NCBI GenBank assembly: GCA_911728435.2
Contig: OU452207.1
Location: 12,070,182-12,134,181, forward strand
Direction of reading: 5' to 3'
From: Apoderus coryli
Lineage: Eukaryota; Arthropoda; Insecta; Coleoptera; Attelabidae
DNA length: 64,000 nt
Shown here: piece after piece, positions 1 to 64,000 of the stretch
How positions within the stretch are numbered: the first letter of the stretch is position 1
Layout of the letters: each line of letters opens with the position of its first letter
Notes under the pieces: model-generated
What the model was told of the DNA's origin: nothing
Databases searched by the model: none
The model's input: only the letters and a program-made list of their open reading frames with translations
Translations under genes and position numbers: made by a program

Positions 1-3000
1 TTGTTTGTTGGATATATTTATATTTAACGTCTTAATTTGTATAAGCGTTTATTAATCTTTTCATTTCCAAATTTCGTAGAAATTTATATTTTATTATATT
101 TTATATTTTATTATAACTGTCCGTTATTTTGTTTCTTGATTTTGTATTTAACAAATTGTTTGATTAGTATTTTTTGTTTTTCTTTTTTATTGTTTTTTTT
201 ATTGTTATTAAATAAGCACTATGTATGAGAACTATTTCAATTGTGCACACCTGAATGTTAGGTCGCTTATAGCTCATTTTGACAATTTTTGTGGTGTCCT
301 GAGTGATAAATGTTTCGATATTATGGCGCTCACAGAAACTTGGTTGGATGCCAATATTTCGGATAGAGCTATCAGTATACCTGGTTACAGTTTCGTCAGA
401 GTGGACAGAGTTGGACGGGGAGGTGGTGTTGGGATTTATGTCAGAACAGACATTGATTACATCGTGGTTAATAGTAGTCATGAAATTGAACAGTTGTGGA
501 TTCAGGTGAAGTTGGGGAGTGTTAAGATAGCGATAGGTGTTGTGTACCGTCCTCCCAGAGACAATTTTACAGCCTTTTTACAAGTCTTTGAAAATACTAT
601 TTCATCATTTATGGGTACGGTGGATCACATATTATGTATGGGAGATTTTAATGTAAATATTTTGAATCCAGATAGTAACATGACATCGGCCATGATGGAT
701 GCTTTGGAGAGTCTGGATCTTACACAGTTGATTGATGCACCGACTCGATTGTGCGGTGATTCTGGCTCATTGATTGACTATATTATCACGTCAAATAAGG
801 ACGTTGTTGTTGGTTCAGGTGTGGAAACGGTACCTGATATTAGCGATCACGAACTTATATACTGCAGCCTGAGAATTGGACATGCAAAGCGCATTGTTTG
901 GAAAACTGTTAGGGATTTTCGGGGTTTCGATTATGCTAGGTTTGATTCTGATTTACGATCTATTCCATGGTGGAACATATTTCATATATTTAATATTGAT
1001 GATAAGGTTAACTTTCTTACAAATAGTATGTTACAGTTACTTAATATTTATGCACCTTATCGTACGTTTCGAATCAGTAAACCTTATGCACCATGGTTGA
1101 CTTTGGGTTTACGTGCCTTAAAAAAAGACAGAGATAAGGCTCTAACTAAATACAAAAAAACAAGGATCGAAGCAGATAGAAATAACTATAAAACTTTGAG
1201 AAATATGTTTACAGCTGCGGTTCGCAGGGAAAAAAAGGCATATTACTGTCACAAACTGAATATTACAGATCAGAAAGACACATGGAGTGCTCTCAAATTT
1301 TTAAATATAAAGAATAAAGTCTCTACGGAATTGCCTTCAACGCTGAGTGACCCTGACTCGATTAATAGTTATTTTATCAACTCTGTTCCCAGCTTGAAGC
1401 CCAGCGATGATGTTCTCTCCCATTACGACAATTTGGTTTACGACTTGAGTTCTGAGCAATTTAATTTTGTAGCAGTGGAAGAAATTGATGTCTTGAACGT
1501 TATAAGGAAAATAAAAACGAAAGCAACAGGAAGCGATGGTATCAATGTTAGTACCCTTTTCTTATTTCTGCCTTACCTTTTGCCCTATATCACCCATGTG
1601 ATGAACTTTTGTCTTTTAAACTCCGTCTTCCCGCAATCCTGGAAGAGAGCAATGGTGATGCCGCTGCCCAAAGTTTCAAAACCCACAACCCTAAATGATT
1701 TGAGACCAATTAGCATTCTCCCTACAATGTCTAAGATTCTAGAAAAGTTAATTGAAGGCCAGCTGCGCTCTTACCTTAATAAGAAAAGTGTAATTCCAAG
1801 CGTGCAATCAGGATTTAGACCGGGTTATGACTGTGTCTCAGCCCTTTTAAATATTACTGACGACATTTTGGAAGCCACGGACAGGGGAAAGTTGACGGTG
1901 TTGATCCTTGCTGATTTTTCTAAGGCATTTGACACGCTTGACCACAGCCGTCGGGTTATCGAATTCGTCATTAAGACTTTTTACTGATTATCTTGATGAG
2001 AGATCACAAGCAGTCACTTACAAAAGTAAATTGTCTTCGTTTTTGAAGATTAGTAGGGGAGTTCCACAAGGATCGATACTGGGTCCGCTCTTGTTCACTT
2101 TGTACACCTCAAATTTTCCATCTGCTTTTATATCATGCAAACAGCATTACTACGCTGACGATACACAGATGTATCTGTCATTCACTCTTGATGAGGCTCC
2201 TCAGGCAATTGCAGCTTTCAATGCGGATTTGTGTGGACTTTCTGCTTTCTCGCGAGAGCATTGCTTAAAACTCAATCCCGATAAGACAGTTGGCATCTTA
2301 TTCGGTAGAAGAGGGGACAGACGGGCATTTTTTGAGCTCTATAAGGACGGTTTGAGTTTGGAGGGGAAACCAGTTGAATTTAGGATCGTAGTGAGAAATC
2401 TGGGACTCTTAATGGATCAGAACCTCAGATATGAGGAGTATACTTCAAAACGCATCCAAATTGGATATATGAATCTTAAATTAATATTTCAGCACCGCTC
2501 TGTGCTGAGTGTTCCTATAAAAGCAAAATTATGCGAGGCTTTAGTCTTATCACAACTTAACTACTGCGATGTCATCTACGCTCCATGCATTACGCAGATC
2601 TCAAAATCCCGTTTACAGAGGTTACAGAATTCGTGTCTTCGCCTGATCTTCGGAATACGGAAATTTCAAAGGATATCTCACACTTTATCTGCGATCAGAT
2701 GGCTAAACATGGAAGACCGAAGATACTATCATTCTGTATGTCGTTTTCACAAAATTTTGTGTGACAAATCTCCACCGTATTTGTACCAGCGAATAAGATA
2801 CCGCACAGATGTTCACAATATAAATGTGCGTCACAAACATGCCCTTACCTCACCTGTTCACTCTACGGAAATGTGTAAACGATCCTTCTCTTATATGATA
2901 GCGAAATACATGAATGAACTCTCTGATTTAAGAACATTACCAAAAAATTTATTTAGAATTAAATTACATAAGATAGATACGTTCATTTATTGTAAGTTTT

Positions 3001-3240
3001 CTTGAATGGATTAATGAGCTTTGAGTTGTACCTAGTTTTTTATTGTCTATTTTATAATTGTATGTTATTATTATTGTATGTTTCAAAAAATATTATAATG
3101 ATTGTACTTTGGTAGCAATTTTTTTTTTTTTTTGTTTGTAACATTATGTTATATTTTCAGGGTTAGCTGAACAGAACAGTGACATCTGCCACTGTACTGA
3201 AACTCGCCCTTTAATAAAGTCCTTTATTATTATTATATTT
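1..3240 (+). mobile_element. LINE-A: non-LTR retrotransposon, CR1/Jockey group, 3' part
   Basis: This is an APE-endonuclease plus reverse transcriptase element running left to right. The first 220 bases are T-rich and hold no supported gene; they are probably the ORF1-ORF2 interval or 5' UTR of the element, with ORF1 (if present) outside the window. The 3' end is marked by a poly-T run near 3118, a 3' UTR, and a short ATT repeat tail at about 3222-3237, typical of LINEs that end in microsatellite-like tails. No target duplication can be checked because the left end is off the window. CR1 versus Jockey cannot be decided without a tree. Confidence 0.85.
221..3005 (+). pseudogene. LINE-A ORF2: AP endonuclease and reverse transcriptase, frameshifted
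   Basis: ORF2 carries an N-terminal AP-like endonuclease that nicks target DNA (AHLNVRSL, LTETWL, GDFNVNIL, SDHELIY) and an RT that copies the element RNA at the nick (LRPISILP, SGFRPGYD, DFSKAFDTLDH, GVPQGSILGPLLF, catalytic YADD near 2150-2165). The frame opened at 221 ends at 1987. The rest continues in another frame from about 1950 to 3005, and about 20 residues normally lying between SKAFDTLDH and the next helix are missing. A small out-of-phase deletion at about 1945-1965 therefore inactivated the copy. The two halves are otherwise free of stops, so decay is recent. The C-terminal portion (LQNSCLRLIFG) is the usual post-RT region. Confidence 0.88.
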
Positions 3241-3249
3241 TGATTCTGG

Positions 3250-3790
3250 TTCCTCTACGTGTTTTTTTCGGAAGTTCCTTTTCTTTTTCTTTTTAAATTT
3301 ATGGCTATTATAAAACACGTGAAAATCTTTTTCAATTACTGTTTTAAGTTCTTGCAAGTTATTATATTTATTCTCCGTAATGGGAATTTTTTCCGAGTAT
3401 AGTCTTTGTAGATTGGTAGTTAACCTTTCTTGTCTCCTTCCTGTTCTTTGCTCTAAAACTGTAAAGTCATCATTTTAATCCAAGCTATACATGATGTCTC
3501 CGTTTGGCAAATACAAAAGTTGTCTTATGTCAGATGTCAGTCAACTAACCCCAACTTTATTACCAGGTCGTAGGGATTGAAGGTTTCAACGGCAGAATAG
3601 TTTAAAAAAACTTGTAATCAAGAACGTTACCTTTATATGGCTGCTCTGGGCATGCCATTCTCATTCGAGCGACATAATCAGATGGGGCATTAATTGGTTG
3701 ATAAAAATAACCTTCCAAAGCTGAATGTACGGAGTCGTTCTCCATCTCTGTGTCCTTTTGTTGAAACACTTAAAACAAACACTTTCTGTG
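3250..3790 (-). pseudogene. C-terminal fragment of a T1-family transposase
   Basis: Minus-strand translation in several frames gives EMENDSVHSALE, then INAPSDYVARMRMA, then LPNGDIMYSLD, then NKYNNLQELKTVIEKD and a Lys-rich tail. This order matches the end of the 707-residue protein at 30385-32508 (MECDSTHALIE, LPSQYSLAIKEARH, CPNGKIFY, KKFKDLQELTSVL). The fragment is therefore a second, more decayed copy of the same transposase family, with at least three frame breaks and stops. Its upstream part is missing. The match was made by eye; an alignment would settle it. It lies between the LINE-A tail and the ribozyme end of the Penelope element. Confidence 0.72.
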
Positions 3791-3891
3791 TAAGTAAATC
3801 CCTTATATACCTATTTAGTTATTGTAAATAGGAAATAAAACTCCACGAAATTAATTTAATACACTACACTTAATGTGTTAGGTCGATTAAA

Positions 3892-3937
3892 CTACCATAC
3901 ATGTTTCGAAGCTCGCTAGCTTCATCATCAGTGGCAA
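3892..3937 (-). ncRNA. Hammerhead ribozyme, Penelope-type minimal form
   Basis: On the minus strand the conserved core CTGATGA is followed by a hairpin with arms GAAGCT and AGCTTC (stem II), then GAAAC. Stem III is only two base pairs (AC with GT around AT). The residue before the predicted cleavage point is A. Stem I pairs TTGCCA with TGGTAG using two G-U pairs. Known: Penelope-like retroelements carry such type I hammerheads with very short stem III in their terminal repeats. Here it lies 3' of the Penelope coding region on the same strand, as expected. An extra U sits between the core and stem II, as in the other two copies. Confidence 0.8.
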
Positions 3938-4736
3938 TATTTGTAGAGAAACTGTATTTTTGAAAGTATTACATCATTAGGAGTATTTTAAGAGTAATGT
4001 GTTGAAGTCTGAAAAAGACACTTTTTTATAATATGATTGTATTGTTGTAATTCGACTAACTCACCATTTCGAGGAAAAATATTATTAAATTCTTAATGAG
4101 AATAAAATATAAATTATAATATTACATTTTATGGTTTTTCTTTTTATTGATCATCTCGACTATTAATCTTTTAAAAAAAAATTTATGATTTTTTATTATA
4201 GTTGAAATTGGTGATATGTATACTATTCCCTCTGGTGGATAGAAGTACAACTAAGTTTAACGGTTAAATTATAGGAATCTATTTCTTTGAGCGACGTCCC
4301 GTTTTGGAGACTTCAACATTGACAATACGTGTATTATTGCTATATATTATACAGAAAACTATAATCAACGTGAGAACTACAAGTTTGTATATGCATTTAC
4401 AGTTATCTTACAGTAGTAATAGTAAACAATTAGTGTTGTAAATTCATTCATAGGTGTCTCTAACTATAGTTAGGCAACTAATATATTCATACGATGTTAA
4501 CATGTTAAATTATTTAAAGATGAAGATATGCAACCCAACAAGTATCCCTAGGTTGGCAGTTAATATGGTTTAAACGCTGATCCACGTAACTACAATAGCA
4601 TCATTACGCTATAATATATCTTTCGGAAGATGTTATACTATTATAGTTATACATTCATATCTATTATTTATTATACGAGTATATTATCTGCTGTGCCAAT
4701 GTTAGAGTGAGGGAGGTTCAACTAAGGCGCGTAAGT

Positions 4737-5085
4737 TTAATTATCCGTGATAGAAAGAGATTTAAAGAATTTAGTAGATGTAAAATCAGTTTGTTCGTTA
4801 AGGCAAATAATTGAAGGTGTGTTATTCTTTATAGTTATCTCCATAATTTCAAGGGTGTTCAATAACGGGCCTTTGTTATATATGTGTAAAAGTTTAACAT
4901 CTCTTGTGGGGTCGAAGTTGTGATTAGAATTTACAATGTGGTTAGCGAATGATGATTTGCTATCTATATTGGTATTGTTCAGTGATTGTGCTTTAGTGAT
5001 TATTTTATGATGTTCGTCAATTCTAGTTTTAAGTGCTCGACCTGACTGACCAACGTACTGAGCTGCACAATTAGAGTCTCCACAT
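4737..5085 (-). pseudogene. Penelope-like element GIY-YIG endonuclease domain
   Basis: An open minus-strand frame of about 116 codons reads CGDSNCAAQYVGQSGRALKT, then RIDEHHK, then SFANHIVNSNHNFD, and ends at a stop at 4737-4739. The YVGQSGRxLxxRIxEH block and the later asparagine- and histidine-rich block with LNTLEIMEI are the Penelope GIY-YIG nuclease, which cuts target DNA during insertion. A GIY-like first block should lie just upstream. A sequence reading GVYSLI is found on the far side of the nested LINE (near 5720-5745), so the LINE split the domain between its first motif and the cysteine cluster. Confidence 0.8.
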
Positions 5086-5720
5086 AATAATAATAATAAT
5101 AATAACTTTATTCACCTTCAATTATACATAATCATGTACTTAGGTACGTCCAAGTTAGACTTACAAATTACAAGCACAGTAAGTATTACTAATACTAGTA
5201 CAAATATTGTCTTAAGTGTCAACCACAAATATAAGTAAATTAAAAGTGTTACTTTAAAATTCGTCAAATAAATAAATAAATAAAAACACTTGACACATAC
5301 ACTTAATCATCTGTACAATATACACAGAACTCTTGCAGCGTATAAAAAACTCCATCGATCAAAAATTTCTTCAGTTTTGATTTAAATGAGTTGAGTGTCG
5401 GTGCATTTTTCATAGCAACTGGCAGAATATTGAAATAGTACCTACCTGAGTATAACGGACTCCTTTTAAAAAACTCATGATGAGGCCTAGGGAGGTACAG
5501 ACGGTTCGCCCCTCGAGTGTTGTGCTCGTGCATACTGCCGTTGGTTTGTAGTTCTTTAACGATTTTAAAAATGTAAACACATAATTTGTAGAGATACACC
5601 CCAGTCAATGTTAAAATCTGGCAACTTTTAAATGTGTTTCTACATGAATAGTTGTAAGGCAAAGCAAAAATAACGCGTAGTATTCTTTTTTGTAGTACAA
5701 ACACTCTTGATATGTCAGAT
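5086..5720 (-). mobile_element. 5'-truncated LINE 3' end nested inside the Penelope element
   Basis: The minus-strand ORF at 5704-5303 (LQKRILRVIF, HNTRGANRLYLPRP, KLKKFLIDG) is the C-terminal tail of a CR1/Jockey-type ORF2. It is followed by a 3' UTR and ends in a TTA/TAA repeat at about 5087-5105. Joining the Penelope sequence on both sides restores a continuous GIY-YIG reading, so this is an insertion and not an alternative C-terminus. The junctions are about 5086-5089 and 5717-5725; the target duplication is at most a few AT bases and cannot be fixed because the tail is itself AT-rich. This family resembles the C-termini of LINE-B and LINE-C. Confidence 0.8.
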
Positions 5721-5724
5721 ATGA

Positions 5725-7500
5725 GAGAATATACACCTGATTTTGAGACCAGTGGGACTTGTCTTTGCTATTATTAAGAGAGAGATTGATGGTATTGTTT
5801 GTGGTAAAGCATATGTTAATATTATACTGGTCGAAAATCTTTTTAAGTGGTATACAAAATGGATGTATATATGTAATTGGGTGGAATTTGGTTGATGTTT
5901 TAGGTAAGGTGTCTATTAGATTTTTATGTATGAATTTATTCATGTATTTGTAGTATATTCTATTAATTGTTGCAGTTGGATATCCGTTGGTTTTTGCCAG
6001 GTGGTATATTATGGAGAGTTCCTCGTTAAAATGTTGAGATGACATTGGTATACTGAACAATCTATGAAAAAGCGAATTGAAAGCAGCAAACTTATGAGAA
6101 TATGGGTAGTGCGATGTAAATGGTATAGTGACATCCGTACTCGTGTTCTTGTGGTATATTGAATATGACAATTGGTTAGAGTTTCGATGAATTCTTACGT
6201 CCAGAAAAGGTAGGCTGTGATTGTTTTCTATTTCCACAGTGAATTGTATACGATTGTGTATGGTATTCATGAATGCAAGAGGGTTATTTAAGTCTTCATT
6301 GGAGCCTTGGAAGACGGCTAGAATGTCATCAACATATCGGAAATATGTAATGAAGTGGGTTCCATAAACAGGATGACTTAATATTTTTTGTTCTAGGTTG
6401 GTCATGAATACTTCTGCTAATACCGACGAAGTGGAAGCTCCCATTGCTAGACCATCATTCTGTTTATATATCGTGTTATTAAACTGGAAGAAATTTTGGT
6501 CCAAGGTGACGTTCAGCAGATTAATGATGTCTTGAACACAGTCATTACTGAAAGAAGAATGTGTGGATAGAAGTTCTTGGACTAAAGTTATGCTTTCATT
6601 GAGTGGGGCGCTTGGAAAAAGGTTTTTAACATCAAATGATACTAGGAACGCGCTGTTCGGGCATTGTACATCTTTAAGCTTTTGACATAATTCAATCGAG
6701 TTGTTGATCGAGTATGGTGGTTTAAACACTTGGTGTATTTTTTAATTATGTAATTCAGCCATTTAGACAGCTTTGCTGCTGGGGAAGTAGAGTAGCAAAC
6801 CACTGGGCGAACAGGCATATTCAATTTATGAGTTTTAATTTGTGCTCTCAACATAGGTATCTGTGGGGTCATATTAATCAGCTTATATTTGTTAGTATGT
6901 AATTCGGATAATGTATCTTTCGCCGTCTCCAATGTTTTTCTAAGTTTTGTCTGATAATTTTTGAGTGGGTTAATTTGTAATATAGAGAAGTCTGGTGTAT
7001 TAAGAAACTCATTTACTTTTGTGACGTATGTATCTCTATCACAGATGACTGTACACTTACTTTTGTCACTCTTACTAAGGATTAAGTTGTTGTCAGATAA
7101 TTTATTCTTAATGTTTTTAATAGATTCTGTTTCTTGTGAATTTAAATTATTTGTATTTTTGTGATTGTTATATGTGTCATTCAAGTTTAGAAATATTAGC
7201 GTGAATAATTTCTTTTTCGGGGGGATTTGCTATTTCACGTATAGTTTCACACCCTGCGGCTACAATTTTAAGATTTTTATTGTTCAGACTATTGTGGATA
7301 TTACATTTAAGACCTTTATCAAGTAGATTCAATTATTGATCAGTGAACGTAGTGTTAGAAAGGTTAAGTGTTCTAGTGTGGAATTGAAAGTTGTTCTGTA
7401 TGATACCATGAGGGAATTGTTCGTTAAAATTTGTGTTATCAAATGGTATATTATTATCGTCGAAAGATACATTGTCCTGTGCTCTATTGTTATTGTAATA
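5725..7500 (-). pseudogene. Penelope-like reverse transcriptase
   Basis: The minus strand shows NLSNTTFTDQ and LDKGLKCNIH near 7390-7300, AAGCETIREIANP near 7260-7210, then a frame change into the ORF at 7184-6642 (KSDKSKCTVICDRD, KTHKLNMPVRPVV). The ORF at 6729-5611 follows, with FDVKNLFPSAPL, NDGLAMGASTSSVLAEVFM, the catalytic block YFRYVDDILAV near 6340, and HSLPFLDVRIHR. These are hallmark Penelope RT motifs, distinct from LINE and LTR RTs. The enzyme would copy element RNA from a nicked chromosomal end. At least two frameshifts and one internal stop (near 7325) disable it, although the RT core itself is open over 330 codons. Confidence 0.88.
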
Positions 7501-7769
7501 AACTAAATGCCTATAATTAGCGGGTTGATTAACATAAGTTCTAGATTTAAGAGATTCGAATTTAGATTACAATTTATTTTTCTTAACAATACCTTTTTGA
7601 TGTACTATATCTAGTATCTGTACTTGTAGTGTGTCCTATTCCGAACGATGTAGCTTCTTGACTAGTGCCATTGTCACATAGTGATGTTTCATTTCAATCT
7701 ATTTAGTTAGTTTACTAATGAAAACACTATTTAAATTGTACATCTTTTCTCTAATTTAACCGACATTGT

Positions 7770-8270
7770 AAGTCCTAACGTTTCCTAGATTCCAATGCAT
7801 AGTTGACATAGTGTACGTAACAAATTCGTAATACTGCCCCTGAAAAATAAACCTCAGGTATTTGCGGCATTTCTCGTGGATCGCAATAAAGTAATAAGCA
7901 TCATTAAGATCTATACAAACTGCAAAATTATTTTTCTGTGCAAGTCTAGCAGCTGTGCTATAATCCTTCATTTTAAAATGAGGAGTTATAATGAACTTAC
8001 TTAATATTTTTAAATTTAAGATAAAACGTTTCTTGCCATTGGGCTTGTCTGCTAGAAATATACGCGAAAGGAATTGTCCAGCGTTGGGAACGCACATTTT
8101 GATAGCCCCCTTTTTATCAAATTGTAAATTTGCTTTTGCATTAAATTTTTCTCGACAGGAGAAAGAGTTTTTTCTCTAAGTTGAACTAACTGAGTAGGCA
8201 TCTTAGAGAAAGGAATTTCATAGCCTTTAATCCAATTTGAAAGTCGTATATTATTTGTTATTTGACGCAA
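7770..8270 (-). pseudogene. DIRS-like reverse transcriptase fragment
   Basis: Two overlapping minus-strand frames give IRLSNWIKGYEIPFSKMP and NLIKRGLSKCAFP, then (shifted) AGQFLSRIFLADKPNGKKRF, ILNLKILSKFI, HFKMKDYSTAARL, AVCIDLNDAYYFIAI and KCRKYLRFIFQGQYYEF. This is the amino-terminal part of the RT of DIRS/Ngaro-type tyrosine-recombinase retroelements; the first catalytic Asp (IDLNDAY) is present. The frame breaks at about 8060. The catalytic YxDD block, RNase H and recombinase that should follow are absent, so the fragment ends near 7770. Bases 7560-7755 have no supported feature. Confidence 0.8.
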
Positions 8271-8439
8271 CTGATCATAAAGCTTTTTAAGACGACCTGC
8301 ATAAATATGACTTACTGCTAATCTTTCCTCCTGGACCTCTCTCTGCGCGGCGAGAGGTGTTGTCGGCTGACGTGTCGATTGTGTTCCGGGAGACTACGCC
8401 CTTCGCTGGTCTCGACTCCACGGTTCGACGTACCGGGTG

Positions 8440-9190
8440 ATGGTAGTTTAAAGGAGCTTGTCCGGATGCACTCCGAGCTGATGTGCCCCCCCCTTGCTTT
8501 GATGGCGAACGAAAGAAAAACTAGATGGTCTTTTGAAGTCTTTACTTACAGACCCCAGATTTTTTACCATTTTCACTTCTCCAAAGTCGTTGCCAAATAA
8601 GAACGTTGAAGGTTTTGTTACACTTATTTGATCTTGAATATTTTTGTTGCGTAAAGGAGTTATTAAATTGCGACGTGTTATAGACACGCGAAAATATTTG
8701 TCAGAATACGACAAGAATCTGATACATTTTCCAATACGCACTCCTTTACTTCCTTACAAACTTCTTACGATAGAATAAAATGTAGACTCTTACCTAAAGC
8801 GGCAATGCCTTTGTCTAATTGATTTTGAATCTCTACATAAAATCTATCTCGAATCAGCGCAGATTTTTGGAGAATTGAAGTAACTCCGGATTTAGCCTTG
8901 GTGGATTAAGTTCTGGTAAGTTTTCCGGCAAAGAAAACTTGTTCAGTAAGCTAAGGGAGTCTTCTTTTTTAAGCCGATTCGTTGTTATTGTGTACATCCA
9001 TCTAGCGACAAGGGCTTCATGCGATTTAAATGTGTCCAGCGAGGGGTATTCACCTAACATGTTAATAACCTCGTCTGATAGAGTAACATCATTATGGATG
9101 ATTATATCCGGTTGTAAAACCTGACCTGCACAGGCATGTATTAATATTGTTACACACGGACCTCTCCGTGCTACAAGCACGGATTGTGTT
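8440..9190 (-). pseudogene. DIRS-like ORF1 (capsid-like) fragments
   Basis: The minus-strand segment 9180-8854 reads IIHNDVTLSDEVINMLGEYP, VARWMYTITTNRLKKED, and ENLPELNPPRLNPELLQF. A shifted continuation contains ALIRDRFYVEIQNQLDKGIA near 8870-8800. A further open stretch (8741-8448) ends in SKGGAHQLGVHPDKLL. This LGEDP-like block and the APRLNPE-like block are typical of the ORF1 protein of DIRS/Ngaro elements, which is thought to package element RNA. It sits directly upstream of the DIRS RT on the same strand, so both belong to one decayed element. Several frameshifts are evident. Confidence 0.68.
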
Positions 9191-9199
9191 CTGCGAGTG

Positions 9200-10190
9200 T
9201 GAAGGCGATCTATCTCTGTGAGTGAACTCTCCTCGTGACACCGAGCGAGAACGATATTGTCGGCTGCACACCCGACTTGTACTTCGCCTCGATCTAGATC
9301 GAGATCGATAGCGCCTGATTTCCTTTTCTAACCGCCTTATTAGCTTTGACGAACTTCCACTTTCACTAAGAGCTACTTCGTCTTTTCTGTTTTCTACCCA
9401 TTGCTAGAATCTTATTATATACCGAATATTGTTAATAGTAGTATTTATATATTATTCAATACTAGGTATCTAGGAATTTTAAAAATATCTAGTTTAGTAT
9501 TATTGATACTAATATTGTATTTTATACTTACATAGGTACTAGTTTTCTTATAATAAAATCCCAAAATATATTTTTCTAGTTCAATTCTTTGTATAGCACA
9601 AAGCCGACAGTTAGTGTGCAGGTAGATATTTTTGTAACGAGCGACGATGCTTGCACGCTGAGCACAAGAAACACAATGCAGCTGCGAAGGGCGAGATATG
9701 AGAGAGAGAGAGACAGCAGTCTTTCTTTAAAGCTTGTGCGCGGTAGTAGAAGAACACGTACTACAGAGTTACCATGATATGGGGGACTGGACGCTGAAAT
9801 ATAATTGATATCATATTGAGCATAATGCTAACCGTTTTTTCATAAAAAATATTTCAAAGGAAAAAATTGCCAACAAAATCAATTTTTTGTTATTTTCTAT
9901 TTAAAAACAAAAAAGTTAAATTACAGCTTCATTTTATTAATTTACAAATAGACGCTCTTAAAAAATAAAAATAATTATTTTTTTCGACAACTATCAAGTG
10001 TTTATTTATTTTAACAAATGCTCAAAATGTCAACCACCTTGTTGGCAGTCTTAAAATAAATGAATTTTAGCTCGTTGGAGCATTTGGGAAGAATGGATCA
10101 AAAAACATTTCGTATTCTAATTTTCGTGTCTTTTATGGTGGTTGGTGACTCGTGGTCAACCATTTCTTTTTTTTTTTTTTCTATGGGGTA
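9200..10190. other. No supported gene; DIRS upstream remnant and AT-rich spacer
   Basis: Bases 9200-9330 are noticeably less AT-rich than the surroundings and contain a short palindrome-like CGATCTAGATCGAGATCGAT run; they may be the 5' leader of the DIRS element. From 9330 to 10190 the sequence is AT-rich, with a small GA microsatellite near 9701-9715 and a poly-T tract near 10165-10180. I see no motif that identifies a gene. Confidence 0.4.
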
Positions 10191-10274
10191 TACATAGAAA
10201 AGAGTCGAGAGGTGTTAGTTAGATCAGGGGATCGGTCAAATTTGTTGCTCCTCTACTGGTAATAGGCCCGCATC

Positions 10275-11129
10275 AGCAAAGTGTTTTAACTGCAACGAAA
10301 CGGGGCATCTATCAACTTCATGTACGAAGCCGATGCGACCGAGGAGTTCATGTTATGGTTGTGGTGCTACGTAATATATTATAAAAGACTGTCCGCAGAA
10401 GAGGGCAGTAAGCAACAAGCAGTACGAGATAGTACGGCCACATCAATGGTGGTTTCAGCTTCTGAAAGCGGAGGAACGTTTGAAATTCCTATTCAAAACA
10501 GGTATGCTGATCCAAATGTTGTAACTCTTGTGAATATTAAAGAAATGTTAGACACGCGTAGCCCAATTAGTTTTATCAAAATTAAATATGTACAACCCGA
10601 TATGATCCAACCTTACGACGACAAAATTTCTTATTTTGGATTAAATAACTCTAAACTTACAATATTAGGAATATTTTCACACTTGATTAGTGTGAATGAT
10701 GTTGAATTAGAAATGAAATTCTTTGTAGTACCTAATGAAACAATGTCATTCCCTGCTGTATTAGGTAGAGATTTCACTAAAATAGATAACTTTCCATTAA
10801 CTATATCGAATAGTAATGTTAAAATTAGCAAACCGGAATTCACTAATGCCAAACAATCTTCTCCATTTTACGAAACATGTCAGGAATTAATGTTAATAGA
10901 TACGAATGAAAGTTCTTCTAAAGTGTCTTTAAATATAAATACGGATATTAGTCCAAAAGTAGTAAACAAACTCGAAAATATTTATATGGAACAGTATATT
11001 TCAACTATAAGGCCAGATAAACCTATTGTTGATACTGAAATCAAAAATTCTCTTACGCATGACCAGTCTTTTTCATTTAGACCTCGAAAACTATCATTTT
11101 ATGGAAAGAATGAACTAGGAAAATATTAG
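10275..11129 (+). pseudogene. Gypsy gag nucleocapsid and protease
   Basis: A frame at 10275-10375 encodes a CCHC zinc knuckle (CFNCNETGHLSTSC) and a second partial knuckle (CYGCG), the RNA-binding end of gag. The next frame (10320-11129, 269 codons) carries the protease region, where VNIKEMLDTRSPISFIK corresponds to the usual D-T/S-G-S active site. Glycine is replaced by arginine, so the aspartic protease should be inactive. The protein continues (FFVVPNETMSFPAVLGRDF) towards the RT linker and ends at a stop at 11129, shortly before RT resumes. The N-terminal two-thirds of gag is missing. Confidence 0.78.
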
Positions 11130-11149
11130 ATGATCTTTTAAATCAGGGC

Positions 11150-12330
11150 ATAATTTAGGAAAGTAATAGTCGTTATTGTAGTCCTATAGTGCTTAGAGAA
11201 ATTAAAAATAATAGTCTACGCTTATGTATAGATTTCAGGGAACTAAACAAAATTACAATTAAGGATCATTATCCGATTCCTCTAATTGATGACCAGTTAG
11301 ACTTGTTAAAAAATAAAAAGTATTTTTCTTGTCTGGATCTAAAAAATGGATTTCACCATGTAAGGGTAGAAAAACATTCTTGCAAATATACTTCATTTGT
11401 AACTCCTTTAGGGCAGTATGAATACTTGTACATGCCGTTCGGACTAACGAATGCACGATCTTGTTTTATGAGATACATAAACACAATATTTAAAGATTTA
11501 ATTCGAGAAAATAAAGTTTTAATCTATTTAGATGACATATTAGTCGCTACAGAAGAAATTCTAGAACATTTAGAAATACTTTCTGACGTTTTAAAATTAT
11601 CTGTCAATAACTTGAGTTCCGATTAGAAAAATGTTCTTTTCTCTAGAACAAAATTTTATATTTAGGTTATATGATAGATTGTGATGGGATTAAGCCAAAC
11701 CTGTTAACGTTCAATCTGTACAGCACTATCCTGTACCTGACGATGTAAATAAAGTTCAAAGATTTCTTGGACTTGCCTCATATTTTCGTAGATTTATCTG
11801 TCATAGCTAAACCGTTATACGACCTTTTGAGAAAAGGAAATAACCTTAAATTCGAAAAATTAGAATTGCAAGCTTTCAATAAGCTTAAAAGCATGTTAGT
11901 AGAAGCTCCAATATTATCGATATATTCTCCCGACTTGGACACAGAACTTCATTGTGATGCATGTGCTGAAGGCTTCGGAGCAATTTTATTACAGAGACAA
12001 AAAAATAATTTATTCCAACCGGTGTCTTATGTCAGTAAGAGAACTACTGTGAGTCAAAGTTTCATCGTTATGAGTTAGAATTATTAGCTATTGTTTATTC
12101 TTTAGAAATATTCAGAGTATACTTACAGGGACTAAAATTTGAAATAGTTACAGATTGATATTCTATTAAGCTTGCTCTGAACAAAAAGGAGTTGAATAGA
12201 AGAATAAATAGGTGGGCTCTTCTGTTACAAAATTATGATTACATTCTAGAACATAGAGAGTCAAATCGAATGAGACACGTAAATGCAATTTGTCGAGCAA
12301 ATTCCGTGTTAATTTTAGAAGAAAATTAAT
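11150..12330 (+). pseudogene. Gypsy reverse transcriptase and RNase H
   Basis: From about 11165 (SRYCSPIVLR) through 11626 the RT motifs are LRLCIDFRELNKITI, HYPIPLIDDQLD, FSCLDLKNGFHHV, YMPFGLTNA and the catalytic VLIYLDDILVA at 11516-11550. A break near 11626-11770 is followed by the RNase H start (LHCDACAEGFGAILLQRQ, 11950-12000) and, in another frame, by HRESNRMRHVNA near 12250-12285. The catalytic Asp residues of RT are retained although the reading frame is lost. An in-frame TGA near 12157 and a shift at about 12075 interrupt RNase H. Confidence 0.85.
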
Positions 12331-12409
12331 TTAAACAAAACTTAGCATATGCTCAAAATTTAGACCCAGAAATAGTCAAACTTATATATATTAGCGATCA
12401 CAGAACTTA

Positions 12410-13552
12410 AAAATTTTGAAATGAGAAATGGTTTAATATATCGTAAAAATAAGAATTCGTTCTCTTTTATGTACCAACATCAATGGAATACAATGTAATC
12501 CAACACTGTTACAATAAATTAGGTCATGTTGGGATAGAAAAATCATTAGAATACTTACAAAGAGTATATTGGTTTCCAAATGTTAGGGAAAAAGTAAAAA
12601 ATTATATTTTAAATTGTCTTAAATGCATAACATATAACAAGAAAGCAGGACAAGCGGAAGGTAATTTACAGATTGTACCAAAAGGAGATAAACTGTTTGT
12701 AACCATCCAAATAGATCATTATGGACCTTTAGAAATGACGCCATCAGGGAAATATAGTTTTATCCTGTAAAAACAGTGTCATCAGAAGTTATAAATAAAT
12801 TATTAGACTATTTTAATTCATATAGCAAACGTTTAAAAATAGTATCAGATAGCTTTTATGTCTTATGAATTTCAGAATTTTATTAACATTCATGATATTA
12901 TTCATGTAAAGATTGCTACAGCATCACCCCCGTCTAATGGACAAATAGAACGTGTAAATAGGGATCTTACACCTATGTTATCTAAACTGACCTTACTTAT
13001 AACTAAATGGGATTTACATTTAACTGAGGTAGAGTTCGCAATACATAATTCTGTATGTCGATCAACTGGTAAAAGTCCGGCAAATTTATTATTTGGTGTA
13101 AACCAAAGAGACAGACATGATACTTAAGACAGTATTTAGAAATGTCAAATAATGATACTCATTTTTAGATTTAGATGTTGTTAGAGGAGAGGCAGGCCCT
13201 TTTAAAAAACTCTGAAGTTCAAGAATACAAGAAAAAATATTATGACAGTAGGCATAAACCTCCAAGAGAATATCATGTAGGGGATTTTGTTGTTGTAACA
13301 AATATACATACTACACCAGGATCTAATAAGAAGCTTATCCCTAAATTTAGAGGACCTTATGAAATTAAGGCTAAGTTAGATCATAATAGATATGTCGTTG
13401 GTGATATTCAAGGGTTTCAAATTACACAAATACCATTTGACGGAGTTTTTGGGCCAGATCAAATGAAATTGTGGTTACCGTTTAGTGAAAATAATGAAAG
13501 TGGTTTAAACAAAGTGTTTTACAGTTTTAAGTTAGAAGTACTTTTAAGATAA
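12410..13552 (+). pseudogene. Gypsy integrase
   Basis: The HHCC zinc-binding domain is clear at 12483-12650 (YNKLGHVGIEKSLEYLQRV, then NCLKCITYNKK). The core follows with IQIDHYGPLE (first Asp, near 12705-12735), and later ASPPSNGQIERVNRDL (catalytic Glu, near 12920-12960). The second Asp region, near 12840-12860, is interrupted by a frame change. The tail at 13175-13552 (HVGDFVVVTNIHTTPGS, LIPKFRGPYEIK, NRYVVGDIQGF) is the GPF/Y-type C-terminal domain seen in insect gypsy integrases. At least three frameshifts are present (about 12770, 12850, 13130). Confidence 0.85.
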
Positions 13553-13694
13553 GAATTATTCTGTTTTGTTATATATTTTTTGTTTGAATAAATTCAAATT
13601 AGTCTCGCTTTACAAATATTTACAATTTTTGATTCTTTGATACATTTGTTATGTTATATTTATGTTATATTTTACCAGCAATGTGTTAAAACAA

Positions 13695-13860
13695 GGCATT
13701 GTATAGAATTCCTAGGAAATGTATACAATGCCGGGTTGACTTAGGAAATGAGTTAAATAATTTGTTAAAACTTATATATTACATACATTACCTAGGAAAT
13801 TTATAGAATTCCTAGGCATTGTATACATTTCCTAAACGCTACTAGGGAATGTATAAATGG
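13695..13860. repeat. Cluster of interspersed palindromic motifs, possible LTR start
   Basis: An 11-bp inverted repeat (GGCATTGTATA with TATACAATGCC) spans 13695-13732 around GAATTCCTAGGAAATG. The words CCTAGGAAAT, ATTCCTAGGCATTGTATAC and GTATACATTTCCTA recur in both orientations up to about 13860. It begins about 140 bases after the gypsy integrase stop, where a 3' LTR would start, and TGTTAAAAC at 13684 and 13764 resembles an LTR start. No second copy exists upstream, so LTR identity is only inferred. Confidence 0.5.
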
Positions 13861-13869
13861 ATATAGCAA

Positions 13870-14570
13870 AATGAAATTTGCACCCGATTATGAATATTTT
13901 CAAGTTGAATACGTATACACAATTTGGGTTTTTTAAACAGGTGAGATCCAAATCATATCAAGTGCATATTTACAGGGTATCCGTATTAAAACAACATGAA
14001 AAAATTAAAACGCATGCTATTATCAACTGAAAATAAATCATTCTAATTCGTATAGGTAATATCACATGTCGTAGGTACCTAACAAAAAAATAAAATTAAA
14101 TCAAAATAATTTACGTATGTCGCTCTTGAACACAAATCAAACAACATTTTTTGATTAAACCCTTAAACACCTAAAAATAACATTAAAATAACAAATAATA
14201 TTTAAAATTGTGTTCCTTAATTTTTAAATGCAAGAACCTATTTATTTTTGCAAGGGAAACTGGAGGGACACTTTTTAAACACAAACATCCTGTTTCGCAA
14301 AGACACTTTTTGAATCCTTGCCCGGTTCCAGTTGACTTTAGATGGAGCGTAGTGAAATTTCGGTACGAGGTACATCTTTAGTATCCAACAGAACTCTTGG
14401 ACAAACGTGAAACTCAGACCTGGAATACAGCTGTTGAATGATTCCACTCTTTGTACCTATTTGGTAACTAAGTAGATCCTAATCCATATACTAATCGCAT
14501 AATACAATACCAAGGAAATAAAAAGGCGAAAGCTTGCAAGCGGGCGTCACAGCTAAAATGGAGTAAGTAT
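13870..14570. other. No supported gene
   Basis: The stretch is AT-rich sequence between the gypsy remnant and the pogo-like element. It contains a CAGGGTATCC motif near 13973 of the type scattered elsewhere in the window, but no ORF with recognisable domains. Confidence 0.4.
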
Positions 14571-14573
14571 GTA

Positions 14574-17080
14574 GGGGAGAGTGAGAGTAGTACACAATGA
14601 AACATAGTACACGATGAAATATTGGTACCAACCTGTTCAAATTTCGCACCACATAGCCTTGGGAACGTCCTAACAACCATTTACGGATGTTGCTTCACGT
14701 AGTATAGTTTGGTGATGAAACTGATTACATTTTGTGAATTAGAGACAAAAGACCGTGTTTTGTAGTGAAAAATTTTTACATCTGCCCTACTATAATAAGA
14801 GATGGTATTTTTTCATATTTATTTATAAAATTCAAGGTGATATATTTGAGATTCGATATAACGCTTGCTTAGAGTTACACAGTTGTAAGTACATCAAGAT
14901 AAAATGTTCAGAAGATAAGTTTGGAAATTCGAGTATTTCTAAACTGCATGCCTCCTGAAAGGTATAAGCGGAAAAGTAATCGGTCGTCGTGGTCTGAAGA
15001 AAGCATGCGACGGGCCCTTAAAGCAGTAAAGGATAAAGTTACGTCAATAAGAGGGGCCGCAAGAATGTTTGATGTACCATATGGAACGTTGCAAGATAGA
15101 ATAAGAGGTAGATTCGATTCAAAAAAATACAAGTTGGGTAGAAAATCGGTTTTTATTGTTGAACAAGAAGCAGAACTTGCCACCCACATTATTAATATGT
15201 CCAAAGTGTTTTATGGACTTACAGCAAAATCTATCCGACAGCTTGCTTATCAGTTTGCAGAAGAAAATAATATAGCCAATAGTTTTAACAGCGAGAACAA
15301 GATGTTTGGTAAAGATTGGCTTTACTTGTTTATGCGCCGTAACCCGACTTGAAGCTTTCGCAAGCCCGAGTCTACCACTCTAAGTAGAGTCTTGGCTTTT
15401 AACAGGGAAGAAATAATAATATTTTTTGATAATCTTGACAAAGTCTATGCCGAAAATAAATTTGAAGCCCATCGAATCTTTAATGTCGATGAGACCGGCA
15501 TTAGCAACGCATTCCTAGTCGAATTGCGGCTCAAAAGGGACAGAAACAAGTAGGTGCTATTACGAGCGGTGAAAGGGGGCAGCTTATCACTGTTGTTGTC
15601 ACCATGAGCGCGGCTTATTTTGAAAATCGAACGAATGAAGAACCTCAAAAAAATGGCCCTACTGGTGCAATTTATATAGATGTTCTAAGTCAGGGTGGAT
15701 AACTGAAGAACTTTTTTCAGAATGGTTAAAACATTTTGCATGTTACACAAAATGTAGTACACATGATCCTGTTTTGCTAGTTCTTAACAACCACTCAACT
15801 CACTCTAGTTTGGCGACATACAAATTTTGTAGGGAAAATGGTATTAAAGTAATCTCAATCCCCCCTCACACATCACACCGCCTACAACCTCTTGATGTCG
15901 GTTTCTTCGGACCGTTAAAAATAGCCTACAACCAGGAATGCGACAAATATATTACAGCCAAACAGCATGAAAAAATCTTACAAACTGATATTGCTGAATT
16001 GTTTAAAAATGCCTTTCATAGGGTAGCGACGGTTGAGAAAGGAGTACGATCTTTTGAGGTAACTGGGATATTTCCCTTTAATCGTTTCGTCTTTAGTGAA
16101 GAAGAATTGACATCCTTCCCGGATGACAAGGGTCACGTTACTGCAGATATTCCAGGCCCTAGCAATGATGAAGAACGTAATGCAAATCTTGCAATTCAAC
16201 GTCTCGAAAGAACTCCTTCGCCCATAGCTGGGCCATCCACGTCTAATCGTCAATTTCCACTTAAAAACTTGCTAAAGAATCGTCAACCTAATCGTAAAAC
16301 CTCATATTCTTCAGACGATTCGGATTTGATTTTAGAGAAGGTTATAGAGGACGATTTGAGATGATACGGACATGACTCTGCAACCCCGGCAGGTTAACAA
16401 AAGGTTTTCAGACCTTCTGCCTTTGCCGCAATTAAAAACCAGAACTATGTCTAGAAAAGCCCAACATTCAAAAATCATGACATCAACTCCTTCCAAAAAT
16501 GAACTGGAAAAAAAAGAAAGGAAGAAAACAAAGGTAAAGGAGCTCGAAAAAATAAAGAGAAACGTAGTTTCTGGCAAACTGAAAGAGAAAGACACATTGG
16601 ATGTTGACAAATGTAGCGTTTGTAACGATTTTGGTGGCAAAAACGATTTGTGGTGGAGATGTCGTTCATTAGGTTCTTGGGCTCACTCTGATTCCACATA
16701 TATTGAAGAGGCCAACAACTACCTTTGTGAAGACTGTTTATAGTGTTTATTAGAATATAATATGCTGATAATTTATAATATACCTATTTTGATACATTTT
16801 TCTATGTAAAAAGCATACCTAATTTACAATAAAATGTTTGGTTGATATTTGCCGACTACCTGATCGATGTTACCCGAAAGGTCCATAATACCCGCAAACT
16901 CTTCTCAATCTCTGTTTTTAATATTACAAAAAAACATATAGTCATTATACAATATTGTAGTGAGCGTTTTCTATGTAAATATCTTCAAAATAAGTCACCG
17001 TAAATCCAGATAGATATCTGACTGCGTAAGTGAGTTATTCGATTTTCCCCGTAAATGGTCGATATTCGACAACTTTCCCC
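14574..17080 (+). mobile_element. Pogo-like DNA transposon A
   Basis: The ends are short inverted repeats: GGGGAGAGT at 14574 and its complement ACTTTCCCC ending at 17080. Both are flanked by TA (14572-14573 and 17081-17082), the expected target duplication of the Tc1/mariner/pogo group. The same end type (GGGGAGAGTTGGA) is proven for element C at 20133 by an empty site. The transposase lies between the ends on the plus strand. Confidence 0.7.
14930..16742 (+). pseudogene. Pogo-like transposase A (psq HTH, DDE_1, Cys-rich tail)
   Basis: The N-terminus has a pipsqueak-type helix-turn-helix (ALKAVKDKVTSIRGAARMFD, VPYGTLQDRIRG), then a CENP-B-like segment ending at KDWLYLFMRRNPT (stop at 15352). 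After a frameshift the DDE core continues: IFNVDETGIS near 15480-15510 (first Asp), LLVLNNHSTHSS near 15772-15805, and LQPLDVGFFGPLK near 15885-15915 (third Asp). The family has LDNHxSH at the second position; here Asp is replaced by Asn, removing a catalytic metal ligand. The tail is Ser-rich (to 16364) and, in another frame (16372-16743), Lys-rich and ends in a Cys cluster (CSVCNDFGGKND, WWRCRSLGSWAH, CEDCL) resembling a PHD-like finger. At least three frameshifts are visible. Confidence 0.85.
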
Positions 17081-17371
17081 TACTGTCAACTGGGGGAAAG
17101 TCTATAAAAAATTTGGTTTTTATAATAGCCTTATAACATAGAAACAATAATATGTAATTCATGCTATTTTAGCAGTAAGATTTTCAGCCAGATATTCAGC
17201 CCACGATATGGGGTAGGGGAAAGGGTGGATGTGATTTTTATTAGTATGGAATTGGGAGAAAATACATTTTATAAATATAAATACCTTTATTAGCACTAAA
17301 ATGAAACCATAAAACACACATTAAAACTTATTCTCATAATAAAGATGGCAGGTATGACTGGAAAGAAAAAA

Positions 17372-17427
17372 AAGTAACTTTGGTTGAATGTAGCTCACAT
17401 CTGAGGTACATTCAACCAAAGTTACTT
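17372..17427. repeat. Perfect 21-bp inverted repeat (hairpin)
   Basis: The arms AAGTAACTTTGGTTGAATGTA (17372-17392) and the exact complement (17407-17427) are separated by 14 bases. It lies in the 3' non-coding part of pogo element B, just beyond the transposase stop. A perfect match in otherwise decayed DNA suggests recent formation or retained function such as a transcript-end hairpin; neither can be shown from the sequence alone. Confidence 0.8.
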
Positions 17428-17488
17428 GTTGACTATTTTAATTATAACTTAAAAATTATTCTTTGGTAGCAATAATTCTTAACATAAG

Positions 17489-17960
17489 TTAAGAAGCTTC
17501 TCTTACAGATTTGTAAGTTATTGCATCAAGCCACATCCCGGTAAGATTGCACAAAATTCCACTAACAGAAGGAGTAGGGAAAAGAGCAAAAATATTATCT
17601 CTTTCTACATTGGAGACATCCTCCACAGGGGGAAAAACAAATTTATTCGTTCTTTTCAAATATTTAACTCTATATTCTACACCATCATTTTCTAAGATCT
17701 GCCCAACATAATGTACAATATTTGTTTTAGTACAAAATTTGATTAGAACAAAATGATTGCTGTTAACAGAAAAATATGTTTGGAGAGGAACGTCATTTAC
17801 AGACTCGTCGTCATCACTTTCTGTTTATATTACCGAAATGTCAGATTCGCTACCAATATTAGGGTCATTTTCTGCTCGAAACACCTTTTTGACCGCAGTT
17901 TTTTATGCTTTTGTACATTAGTTTCGCATCTTCTAAACTTTTCTTTTTCAAAAACTTAGA
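17489..17960 (-). pseudogene. Pogo-like transposase B, C-terminal tail
   Basis: On the minus strand the frame reads DDDESVNDVPLQTYF, then NSNHFVLIKFCTKTNIVHYV, GQILENDGVEYRVKYLKRTN, and KFVFPPVEDVSN, with a stop at 17489-17491. The FVLIKF...HYVGQI...FVFP pattern is a small tudor-like tail found after the DDE domain in one group of insect pogo-like transposases; the same pattern occurs in the copy at 33488-34024. HTH and DDE parts are missing. The upstream portion near 17900-17960 is frame-shifted. Confidence 0.65.
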
Positions 17961-18817
17961 CGTTGAAGTATATATTTTTAATAGGTACCTATTTGAGTAT
18001 GTTAGATTTCTAAAAATTAATTATCAATAAATTGATTTACCTGCTTATTTTATGCCTAGTTGTGTCTATTCAAATCTAATTAGTAATTGAGTTTTAAGGA
18101 TTCTGTGATTTTTCTAGGCATTTAATAGTTGTGAAAATATCTACCCTCAACTCCTTCCTCTTAATATGCTCTAAAATTTCAAAATATCAATGTAAATAAG
18201 TGTTTAATAGGTTAAAATTTTTATTGAAACTAATACCTCTGACTCTACAAAATGTATGTAAATACAAACTAACGTTTTTTATTAAACTACAAGTCTGACA
18301 GGCCCTCATTTATGATACTCTTAATGCATAATTTGTACGTGTGCCTATCTCAAATAACCTGCTATTTCTGGAGAAGTACTGAGGCACATTTAAGTGAATC
18401 TGGCCAAGCAAAAACACATGTTCTAAATGTCTAGCGCAAAAATTAATAAATATACGTCCTTCATTATGGATAACGAATCATAGCTTCTTATGGAATGGTA
18501 TCTAAATAATATCAGATAGAAATCAAACAAAAAAATATTCTGTGTTTGCGTGGAAAAACTGAATATAAACAAGCTCTATAAAGTTAAACAAAAACTAAGA
18601 TTAATAATTGTAAAATCAGTAGACACTTACATTTTGTTTTCGGCACTATTTCTTAAATTACCATTGCTAGTCATTTTCCCATAAAGACACAAATGTAAAA
18701 TGGCCGAAAAATTATTAAAACAAAAAAACTGCAAATACGCGGGAAGTCATCAAAGGCGCGTAAACATAAACAACAACAAGAAATGACCACAGAAATCTTA
18801 TATTATATATATACCAG
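17961..18817. other. No supported gene
   Basis: AT-rich DNA without an ORF of recognisable content. It separates pogo element B from the first copy of the large non-coding repeat. Confidence 0.4.
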
Positions 18818-20132
18818 AAATCACTTTGGGATTTCCCAGTCGTTTTGTGGTAGTCTTATCTATGACAAAAGTCATTGAGGGTTATAAAAAAAACTGAAAA
18901 TATGGGTTGAAAACCTAATCACATACATAGAATTACATTTGAGACACCCTGTATATAAATAAATTTTATGACACCATTCTAACAAACTAAGAAAACTCAA
19001 AGTAAAATTTGAATTTTCTTTGTCATAATAATAAATAACTTTTTTTTTTTAAATGATTTCACCCTGTATAAAAAAATGTATGAAACCATTCTAACAAACT
19101 ACAAAAAATCAAAAGTTTTCTAACTTTTTCGTTTCGCTCTAAAAAATTTAAGCGTTGTAAAAATAATATATTTTTCTGTATGACCCTGTATATGGTTTTT
19201 TTAATTTATTCTACACTTAACCACAGTATACTTAATATTTACGATGACTTAATGTTTTTGCTACAGCTGATTATTTAAAGAATCAAAAACACTATCGACA
19301 GTTTTATTACCTTACACCTCTAGTTCACATGTTTTTATTTTCTGTATGTTGGTAACATTGACTTTTGTTATCTTTCAAGTCTATAGGCATTAGCATTTTT
19401 CTTCGTTGGCAATAAACTGAAAAAGTTACGTTGAAAATGAGCGGCAATTGCCCCTATCACATCAGTTCAAGTGAACATAAAAGTGAGGCAAAGCTGAGCT
19501 AATTTAATAGACTTTGCCTTCCCTCACAATTGTTCTACTCCCTGGTTTTCAAGAATAGCTGCCCAGCTGATCTTCAACGTAAATATCAGTTAGGTTCAAC
19601 TGAGCGACAGTTGAACGTATCACATCAATTCAACTGAATAGCGTTAAGTGAATATTTATTTGGAAAACAACAAACTAATAACTTTTGTTACTTATTATTG
19701 TAAACATTTATATTGGGTGAAATAAACACTACTACTACTACTTATAAAAAAATATATAAATGCAAAATTATAAATGGTTTTCTCTCATTGACTGAATACT
19801 TGGAATATCACGTTAATACCATCCAGCACATTATGTGCTTGATTTCAAAACAATTTCTGGTATTTTGGGTTATTCTTCTTTAATCTAAAACACGACAAAT
19901 GAATTTTTAGACTACTTATGTTAAATAAATATGTTAGACAATTATCACCTTTTCAACTCTAGCAGAATTTATCTTCAGAAACCTTTATTGATTCGAAAAC
20001 TATCTTAAACCTTGTTTACCATTTCAAGTCGCTACATTAATTTGATCGTTTTGAAATGCTTCAGATTACATAATATTCATTTTCTTTTGGAAACATTATT
20101 AGTTGTACCCATGTTTCTATTTCGTGTAGGTA

Positions 20133-22960
20133 GGGGAGAGTTGGACAAAATCGGGTATCAGTCCGAAAACTGGCTGTTTCTTGTGCTATTTTAGAATAGC
20201 AAACGTTTGTTGCAGATTGAAATATTCCCGAATGACTTAAGTTTGATATGCCAAGGTCAATTTTTATATATATATTCTGATATATATGGTTTTTTTAATT
20301 TTTAAGAAAATATTGCAAAATACCCGATTTTGTCCAACCGATATGATAAAACCGGGTAGTAACTTAAATACTATATAAAAAGACTAATAGGGATACAATA
20401 ACATATTTATTAAAAAATGTGTGAACAAAAAATTGCCACCTACTTATTGAAAACTAAGGGAGTGGTTTATAATATACCTAACTTAACCTACCTCAAGATC
20501 AACCCTTCGCCGAGTGAGAACTATAATATGAGACTCTTATACTACAGGGGATAATTAAATAATGGTGACATTAAAAGTACTCACTTCCGGCAGCTCAGAG
20601 TATACAGGGTTACTCCAAAATCTAATAAGATGGATAGCGCCACGCAGTTTTGTGGTTGACCCTGTATATTCGCCAGCTATGATCACTTAAACTGCGAAAC
20701 CTATCAAAGCTATTTCGACAAGAATATTAAAACGAACTGAAACGAATGGTTGAGTTGTAGAAATATTATTTAATAAATAAGTAGGCAATCACAAACCATG
20801 CAATATATTATAAACTTAACAACAAAAAAAACCTCAAAATTATCACAATAATTATAGTCTACAAAAGTGGTTACAAATAAATGTAGGCAGTTCTAAGGCT
20901 ATTAAATTAGGGATCCTTGTGGGCAACCCCCGCACACGCAGTCAATATAGATAAGTTGAAACAAACGACAACCGTTGATATTACAGGTATATTATCACAC
21001 GTATAAAAAAAGAAAAGGATAAATGTACGGTATACTGGCCTCGACTTGTCCAGCGGTGATTGGGACGATCCTGGTGACACCCCGTGAGGGTTTAAAAGTT
21101 GAGGGTTGACGACGCCAGTGAGTCCAGCATCAACAATCCAGGGTTCGAAAAAACGAAATCACTTACGTGTTTTGAGAGTGGTCAAATCCAAAATGAATTG
21201 GTTATTGTGGGTCGGGTACAAAATTTTCATCCACTACCCTAAACCACAACTATCAACGGATATCCCGATAAAATCCAACACTGATTTTACATAAGTTGTT
21301 CACTTAACGAAACTTATCTGAATCAGGAATCCACCCACATATCAAAACTACAAGTGATCGAATGTTCTCCAAATCACGAGAAAGAACCTCGCAGGTACCT
21401 AAATTAGCAATAAAAAGAACCGATATGTGTCCAGCTAAACAATCGCCAATATGACCCTTATTTCGTCTTACATTTGGAATCCAATAGTAAGTAGTATAAA
21501 AATATTTAAATTACAGGCATGTAGGGTTTTAATAGTGGCCAACGATCTACACCCCCGCGCATCGGTTGCCGCCCACGCTAAACATTAAAAATAATTAACA
21601 GTAGGTACTCTGTCACTCAGTTAACAAAAATGTGTAGAGTAGTACATAGACTTATAGGTAATATTAGTACAGTATAAATAGCACCTAATCAATAGAAAAA
21701 TAGTACAGTTAAAATCGTTATTAAAATAATTCTAGAAGCCTGCCTCTGTAAAGTAAAATTGAACTGTCACAAAATCAACAATCTATGAACAGAAGTCGCA
21801 AATAAAAAATTCATATACATCATCGTAGGAACTACATGCTTCATGAGCCCATTTCTTGCAAGACACACATTTTATCCAGCCTTCGTTTGACTTAGAGTTT
21901 GAAAATAGTTCGTTGCAGTAGAGACACGCATCGTCATTATTATCTTCTTCCTCCGAACTATCAGAATCTGCAATCGGTAATTTCGGAACTAATTTTATTT
22001 TTGGTGCTGCGTTTTTTACAACATTCTTTCCTTTTTTATTTGTTTCCGTTAGCTTTAATTTTTTTACGGCAGGAATTTTTTTAAATTTTCTTCCAACTCA
22101 GACTTATAAGGAGATGAGGTTATTACAACAACCTTTCCTCTTCTCCTGTTATCGTTCGAGGGCTTCCTGGTTGCCTTAGGGATCGGAAAAACCTCTTTTG
22201 GAGAGACTGCAAAATTAAACATTGGTTTTGAGAATTCTAAACTATCAGATTTAGTGGTAGCTTGTTTAGGAGATGAAGGTATGTTAATATGATTTGCATT
22301 GTGGGAGTTTAAAGAATTACAGCTTGGTTGGGGAGAATCGGTACGTGGAGGTAACGGAGCTAATAATTGTGTAGCTGTCGGTTTTGTAGATGAAGTAGAA
22401 TTTCTATCGAGTTCTTCGCCTAAATCATTGTCCAAATTGGGTGTCGTAGATTCCTTTTCTTCTCTATTTAGTTCTCGCTCTGTAGTTTCTGCGCGAGCAA
22501 ACATCCAATCAGGAAAACTTCAGGATTAAGCGGATAAATTAACAACAGGTCCGATAAAATCGGGTACCCGGATTTGTAACAACACGGCCTACCCGGTTTT
22601 GTTGAACTCGTAAACAACACATTAAATATTATTTAATATTTTTTGGTTATAAGATAATATTCAAAAATGTTGACCAAATTAGAGGTAATATGTAAAAAAA
22701 ATTAAAATAGCCATGAGTTATTCAGTCGAGGAAAAAATAACTATAAACTTACCTTAAAAATCGAGTTTGCTATACCAAAAAATACTTAACTTCTTACTGC
22801 TCCGGTACACCTAACTCAAATGAAATAGAAATGAATACACGCGGCTGTTGGCGGTTAGGGACACTAATTTTAGCACTGTATGACAAATGGCAGCAGACAT
22901 TTAGAAAAATTAGGCGGTACCCGGTTGTAGCAACCTACCCGGTTTTATCCAACTCTCCCC
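20133..22960 (-). mobile_element. Pogo-like DNA transposon C, exact ends known
   Basis: The terminal inverted repeats begin GGGGAGAGTTGGA and extend about 25 bp (left ...CAAAATCGGGTA, right ...TAAAACCGGGTA). TA duplications lie at 20131-20132 and 22961-22962. Copy 2 of the host repeat contains the unoccupied site (GTGTACGTACCTAATTG, about 54115-54130), which fixes the insertion to the base. Subterminal copies of AAAATCGGGTA/ACCCGGTTTT occur near 20335-20360 and 22550-22600. Only the transposase C-terminus (21783-22504) is recognisable. Bases 20400-21780 contain no supported coding region and include a TACAGGG...ACCCTGTATA segment (20610-20670). Confidence 0.9.
21783..22504 (-). pseudogene. 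Pogo-like transposase C, C-terminal part with Cys-rich finger
   Basis: A minus-strand frame from 22504 to 22064 is rich in Ser, Thr, Asn and Pro (a typical linker) and ends with KVVVITSSPYKSELEENLKK. After a one-base shift in the run of Ts near 22080 the next frame reads KKLKLTETNKKGKNVVKNA, then SDSSEEEDNNDDACLYCNEL, SKSNEGWIKCVSCKKWAHEA and FFICDFC with a stop at 21783-21785. The C-x2-C...C-x2-C...H...C-x2-C array is the PHD-like finger that closes many insect pogo/Tigger transposases. HTH and DDE portions are absent from this element. Confidence 0.78.
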
Positions 22961-24042
22961 TACCTAATTGATTAGTATAAAATATTTTATATTATGCTGC
23001 TTCTATGATAAAAATACTTACATTTGATCTGGTAATGCTTAATTTATGTATACGTATTAGGTATTAATAGAATATAGTTATCGTACAATTACTAATGTTA
23101 GAATGATTTTAAGCAAATGTTTCTATTTTAATACACATTTTTTAATTAATTAGGTATAATTTATTTTTTATTTTCAAAATGACACTTGTCATAATTGTCA
23201 CTGCAATAATAGTTGATCTATATTGTTGTTGCTTTGTTGTCAGATTTATTTTGACCTAGTATATAAAATATGTAATAATATTTATCGGGAAGAATATTTT
23301 CGTGAAAGTGAATTGAAAGTAAAGTTTTTGTGAAAGAAATTTGAAAATAAAGCTTGGATAATTTAAGTTTGGGGTTAAATAGGTATTTGAACTTGTTTTG
23401 AGTGTACAAATTGAATTCGTATTGATTGCGCTATAGCGGAAATAATTAGTAGTTTGATTTTTTCAAATAAAGTGTGGCAACGGCGCTTTTCGTAATTTCT
23501 CTTAGTTGTTGTCAAATTTTGAATAAATTGAATTGAATGAAATATAATTAATATGGATTTTTTTCGACAAAGAAATTATTCTAGCAAAAATAAAATAAAA
23601 TTGGGGAAATTGAGTTTATGTTTAAATTAGCATATTCATGTGTTTCGGTTGTAAACAGATTTCGGATTAATTACGCTATTGCAGAAATAATAAGTACGAG
23701 GTGTAGGATAGAGATAATTTGAAAGACATTCTGGCAGCAAAGCATTGTAAGTTGGTATGTTGTGTAAGCGAGTAGATTCCATAAGAATAACACACAAATC
23801 TGTTTTCTTTTCTATTGACTTTACTTTAATGAAAAATGTGACGATTTGGAAACTATTTTAAAAATGGTTCGCTTCAAAGGAGCCTCACCAAAAGTAGCCT
23901 ACCGCACATTCTCAATATTTAACTGTATGTTAAAACACATGACATATTTTACAGTTGTTTTTCTTCGGAGGAGATACGTACGAACTTTTACTCGTTTTCG
24001 TTGAAGATTAGAGTGAATAAGGGCTTACACAATTTATATTTC

Positions 24043-24305
24043 TTGATTTGGTTTGTCGCCTCTTTTTGGTAGAAATTTTCTCAGTAATTTTGGGATAAGG
24101 TCTTAGTTTTTCAATAGATGTTGACGGACCCGCTAACCTTGACGAAGCATTTGTATTGGTTATTTCTCTGATGGGCTGATTGATTATTAAAGCTTCTCGT
24201 TGGTTTTCACAGGGAATATCTTTGTTTTCTTGTTCAATATTTGTCACTGAAGTTGGTGCGAAATCCTCATCGGAAAAGCAAGTTGATTGATAGGCCAAAT
24301 CCCCG
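24043..24305 (-). pseudogene. Pogo-like transposase C-terminal fragment
   Basis: The minus strand gives GIWPINQLAF then, after a one-base shift, SDEDFAPTSVTNIEQEN, REITNTNASSRLAGPSTSIE and LRPYPKITEKISTKKRRQTK. G-I-W/Y-P-x-N ... DEDFxPxxVT and the AGPSTS...RPxPK...RKK block are the standard end of insect pogo-like DDE_1 transposases. It abuts the end of the large repeat copy 1. Nothing else of this transposase is seen; bases 24306-24430 hold no feature. Confidence 0.7.
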
Positions 24306-24430
24306 TTTTATGGAAAGAATTCCTTATGTTTATCTCTGTAAACGCCCTCTTATAAGCGAGTTTTGAAAGTTCTCCAATATTTTGTATACAAATAATTTTT
24401 CTTGAATATTGTATTTTATTTGTTATATAT

Positions 24431-27400
24431 GGGTCGTTTTCAATAACCTTTAACTATTGATGTGTACCGTTTCCAAAAAAAAAAATATATCTCACTTTTT
24501 TAGAGATTCAGTGTTTGGAATTTTAATTAGAGCTTTAAAATCAAAAATGTTTAGGTTTGTACTTTTTATGCTGCATTTTTCATGAACGAGTCTAAAATTT
24601 TAACATTACCGTCACGACATTATAAAATGAATTAAACGTCAACAATAACGGAAATATTATTGATTTTAAGGGCTTGGGTGGAGGGCAGCCTTTACTTTTA
24701 CTTTTTATATACTATTACATCTTATAAAAACATCATATTCGAACAAAAAATATTGAAGTAGAATGAAATTTAAAAAAAATATTTAAAACGTGCAATAAAT
24801 ATAGGATAATTATAAAAATCAGAATAAGTGATTACAAAACTTTACTTTACATTATGAAAAGAGCTTTTGTGAATAGTTTGCAAATGTAAAATGAGTCTCA
24901 TTTTGTATATGTTTTTTTTTCTTTGGTAAAAATGTAGCGTGACGGCAATGTCATTAATACACTGCAAAACTAAAATAATAATAACAATTAGATAGAAAAT
25001 AATTCATAAAACATAACTACTGAAGTGATTCCATTAGAGAGTTAACTGAATCTGTATTTTCAAACTTGAAGACGTGAGGACAACTTGATGAAGCTTGTAA
25101 AGGGCAAAGTAGACATCTGCTTTTTGTGGCCAGACAAAATTGATTTTTGATCTAGTCATGAATGTTATTTCAAGATTGTTACTGTCAGCCTGCACCACCT
25201 GCCCTGGAAACCATTCATCATCAAAAACGACTGCCACCCAATCACCTTTTTCATATTTAACACTGGGGTTTGTTTCTGCAATTTCTTTACCGGATGTCTC
25301 ACTATCACCTAAGATATTTGTTAAGAAGATTTTAAGAGAATAACTACTTATCGAACAACTGAAATTAAAAGAGTGCTTAAAAAGGATACACTTTTTGAAT
25401 ATACCAGATTGGAGCTGATATTGACTCGGAATAATCGTATTATGTGGACAAGACTTGCAATTCCTACACTCAAACAAGACAGTTCTCGTATATTCAGGGT
25501 ATCTTTGTCAGAACTGATCCAGGTAAGTTGATGCAATTTCATAGTGTTAGGCAATGGTTGTATTTTTTTATCTGGTAACAACTCCTGGACTTCTAGAATT
25601 CCTGCATTAGAGATTTGGAAAATGTTTGTCCTCTGAAGTTTTCTCTTCACTATGTCGAGAAATTGCTCAATAGACTATACGTCATTTCCCTGGGCGACAC
25701 TCTGGTCGGCTGTTCTTTTAACAAGCCCTCCAACCCCATCAGCGACACTTTTTCCATGACCACATTCAGAGAAATTCCAAGATGCATTTTTGAACATATT
25801 TGTTCACAAAAATGTGCAAATAAATAAAACTTATTTTTGTTACGGTATTGAGTCGTGGGTCCTCGCTCATAACATGTATTATTTTCACATGTGTGTGATG
25901 ACTTTTGATTTTCGAAAAAACCGACAACATATGTGCCCATATCACACATGGATCACGTCGAAGAGAGGAAGAAATGCTGCAAAACGTTTGACATTTAGTG
26001 ACCTCATTTTCTTTATAATAGTAGGCTCCAGTATGAAGAGATAACTGGACCTTTGAAGCTCCAAAATGTACACTTTGAACTTCATCAGTATATTTAAAAT
26101 TGTAGTTTTCTGAGAAGTCTATTATCAGGCAAATTTCGTCCTCTGCCATTTCAGTTTTAAGTGTTTTCATAAAGAGACTTTGGTGGTAAATGCGATAAGA
26201 ATGTTGTAAAATTTTTGGCGTTTCGATATTGAAAATATTCAATAATTCTTCAGCAGTCGCATTTAGCCTTATTTTTTTGTCACTTTGACAGTTTTTAGGT
26301 TATCCTTAATGAACCTGCTCTCTAGCGTAATGCGCCATTGATAATAGTGTAATACACTGGTGCGTTCAACTCTTTGAAAACTGGCTGTGACAGTTTTTAC
26401 TTTACAAATTTGGCACTCTCTGTACATACAACTCTAAGACGTATTATCACAGCAAACCAATTCAGATAGGCTCTGGAGAGAATTAGTGTTGATAACTAAA
26501 TATTGTCTTAATGTTTGAATGAGGAAATTAAAATTTGCATGTTTTACACCTCTGTGATAATTTCGGAGAGACTACCCAAAATGGTTTCAATCTACTAAAT
26601 GTAGTATAAGAAATTTTCACATCATTATCATTTTGAAATTTCCTATAGAGGTTATAAAGAGTATCAGTAAGTAATCTCTTTTGTTTGGTAATTCCATTCT
26701 TGGTAAGTGTTTCATTTTTTCCTGGAGCCCCAACGGAGTTGAAATCATTGCAGATAAAACTCTGTACCTGATTATTTAATAGCACTGTGAGAGATTTTCT
26801 TTTGATTTTGTTTAAGTTTATTTGCTTGCTGTTGGACAAACATTTTCTTTGGTTGTATATAGATGCTAAACTTTTGGTAGCGTGCATTAACTTGTATTTT
26901 TTAATTAATTCCCCAGAAACGCAGGAAGATAAAACTTCTTTCTGTTGTAAAGTGGTGCAAGTATTTTTATTCAACTCGATTTGCCTGGTTAAAACTTCTC
27001 CAATGAGTAATTTCTTCTTAATTTCTTTTGTATCGCCTCTCTTAATAACGTCCTCAACTGTTTTAGTGGAAGTTGCCTTATTTTTCAAGTGAAAGTATTT
27101 ACTTTTCCATTTTGCAGAAATCTTTTCTTAGCGTTCCCGCAACTGCCTTTCTTTTAAAAGCAAATTTGTAGTTTTTGAACGTGTACTTAAAACTTTTTTT
27201 CTCCCTAACTTAATTTTGATACTAACTGATGGTTGTCTAGTTTCTTCAGTATCGTTCTTCAATTTCTTTTTTGCTTGGTAAGTATGACTATTTTTTCTCC
27301 ACATCTTTCTGTGTTTCCTTTGTTCTCTCTGTGATCGGTCAGCAATCAGCCTCCAATTTTCTTTTCTGATACCGGTCCCGTTCCTTCTCTTTTTCCCTTT

Positions 27401-28646
27401 CTTAGATTATGGCATCTGCTTTAATCCGTTCTCTTTGTCTTCTTTTTCTTTCCCTAGCCATCTATCTTTTTCTATCTTCTTCCACACTTGATTTTTTTTT
27501 ATTAGTTTTCTTCTTCTTTCGGTGTGATTGAAGTGGAACTGCTTGTGTAACTTTTGTTACTTCTATAGGAGCTTGAATGTTAGCATTTTCGAGTGATTTT
27601 GATTGTACAGAACCAATTGTTTGGAATACAGATCGTTGCTTTTTCTTAGTTTAATTTTTAATGCCTTGTTTTCTTCTCGACGTTTTAGTGCTTCTTCTCT
27701 CATAATTGTTAATTTATTTTTAAGAAAACTTATCTCCTCATTTGTCGTTTGGATTTTTTCTGGAGTTAAAACTACTGTCACTTCTTGATTTGAGGTACGG
27801 AATGGACAAACAAAGCGAAGTACTTGAGTCCATCATGAAACTATTAAAAAAATACAGAGGATCTTAAAATATCGCACTAAAACATAACCGTCCCGTGCAT
27901 AACATTACCGTCACGCTTTGGCTGTTACGCAAACGTGACGGAAATGTTTAATCATCAGCAAAAAACCCCTAAAATATTTTTAAAATTGATAGGAATATTT
28001 GAGGTTAGAAAATTTTGGTTGTTGGTAAGGTTTATATAATTGACAAAACATAATAATGATAAGTGCCATTATCAGTAAATGGACTTAAGGGAAGGTAATG
28101 TTGGGAGAAAAAATATTTGACACAAAACTTACCTTTATTTAAAAAAAAAACACAAGAATTGGGTAAACTTTTTGCTGTGTTCACATTCACCGGACTTACT
28201 TGTCTAGCGAGAACTCTAAAACTAGGCAAGCGAGGCAACGTGCGCGATCTATCGGTGGAAGTGACGGTGATGTTAACATTATTGAGTACATTTAATAATA
28301 ATTTTTAAAAATAAATACAACGCTATTGTGTGGCGCTTTAGAATATGTATTGACAAGAACAAATGTTGAAGGAATGTAAAACAATATTTGGCTTTTTATA
28401 AATAATGTGAAATTTTATAAAAATATAAACTGAAAGTTGAGAAGTTCAAAAAGTTTAGCGGGACGGTAATGTTAAAATGAGACATGAAAAAATAAAAACT
28501 GAAATACCGATTTCCATGTATGTTTTTATGTTAGTTGGTACAGAAAAATGTGTTCCAGCTGAAAAAAAAGGTACGCCTTGATATCCTTTTGAATAAAAAT
28601 TTGGTTGCGCGGTATAGGTAAAGTTAAAGTTATTGAAAACGACCCA
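24431..28646 (-). mobile_element. Unclassified DNA transposon (family T2) with clear TIRs
   Basis: The terminal inverted repeats are GGGTCGTTTTCAATAAC at 24431 and its complement ending at 28646, continuing imperfectly as CTTTAACT. Both ends are flanked by ATAT (24427-24430, 28647-28650), which may be a 4-bp target duplication but lies in an AT run. The motif GTGACGGTAATGTTAA or its complement recurs inside both ends (about 24603, 24940, 27905, 27935, 28258, 28458), as expected of transposase-binding subterminal repeats. The transposase is on the minus strand in the middle. I do not recognise the superfamily with certainty. Confidence 0.82.
25050..27790 (-). pseudogene. T2-family transposase, multiply broken
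   Basis: Order on the minus strand: a coiled-coil stretch (NEEISFLKNKLTIMREEALK, 27781-27563); a very Lys/Arg/Glu-rich segment with QREQRKHRKMWRKN (to about 27100); NKATSTKTVEDVIKRG through TTFSRLKPFWVVSPK and QRCKTCKF (27088-26528); a core with CLIIDFSENY (probable first catalytic Asp), VQSVHFGASKVQLSLHTGAY, DPCVIWAHM and, after a frameshift, GPTTQYRNKNKFYLFAHF (26242-25650), where the residue before GPTTQYR region should be the second acid; and a tail KYEKGDWVAVVFDDEWFPGQ (25260-25150), a small tudor/chromo-like fold. This architecture is widespread in arthropod and cnidarian genomes as uncharacterised proteins. The expected catalytic Glu region near 25760 (NVVMEKVSLMGLEGLL) has decayed. 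More than five frame breaks. Confidence 0.7.
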
Positions 28647-28980
28647 TATATATACGTTCCAACTAACTCACTGGTGACATTTTCAACGCTATTTTCTCCA
28701 GAATTATGGGGGCAAATATCAAAAGTGACCTATCGCAGATAAAAAATGCTTTAAAATGATGTATCACTGGACCCCTACTGATATAGGAAAATTTAGCGGT
28801 TGTGTCCACCCCTATCACAGGGCTTAAGCGATTTCAACCAAAATCTAATGGCTTCATCAAACTCATATACCAAATCTAACGACGTAATCCATTATAAAGA
28901 GGAGCGGTGGATATAGAAATATTAAACCGACGTCTGCTCCACAAGTAAACCATATATATATTGTTCAATATCGACAGTTA

Positions 28981-29021
28981 GTCATACATGTTTCGAGGGT
29001 CATATCCTCATCATCAGTGAC
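28981..29021 (-). ncRNA. Hammerhead ribozyme, intact core
   Basis: On the minus strand: GTCA, then the core CTGATGA, one U, stem II GAGG with CCTC around a 7-base loop, GAAAC, loop AT, GT, A at the cleavage position, then TGAC. Stem I (GTCA with TGAC) is perfect Watson-Crick pairing and differs from the GCCA/TGGC stem of the copy at 59381, so the pairing is supported by compensatory change. Stem III is the two-base-pair form known from Penelope-like elements, which is expected to be most active as a dimer. Confidence 0.82.
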
Positions 29022-29492
29022 ATTATAAAATCCGTTAAGACATTGTAGAACACATATGTTCTGAAAATAATTGATTATAAGAAAGGCTTGTTAATTATAG
29101 TCTGTAACGAGTCTTGTGAAAAAATATTTAAAGTTTATACATAAAAAATTGACTAGAAATAAACATTAAATTATGGGCTTCATTGAGCCAAACAATTTGA
29201 TTTTCTTCTTGTTAATCATTCTAATGGAATGGAAAACTTTAAATTTCTGGAAAATGTGATCAACCTAACAAACTCGTGGTTATGTTGTGATGAATTTAAG
29301 GTTATGAACATGGTATCAAAATCAGCATTTACAAATAGGTTATAATCCTAGATAATACAGTTACAGTTACTATCTTTAAATATGTTTTCACAAGTGGTAA
29401 GACTCTTTACAGACTATAATTAACAAGCCTTTCTTATAATAAATTATTTTCAGAACATATGTGTTCTACAATGTCTTAACGGATTTTATAAT

Positions 29493-29531
29493 GTCACTGA
29501 TGATGAGGATATGACCCTCGAACTATGACTG
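29493..29531 (+). ncRNA. Degenerate hammerhead copy in the opposite arm
   Basis: The right arm has GTCA, CTGATGA, stem II GAGG/CCTC, but the following core is GAAC instead of GAAAC and two or three bases of stem III are lost (CTCGAACTATGACTGAC). Loss of the conserved adenosines should abolish cleavage. Its partner arm at 28981-29021 is intact. Confidence 0.7.
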
Positions 29532-29554
29532 ACTTTCGATATTGAACAATATAT

Positions 29555-32500
29555 CGATGGCTTAGGCGCAATACGTCGTATCCCCTTAATAGTAAATTTT
29601 ACAGGAGACACAAAATACTTCACAGTTACAATATTTAAGGCATGTTTGATATTTTCTTCGGTCAATTATAACCATACTATAATCAGAAAAAGTATTTTAA
29701 GTGCATTTTTATATTATCAGCACTATTTCAAAAATTATGTGTGATACGTCCTATTGCGTTTTCCTGTTTTGTGGGTTACGCCGTATTTATATTTTATTTA
29801 TTATACGGTTAGCATAAGAAATCCAAATGTGTGGGTTACGTCTAATTGTATGAACCAGATAAATCTGAAATTAAACATTTTTTTTTTATAAAAGTATCAA
29901 AAATATTTATTTTAAACAACTTATTTCTTTGGAACACTGAAATTAAGTTAGGTACATGTGTTTCTTAAAACTAAAGGCAGAACATAAGTGAACACAGATT
30001 TTTCTAGTACGTTTAAACAAAAAGATTTAATTATTGTTCTTTGTTTTCTTTTTTTCTTTAAGGCTAGTTTTTGACTTGACCGTTCTCTTCTTGACTGACG
30101 TTTTTTCGATTCCCGTTATAGGTTTTGGGTTTGTAGCTTTCTTCTTTGTATCAGTTTCATTGTTTACTATTTCTTGTTTATTTTCCAATTCGTCATATAG
30201 TTCTGTGTTTGGCTTAGCCTTTTTATTTCCTTGATTCATATCTTCCGAATCATACGGTAAGTTTAAGTAAAAATCCTTCACTTCTTTAGACAATACTGAA
30301 GTAAGTTCTTGTAAGTCCTTAAATTTTTTCTTTGTAATTTTAATTCGGTTGTCGTATAATCGGCGACGAGGCTGGTTACTTAAATTAATTGTAAAATATT
30401 TTTCCATTCGGACAATACTTAAAAGTTTTTACATCAACTACTTTAGCGTCATTTACGTTTCGTCCAGGTCGTATGGATTGGTATGTATAAAGATTTTTAT
30501 CATCATATTTCATAAAAAAATCATGTGAGACATAATGGACATCCAAAGGAAAAGGCTTATGCCTCGCTTCTTTTATTGCTAAAGAGTACTGGCTAGGCAA
30601 ATGAATTTCTCTGTTCTTTAGCTTTCGTTCGATTAGTGCATGAGTAGAGTCACACTCCATTTGAGTGTGACCCTTTTCCAAGTATTTCTGAAATACCGTT
30701 ATACCAGTTTGCACTGAAAAGGACAACAACGCATTTGACAATATCACATTCTTATTTTGATACCCGCAATTATCGGAATAAATGTTTATTGATCTTGGCT
30801 CTTCCAGACAATGCTTTCTCAGATAGTCCATTGTACAACTTGTGAACACTGATGATACTAGCTCTCCTTCACTCTCACTCCAGCAGTAATTATCAGATTT
30901 ATGTGTCTCAACATTATATATCGTAAAGTTATGAAACTGAAGCTTGCTTTTAAAGTATAATTTACTAGCAAACAATTTAGGGCATAATTGAACAGCTTGC
31001 ACGTCCATCGTCAGGGTATAACATTTTTTTTCTAATGCATCAGCCTTGTCCTTTTCTTTCTCTGCTCTCGCTCTATTTTTATCAATCACATGTTTCTTGT
31101 ATGACGCTTCTTCAACCTGTCCGACTTTATATGAACAACAAATATCGCATTGATCCTTTTTAGGTAGATGTATTCCTATATTATTTTCTTCTAGAATTTT
31201 ACTGAACGAAAATATTGATAACGGCTGTTCATTACTTTTAGTGCATTCCTCCTTGTAAACATTATAGATCTCGGTTTTATTACGAAAACGTTCTTCAAGG
31301 TAAAGTTTATTCGAATATTTTCGGCAATAATGCGATGGGAGTTGTGGAAAACGGTTAATGACTTCTCTTGCAAATTGAACTCTCTTAGCATCATCGGCTT
31401 GTTTTTTTGTTTTGTTTTTTTGATATTTCGGCAAAGGCATTCCATGCTGCATAGGTTCAATGAGCCAGTTTCTTATCATCCTTTCACCAATTCCAAGTGT
31501 AGACATAAACATCCGCTTGCAAACTGCCAATTTATTGGCATCAAGCTGCAAACTATAAAGAATAGTGCCTGTTCGCCTCGACGCACTATGAGCGTAGGAT
31601 CTTTTTTTCTCGGTATACTGAGCCAAACTTCTGACATACATTTTCTTTTGTTCCCACGTCAAAGTCCAAAATCTAGTGAATATTTCCTGCCTTTCAATTT
31701 CCGAAAATTGTTTACATTTATGATTACTGCTACACATACACGGAGTACCCACCTTGCGAGCAGGTCTTTTAATATCGTGTTTTATATCTCCTGTCTTGCT
31801 TCTAGTGTAGCCTATGTACTGTTCTCCACTCATTCTCAGTTTTTTATTTTTGTTTCTATCCCATTCATTTTGGTCTGCAATCTTCCTTCTTTTATCATTG
31901 CCACCACTTTTTTCCTTAGTGTAATTATCAAGCACGGTTTCATGGGCGTTGTCCACATTATCTGGTCCTAAACTTTCCATTAATTCGTGATTTGGAGGAA
32001 TTTCTTCTGCAGGTTCATTTATGAAGTTAGTAGACTTTTCTGATTCTAAACCATCAAATAATCCATTCTTTGGAGGAATTTCTGTTATGAGTTCGTTGTC
32101 GAAATGAATAGACTTTCCTGGCTCTAAAATTTCCAATAAATCACAATTTAGAGGATTTTCTTCTGTAATTTCGTCGTGGAAGTGAATAGACTCTCCTGGA
32201 TCAAAATTTACCAATTCGTCGCTTGGAGGAATTGCTTCAATAGCTGTAAGTTTTACTGGCGAAACCAGTGGAACGCTATTAACAAAAACCAAATCTTGAC
32301 TCTGAGAAAATTCCTTGAAACAATTAACTAATACTGGCTTCTGTGGTGTAAGGATTTCATGTTGCAAGATTCCCTTGTCAGAAATCACAAATTCGTATGA
32401 AGTGTGAGGTTGAAGCTCTGACATACGAACATCGGCCGCAGAATGAGATGAGCTATTGTTATTGGTGGCCAAAGCAGCTCTTAAAATACGAGAAGTTCGA

Positions 32501-33133
32501 GTGGACATCCTGTAACAAGCAAAAAATGAAGTAAACCGGTGAAAATCATATATTTATTTGAACATATAAACTAGCAGCCCTAAACACACTCACACTCCTA
32601 CACATATAATTACGCAGCTTCGTTATTTATAAATGAGGGATACGACGTATTACCTATTAGTGCAATACGTCGTAACCCACAAATTAAAAGTAAGGTTAGG
32701 TTATGGATTAGCATTTCCGTTCAAACAAATAAATCAATAAAAATAGATTAGAAAAGTATAATTCATGATATTTTGATGTATATATGATGAAAATATACTC
32801 TTACCTGCTATATATAACACAAAAAATTTTTAAAATATATATAACTACACTTTTCCGGCGCTTTTTGTAGAGCACTAACAACAGGTCAACGAGTTGGTAG
32901 GGTTACGACACATTGCACTGTAATCTTTTTTGGTGGCTTCCGACCTATTGCGCTTCACTTTTACATCTGCTGGGGATACGATGTTTTGAAATAATCAAAT
33001 AGGAATGTTTTTTTATTATGACGAGGCTTACGATATATTCTAGAGACATGGTTTAATCTGTTAGAATCAAATGGCGCCAAAAACGTAAAAACACATTTTC
33101 TGTGGGTTACGACCTATTGCGCCTAAGCCGTCG
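29555..33133 (-). mobile_element. Near-intact DNA transposon of family T1
   Basis: The ends are inverted repeats CGATGGCTTAGGCGCAATAC (29555) and CGACGGCTTAGGCGCAATAG (complement, ending 33133), continuing as GTCGTA.CCC. The element sits inside the right arm of the inverted repeat at an AT microsatellite, so the pre-insertion sequence is known from the left arm. It leaves two or four duplicated bases (AT or ATAT), which cannot be decided because the AT copy number may vary. Internal copies of CGCAATACGTCGTAACCCA-like words occur near both ends (29745-29790, 32640-32680, 32900-32960, 33105). The length is about 3.58 kb with a single transposase gene. It might belong to Sola (4-bp duplications), but I cannot confirm this. 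Confidence 0.85.
30027..32508 (-). CDS. T1-family transposase (unclassified), one frameshift
   Basis: The main ORF is 707 codons starting at 32508. Residues 1-210 are acidic and carry a repeated EIPPxxELxxxLxPxxSIHF unit. Then comes a basic segment; a Cys-rich site (CMCSSNHKCKQF) followed by SEIERQEIFTRFWTLTWEQK; a helical region with LGIGERMIRNWL (DNA-binding-like); FPQLPSHYCRKYSNKLYLEE; a second Cys site (DQCDICCSYKVG); and candidate catalytic residues in TLTMDVQAVQLCP, NIYSDNCGYQNKN and GHTQMECDSTHALIE. The ORF stops at 30385 after CPNGKIFYN. The minus-strand ORF 30407-30027 (KKFKDLQELTSVLSKEVKDF, Lys-rich end) continues the family pattern in another frame, so a single frameshift near 30395 separates the last ~120 residues. 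The fragment at 3250-3790 confirms that order. Superfamily name uncertain. Confidence 0.75.
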
Positions 33134-33179
33134 ATATATGGTTTACTTGTGGAGCAGACGTCGCGTCGGTTTATTATTT

Positions 33180-33487
33180 CATATACCAAAATTTATCTCA
33201 ATTGGTTAAATCGTTTAGGCGCAATCATGGAAGAATACATACATACACACAGACAGACTTCCATCTGGAAATGGTCTTAATCGTCTCAGGGAACTTCAAG
33301 TTATATCCGTCTTTATCTCAATTTTTTTTGCGTTCACAATAATTTCTCTGTGCGGGAAAGTAAAACTAAACAACCTTATAACAAATTCTAAAAAAAAATA
33401 AATGAACAAATGCAAGGTATTTATTCAAAAATAAAAATTTATTCAGTAAAAAGTTTCACAGCTTCCATAATAGGGTATTTTAAACAT
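33180..33487. other. No supported gene; retroelement-like tail motif
   Basis: Right after the inverted-repeat element, the stretch 33178-33260 (AATTGGTTAAATCGTTTAGG then ACATACATACACACAGACAG) resembles the 3' tail shared by many insect retroposons. A related phrase is present on the far left side (28825-28870, CTTAAGCGATTTCAACCAAA), which suggests that the whole unit was inserted in, or is flanked by, such a sequence. Nothing coding was found. Confidence 0.4.
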
Positions 33488-35200
33488 TTAAGCGAATGAA
33501 ATAAAATAAAAAATAAACATGACTGAATTTTTACATAAAAGGGTTTTATTCCAACACAAAAGTCTTAGGAAGAGTAAAAAATTTCGTCCTCTTTTTACGT
33601 TTTTTAATCGCACTTTTTGAATAATCTGATTTCTTCTAACTTGGGTCAAATCTGGGTTTGGAGGAAATACAAAAAACTCGTCCTTGGTGCCCTTCCTTCT
33701 AAGGCTATTAATGGTTATTATATTTTTCGAAAATTCTTCAATTTTTCCAATATAAAAACGGTCTCGTTTGTTGGTTTCAAACTTGACGATTACAAAATCA
33801 TTAAGAAAAAATTCCTCTTGGCCAACAGCAACGGTCTTAGTTGTTACAGGTACCATTGATGACTCTCCAATTTCATAATCTCCCATGCTGCCGACATTTT
33901 GTGGGTTCTTAGAATTGTGTAAGTCAGGTAAAGGTGAAGGAGATCTGATTTTTTCGGAAATTCCAAAGTCTGAGTTGTCTTCTGATTTTCCTTGACTTGT
34001 TTTTATATTTTCTGGGAACCTCAACAGGCTTTCTTAACTTTCCCTGGTTTTCATCTAAAATGATAAGGTCGCTACTACTTATGTTCTTGCCTGGTGTAAT
34101 GTTAATTTTCTTTCCTCGTGTTGCGGTTTGGAATGGTCCAGACCTTAATTACAACAGCATCAGTCTAAGCTTTTTGAGGGCTTCTTTAAAAAGTTTTGGG
34201 AAGCACACCTCTGTTATTGATTTTCCACTTTTCCAACATTTTTCGCCAAGACGCCTTTAGCGGTCGCAAGTAGGCCACGTCTCAAGGCTGCAGTATATGT
34301 GTAGAGTTAGGCGGAAGTAGAGCAAATCTAATATTAAAATTTTCGCAATCCCTTATTACACACACTTATGGTAACCTGACTGCTTAAATTGTCTCCGATG
34401 AGCAGCTTATCACCATCTAAATTTCTAAAATATGGCAACGCAATACTATAAAACCAGTCCATCCAAAATATTTGGGTCCAACCAACCGCTTGGTGTGTGA
34501 TTATATTTTGACTTTTCTAAGCCAGCTTCAGTCCAGCCGTGGTAGGAGTGTTTTGTCTTGTAGACAACATATGGAGGCAAAAGGGTGCCATTACAGCTAT
34601 CGACAACATTACTGTTGTGTTCGTTTTTGAACTATCTATAGCTCTAAAAGCATGTTTGCTTCCTTTTTTTGTAACAACTTTTGTTGTCCTCGGATCATCT
34701 ACAAAGTTGGTTTCGTCGTAGTAAACTATATGCAAAGCCGGAATATCTCTAATTACAGTTTCTAAATTGTCAAAATATCGTTTAACTGCTTTATAACTTA
34801 TATCAGCTCTTACACGTTTTGTATTTCCAGCAAGTTTGGATTTGTTTTCATGAACCATAAAAACCTATCACTTCCCGGTAAGTTATCGCGAAATCTGTTC
34901 TCATTGAGGCCACGTTTATTTAAATACTGCTGCACAATATATCTGATATCAATTGGTTTTAGAGGAAATCCCCATTCTGCACACAATTGAAGTGCTTCAA
35001 CTAATTTTCTCTCACTTTTTTCGTCTAGTGCTTGCGGCTTTCCATACTTGAGGGAAACGGTGCCGTGAACGTGATTGTTGAGTGTCGTATACGGTACACC
35101 GTATTGATAAGTCTTTCCGCTTCACCGCCGCTACTGCTCTTTGTAAATAAATTTAATCGTAGTTTTTATTCCCATGTGGCCCAATTTTCTTTTTGTAATG
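33488..35200 (-). pseudogene. Pogo-like transposase D, nearly full-length but frameshifted
   Basis: Read on the minus strand: RAVAAVKRKDLSI and PYTTLNNHVHGTVSLKYGKP in a shifted frame (pipsqueak HTH, 35160-35040), LDEKSERKLVEALQLCAEWG, FPLKPIDIRYIVQQYL and RFRDNLPGSDRFLWFMK (CENP-B-type HTH, 35025-34860), ALHIVYYDETNFVDDPRTTK (first catalytic Asp, 34745-34690), PYFRNLDGDKLLIGDNLSSQ (second Asp, about 34445-34390), then a tail with FFLNDFVIVKFETNKRDRFY and IGKIEEFSKNI (tudor-like, 33815-33730) ending in a basic stretch. The third catalytic region near 34300-34200 is damaged. At least four frameshifts are present. Terminal repeats were not located convincingly. Confidence 0.8.
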
Positions 35201-35299
35201 ACGGGGCATCTAGAACAAAAAAAAGCAGAAGCATTTTACAGTTGTTTCCCGCACAGTTGTCAGTAATTAGGTTAAGTTTGGTTTGATCGACTTTTCCCC

Positions 35300-35988
35300 A
35301 CTTGTTAATGTTTTTTTAGTCTTAAGGTCATAATTTTTGTATTAATGATTTTTATTTATTATTTTTTGTAGATTTCGACTATCCCACTTAATAATCTAAT
35401 AAACAACATGCCCTAAAAATGTACAATACTTACCACGTCTTGTGTATAAACAAACGTTTTCACAAAATCTCAAAAATGCTAAGAACTCGTGATAAACTAT
35501 AATAATTTATAGCTAAGCTTTAAAATATCACCAAACTACACTCAAACTCACTTGTGTCATATCTGCTCCAAATATGACCTAGTACTGTCCTATGCGACAC
35601 AGATTTTTGGTTATGCGCATTAAAATGTTTTGTTTTGACACGTGGATCGACTTTACCCCAGGTGACGGTATACTTGTTTAGAACTGGAAAGGATAGCTGT
35701 CAGATTATATACGTTAAATTTTGTTTTGTAGTAAAATAGTATATTATTTAACGAGCGTATAATATAGCCATTATACGCGAGTCAAATACTATACTTTATC
35801 TACGACTTTTCATTTCGACAATAAATTTTAAATTCCCAAAAAATATTCATTTGCAAATATGTAGAAATTTTAAAATAATTATTAGTAAATTAACAAATCG
35901 TATGATATTTTAAATGTAACAAGTCTTATTTATGTAGAAAATTAATTGTAAGCTCACGACGATTATTAAAATTTATGGTGACAGGTAT
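35300..35988. other. No supported gene; possible pogo end
   Basis: AT-rich spacer. Near 35283-35300 and 35648-35660 the phrases CGACTTTTCCCCA and CGACTTTACCCCA resemble pogo-type ends (complement of GGGG.AAAGTCG) and could mark the right end of element D, but no matching left end was found. Confidence 0.35.
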
Positions 35989-36307
35989 TGTTGTAGAATG
36001 TATATTAACATCAGTGCTTTTATTGGTAATTGTAAAGTTGTGGACGCTATCAAAACACGTAGATGGACATTGATTTGCTTTCGAAATACTAATAGAATTT
36101 GGATTGATTTTGTTGAAATGTGTTTTATTTGAAATGGGTGATTTCTACCTATTACAAGAAGAAGACTTTTTATTCTAACCTCATTTTATATTGGCTCTAT
36201 GTACAATGTGCTTATATTCTTGCATCCGTTCATTCCTTTATGTATTAGTAATAAAACTAGTGTACTTAATTTTTTATTAAGGGTGTTATTTAATAAACCA
36301 ACTTTCA

Positions 36308-36339
<32 letters not shown>

Positions 36340-36346
36340 AACAACA
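35989..36346 (+). mobile_element. 5' LTR of a second Ty1/copia element (B)
   Basis: Boundaries are inferred from the terminal inverted words TGTTGT (35989) and ACAACA (ending 36346) and from the primer-binding site that begins on the next base. The 358-bp segment contains a (TA)n run at 36309-36331 that could serve as, or mask, a TATA element. No 3' LTR copy was seen within the window, so the element is truncated to its right. Confidence 0.65.
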
Positions 36347-36364
36347 GGTTATGGTAGCCCAGAT
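36347..36364 (+). promoter_or_regulatory. Primer-binding site, half initiator tRNA-Met type
   Basis: GGTTATGGTAGCCCAGAT directly follows the LTR. It matches the copia A site (GGTTATGGGCCCAGAT) apart from two central bases. That sequence is complementary to the anticodon region of initiator tRNA-Met, the known primer of Drosophila copia, where a tRNA half primes synthesis. Confidence 0.7.
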
Positions 36365-36422
36365 ATTGCAGTTTACTTGAAAAGTTGGTTTAAGTGCAAT
36401 TGGTAGCGAACAGTTCTTCATA

Positions 36423-36900
36423 ATGTCGTATCAGTTACCTCCAATAGAAAAACTAAAGGGCCGTGAAAACTACGACACTTGGACATTCGCTGTGCAAGCA
36501 TATCTAGAGCATGAGGAATTATGGGACGCGGTCTTAGGTACAGAGAAAGATGGCAAGAAAATAACTAAGGCAAGATCTAAAATAATACTGCTCGTAGATC
36601 CTCTGAATTATGTACACGTTCAGACTAGAACGTCCGCCAAAGAATTGAAAGTTCGGGCGTAGCTGTTACAGCTGCTACTATAAAAACTAAGTTACTTCAA
36701 GACATATCTGTCGTCACGAATGAAACAGATAATAAATCTGGTGCGTTTTATGGTTCTTCCGGTTCTTGTTATAACAAAAGTGTTAACTCGGGTTATAACA
36801 AACACAAACAGACATCGAAACAAACAAATAGTGCAAATAATAATAAAGACTAATTTAAAAAAAAGTTTTGGTGAAGTAGAAAAACGTGTTTTTAATTATT
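36423..36900 (+). pseudogene. Copia B gag N-terminus
   Basis: The ORF opens 59 bases after the primer site with MSYQLPPIEKLKGRENYDTW, TFAVQAYLEHEELWDAVLG and EKDGKKITKARSKIILLVDP. This is the standard start of copia gag (L.G.NY..W......L....LW..V). The frame ends at 36662 and some further gag-like sequence follows in another frame (ATIKTKLLQDIS, and Asn/Lys-rich SGYNKHKQTSKQTN, 36665-36850). The zinc knuckle, protease, integrase and RT are missing. Confidence 0.75.
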
Positions 36901-36949
36901 ATATCCTACGCAAAGATTCTTCCATTATTATTATCTATCGACCGTAACA

Positions 36950-37697
36950 CATTTATTCCGGAAACTAGTTTAAACCTTGTTGTAACGTCGGCTATGACAC
37001 ACTTATTTTGTACACTTTCTATTTCAGTTGATTTGAAAATTGGAAATGTAGTCGAATAATATCTATATCAGAAATTAATAATAATAGTACCAAAGTCTGG
37101 GATGTTCAGATTTTACTACTTCTTTAGTGCCTGAAATGTGAAATCTGTTATCATCTCGGTTTTCACGAATGTGGCAACTACCTGTGTGTTGTACAGTCGG
37201 GTCTTCAATTACGTGCAAATATCACAAATCATACAGATAGTTAATGCATTTATAACATCCGGTCGGTGATTCGTTTTTGATGTTTGCATGTTATGAAGAC
37301 TCGCCTTTTGGATTTGATTCGTCAGAATAATAGCAAATTTCTCTTTGTAGAAACTTGGCATGTGCATGCATGTTTTTATAGCTTGCTGAATTTGTAGGTA
37401 AAGCATCTCATTCATTGTAGTCCTATACTTAGTATATACTTAGTTTATAATTCTTTAGCAGGGTACGTAATTCACATAGGTGTTTGCAGTAACTATTATA
37501 GTACCCAACCCTAGTAGGTATGTCGGTTGGCTACCAAAAAGTGTGGTGATAGTATTTGATATATTACCCTTAAAAATTTCTCAATTATCCGTATGCAAAA
37601 TTAGAGGGTCATTTTTTATTATGTCGTAACACATACTCTGTGTATGTCAAAAGATATTTCGTGAAAATAATCCGAAAAAGAACGATATAGGGTGATA
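36950..37697. other. No supported gene
   Basis: This is the AT-rich interval between the copia B fragment and the left end of the Harbinger element. A minus-strand frame at 37415-37209 has no recognisable domain. Confidence 0.4.
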
Positions 37698-37993
37698 TTA
37701 GCTTCGTTCGCGGCCACGATTCTGAATTGATTCTGAACTGAACCATGACGTCACAGAACTGGTTTTAAAGCGCAGGCGCGGTTCGAAATGCGTTCATAAC
37801 TGTTCTCACCGCGAACGCAAAATAGAATCGCTGGATTATTTTACTTTTACGTTGTATGTTTGTTGTTGTTGTTGTTGTTTGTTGTTGTCGTGTTATAGTT
37901 TTTAATAAAATTTAGACATTTGAGTTATCAGAGTTATTTTTGTGTTGGACGTGTAATCTGTGTTCAGTCAGTATTTTCGAGGTGTAGGATATT

Positions 37994-38950
37994 ATGTCGG
38001 ATCATCTAAGTTCTAGCGACGAAGACATGGAAGAAGTCTTACAGCTTGTGAGAATACCGAAAGCACATCGCTATTACGAGGATACTGTCCCGCAGTTTAG
38101 CGAAAAAGAATATATAGAACATTTTAGACTGTCTAAACTAATAACGGACGACCTTGCGCAGCGATTTGCAGCTTCGCTACATTACAATCCACAGGAGGGT
38201 GGCAGTGAAAAAGTCACACCGTTAAAATATATGACAGTGTTTTTATGGTATGCTGCAAATGAGGCTGCTTCATTTAGGACGGTGGCTGACAGATTTCCCA
38301 TCAGTAAAAGCACGTTGAATAAAATTATTAAAAGAGTGTTGTATTTCCTAAGCAACTTAACACCAGAGGTGATTAGATGGCCCAACAACATAGAAAGAGA
38401 AGACATTTTAAATCATTTTGTAAACGGAAATTTTCCTGGGGTAATAGGCGTAGTAGATGGCACGCATATTAGAATTGACAAGCCGACGATCCCGACTCGT
38501 ACATAAACCGGAAACATTTCTATTCTATTCAGGTAAGTGATTTGGTAGAAATTAGAAGGTATACCTACCTAATATCAAAATGATTTTTAGGCACAAATTG
38601 TGTGTGACCACAAACGGAGAATCCGGGATATATACGTTGGTTACCCAGGTTCGGTCCACGACAGTAGGGTTCTGAGGAGTTCTCCTTTGTTTGAGTCCTT
38701 AGAAGAAAAGTGTGGTGATCAATTTATCATTGGTGATAGTGGATACCCCTGTTTAAGGCACTTATTAACTCCTTTTAGAGACAATGGACACTTAACAAGG
38801 AGACAGCGTAATTATAACTATTTGTTATCAAAAAATCGATACGTTATAGAACATTGTTTTGGTATTTTTAATTTTTTTCTTTTTCCTTGGGATTGGAGAT
38901 TTCCAAAGTTATCAATTAGACAACGTTTGTTGTTTCCATTACCTTATTAA
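37994..38950 (+). pseudogene. Harbinger transposase (HARBI1-like), two exons
   Basis: Exon 1 (37994-38532) starts with an acidic leader and carries TVADRFPISKSTLNKIIKR, a helix-turn-helix-like segment, and VIGVVDGTHIRIDKP (first catalytic Asp). A one-base loss near 38484 shifts the frame; read through it gives DDPDSYINRKHFYSIQ before a good donor at 38533. The intron 38533-38590 is 58 bp and ends in TTTTTAG. Exon 2 (38591 on) has RDIYVGYPGSVHDSRVLRSS (second Asp), GDSGYPCLRHLLTPFRD and RYVIEHCFGIF (catalytic Glu). All three acidic residues are retained. A second frameshift follows FGIF, and the exon then enters a palindrome and the LINE-B insertion. The copy is inactive but young. Confidence 0.88.
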
Positions 38951-40545
38951 GTTAGTACTCGGCTTACACCTTCCGAGTTTAACAGTTTTTTTGTATCTGT
39001 TGCTAATAAAATTACTGAGGCCATGTCTGTGGATCTTGATGAGCGGGTGCATATGTTAAGTCGGATACCGATGCAGCCTAGCTCCTTTTTTATGTTGCCT
39101 GTCTCGGAGTTTCAGGTCCTGGAGACCATTCGCCACTTAAAAAACTCGGGCAGTGTTGATATGTTTGACTGCAGCAGTTTCTTTGTGAAGGAATATGCAC
39201 AGATCTTGGTTAAGCCTTTAGTGCACATCTTCAATTTATGTTTGTGCGGCGGCATTTTCCCTGAGCCATTCAAGTTGACTAGAGTTATCCCTGTATTTAA
39301 AAAGGGTAACATCGATAATGCTTCTAATTACCGACCGATTTCTATAGTTCCTATATTTGGAAAAATTTTCGAGATTATATTAAAACAAAATCTAACTTCT
39401 TTTTTGGAAGCGAATAACCTTTTGTCTCCTGTTCAGGCGGTGGCTCGTGTGGTGTCTGACATAGTCGAGGGCCTGGAGAGATGTGAATTTATTAATCTCA
39501 CCTTATGTGATCTGAGCAAGGCCTTTGACTGTGTGTCTCATGAAGTTCTCGATATGGTGTACGGGGACTCTCGTTGCAGCTGTTGCGGTCGTACCTGACT
39601 GGCAGAGGACAGACAGTGGCTCTTCGGTCGGAGCTGTCTGAGGTGAGGGTATTAACGAGTGGAGTGCCCCAGGGCTCTGTGTTGGGTCCGTTGCTCTTTG
39701 TCATTTATATTAACGACCTATGTAGTTATTTGAATCCTGGAAGGGTCACTCTTTATGCTGATGATACCTCTTTGGTGTGTTATGGGAGCAGTGTTTCACA
39801 GCTCCAAGGTCGTACGGGGCACCTTGAGGGAGTTGCGAATGGCTGGTTCAATAGTAATCTGCTGAAACTAAATATTGATAAGACCCAGAGACTTACATTT
39901 TCTAGTGCTAGTGGTCATGCTCGGGGACGAACAGCCAACTTATTGGGGATTATTGTTGATGATGCGCTTTGCTGGGCGTCGCACGTTGACTTTCTCAGGG
40001 GTAAGTTGTCTTCTAGTATTTACGTTATTAGGAGGCTCAGACATTGTCTGAGTCAGCAAGCTCTGAGAACTGTTTATTTCTCACTGTTCCATTCTCATAT
40101 TTCTTATGGAGTGAGTCTCTGGGGTAACTCATCATCGGCTATGCAAATATTTAGAGTGCAAAAAAAGGTGGTTCGCATTCTGGCAAATGCTGGATATCTG
40201 GAGCATTGCAAGCCCATTTTCAAATCTCTCAATATAATGCCTCTCCCGTCTTTATATGTATATTATCAACTGCTTGAGATTCACAGATGTAAGCCCGATT
40301 TGTGTATTAACTCAACTTGTCATGAGTACGGTACGAGATCTGCGGACTTGGTACGGGCTCGGCGATGGAGATTGACTAAGTCTGCAAAGAATTCCCTACA
40401 GATTCGGTTGTATAATGCACTTCCTCGTAGGGTCCGGGAGTACAGTTCAGAAATGTTCAAAAGAACTATAAAATCATACTTGCTCAAGCATGCTTTTTAT
40501 TCTGTGGAAGAATATTCCCAGGAAGTTGTACATTTTAGCAATTAG
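38951..40545 (+). pseudogene. LINE-B ORF2: reverse transcriptase
   Basis: The frame runs from the truncation point (PSEFNSFFVSVANKITEAMS) through VIPVFKKGNIDNASNYRPIS and LTLCDLSKAFDCVSHEVLD to a stop at 39598. It resumes in another frame at 39574 with LLRSYLTGRGQTVALRSELS, GVPQGSVLGPLLFVIYINDL, catalytic LYADDTSLVCYG and the C-terminal HEYGTRSADLVRARR, and ends at 40545. About ten residues (the FGFRxGRST block) are deleted between LLSPVQ and AVARVV, so two lesions disable RT. Family: closest within this window to LINE-C. No endonuclease remains. Confidence 0.87.
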
Positions 40546-40680
40546 TCGCTTTTAATTTGTTTGTACCTATGTTACTTACACTTTCATGTTTTTTGTTGTA
40601 GATATAGTTTTTGTATTTTGACGTACTGCAATTGTTTTGTACAAAACGTAGTTAATAAAGATTATTATTATTATTATTAT
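38951..40680 (+). mobile_element. LINE-B: 5'-truncated Jockey-type LINE
   Basis: The insertion begins within ORF2 at the Harbinger palindrome and ends with a 3' UTR and an (ATT)n tail at about 40664-40681. Comparison with the other palindrome arm shows the uninterrupted site (CCTTATTAAAATGTGAC). The target duplication is therefore a few bases of TTAA overlapping the tail. Confidence 0.88.
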
Positions 40681-41273
40681 TAAAATGTGACATTTCTTTG
40701 CACAATTCGCAACATCTTAAAAAACTTTGATTTGTGTCCATTGTCAATAAGTTTTTCACTTGCCTGACGATGTTGCGAATTGTGCAAAGGAATGTCACAT
40801 TTTAATAAGGTAATGGAAACAAGAAACGTTGTCTAATTGATAATTTTAACGTACAACCCAAAAGAAAAAAAATAGATATTTAGTTTCCGTTGTTTTTAAT
40901 TTGTTCATTATTAGCACGTCACTAAATACTTCATAAGTAAAAATTGTAAATAAAGCCTCTAGAATAACAAAAACAACTGTTTTTATTTCTATCTACCTGA
41001 AAAAATAAAATCCAGTTTCATATAATGAATATATTATATTTAAAAAACAAATAATAAAACGAAACAACAAACGACGCAAGAAAAATATTAACATTTAATA
41101 TAAATAATAATTATTAAAACATCAGAAAATCAAAAACAAATCTTATAGAAATATCACAAAGGGTTAACATATCACATTTCAAAAAACAGTCTCACTAGTA
41201 GGAATTTCTTACATGTTTCTTAGCTACACAAAAGGCAATACTTCTGTACTGTCTTTACCATTAATATATTTTT

Positions 41274-41925
41274 CTAATAATTTATTTCTTTCTTCCAATT
41301 TTTTCTAATTTTCTCATCAAGTTTACCTGTCTCTATTTCCAAACGTTGTTTATAATATCCCTGTCTATCACTCCTTATTTCTTGTAAAATGTTAAATTTT
41401 AATCGTTTATTTAAATATGTAGGTTTTTTTGGTTCCAAAACCCGTTTTTTTCCCCTCAACGATTGCTGTTGCTCTTCGTCTTTTTCATTATCTCTATTTT
41501 CTTTCTCATTTTCTCTAATTTCTGCGGTATCGCGGATATCTATGGTATTGGACGATAATACTAATATTTTTTTTGTGGCCAAGTATATCTCCCATAATTT
41601 CAGAATATTCGAAAGTTTTTCGGCCTGTCCCTGTTTTCTTGGCATTGTCAATATATTTTTTATAATTTCGTTCCAATACCTTAAATCGGTTTTCGCAATT
41701 AGCTGCTGTTACATTACATCCTGTTGTCAATTTAATCTCTTTGGCAATTTCTTCATACATTCGTTTGAAGTTTTTTATTTCTAAGGAGCCTACTTGACTT
41801 CTGTATTTTTTATATAGTTCTAATAGTAATAGAGTACTTTGATGCGTCCATTTATATGTATCTACCGCAGACACATTGGAGGTTTCCACTGTAGATGGAT
41901 ATATTAAAAAATCGGACAGAAACAA
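41274..41925 (-). pseudogene. Harbinger Myb/MADF-like DNA-binding protein
   Basis: Two overlapping minus-strand frames together encode YKWTHQSTLLLLELYKKYRS, FKRMYEEIAKEIKLTTGCNV, ANCENRFKVLERNYKKYID, TFEYSEIMGDILG and, after a shift near 41560, a Glu/Lys-rich region with a basic cluster. The trihelix W...LL..Y pattern with NRFKxLERNYKK is the Myb/SANT-like accessory protein of PIF/Harbinger elements, which helps the transposase enter the nucleus and bind the ends. It is divergent from the transposase gene and lies near the right terminal repeat, the normal arrangement. Confidence 0.8.
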
Positions 41926-42559
41926 ATCTTAAAAACAAAGATGATTTTATTACTTTTAATCAACCAATTGTCTAATAACTTACCTCCACCTTCATCCCCC
42001 ATTCTACTCTTTCTTGAATGTCTTCTTCTTAGTAGTCACTGGAGCTGGATAAACCCTTATAATTATGTATTATTATACAAGATACAAGGATAAACAATTA
42101 ATAAATAATAAACATAACCAGTAACAAATTGTAGGTTAGCTTCCCTTTGCTATGACTACGCATGTCAGAAGCAACAGTTCTTCCTCAGTCCGTAGAACTG
42201 AAAAATCGATTCAGAACCGGTAATGAACTGATTCTTTTTTCACCGCGAACGCCAAACTGATTCTATTACTAGTAGTCCGATAATTTTTTCACCGCGAACG
42301 CCGAAATCGAAACTGCGCAAGCGTATAGAACTAGAACCAATTCAGAATCGTGGCCGCGAACGAAGCTAATGTAACCAATAAAAGCAGTTATTTTTTTTGC
42401 CTTTTTCATTGTGAATAATAGGTATTTTGGTATAGTACTATGCGTATGCCGTGAGTTTTCAGATATGTATTGTTTTTTTTTATGAAATAACTATATTTTG
42501 ATATATCCATATCATCACAAGATTCTTTTCTTTTTGTTGCCACTATTATTATTTTAACA

Positions 42560-42900
42560 GCAGCGTAAGTTTCACAAGGACGTGCAATTTTTTGCTAATT
42601 TGTTGACACCAGCACACCCAGAATTACCGAAAATTCTCTTCTTAAATGGAATTCTAACCTCAATATTGCTTTTATATATTTCAATCTTGGGTTATTTACT
42701 TTGTGTGGCGATTAAAAATATGGAATTATTGAATGATGATCTTAATGTTTTCGAATTAATTAAACATGGATTTCCAAGGAGGGTTTATGAAAGGCCGAAT
42801 TATTTTTAAGGTATCGAAAATTTAAGTTTTTTTCAAAGATTTCGACTGACGAAGCCTACGATTCGGCCTATCCTAGACCAAATTGAGCATTTTTATTAGA
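42560..42900 (+). pseudogene. Second Harbinger transposase, N-terminal exon fragment
   Basis: After a polypyrimidine tract and TTTTAACAG at 42553-42561, the frame reads KNMELLNDDLNVFELIKHGF, PRRVYERPNYF, stop at 42810; a shifted frame continues GIENLSFFQRFRLTKPTIRP and LDQIEHF to about 42895. The D.FELI..GFPRR.Y.R.NYF....FF.RFRL.K.T block is the N-terminal region of HARBI1-type transposases. It is unrelated to the exon 1 at 37994 in detail, so it is a remnant of another family. No terminal repeats were identified. Confidence 0.65.
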
Positions 42901-45540
42901 ATAGGATGAGATATGACAGCTTTCATACCTAGGGTATCAACAACAATAAATTAAGACCATAACAACTTCACGTTTACACTTTATTCGATTATTAATCCAC
43001 AAAAGAATAAATAAGGTAACCACTCTACTTATTTATCCAGGTAAATAATAAACTAAAACTATTTTTGAATATAAATCATAAAATATGTAAGTAGTAGAAG
43101 TACTCATCTAGCTAAATCTTATAATAGAAACAGATCAAATACTTACTATGTATATGTAATAAATACATTTCAAATATATAAAAATAACAATAGATAAATT
43201 TAACAGTGGAAAATAATAACAAAAAGTGAATTTTATTAATTTGAATGATGCCACAATTATGATCCAACACTAATAATAGAAGAACTTCTTTCTCGTTGGA
43301 AGTGTAGTTTGAAGGTCTTCTTTTGTTGTATATCACTACTATCGTATTATATTAAAAATGTATTTAATAATTTTCTTTCAAAATCAAAATTAATGTTTAC
43401 ATAAATATGCTGAATTATTATGAAAACAAAAACTGAAGAGGTTAAAAGTTAAAATATTACCTACTGCCCGACCAAAAAACTCTCCTTCATTGTCGGCCAC
43501 CTTCAATTTGCTATGTTGACAAATTTACCCGATACTTAACTAAGTGCTACCTACTTATGATTCGGTGCAATCAATTCCGTTCTAAGTAATACTTAAAATT
43601 TAGGTGACCCTTAACTATTCTCTACTTAAACTGTATGTGGTGCAAACGGGCATATAAGTGCGACCAATTTTCTTTCCAGATATCTCGTTTTTTGTTTGTC
43701 TTTTTTCCGTCATGCGTTGGTTGAACTTTTAAATTTGGAAAATGCGTGACATACGGAACGCATCAGACGCTTTCCGGGACTATTTGAACAATTATTGCAG
43801 GGCGGGATTACATATTCTATTGCGGGACTGTCCCACAGAATCCGGGACGGTTGGCCGCCCTAAGTATCCTTCTGGTAGGTATTCTGAATTATATTTTTCC
43901 AATAGGTATCGCGGTTTTTCGGGGCACCATGTACGATGAGTATAATTTCACGATTTTAAAACTATTTTTTTCCGATATGATTTCTCGTTTATATTCTTTA
44001 GAATTATCAATAAGTTTTTACATTCTTACGCATCATACTAAAACTAGTATTTATTATTCTGAGCTTAGGTTAAAGATGACAAAACAATATGTTGTCGTTA
44101 AATTTCTCGACGATGACGATGAAGGTCATTGTTCCGAGGTACCATCAAATTGGTTATGTAACAAAACAAAGACGTATCTGGAAAATCTAATATTTTTGTG
44201 AATATTATTTTATTTAGATTGTTACCAAATGTTACTAAACTGTCCTTTGAGTCATAAAACTGTTTTCTATCTATCCTATAGTTTATTGATATGGGGTTTT
44301 CGAAAAGCAATACACATCTGCAATAACATGAATAATAAACAAAAATATAGAATTTTTGTTTCTTTTCTTTGTTCAACTTTTAGAAACAGATGGGCTGTGT
44401 TTTCTTGTTTGAAGAATTACATGTTTTAGTTACCGAGTGGTCATTTTTCAACATTATCGAAATACCTGCATATAAATTAAATGTCGGACTATTATTATTA
44501 TATACAGAAGCTATTTGGAGGGCGTACACTGTTTCCCATATCAAAGAACATATGTATATAAAGGGCTAAGGAAATATTAACGATGGGTTTTAGTCCAGTC
44601 CGCTGTTCGGGAGATTGATAAATCATTATAAAATCGTATTGTTTCTTGCTTTACAAATGGTAGTGACTGGGTAATCTTTTGAACAAACTCCAACATAAGA
44701 TACCTAAGTAACAACAATCATCACAGTCGACATAAAAATGTACTTTATTTCTAAAATGAAAACTGTCACCCTATAGTTGTATTTTATACGGGTGTATTTT
44801 CAATGCTTCTTTCTTATTGGCCATTTTTCATTCTATAGTATGTATTTCTCATTTTCATGAAGCGATGTGGAAATACAATCGGACTTTTCAAGTTAGATTC
44901 GTTTTGGTATGGTCGAGAGGTACCAATTGTATAAAGTTAATTAAGTATTTTAATTTGTTTTTGAAGATTTTTCACAGTTTAAGAATTATTTTCTAGTTTT
45001 TTTTGTTTTCAATTATATCAGTATAAAGATCAAGTTCATTTCATTTTCATTCTGAAGTAGTGAGTTTTATAAAGTTTTTTTTAATAGTTAATCGACGTAA
45101 AGCTTCAGTCTTTGTTTATTCTTTTTTAATTGAAGGCCTTTTTGTTTTCTAAATGAGTTTTAATAAAGATTGTGTTTCTTTTTTGTAATTAAAAGTTTCG
45201 TATGGCAATCAATATAATTATCCGTAATTATATTAATTTACCTATTCTGAGTAAGATTTTCATTCTCTTTTAATTGTTTTATTATTTTTATTTATACATA
45301 TTTATTTCTTTGTTTGTTACTAATTTTCTTTATTAATTATAATTATTAAATTTAGTTGATTTGAAAGCCCACATCGTGTGTTTTATCTCAAATAAAGTTT
45401 TCTATAACTTGGTGAACAGAAGGGTCGTTTAATTAGTGTTTTTCTTTGAAATACATTATGGGTGACTATCAGAGATCCAGAAATATAAGTTAGTTAATTT
45501 TACATTATTTTAATACAGATTAAGAAAGTTGATATTCTTG
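42900..45540. other. No supported gene; unassigned AT-rich DNA
   Basis: Short frames here (for example 43851-44201 and 44229-44429) have no family signature. A GC-richer patch at 43770-43860 (GCGGGACTGTCCCACAGAAT, CCGGGACGGTTGGC) resembles a dispersed insect repeat but has no partner here. TATATAAAG at 44556-44564 could be a TATA box of an LTR preceding the tRNA-like primer site at 45632; no LTR pair exists to support it. Confidence 0.35.
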
Positions 45541-45631
45541 TTTGTTCTTTCATAATTAAAACTTAAACTTAAAACTGGAATTACTATCTCCACTAGAGTT
45601 ACCTGGTGTCCGTGGAGCATACCACGTTAAT

Positions 45632-45650
45632 AAACTGGCGCCCGAGGATA
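45632..45650 (+). promoter_or_regulatory. Possible LTR-element primer-binding site
   Basis: CTGGCGCCCGAGGA begins at about 45632. TGGCGCCCGA is the start of the site complementary to a tRNA 3' end used by many gypsy-type and retroviral elements. It would imply an LTR ending just upstream and a gag gene downstream; a gag-like ORF is found beyond the piggyBac insertion at 47739-47973. The LTR itself cannot be delimited. Confidence 0.4.
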
Positions 45651-45699
45651 AGCCGCCGAAAAACCCGAACACGCCAACTAGTAACGACCACCACTTGAA

Positions 45700-47734
45700 A
45701 TAATCGTTACACTGAAAAGAAAATCTCAGGAAAGCGGCTATTTTCATCTAGCTCAGATGACACCAGCCAAGATTTTAGTTTGCCAGAAATGGAACCCCTA
45801 CAGATGCAAAGCATATTTCGTGTAGAAGATCTGCCTATAAATGAAGAAATGGAGGGTGTACCTGGCACTAACTTATCTACTGATTTCCCAATGAAATGGA
45901 TGAAGAACACAGAAAGATTCCAGGAAAAATTCAAAAATTTTAATTTTTCTCAAAATTTTGGATCTAAAGGTGACATAGGTAATGCATCCCCTTTGCAAAT
46001 ATTTAAAAACATGTTTTTACATGAGCTACTACACAGGATGGCTGAATAGTCTAATTTATATGCCGGTCAAAATAAGCACAATTTTTCTATTGAAATACAC
46101 CAACTCCAAAGTTTTTTTGGTATCCTTATAATCATGGGGTTCCATCAACTTCCTGGTATTAGGATGTATTGGTCATTTGACTCAAATTTTCGAGTTGAAA
46201 GAATAGCAAGCATTATGAGCATAAAACGATTTCTAGCGATTCTACGTCACATTCACTTGAACAATAATGACAAGTGCAAAAAAAAAAAGGTTCGAACGAC
46301 TTTGATAATCTATATAAACTGAGGCCGCTTATCGAATACCTAAACAACAAATTTAAAGATTTGTTTTCACCATCAAGAGAACTTTCAATAAATAAGAGCC
46401 GTTCAAGTTGGAAACAATAGTTGCCAATGAAGCCCGTTAAACGGGGCTTGAAAATTTGGGTTATGACATGTGCTAGAACAGGCTATATGCTATAGTTCAA
46501 TGAATGAGTCTATGAAGTGAAGGAAACCAATCAGACTGAGGGTACACTGGGTGAAAAAACTGTACTTTATTTGAGCGAGCCATACCACTCCAAAGGTTAT
46601 GTTTTATACTTCTATAATTTTTTTTCAACAATTAAATTGCTGTCTAGTTTGCTGCAGAAATATACTTTCGCCTGCGGTACTGTCAGAATAAATAGAAAGC
46701 ATTATCCCAAGAATCATTTGCTAGATGATAGGCAGTTAAAATTGGGCGAATCCGATTTTGTAGGAGACGAGAGCACTGGAATTTCAGTGTGAAAATGGCA
46801 TGACAGAGGCAAAAAATGTGTGGTCGTAATTAGTTCTGTTCATGATCCCTCAATAAAAGTTAATGTTGATCGAACAAACAAGGAAGGAAAAACAGATAAA
46901 GTGCCCTGTCCACAATCAGTAGCTGAATACAACAAATGTATGGGTGGAGTTGATCTTTTTGATCTATACCTTGCTTCTTACTCCATTTCATGGAAAAATC
47001 GTAAGTGGTGGATAAACATTTTCATTTACCTCTTAGACTCTGCGATTGTTAACGCACATATAATGTATAAAACATCAATGGCTGCTGAAAGAAAAACTCC
47101 AATGTCCCATTTACAATTTCGATCAATACTGGCCAACGAACTGATTGGTGATTTTTTCAGTAGAAAAAATAGAGGTGCACCAACTACTACAAGCAAAAAT
47201 AAATTGCATAAAATTGGTGGACGCTCTGTTTCTACCAATAATATAACTAGAAAAACAAATATTGGTGTGCATTTACCAGTAAAGGGGAAATATAGGCAAT
47301 GCGCACTTTGCTCCACTAAAACAAATGTTAAGCGATCAAAAATCACATGTAGTGCGTGTAATGTTGGTCTATGTTTAGAATGCTTCGCAGAATTTCATAA
47401 GAATGTGTAGATTTTAATTAACTATTCTTATTTAGAGTTTATATTGGTACTTTATCTCAGTAGTAGTATATTTGTAGACTTTTTTATTTCTATCGTTTTT
47501 CAATAAATATGATTTAGTACTCATTTTGGGGTTCATTTGCATAAACATACAATACAATAAGTGTTTTTGGTTTATGAGAACGGTTTGTGGCATATATGGA
47601 AGCCACCTTAAAAAAAATGTTCTAACAAAAATGTAATCATATAAAACTATTTTTTGTAAAGTAATATCTCATATTAACCAGATTTTACTATAAACAAGAG
47701 AAAAATAGAAAAAAATAATTTGCCCGTTAAAGGG
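45700..47734 (+). mobile_element. piggyBac element, 5' end lost
   Basis: The right end is complete: TTTGCCCGTTAAAGGG ends at 47734 and is followed by TTAA (47735-47738), the piggyBac target site. The complement CCCTTTAACGGGCAAA is a normal piggyBac-family terminus. No TTAA plus matching repeat is found on the left, where recognisable transposase starts abruptly at about 45715, so the 5' end was deleted. Confidence 0.85.
45715..47410 (+). pseudogene. piggyBac transposase, catalytic residues lost
   Basis: The reading starts with a Ser/Asp-rich leader (KRLFSSSSDDTSQDF, upstream of the Met at 45780) and proceeds through NASPLQIFKNMFLHELL, HQLQSFFGILIIMGFHQLPG, SIMSIKRFLAILRHIHLN, PSRELSINKSRSS, PMKPVKRGLKIWVMTC, LYFYNFFSTIKLLSSL, KYTFACGTVRINRKHYPK, SVAEYNKCMGGVDLFDLYLA and a C-terminal Cys-rich finger (CALCSTKTN, CSACNVGLCLECF). 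In the family the DDD triad lies in LSIDExM, YxDNFFSS and MGGVDxxD. Here the first Asp is Asn and the second is Tyr; only the third remains. There are also at least three in-frame stops and two frameshifts. The protein cannot be an active transposase. Confidence 0.88.
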
Positions 47735-47738
47735 TTAA

Positions 47739-47973
47739 GAAACCCGAGTCTTTAGAGGATGCAATGGCGTACGTAACAGAATTTGAAAATTCCGAAAGAT
47801 TGTATGGTAATTTAAATTTTGACCACGAATCTCAAAATCAATATAATCAACTAACTGGCGACCTAGGTAATGATCGATATAAAAGGGTCTCTTTTACTAA
47901 AGATCGAAGGCGATTTAAGGGCGTAGTTTCGAGTGACCGTCTTAAGCCATCTCGTGCGGATGCCTTACACTAA
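47739..47973 (+). pseudogene. Gypsy-type gag fragment flanking piggyBac
   Basis: Directly after the TTAA, an open frame reads KKPESLEDAMAYVTEFENSE and RLYGNLNFDHESQNQ and ends with a basic stretch at 47973. The P.SL.DA...V.EFEN..R.YG pattern is found in the capsid C-terminal region of LTR-element gag. Its position, flush with the piggyBac target, suggests piggyBac jumped into this gag gene. The missing upstream half would have been removed together with the piggyBac 5' end. Confidence 0.5.
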
Positions 47974-48744
47974 AAAAAATCATAGTTGTATCATATTCGG
48001 TTTAACCGCTTTTATGTCTTGTGTACATAATTGCCTTACTGATTCATTTCGCAATCAGTAAGATAAATAACTCATTTGCTTATTGTACTAAAGTTTAAGA
48101 TCTGAAATTACCACACTCGTGTTGAATTTTCACTCGATATATTTTCCACTTATTTTTCAGTGGTGGTGTACGCCTGGCAATCAAAGGCCGCACATCTTTT
48201 GATGGGGGCCACCAACACTGACCCGTACCTTCTAACTGTAACAATCATGAATTAGCGGGAATAATTTACACCCAGAAAAGGAGTGGTGTCTTTTAATCGA
48301 ACATTAAGGTTAATATACCCATAGATAACAAATATAAAAGACACTAAAATCATGGACTTTACAAATAACAATAACTTCTCTCTACATCTTACCAAAATTC
48401 ATTCACTTAATATATTACAGATTAAACAACCCTCATCTACTCACCTCAATTGACTTACTGACCTCACCTCACCTCAAACACCATATGTATAGCTTTGGCT
48501 GAGACCTTGATATTTATATAAATATCTTCATCCTCGCCACTCGACATTTTGTTTGTCTTATTTGTAATTCTTAAACGGCCATACTGTTGTGGGCTCTTAC
48601 CAATTTATTTCAATCTAAATTGTTTTTTCCTTGAAGATGAGAAAAAGGAAAAAAGGAAAACTAAGAATACTAGCCACAAAAATTGACAAATGTTCAACAA
48701 TTTAATTATATTTTAATTTTTATTTTATTAATTTAACAATAAAA
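47974..48744. other. No supported gene; contains a short perfect hairpin
   Basis: AT-rich spacer. At 48035-48062 the arms CTTACTGATT and AATCAGTAAG enclose an 8-base loop. The stretch 48130-48240 is less AT-rich, with a TTATTTTTCAG acceptor-like site at 48153-48164, but no exon could be identified. Confidence 0.4.
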
Positions 48745-49444
48745 AGATGAAACAATTAAAAATCAAGATATAGCGATCAAAGCGTTACAAGAACAAGTTG
48801 TCTTACTAAATCGACGTGCCTCTGAAGCCGATTACTCATCACAAAATACTAACATAGCTTCATCTTCGAAAACTACAGCTTCGAAAACAGCACAACTTGG
48901 ATCAGTATTGAAGCCGCCACAGAAGAAAATTACAAATTTGTCATCTCAGGATATTGGTGCTATCAAAAATTGTGAACTGGCATTTGCAGTCCATCAGGCA
49001 GAAACCAAGAACACTCTTAATAACATCATAAACTTGGAAGCTAATGATGGACCCAACAATGATCAGAGGCAACTCCAAAAGAGACAGAAACCGAATCGAC
49101 AAATATTGGTGGGGAGCAAGTCCTCGGAGTCAGACTGTCGGTTTCGGGCAGCCCCAAAAAACTCAAGTTTGTATGCTAACAATACAAAATATTATCATGT
49201 AACAAATTTTGATCCTGACACAAAGGAATTGGAGCTTGCAAAATATTTGAAGGGTTTTGCACCACACGTTTCAGTGACAAGATTGAACTCACGTAGGCCC
49301 GAAATTTACGCGTCCTTTAAGATTCAGCTACCATCCGAAGAAGCCACTAGTATCTTGAGGGATGACATTTGGCCCGAAAAGGTGCTTGTAAATAGGTTTT
49401 TTCATTCCAAAAAGCACACCAAACCGAACGTCAAAGAGGCTTAA
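48745..49444 (+). pseudogene. LINE-C ORF1 (partial, RNA-binding protein)
   Basis: An open frame from about 48745 to the stop at 49442-49444 begins with a helical segment (DIAIKALQEQVVLLNRRASE), then a Ser/Thr-rich linker, a basic patch (RQLQKRQKPNRQILVGSKSS) and an RRM-like part (YYHVTNFDPDTKELELAKYL, VSVTRLNSRRPEIYASFKI). ORF1 proteins of Jockey-type LINEs bind element RNA and act as chaperones; helix, basic linker and RRM-like domain fit. The N-terminus is missing or lies upstream in another frame; no good start codon was chosen for that reason. Confidence 0.65.
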
Positions 49445-52223
49445 CAATTCAACCCAACATTTTAAAAATTCGATTTTTCATTTGAATGTACAAAGTTTGT
49501 CTAATAAGCTAGCAGATTTGGATGCGTTTTTAACGGACAATCCTTTTGAGATTCTCTGTATATCAGAACATTGGCTTGACAGTGATAAACTAAATAATGT
49601 TAGAATCCCAAATTATTCGTTGGTTTCTTCATATTGCAGAAGATCTACAAAGATGCATGGGGGTGTTGCAATGTATGTGCGCGATAATACTAAAATGCGT
49701 AGTGTCGATATTGGCGTTTTCTGTAATGCTTTTGATTTGGAAATATGTGCTGGGGTCCTCGAAAACACAAACTGCGTTGTTCTTAGTTTGTATAGATCGA
49801 GCAGTACAGGAAATATGCAAAAATTTTTTGATTATATGTTGGATCTGATTGATTACTTGTTCTATAGATTTAAGTTTATCATTATTGCAGGTGATTTTAA
49901 CCTAGATTTAGAATCACAAAGCGTATGGTCTGTTAAGTTATCTAATATGTTTCAGACTTATGGTCTTAGGCACCTGATTCGTGAACCCACGAGAATTACG
50001 GCGGCCACCAGTTCGTGTTTGGATAATATTGTTACGAATATCGTGGTGGACGGCCGGGTCGCGGGGGTTTGCGAGCCACTTGTGTCTGACCATTGTGGAA
50101 TTTATGTGTTATTTGATTTGTATAAAATTAGTAAAAATGTTTTTTGTAAAAAAAGGTTTGTAAATAATATAAATTTAGCAAAATTTGGAAATGCAATTAA
50201 CTGCATAAATTGGGCAAGTGTGACGGCATCCGAATTATCCTCTGATGAATATGCTGAAACTTTGACAAGTATGTTATCGTCAGCTGTGAATCAGTGCTTT
50301 CCTCTTAAAAACGTAAACATCAGAAATACGGGTGTACGGTGGTTTACGAATGAGTTGAGAGCGCTGAGAAATAGTGTAATGCTTAGTAAGCAAACTTTTA
50401 AACAAACATGTGATATATCTGATTGGGAAGACTACTGCCAGAGACGAAACAACTACAAAAAAGCTTTAAAAAAGGCTAAAAAGGCAGCTATTTCGGATTC
50501 AATTGTTGCATCTGAGAATAAATCTAAACGTATCTGGCAGATAGTGAATAACGAGAGACAGAATTCTAAGCGGTCTGGTGCGTCCCCATCTGGGAACGTA
50601 GATGATTTTAATAATCATTTTGCCAACATCTGTGACAAGATAATAAGCACTTTAGCTCTTTCACCCGAGAATCATTTGCACTATCTTAAAAAGCTTGATA
50701 AGCCTGCGTTTTCCTTCTTTATGACACCGGTCATAGAATCTGATGTTCGTGAGGCGGTTTTATCTCTTAAAAATAAACCGTGCCTTGATTATTACGATCT
50801 AAATGCGCCGATGATGAAGGCTGCCCTTGATTCGCTAGAGATACCCCTTACCGTACTCTTCAATAAGTGCATAAACGAAGGTAATTGGCCAAATGTACTG
50901 AAGATTTCCAGAATTACACCTATTCAAAAAAAAGGGGACATCGCTGATATGGAAAATTATAGACCTATCGCTATGGTTCCTGTGATTTCCAAAATATTTG
51001 AAATATTACTGAAGCAGAAGTTACTATCATACTTGACGAATAAGTCAATAATTTGTCCTCAACAATTCGGCTTTCAAAAACAAAGATCGACAACATCGGC
51101 AATTTTAAAATTTGTTGAGTTTGTTGTCGAGGGTTTTGATAAGCGTAAGATAACTCATGCTACATTGTGTGATCTTACCAAAGCATTTGACTGCGTTGAT
51201 AATAATATTTTGATCAGTAAAATGGAATTCTATGGCATTAGAGGTACGCCGCTAAAACTGTTTGCATCATACTTGCTTAATAGAAAGCAGTTAGTTTCTG
51301 TAAATAATGTAAATTCAAGTATAGTTTGTGTTAAGAATGGTGTGCCGCAGGGATCGGTATTAGGACCTATCCTTTTTTTGCTGTACATAAATGATTTAGC
51401 TCTTAATATTGATATATTAGGTAACGGGACCAGCGTTTTGTTTGCCGATGACACGTCATTGTTGACGCGTAGTGCGCGAGATAGAGATGAGTCTTTTAAT
51501 GCGGCGAAAACTTGGTTCAGTGCTAATAAGTTGTGTTTAAATGAGGCCAAAACACAACAAATAGTGTTCGATTCTGATAAATTTGCAATTAGATCAAATC
51601 CGGTTAAGCTGCTTGGGTTGACGCTGGACTCCACACTGAACTGGTCTAATCATGTGTCGGCACTTTGTGCGCGTCTGTCAAGTCAACTTTTTGTCATGAG
51701 GCAGATGCGTTCATTGGTATGCTCTAATGACATCATGAAAACGATTTACTTTGCTCTAATACACAGTCACCTAAATTATGGCGTGGTTTTGTGGGGAAAT
51801 TCGGTGTCATCCCACAGAGCATTTGTATTGCAAAAGGCTGCAGTGAGGATTATTGATGGCGCGGGTCACCGAGATCACTGCAGAGCCTTGTTTCTTAAAT
51901 ACAGATTTTTGCCTCTACCTTGCGTGTACATACTCGAGAACCTTCTTAATGTACATAAAAAAAGGCATGATATTCAAGCTCACTCCGCGTTTCATGCATA
52001 TGGAACTAGACATGCGAGTGAGTTGGTTGCTCCGTTCTCGAGGATTCGTATAACGTAGGACAATAAATTAGATGTAAAGTTATACAATAGGATTAAGCAA
52101 TTGCATCCATTTGTAAATATAGAAGATATGACACTAAAAAAAATTTGTAAATTTTCCAAAGAATTTCTCATAAGTCAGTGTTTCTATAATATTAATGAAT
52201 ATTACATATTTAATTACGATTAG
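49445..52223 (+). CDS. LINE-C ORF2: endonuclease and reverse transcriptase, one premature stop
   Basis: The reading frame is already open at the ORF1 stop and contains HLNVQSLSNKLADLDAFL, CISEHWLDSD, HGGVAMYVRD, IIAGDFNLDL, and SDHCGIYVLF (AP endonuclease, to about 50150); then KKALKKAKKAAISDSIV, RITPIQKKGDIADMENYRPI, QQFGFQKQRSTTSAILKFVE, LCDLTKAFDCVDNNILI, GVPQGSVLGPILFLLYINDL and catalytic LFADDTSLLTR near 51437-51470. A single TAG at 52056-52058 interrupts the C-terminus; the same frame continues with KLDVKLYNRIKQLHPFVNIE to a stop at 52221-52223. Apart from this stop the copy is intact, making it the best-preserved LINE in the window. No ATG is obvious at the ORF2 start. Confidence 0.88.
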
Positions 52224-55135
52224 GTGGGAAAAATTGTTATTTTTAGTTTGAATATTGTTATTTTTAGTGTAATTATTGTTATTTTTAGTTGAATTATTGT
52301 TGTTTCAGTTGAGGTATTTATATAGGTCAGCCATTATGATGCTGAATTTATTATTATGGTAGATAATTAATTATTAGTTTGTAACACATTTTAGTTAATT
52401 TACAAGAAATCCCTTTGGGATTTCCCAGTCGTTTTGTGGTAGTCTTGTCTATGACAAAAGTCATCGAGGGTTATAAAAAAAAACTGAAAATATGGGTTGA
52501 AAACCTAATCACATAAACAAAATTACATTTGAGACACCCTGTATATAAATAAATTTTATGACACCGCTCTAACAAACTAAGAAAACTCAAAAGTTAAATA
52601 AATTAATAAAAAAAAAGTAACCTGTTGCTGAAAATATGGTTTAAAAACCTGATCAAATAAATGGAAACAGTATTGTATACATACACCCTGTATAAAAATG
52701 TATGACCCCATTCTAACTAAAAATACTGTGAAAAAATATATAAAAAAATTCTTATGAAACATTTTTGAGCCATTCTGTGCAATAATTTCATGAAGTCATT
52801 CTAAAAAACTAAAAAATTAAAAAGTTTTTCTGTCTATTACGTTCTACCTTGCCTAAAAATCTTGAAAATAAATATAAACATTTTTGAGTATCCCTTTATC
52901 TAAATTGTAGGCGGTTATTCTGGAAATGTAAAAGTTCTTAATATTTGTACGTTTCACTCTAAAGAATTGCTAAAAAAACGTGCTCTTAACACTAAGGCAA
53001 AAAATTTGGGACACCCTGTAATTCTAGTTATTATTTTATGTTTATAATATATTTGTTTATAAACTGATCTCATATAGTAAATTTGACAGTAAAATTTGAA
53101 TTTTCTCTGTCATAATAATAAATAATTTTTCCTAAAAATGATTTCACCCTGTATAAAAAAATGTATGAAACCATTCTACAAAAAATCAAAAGTTTTCTAA
53201 CTTTTTTGTTTCGCTCTAAAAAATTTAAGCGTTGTAAAACTAATATATTTTTCTGTATGACCCTGTATATGGTTTTTTTAATTTATTCTACACTTAACCA
53301 CAGTATATTTAATATTTACCATGACTTAACGTTTTTGCTACAGCTGATTATTTAAAGAATCAAAAACACTATCGACAGTTTTATTACCTTACACCTCTAG
53401 TTCACATGTTTTTATTTTTTGTATGTTGGTAACATTGACTTTTGTTATCTATCAAGCATTTTGCTTCGTTGACAATTAACTGAAAAAGTTATGTTGAAAA
53501 TGAGTGGCAATTACCCTTATCACATCAGTTCAAGTGAACATAGAAGTGAGGCAAAGCTGTGCTAATTTAATAGACTTTGCCTCGCCTCACTATTGTTCTA
53601 CTCCCTGGTTTTCAAGAATAGCTGCCCAGCTGATCGTTAAGTGAATATTTATTTGAAAAACAACAAACTGTAATAACTTTTATGTTACGACTTATTATTA
53701 CTTATTATTGTATACATTAATATTGGGTGAAATAAACACTACTACTACCACTACTTATAAAAAAATATATAAATGCAAAATTATAAATGGGTTTCTCTCA
53801 TTGACTGAATACTTGGAATACCATGTTAATACCATCCAGTACATTATGTGCTTGATTTCAAAACAATTTCTGCTATTTTGGGTTATTCTTCTTTGATCTA
53901 AAACACGACAAATGAATTTTTAGACTACTTATGTTAAATAAATATGTTAGACAATTATCACCTTTTCAACTCTAGCAGAATATAACTTCAGAAACCTTTA
54001 TTGATTCGAAAGCTATCTTAAACCTTGTTTACCATTTCAAGTCGCTTGCTTCCGATTACATAATATTCATTTTCTTTTGGAAACATTATTAGTTGTACCC
54101 ATGTTTCTATTTCGTGTACGTACCTAATTGATTAGTTAGTATAAAATATTTTATATTATGCTGCTTCTATGATAAAAATACTTACATTTGATCTGGTAAT
54201 GCTTAATTTATGTAGGTGTGTAGGCAGCAACCACTAATAGATGTTTACAATATAAACTAAGATGTTCGGTAGGTAGAAATAATATGTATTAGGTATTAAA
54301 AGAATATAGTTATTGTACAATTACTAATGTTGGAATGATTTTAAGTAAATGTTTATATTTTAATACACATTTTTTAATTAATTAGGTATAATTTATTTTT
54401 TAATTTCAAAATGCCACTTGTCATAATTGTCACTGCAATAATAGTTCATCTATATTGTTGCTTTGTTGTCAGATTGATTTTGACCTAGTATATAAAATAT
54501 GTAATAATATTTATCGGGAAGAATATTTTCGTGAAAGTGAATTGAAAGTAAAGTTTTTGTGAAAGAAATTTGAAAATAAAATTTGGATAATTTAAGTTTG
54601 TGGTTAAATAGGTATTTGAAGTTGTTTTGAGTGTATAAATTGAATTCGGATTGATTACGCTATTGCGGAAACAATTATTAGATTGAATTTTTCAAATAAA
54701 GTGTGGCAACGGCGCTTTTCGTAATTTTCCTTAGATGTTGCCAGATTTTGAATAAATTGAATTGAATGAAATTTCATTAATATTGATTTTTTTCGACAAA
54801 GAAATTATGTTAACAAAATTAAAATAAAATAAACTTGGGGAAATTGAGTTTATGTTTAAATTAGCATATTCACGTGTTTCGGTTGTAAACAGATTTCGGT
54901 TTAATTACGCTATTGCAGAAATAATAAGTACGAGGTGTAGGATAGAGATAATTTGAAAGACATTCTGGCAGCAAAGCATTGTAAGTTGGTATGTTGTTTA
55001 ATCGAGTAGATTCCATAAGAATAACACACAAATCTGTTTTCTTTTCTACTGACTTTACTTTAATGAAAAATGTGACGATTTGGGAACTATTTTAAAAATG
55101 TTTCCCTTCAAAGCAACCTCACCAAAGGTAGCCTA

Positions 55136-55341
55136 TTTTGAAATTAAACGGCAGGAATAGATTATGGAACTAATTTATTCACGAAAAGATTAAATTAATA
55201 TAAGAAAAAATAAACGTGGTTTCATTATTTTTATAACCTAACCTTCTTTTTTTTTATAACTTTTTCTAACAGAGTTGCCAACAATAACATTGTATGATAC
55301 ACTGTTGCCAACTGAGGTGAGTATATTAAATATTCTTAACA
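55136..55341 (-). repeat. Copia A 3' LTR (206 bp)
   Basis: This is the 3' LTR on the element's coding (minus) strand. On that strand it reads TGTTAAGAATATTT ... TTTAATTTCAAAA. It is preceded on the plus strand by the target duplication GCCTA (55131-55135). By eye it is identical to the other LTR over all 206 bases. Confidence 0.93.
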
Positions 55342-55387
55342 CTCCTCCTCGATTTTAATTTTATAGAAAATAAAAAATCGCTATCTA

Positions 55388-58300
55388 TTACAAAATGTTC
55401 AATGAAGTCTTTAAATTCAAAAACTTTTCTTTACACAAAGCTTTAGTAAAAATATCAGCAATATTTGCCTCTGAGGTTACATACTTAATATTTAGTTGTC
55501 TCTCTTGAACTAAATTTTTAAGAAAATGATACTTTATGTCTATATGTTTAGCTCTTTTAGAGTTTTCAAAACTTTTTGTCATTAATATAGCACTCTTATT
55601 ATCTATATTAAGAATACACTGACACTCTATTTTAAGTTCACTTAAAATCCCTTTAATGTTCACAATGTCTTGTGCTGAGGTGGCTGCAGCGATATACTCT
55701 GCTTCTGCAGTTGATAAAGAGACGCAGTTTTGTTTCTTAGAAAACCACGCGACAGGGTTGCCGCAATAAAATATCACACTACCACTAATACTTTTTCTGT
55801 CAATTTTATCTGATGCCCAATCAGCGTCACTATACGCTTCGAGTATTGTGTTTGATTTCTTATATACAAGATGTTCTTCTTTGGTATTTTGTAGATATCT
55901 TAATATACGTTTCGCTGCTTTCCAAGTTTCATCTGTTGGTTTCTCTAAAAATCTGCTCAGATATGAAACAGAGTAGCAAATATCTGGTCTGGTTGTTGTA
56001 GCCAGGTACATTAAACTTCCTATTAGTTGTCTGTAAGGAACATTTACAATATTACTATTATCAATTTTATTTACCTGGAAGTTGGTTTCTAATGGTGTCG
56101 CCACTCCTTTACATTCTTCCATATTAAATACTTGTAGTATTTTATTTATCAAATTTGTTTGTGATAAACACATTTCTGTATCGGTTCTTGTAACTTCTAT
56201 ACCTAGGAAATGCTTTATTTCTCCCATATCTTTTACTTTAAATTCAACCTTTAGTTGATATAGTATTTCATCTATTCTTTGTAAACATCCTGTTATTAAT
56301 AGATCATCAACATATACAACCATCCATAAGTTGTGGTCATAATATAAACATGTGTCATATGTAGATCTCTTCAAATGGTTCTTCAATGCAAATTCATTAA
56401 ATCGTTTGTTCCATGCTTTCGGAGCCTCTTTTAATCCATATAATGATCGATTTAATTTTAATATAGGTGTCTGAGCATTAATTCCTTGTGGACATTTTAT
56501 GTAAATATTAGTTTCTACTTTACCGTTCAAAAAAGCTGTTGGAATGTCAAGTTGTTTTATTTTCCAATTATTTTGTAATGCGTAACTTAAAAGTAGTCTA
56601 ATGGTAGACATTCTCGCTACTGGCGCATACATTGTTTCAAAAGGATTCTCCTTCTTTATCTGAAATCCTCTAGCTACTAGTCTAGCTTTTTTAGTACCGT
56701 CATTTTTTGTTTTAAATATCCATTTTGTATCTATTGCCTGTTTATTTTTTGGTATCGTAGTTTCTTCCCATGTTTGTAACTGTTTATGTGAATCAATTTC
56801 TTTTTTAATAGCATCTCGCCATTGTTCTGTTTTTATAGCATCATCATATGTTTCTGGATCGTTGTTATTATTCGTTAACAAGCAATAAGCTGTGTATATT
56901 TCATAATCTTGTAAATATGTTGGTGTTTTTGTTTTTCTACCTGTTTGTGTTGTTTGTACATTAGTAGGGTTAGCTTCTTCCTCATTAATGTCACTTTCAT
57001 ATTCGATATCGTTTTCGATATTAGTGATGGGCTCTTTTGATTTATTTACTTCTTCGTTTTCAACTGGCTCGATACATGTTTGTTGTATATATTTATTGTC
57101 ACTTTCGTCGAATGTCACATCGCGTGCACAAATCACTTTGTTTTCATTAGAGTTCCATAGCCTGTATCCCGCACCTCCATAACCAACCATTATTAATTTT
57201 TCGGCTCTTGCATCTAGTTTACTTTGTCTTGGTAGAATCACTGACCATGCTTTACTTCCAAATATTCTTAATTTTGATAGGTTATTTTCTCCATACCAAA
57301 TTTTTGAAGGTGGTACTCCGTTATTAGCGGCTGTAGGACTTCGGTTTAGTTCGTATGCTGAACACAATATAGCTTCGCCCCACAATTCTTTAGGTAGGTT
57401 TAATAGTTTTAAACCGCCACGATTTAAATGTCCTAAGCGTCTATGCCAAATGTTTATGTCTGTATTGGCTTGATAGCAGTTTTCGCTATTCGATTTTATA
57501 TATATTTTCAACATGAATAAATTGCTTAATCTTTCACAATTTATCACAAAGTTTGTACCTATTATTTTCGCATTGTCTTTTTCAAAATATACCCTCATGT
57601 TTTTCTTTAATAGTTCACTAACTGATATTAAATTATGATGCATATTTTTTACTATTAACGCTTCAAATTTTATTTTTATGCCGTTACACGTACCGCGTAA
57701 AACACCTTTTTTAGTTGCCACAGTTATTATTATTTTATTTTTTAACGTTTCGATATCTGTTAAGTACTTTTCTAAGTCAGCTGATACTAAATGTTGTGTA
57801 GCGCCGGAATCTAAAATGAACGTATCAATATCGTTTATTTTAGTTAAACAATTCATCGCAACAAAGTTTATTTCACTTTTGTCTTCTTTGGCTGCCTCAT
57901 TAGCTTGTTCGGTATATTCTCGACTTGTGCCCCTTGTTCGACCTCTAGGACTACGACCTCTAAAGTTGCCTCGACCTCTGTAGTTCTTACTAGGACAGTT
58001 TACTGCTATGTGTCCTTCCTTTTTGCATTTATAACATATAATCGTACTGGCACTGAATGAAATATCTGTCGTACTTTCTGCATGACGTTTTGTTTTACCC
58101 GAAATCTTCATTTCTTCATCGAGTAATCTTGATTTAACAAAATCCATTGTTATCTCTGAGTTTATCGTTTCGATTGCTGTTATTACTTGATCATAGGTTT
58201 CATTCAATGTTAGCAATAGGTGGCACACTTTATCTGATTCATCTATTTTACTTCCTGCGTTTTCTAATTCTCTGATTAACGTGTCAAAAGTTAGAAAGTG

Positions 58301-58657
58301 ATCCTCAAGTTTTTCATTCTTCTTTAGCTTCAGCATTAGTAACTTTTTCTTTAAAGTTAACTTCGTAAAGACGCTCTTTCTTTCAAAGACATCTTCTAAC
58401 GCCTTCATCATCTGCTTAGCTGTTTTAGCATCCTTAACTAGGTCTAAATGCTTATCTGTAATACATTGCACTATTACAGATTTTGCTTTTGCATCTTTTT
58501 GCAAGAATTCTTGTATTTTGGAAGGCTCTGTGAAATCACTTTCGTCTTTGTCTAGGGCTTCTTTAATCTGCTTCTCTTCTAGTATTGTTACTACTCGAAA
58601 TTTCCAGTTATTAAAGTTTCCCGAATTTAACTGAGGTAAATTCATTACGCTAGTCAT
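55388..58657 (-). CDS. Copia A gag-pol polyprotein, integrase deleted
   Basis: A 1089-codon ORF starting at 58657. Gag (residues about 1-200; LNSGNFNNWKFRVVTILEE) ends in the zinc knuckle CYKCKKEGHIAVNC (about 207-220). The protease has FILDSGATQHLV (about 278-289). The pre-integrase site is IWHRRLGHLNRGG (about 401-414). The next residues are LKLLNLPKELWGEAI, which in copia lies beyond the integrase catalytic domain: the whole DDE core (normally about 200 residues) is missing, in frame, near 57415. RT follows with WRDAIKKEIDSHKQLQTW, QLDIPTAFLNG and VVYVDDLLITG (about 775-785), then RNase H (AYSDADWASDKIDRKSISGS, STAEAEYIAA). Copia polyproteins are usually near 1400 residues. RT and protease look intact. 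Confidence 0.93.
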   Translation of the reverse strand: MTSVMNLPQLNSGNFNNWKFRVVTILEEKQIKEALDKDESDFTEPSKIQEFLQKDAKAKSVIVQCITDKHLDLVKDAKTAKQMMKALEDVFERKSVFTKLTLKKKLLMLKLKKNEKLEDHFLTFDTLIRELENAGSKIDESDKVCHLLLTLNETYDQVITAIETINSEITMDFVKSRLLDEEMKISGKTKRHAESTTDISFSASTIICYKCKKEGHIAVNCPSKNYRGRGNFRGRSPRGRTRGTSREYTEQANEAAKEDKSEINFVAMNCLTKINDIDTFILDSGATQHLVSADLEKYLTDIETLKNKIIITVATKKGVLRGTCNGIKIKFEALIVKNMHHNLISVSELLKKNMRVYFEKDNAKIIGTNFVINCERLSNLFMLKIYIKSNSENCYQANTDINIWHRRLGHLNRGGLKLLNLPKELWGEAILCSAYELNRSPTAANNGVPPSKIWYGENNLSKLRIFGSKAWSVILPRQSKLDARAEKLIMVGYGGAGYRLWNSNENKVICARDVTFDESDNKYIQQTCIEPVENEEVNKSKEPITNIENDIEYESDINEEEANPTNVQTTQTGRKTKTPTYLQDYEIYTAYCLLTNNNNDPETYDDAIKTEQWRDAIKKEIDSHKQLQTWEETTIPKNKQAIDTKWIFKTKNDGTKKARLVARGFQIKKENPFETMYAPVARMSTIRLLLSYALQNNWKIKQLDIPTAFLNGKVETNIYIKCPQGINAQTPILKLNRSLYGLKEAPKAWNKRFNEFALKNHLKRSTYDTCLYYDHNLWMVVYVDDLLITGCLQRIDEILYQLKVEFKVKDMGEIKHFLGIEVTRTDTEMCLSQTNLINKILQVFNMEECKGVATPLETNFQVNKIDNSNIVNVPYRQLIGSLMYLATTTRPDICYSVSYLSRFLEKPTDETWKAAKRILRYLQNTKEEHLVYKKSNTILEAYSDADWASDKIDRKSISGSVIFYCGNPVAWFSKKQNCVSLSTAEAEYIAAATSAQDIVNIKGILSELKIECQCILNIDNKSAILMTKSFENSKRAKHIDIKYHFLKNLVQERQLNIKYVTSEANIADIFTKALCKEKFLNLKTSLNIL

Positions 58658-58744
58658 GTTGACTTTACTTTTCTCAAAAATTACTTTACTGGGAATTTTA
58701 CTTATTCACTTGGTGCCCTTATTGAACTGCTTGGAATGAGTGAT

Positions 58745-58758
58745 CTGGGCCCATAACC
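58745..58758 (-). promoter_or_regulatory. Copia A primer-binding site (half initiator tRNA-Met)
   Basis: CTGGGCCCATAACC, adjacent to the inner edge of the 5' LTR, equals the anticodon-loop sequence of initiator tRNA-Met, so its complement on the coding strand is the priming site. Drosophila copia is known to use a tRNA-Met half cleaved in the anticodon loop. The site is intact in this copy. Confidence 0.85.
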
Positions 58759-58964
58759 TTTTGAAATTAAACGGCAGGAATAGATTATGGAACTAATTTA
58801 TTCACGAAAAGATTAAATTAATATAAGAAAAAATAAACGTGGTTTCATTATTTTTATAACCTAACCTTCTTTTTTTTTATAACTTTTTCTAACAGAGTTG
58901 CCAACAATAACATTGTATGATACACTGTTGCCAACTGAGGTGAGTATATTAAATATTCTTAACA
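58759..58964 (-). repeat. Copia A 5' LTR (206 bp)
   Basis: This LTR is upstream on the coding strand and would carry the promoter. It is followed on the plus strand by the duplication GCCTA. The leader between the priming site and the polyprotein ATG is only about 87 bases. Confidence 0.93.
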
Positions 58965-59115
58965 GCCTAATGCCTATTCTCAATATTTAACTGTATGTTA
59001 AAACACATGACATATTTTACAATTGTTTTTCTTCGGAGGAGATACGTATGAACTTTTACTCGTTTTCGTTGAAGATTAGAGTGAGTAAGGGCTTACACAA
59101 TTTATATTTCTTGAA

Positions 59116-60020
59116 ATATAATTTAGTTGCTATGCGAACCATAAATGTACAAAGTATGTAAGAATGGTGAATAAAGTCTAAAGTCTAAAAAGTCTAACCA
59201 AATTTTTCCAACAAAATGGTAAGATTCCTACACGTATAATAATATTACATCACATCCTAAATAAGTGATTATTTTACAGATATGTATAGACGTTTAAATA
59301 AAAAATCCATGTAAAAATCTCTGTTAATTCTATATGAAGTATGACCCTCACATCTAACAACATTGTACAAGGTTGCTTAAGCCACTGATGATGGACGTGT
59401 AGTCCGAAACATGTCTGGCAGCTAAAATCAAGAATTTTAACGTATATATATATATAAATCATTTTCTGGAGTAGACGCCTTTTATTCAAATAAAATACAT
59501 ATGTTTTTATAAAAAACTTGAATACGTCTACGATGTTGTTGTTTACTGTCCAGCACTGACATACTATTTTACTTTGAGAACCTTAGTAATTTATAATCAA
59601 ATCCCCTCTACCACCTTCTACTTATATTAAATATTGTTTTTAATAGCAGTAGTAAACAACAAGTGCTTATAAGAGAAAGTAACATAATTTATATAAAATA
59701 AAATAATTTTATTAGACGTGTTGTCGGTTTACTCCAACAAATTTTCGATTTATAGCCAGTTAAAATAGTCCGTTTTTCACAAAATTTATATCAGTTTGTA
59801 CGTAAAGAAAAACATCATTAAATAATAGTTAAGTGCAGTAATCATATTTTATATTTATTCAATAATATTGAAAATCAAAACGTTTACCTTTTTAATTTAT
59901 CTAAAGTAAAAAAAAACAGTGATAAGAACGGCTGCGCTTGTTCGGAGCGGTGTGTGTGTGTGTGCGTGCAGCATTTTCGGGCTGTCCATTTCAATTATAC
60001 AAGGTACGTTCTAAAAGTGT
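59116..60020. other. Penelope terminal-repeat remnant and spacer
   Basis: The stretch 59116-59180 ends with AATAAAGTCTAAAGTC, a LINE-like 3' end. A hammerhead is embedded at 59381. Short (AT)n and (GT)n tracts occur at 59442-59455 and 59950-59967. No protein-coding feature is supported. The last part may be the 5' UTR of LINE-D. Confidence 0.45.
59381..59419 (+). ncRNA. Hammerhead ribozyme, solo copy
   Basis: On the plus strand: GCCA, core CTGATGA, one U, stem II GGAC with GTCC around GTGTA, GAAAC, AT loop, GT, C at the cleavage position and TGGC. Stem I (GCCA with TGGC) and stem II are perfect. The two-base-pair stem III matches the Penelope type. No Penelope coding region flanks it, so it is probably in a solo or truncated terminal repeat. 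Confidence 0.85.
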
Positions 60021-60618
60021 ATGAACATGAATCCAAAAACTTGCTTTTGCTGTTCAAAAACCGTTGACAGCCATCTCATATTAACTTATTCTGCATGCAA
60101 AAAATCATATGCAAACAGTTGTGTGGGTTTAAACTCATCTGAAGTGAGAATCCATGCCAAGAAGTCAATTTCTTGGTGTTGTCGTGAATGCGAAAATATT
60201 GGAAACGACATAACCCCATTGAAAGCTGTTATAATAGCGTTGCAAAACGATATAAAAGAGCTCAAAACAAGTGTTGCTGCATCAAACAGCTCGAGGATAT
60301 TATCCAGGAAGTACATGAGCGTGAAACAAGAAAATCAAACATTGTCATATATGGATTAGGTGAACAATCATCTGAGCTTACACGAAATCAACGTGTGACC
60401 CGGGAGAGGAGTCATGTGTGTGAGTTATTGTCCTTTATTTCTCCCACTGTGCGTACAAATGATGTAACAATTCACAGAATTGGTAAACTCGACGCAAGTG
60501 CCAATAGGCCACGCATGATAAAAGTGACTCTAGCAAACCACGATTATGTAAAAAATGTTTTGAAAAACTGTAGAAAGCTAAAGGATTCTGAAACTTTCCA
60601 ACTCATCTCTATTTCCAC
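60021..60618 (+). pseudogene. LINE-D ORF1 with PHD-like finger and coiled coil
   Basis: The frame begins MNMNPKTCFCCSKTVDSHL, followed by SACKKSYANSCVGL and SWCCRECENIG, a C4HC3-like finger in which the third pair reads YSAC. A helical region follows (LKAVIIALQNDIKELKTSVA). After a one-base shift near 60295 the reading continues as RETRKSNIVIYGLGEQSSEL, VCELLSFISPT and NVLKNCRKLKDSETFQ, the nucleic-acid-binding part typical of ORF1 in CR1/L2-like LINEs. It stops being ORF1 at about 60618, where a deletion fuses it to ORF2. Confidence 0.78.
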
Positions 60619-63177
60619 AGAACTTGGCTTCGTGACGGCGTATTTGACAGTGAGTTGTTTCCGGATGTTTATACTGTGTATCGTAAGGACAGAGACTTCA
60701 AAAGTACCAGAACATCGAAAGGCGGCGGAGTTCTATTAGCGTTAAGAAACAATAGGTATTTGAGTAGTAGTGTTAATTTAGCATATCATTCACAAACTAT
60801 AGATGTCGTCGGCTGTAAATTAATTGATAATCCATTTGTAATGTATATATTTGTAATCTACATTCCACCCTCAACTCCAATTGATGAACTGGAACACTTT
60901 TGTGAAACTTTAACGTTATTAGATGACATAAGCTGTGGAAAAACAATTATTATAGGTGATTTTAACTTACGTGAGTATACGTCATATCAAAATTTTGACA
61001 CACGGTGCTTACTGTTGAACAATTTCGTTGAAGGCTTAGAGTTAATACAATTTAACCAGGTGTTGAATTCACATGACAAGTGGCTTGACCTAGTATTTAG
61101 TAATTTTCAGTGTAGAGTGAATTTAAACGAATTTCCCCTGACACCTATTGACTCATACCATCCCGCTTTAAACATTGAAGTTGAAGACAATTCTCCCCGG
61201 AGGGTAAACTTTCAGGTGAGCACGTCATATAGCCCAGAATATAATTTTAGAAAAGCAGACTTTCCAACTCTATATCATAGAATTTTAAATGCCAATTGGA
61301 ACAACGTGCTGTCATCGATAGACGTTAATGCGTCTTGTGAAGCATTATATGCAACATTACAAGACATATTTGAGGTCTGTATTCCTTAGAAAACTGCTAG
61401 ACGTCGCCGTTTTCCAAACTGGTATAACAGCGAATTAATAACAAATATATTTAAAAAAGAAGCTGTTTTTAGATATTTTGAATTACCTAAAAAATTCAAA
61501 ATATCTAAAAACAGTTATTATAAATTAAAATTTATTAACATTCGAAGAAGAAACAGCAAATCAGAGATTGTTACAAGTCATTCATTTCAACTACAGAGAT
61601 GGATATCAGTAACGATCCCTCAAGATTTTGGTCATTCATACAGGCCAAGCTGGGAAACACAAGAATACCCGGAATTGTGAATAACGGAACAGACACATAT
61701 GAAAATCCTCGCGATATTGTAAACGCCTTTGCACAGCGTATATACCATGTCTGATCAAAATAATGTTCATGATACACAGTCCTTTAACTGTAGCATCCAC
61801 CCTATCGATATAAAACAAATTTCGGAATGTCAGGTAATCAATGCAAGCAGGAAATTAAAAAATAAACTGACAACTGGTACTGACGGTGTTCCCAGTTTCC
61901 TTGTAAAAGATTGCATCTATCCACTTTCATGTCAACTTAATTATTAAAACCAATATTTTTCCGGACATGTGGAAAATAGCTAAAGTTATTCCAATTTTTA
62001 AAAAAGGTGATCCACATCTCGTTAGTAACTTCCGTCCAATTTCCATACTGTGCAATTTTTCAAAGTTATTGGAAATAATATTATACGAAAATATATTTGC
62101 CGATATCAAAACCACTATCGATGTTGCACAGCATGGCTTTATGAAAAACAAATCATGTATTACAAACTTGGCAATATTTTAACAGTACACATGTGAGGCA
62201 TTGGACCTTCGGGGGCAGGTGGACGCTGTGTACACTGATTTTTCCAAAGCGTTCGATCAAATTGACCATTACATCCTTCTTTCAAAACTTAGGCACATTG
62301 GATTCTCACCAGGTCTGTTAGATCTGTTGAGGTCTTATTTGTTCGATCGACGGCAATTTGTAAAATATGAAAATTACTCCTCGTACAGTTTTACTCCTGC
62401 TTCCGGAGTACCTCAGGGTTCTAACCTAGGACCCTTGCTATTTATAATTTTTATAAATGATATTGTTAATAACATCTCCTGTTTGCAGACCACTTAAAAT
62501 TGTTCTTTCAAATAAAATCTGTTAATGACTGCTTATTCCTTCAGCGAAATTTAAGTAAACTTAGCACTTGGTGTGATATAAACAAATTAAATTTAGATAT
62601 TAATAAATGTCACGTGGTAACGTTTTCTAGAAGGGACACCAGAATCTTGTTTGATTATAGATTAAACAATGTTATATTATCTCGCTTGGATACAATTGGG
62701 GATTTGGGTGTGACATTTGATGAGAACTTCACCTTTATACCACATATTAAACAGCTGGTGACTTCTCGTATCAAGACGTTAGGGTTTTTGTTTAGAAACT
62801 GTAAACACTTTACAAATGTTCAAACATTTAAATTATTGTACTGCGCGTATGTACGTTCTAAATTGGAATACGCGCAAATTGTATGGTATCCAATATATAA
62901 CTGCCACTCATACACACTCGATTCCATACACAAACGATTCCTCAAATATTTAGCTTACCGAGAAGATCATATCTATCCTCCTAGAGGCTCGGATATTGGT
63001 ATACTTTTAAATAGATTCCACGAACACTCATTGAGTTGCAGAAGGGAAGTCTTATCCATAAATTTTTTGATCAATCTGTTAAACAATGACATCGACAGTA
63101 GTTATTTACTGTCCAAAATAAACTTTCTTGTGCCACGTCAAGCAACAAGAATTATATGCAGACTCATGCAGAACTAA
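60619..63177 (+). pseudogene. LINE-D ORF2: endonuclease and RT, catalytic Asp mutated
   Basis: Endonuclease sequence starts abruptly with WLRDGVFDSELFPDVYTVYR, missing the first catalytic Glu block. It continues with SKGGGVLLALRNNR, KTIIIGDFNLREY and DSYHPALNIE (to 61389). RT follows in several frames: WKIAKVIPIFKKGDPHLVSN, FRPISILCNFSKLLE, HGFMKNKSCITNL, VYTDFSKAFDQIDH and SGVPQGSNLGPLLFIIFIND. The catalytic block reads LFADHLKLF at 62483-62509 when the shifted frame is used: the second Asp of F/YADD is His, so the polymerase would be dead even without frameshifts. The tail (62500-63177) is open. Stops and shifts occur near 61389, 61740, 61945, 62180 and 62496. Confidence 0.87.
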
Positions 63178-63404
63178 TATTGGAAACCAATCACCTATTA
63201 ACTTTATATGCCAAAATTTCAACCGAATATCCCACTTATGTGACATACATTTCACAAAACTAAATGTAATCATCAACACATACTTTTCTATGTATACCTA
63301 GCTTAAAACTGGTTTTTACTCGTAAATTTGAATTATTTTTGATATTTGTATATTGTTTTCTGTAATTGAGCTCTGCCTGTTGAAAATAAAGTGCTTATTA
63401 TTAT

Positions 63405-63788
63405 TATAAGCATAATATCCAACGACATTTGAAGCTCATTATCAAAGCAAGTAAAAGATTTATTTTTGAATTTTTCATTTTGTTTTTTAGATTCACCTTG
63501 CACTATAATCGACTGCCAATATTGATGTTTACTAGCACTCCGATTCCCAAAAATGAATTTAATTTTATAATTTAAATACTTATTACTTTCATCTATTATT
63601 TTTGTTAGATTAAGTTTAAATATATTTTCTTCCTGAATGTGGAGTCGAAGCCAAGCAGGGCATGGACATGTACCATTAAATGTAGTATAATTTTCTATAC
63701 ACATGAAATCTTTTTCAACATTACGTGGTTGCTTCACATAAAACACATTTTGTATTAAGACAGCTAGCAAAATAAAACCCGAACCCAT
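63405..63788 (-). CDS. Hypothetical secreted or membrane-anchored protein, truncated
   Basis: The ORF starts at ATG 63788 with MGSGFILLAVLIQNVFYVKQ, a hydrophobic N-terminus that fits a signal peptide or membrane anchor. It continues with FMCIENYTTFNGTCPCPAWL, LNLTKIIDESNKYLNYKIKF and QYWQSIIVQGESKKQ, and remains open until the LINE-D tail at about 63405, where the last genuine residues are ELQMSLDIML. Cysteines at roughly residues 30, 41 and 43 and several N-glycosylation sequons (NYT, NGT, NLT) suggest an extracellular protein. I do not recognise the family. It does not resemble any transposon ORF in the window. LINE-D has probably cut off its C-terminus. Confidence 0.5.
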
Positions 63789-63801
63789 GCTTAATTACAA
63801 A

Positions 63802-64000
63802 CTACACAATTTTCTGATTTTCCAAAGTTTTTATACGACAAAAACAACATTTATATTGTGATGGAACAGGACCATCAATATGCGTTCCTTGTTCACTTGT
63901 ATTATAGTTTATAAAACAAGGTATATGTGTTTGTAACATAAAGTTTTTAGTATGAATTGAAGGTAATTTATTCCAAATAAGTAATAAATCATAAGGAGAA
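63802..64000 (-). CDS. Hypothetical protein, C-terminal part, running off the window
   Basis: A minus-strand frame is open from the window edge to a stop at 63802-63804 and reads SPYDLLLIWNKLPSIHTKNF, MLQTHIPCFINYNTSEQGTH and IDGPVPSQYKCCFCRIKTLE. It contains a CCFC cluster near its end. The stop lies only 13 bases upstream of the start of the next ORF on the same strand. The 66 visible codons are free of stops. Family unknown; the protein continues outside the window. Confidence 0.45.
   Translation of the reverse strand, partial: SPYDLLLIWNKLPSIHTKNFMLQTHIPCFINYNTSEQGTHIDGPVPSQYKCCFCRIKTLENQKIV

What the first reader, a model, noticed from the sequence alone, without database searches (positions are those of the whole stretch)
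28981..59419. Three intact hammerhead ribozymes with compensatory stem changes
Sites at 3892-3937 (minus), 28981-29021 (minus) and 59381-59419 (plus) share CTGATGA, a stem II hairpin, GAAAC and a two-base-pair stem III. Stem I is GCCA/TGGT, GTCA/TGAC and GCCA/TGGC respectively, and stem II is GAAGCT/AGCTTC, GAGG/CCTC and GGAC/GTCC. Pairing is kept while sequence changes, which is strong evidence for structure. Penelope-like elements are known to carry such ribozymes. Here one is 3' of a recognisable Penelope element and two lie in orphan terminal repeats.
Basis: partly seen in the sequence, partly recalled or inferred. Interest (0 to 1): 0.75.

Follow-up and report, generated by a model that had tools for sequence, protein, structure and literature searches.

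The report
Penelope hammerhead ribozymes in mirrored pairs
The three proposed self-cutting RNA motifs belong to a known kind carried by Penelope-type jumping genes; this genome holds thousands of them, and many sit in mirror-image pairs that hint at how these elements insert themselves.

Summary
The three sites are real minimal type I hammerhead motifs: a structural descriptor finds only them in the window, against 1 locus in 400 shuffled windows, and a covariance model trained on copies outside the window finds them at E 1.6e-15 to 1.6e-13. Rfam misses them. Stems I and II covary. Self-cleavage is untested. The core pattern matches 8,110 places in this 428 Mb genome.

Site 1 follows a broken Penelope-like element (PLE). 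Site 2 is one arm of a head-to-head pair: its partner (29489-29537, +) has a damaged core and is split by a DNA transposon, and the pair is flanked by a 12-nt duplication. Sites 1 and 3 have no partner found.

Elsewhere, close copies of one family face outward (19 of 20 neighbours under 5 kb). In 25 of 25 pairs with both ends readable, one end is short and one carries the PLE 'tail'. Best reading: both nicked target strands prime reverse transcription, from two start sites. PLE hammerheads, inverted pseudo-LTRs and the tail are known; the strict short-plus-long rule may be new.

The parts
3890..3939 (-). Site 1 hammerhead motif (stem I 7 bp, stem II 6 bp, H17 = A)
   Evidence: model R1 61.5 bits, E 1.6e-15
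4761..7139 (-). Broken Penelope-like element upstream of site 1: RT-type matches 5722-7139, endonuclease-end matches 4761-5084
   Evidence: tblastn with PLE proteins; RVT_1
28863..28874 (+). Left copy of the 12-nt target-site duplication TCATATACCAAA
28875..29115 (-). Left arm of the site-2 pair as far as it is shared; ends outward in the long (tailed) form with CGCTCCTC..ATGGATTACG
28977..29025 (-). Site 2 hammerhead motif (stems I and II 4 bp, H17 = A)
   Evidence: model R1 58.5 bits, E 1.3e-14
29399..29554 (+). Right arm of the site-2 pair, part before the nested transposon
   Evidence: inverted repeat 28980-29115 / 29399-29534, 96%; limits by eye
29489..29537 (+). Fourth, damaged hammerhead: GAAACATGTATGAC of site 2 reads GAACTATGAC here
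   Evidence: model R1 33.3 bits, E 3.4e-7
29555..33133 (.). DNA transposon nested in the right arm (ends CGAYGGCTTAGGCGCAATA), with a 722-aa ORF matching DUF7869 on the minus strand
   Evidence: (I6); limits by eye
33134..33178 (+). Right arm of the site-2 pair, part after the transposon; ends in the short form
33179..33190 (+). Right copy of the 12-nt target-site duplication
59377..59423 (+). Site 3 hammerhead motif (stems I and II 4 bp, H17 = C)
   Evidence: model R1 54.7 bits, E 1.6e-13

Best explanation
The sites are the minimal hammerheads of Penelope-like retroelements (PLEs), lying near the 3' end of the piece of PLE RNA that is copied into the genome. Shown by sequence: core, pairing and covariation, association with PLE coding sequence, outward orientation of close copies, target-site duplications and the two end types. 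Inferred: a PLE protein nicks both target strands about 12 nt apart. Both freed 3' ends prime reverse transcription of element RNA, one from an inner start (short end) and the other from a start about 40 nt further downstream (long end, the 'tail'). The two cDNAs run inward, stop at independent points and are joined head to head, so one insertion has two outward-facing arms and often two hammerheads. The ribozyme probably acts on RNA and does not set the insertion ends; with so short a stem III it may need a second RNA, paired through ACAUGU, or the PLE protein. Cleavage and its use are not shown here.
For: Hammerheads; 8,110 exact matches, reversed control 0. PLE link: site 1, and PLE coding matches between the arms of L013, L014 and L020. 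Orientation: 19 of 20 same-family neighbours under 5 kb are (-,+) among the first 100 listed site-3-family copies. Duplications: shared strings of 11 nt or more in 20 of 47 site-arm combinations (15 distinct insertions) against 15 of 2,072 mismatched ones. Ends: 19 of 19 readable pairs have one short and one long end, then 6 of 6 further pairs predicted beforehand. Published in vitro: the Anolis PLE protein cleaves and extends both strands and starts at two sites whose spacing is the tail (PMC11167929, main text).
Against: The published assay saw no difference in start site between top and bottom strands, so it does not predict that the two ends differ. Pairs counted were those with readable ends; eight loci with inverted matches and L031 were not classified, and L021, a larger inverted duplication reaching past the element, has like ends. 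In L058 the shared string (10 nt) is no longer than many mismatched controls (6-12 nt); L014 and L015 share only 9 and 7 nt exactly. Sites 1 and 3 show no pair. Some inner junctions are near-symmetric palindromes (L058, L051), as self-priming would predict. RNA folding puts the lowest-energy monomer fold of all three sites in a non-hammerhead form that pairs the core with the stem III hexamer, about 4 kcal/mol below the hammerhead without stem III.
Confidence: 0.72

Rival explanations
1. Self-priming: one cDNA folds back at a palindrome and copies itself, giving a head-to-head inverted repeat, as proposed for rotifer PLEs using an antisense template (PMC3846280).
For: Head-to-head pairs with palindromes at the junction are reported there (passages); here L051, L052 and L058 have palindromic centres by eye.
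Against: A copy of the same cDNA should end at the same outer point on both sides, but 25 of 25 readable pairs have unlike ends. Inner ends differ between arms in L014, L053 and L056.
Confidence: 0.13
2. Two separate insertions, or a later inverted duplication, brought the arms together.
For: L021 is an inverted duplication that extends beyond the element.
Against: One duplication flanks the whole pair, not each arm, and arms of several pairs are 98-100% alike.
Confidence: 0.05
3. The copies are retrozymes: non-autonomous elements that spread as circular RNA cut out by the hammerheads.
For: Many copies are short; animal retrozymes carry type I hammerheads and may use PLE machinery (PMC7229834, passages).
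Against: Retrozymes are tandem repeats; no same-strand partner covering the hammerhead at 85% identity or more was found for any of 62 sites, though some sites in L017, L018 and L021 have 73-83% same-strand matches. Stem III is minimal. Of four truncated partner arms, starting about +109, +62, +25 and +3 from C3, none starts at the cleavage site.
Confidence: 0.05
4. The motif is kept for protein binding or reverse-transcription start, not for cleavage.
For: Hammerhead mutants of the Anolis element did not affect insertion in vitro; the predicted monomer fold is not a hammerhead.
Against: The catalytic core, H17 (C, A or T in 45 of 46 distinct copies) and both stems are kept; but copies were chosen by an exact core pattern, so core conservation is partly built in.
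Confidence: 0.2

Closest known systems
Minimal type I hammerheads of Penelope-like elements (Cervera & de la Pena 2014 and Lunse et al. 2017; neither was readable here, known from citing passages in PMC7761336, PMC6155905 and PMC7229834)
   Same: Type I layout, helix III reduced to almost nothing, thousands of dispersed copies, some in PLE pseudo-LTRs, possible action as dimers.
   Different: Here an extra U follows A9 in the copies studied, and the pairs seen are inverted and outward-facing rather than tandem. Whether the published consensus has the extra U I could not check; the Anolis start codon placed at stem II suggests it does there.
Poseidon element of Anolis carolinensis (PAc), PMC11167929
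   Same: Hammerhead upstream of the reverse-transcription starts, two starts separated by the tail, extension of both target strands.
   Different: Tandem organisation at its loci; the hammerhead overlaps the ORF start. No strict pairing of one short and one long end is stated in the text I read.
Endonuclease-containing Penelope elements of the rotifer Adineta vaga, PMC3846280
   Same: Inverted head-to-head pseudo-LTRs, 8-10 bp duplications, tail optionally on one of the inverted pseudo-LTRs.
   Different: Few copies, explained there by self-priming; no mention of hammerheads (0 occurrences).
Animal retrozymes, PMC7229834
   Same: Type I hammerheads in short non-coding copies.
   Different: Tandem repeats with fuller hammerheads, circular RNAs.

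Membership tests
PLE minimal type I hammerhead | Hammerhead core C3UGANGA9, GAA, A15.1-U16.1, H17 | tested here: met
   Met at sites 1-3, with one extra U after A9; the copy at 29489 fails at the GAAA/stem III stretch
PLE minimal type I hammerhead | Stems I and II supported by compensatory change | tested here: met
   one of five measures not above shuffles
PLE minimal type I hammerhead | Helix III reduced | tested here: met
   ACAUGU only, 2 pairs and a 2-nt loop
PLE minimal type I hammerhead | Lies in or next to a Penelope-like element | tested here: met
   Met for site 1 and for L013, L014, L020; no PLE coding match reported near sites 2 and 3
PLE minimal type I hammerhead | Self-cleavage | not testable with these tools
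   No RNA work; predicted lowest-energy monomer folds are not hammerheads
Rfam hammerhead families | Match to a hammerhead covariance model | tested here: not met
   no hammerhead match
PLE insertion with inverted pseudo-LTRs | Inverted arms inside one target-site duplication, tail on one arm | tested here: met
   Site 2; sites 1 and 3: none found
Animal retrozyme | Head-to-tail tandem repeats with hammerheads | tested here: not met
   0 of 62 sites with a same-strand partner over the hammerhead at >=85% identity

The most novel reading that the evidence does not exclude
Each insertion of these Penelope-like elements is built by two target-primed reverse transcriptions, one on each nicked strand, which must use two different start sites on the RNA about 40 nt apart. 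A complete insertion is then always a head-to-head pair with one short and one tailed end; the tandem pseudo-LTR picture would be secondary here, and many loci would encode RNA hairpins in which a hammerhead faces its own antisense copy.
Probability: 0.55. Interest if true: 0.75.

Novelty: new member of a known kind. Interest (0 to 1): 0.55.

Why it matters
How Penelope-like elements insert is open: self-priming was proposed in 2013 and two-strand extension was seen in vitro in 2024. Thousands of ribozyme-tagged copies in one genome give a natural record that can separate the two, because a folded-back cDNA should not end in one short and one tailed terminus. If close copies are nearly always outward-facing, ribozyme dimers within one transcript should be rare in this genome, and transcripts across a pair would form double-stranded RNA.

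Tried and rejected
Chance or coding matches: a scan of viral contigs with a core pattern gave two hits, both without hammerhead stems and in coding-like sequence by eye; genome contigs gave none. A PLE RT scan of viral contigs and a PDB sequence search gave nothing.

Hammerhead AUG as ORF start: the AUG made by A9-U-G10.1 meets an early in-frame stop in site 1, L004 and L013 (by eye), so I do not claim it as a start codon here.

Tail hairpin: GTGGAG/CTCCAC complementarity is visible, but my covariation test on 22 long ends was negative (141 of 176 against 140.4 shuffled).

Long-end motif: the regular expression used (24 of 62 sites) gave one false positive that I noticed (L013 minus) and missed one true long end (L056 left, ATGGATTGC); both were judged by eye. 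Self-blast missed several evident inverted pairs and was replaced by direct alignment. A 15-nt shared string at L038 belongs to a spurious arm and was not counted. Co-folding favoured dimers slightly but not through the ACAUGU hexamer, so it does not support the dimer model.
Full report
OBSERVATION. A structural descriptor (stems I and II of 4 or more pairs, GAA, stem III of 1-6 pairs closed by A-U, H17, 0 or 1 extra nucleotide after A9) matches only C3 at 3931 (-), 29017 (-) and 59385 (+), and 1 locus in 400 dinucleotide-shuffled windows. All three use one extra U after A9. Stem I is 7, 4 and 4 bp, stem II 6, 4 and 4 bp, H17 is A, A and C. Stem III is ACAUGU: a two-pair hairpin alone, or six pairs between two RNAs. 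Against an easy fold, the lowest-energy predicted monomer of all three sites pairs part of the core with that hexamer and lies about 4 kcal/mol below the hammerhead drawn without stem III; predicted homodimers do not use the ACAUGU duplex.

RFAM AND A FAMILY MODEL. Rfam reports no hammerhead in the window at E<=5, at site 2 alone at E<=10 or in 20 relative loci at E<=1. I aligned 33 of 39 distinct copies from elsewhere in the genome and built a model without window sequence. It finds the three sites at E 1.6e-15, 1.3e-14 and 1.6e-13 and a fourth, damaged copy at 29489-29537 (+) at E 3.4e-7. On the alignment 90.5% of cells pair (67.3% shuffled) and the covariation score is 0.670 (0.233 shuffled); slid structures score 0.065-0.219; one measure, pairs with a change on both sides, is not above shuffles. 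Over 46 distinct copies 328 of 368 pairs hold (239 +/- 6.2 shuffled), and 27 of 46 are fully paired in the inner pairs.

SCALE. The genome holding the window (428 Mb, 129 contigs) has 8,110 exact matches to CTGATGATGN{4,34}GAAACATGT (4,055 per strand as reported; reversed control 0). With A, C or G in place of the extra T the count is 263 (control 5). The site-3 30-mer has 442 exact copies, the site-2 family 21 copies within two mismatches.

SURROUNDINGS. Site 1 lies 3' of a broken PLE: matches to PLE proteins at 5722-7139 and 4761-5084, minus, RVT_1 at E 2.3e-10, with what looks by eye like a LINE 3' fragment in between. Named relatives of the RT among 73 hits include proteins of Cyamophila willieti and Coccinella septempunctata, so the host is probably an insect (inference). 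Site 2 sits in an inverted repeat (28980-29115 / 29399-29534, 96%). The right arm carries the damaged hammerhead, is split by a DNA transposon (about 29555-33133, by eye) and resumes to 33178. The outer flanks share TCATATACCAAA (28863 and 33179): the simplest reading is one insertion later hit by the transposon. Sites 1 and 3 lack the long-end motif, and no partner or duplication was found for them.

ORIENTATION. Among the first 100 motif sites listed on contig C1, of any family, neighbours within 3 kb are 14 (-,+), 3 (+,-), 1 (+,+); beyond 10 kb 11, 20, 26 and 15 (-,-). Among the first 100 listed site-3-family copies, neighbours within 5 kb are 19 (-,+) and 1 (+,-), the latter lying between two adjacent pairs (binomial 5.5e-11 against 0.25). 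Of 62 sites with fetched surroundings (1.7 to 10 kb, window 9 kb each side), 39 have an inverted match to their own segment; none has a same-strand match over the hammerhead at 85% identity or more, though some sites in L017, L018 and L021 have 73-83% ones.

ENDS. In a pair the two arms agree outward through the hammerhead and about 80-115 nt beyond its C3. Then one arm stops (short end) while the other runs on through a stretch such as CTCC..ATGGAYTAYTT (long end), matching the published PLE 'tail' in place and length. Nineteen pairs had both ends readable: window site 2, L003 (partner a tail only), L011-L016, two in L017, L020, L022, L023, L026, L039, L042, L048, L051, L052. All 19 have one short and one long end. 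Exact shared strings are 11-14 nt in 17 of them; L014 and L015 share 9 and 7 nt (12 with one mismatch, by eye). Shared strings of 11 nt or more occur in 20 of 47 site-arm combinations (15 distinct insertions, some counted from both sides) against 15 of 2,072 mismatched combinations. I then noted a prediction and fetched six further site-3-family pairs: 6 of 6 have one short and one long end, one of them (L056) recognised by eye because of a substitution; shared strings are 12, 13, 11, 14, 15 and 10 nt against 6-12 in 30 mismatched controls, so the last (L058) is not above control. Total 25 of 25. In the 12 pairs with both offsets printed and arms of about equal internal length the short-to-long offset is 36-41 nt (L011, L012, L014, L016, L017, L020, L022, L053, L054, L056, L057, L058); L015 (34) and L055 (53) have arms of unequal internal length. 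Not classified: L018, L019, L024, L030, L035, L045, L047 (inverted matches but ends or family unclear) and L031 (short own end, long-type partner end, no duplication found). L021 is a larger inverted duplication with like ends and was not counted. Of 39 fetched sites among the first 40 listed on C1, 17 fall in such pairs (my count).

MECHANISM. The Anolis PLE protein cleaves and extends both target strands in vitro and starts reverse transcription at two sites whose spacing is the tail; start sites did not differ between strands there (PMC11167929, main text read). Rotifer Penelope elements show inverted head-to-head pseudo-LTRs with 8-10 bp duplications and a tail optionally on one of them, explained by self-priming on an antisense template (PMC3846280, passages). 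The present pairs join the two: both target ends prime, one from each start. A single cDNA folding back should leave like ends. Inner ends differ between arms in L014, L053 and L056, as expected for two cDNAs; L058 is nearly symmetric, and L051 and L052 have palindromic centres, so a fold-back step in joining, or a minority fold-back route, is not excluded. Why the two primers take different starts is unknown; an asymmetric protein dimer, or the first cDNA masking its own start, are guesses.

ROLE OF THE RIBOZYME. Arms run through the hammerhead uncut, but sites were chosen by having it. Four truncated partner arms start at about +109, +62, +25 and +3 from C3 (L003, L026, L048, L023), none at the cleavage site near +31 to +36. 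This fits the report that hammerhead mutants did not affect insertion in vitro and that the Anolis ribozyme cut only with protein present. Covariation shows that pairing was kept; cleavage is not shown.

WHAT IS KNOWN. Minimal hammerheads in PLE pseudo-LTRs, thousands of dispersed copies and possible dimers are in print (PMC7761336, PMC7229834, PMC6155905, passages). The primary papers of 2014 and 2017 were not read (the first not held; the second seen only as a reference). In the listings and in the papers and passages seen I met no statement that every insertion pairs a short with a long end; the 2013 paper already says the tail is optionally on one of the inverted pseudo-LTRs, and most older PLE papers are not in the library, so this is no claim of priority.

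Noticed in passing
window 29555-33133: DNA transposon of about 3.6 kb with ends CGAYGGCTTAGGCGCAATA and a 722-aa ORF (30385-32553, minus) matching DUF7869 (E 1.8e-6); limits by eye.
   Followed up: partly
window 55136-58964: LTR retrotransposon, Copia-like by eye, with identical 206-nt direct repeats and a 1,105-aa reading frame: probably a recent insertion.
   Followed up: no
window 18809-24046 and 52398-59114: A repeated segment (pieces of 86-98% identity), interrupted in the second copy by the LTR element.
   Followed up: no
window 5110-5767: A LINE-like 3' fragment (by eye) interrupts the Penelope coding region upstream of site 1.
   Followed up: no
L039, L042, L053-L058, long ends: Long ends of the ATGGATTACTTCAG type carry a variable run of A (2 to about 10) before the flank, short ends do not (by eye); slippage at the start of reverse transcription is possible.
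   Followed up: no
G000: Forward and reverse counts are exactly equal (4055/4055, 221/221), unlike (135/128; 11/10); coincidence or a counting effect.
   Followed up: no
L013 3337-3443 (+): A U6 snRNA match (87.9 bits) just outside a hammerhead pair.
   Followed up: no
window 61461-61518 (+): A hairpin resembling mir-3047, below Rfam's gathering score (36.4 against 53 bits).
   Followed up: no
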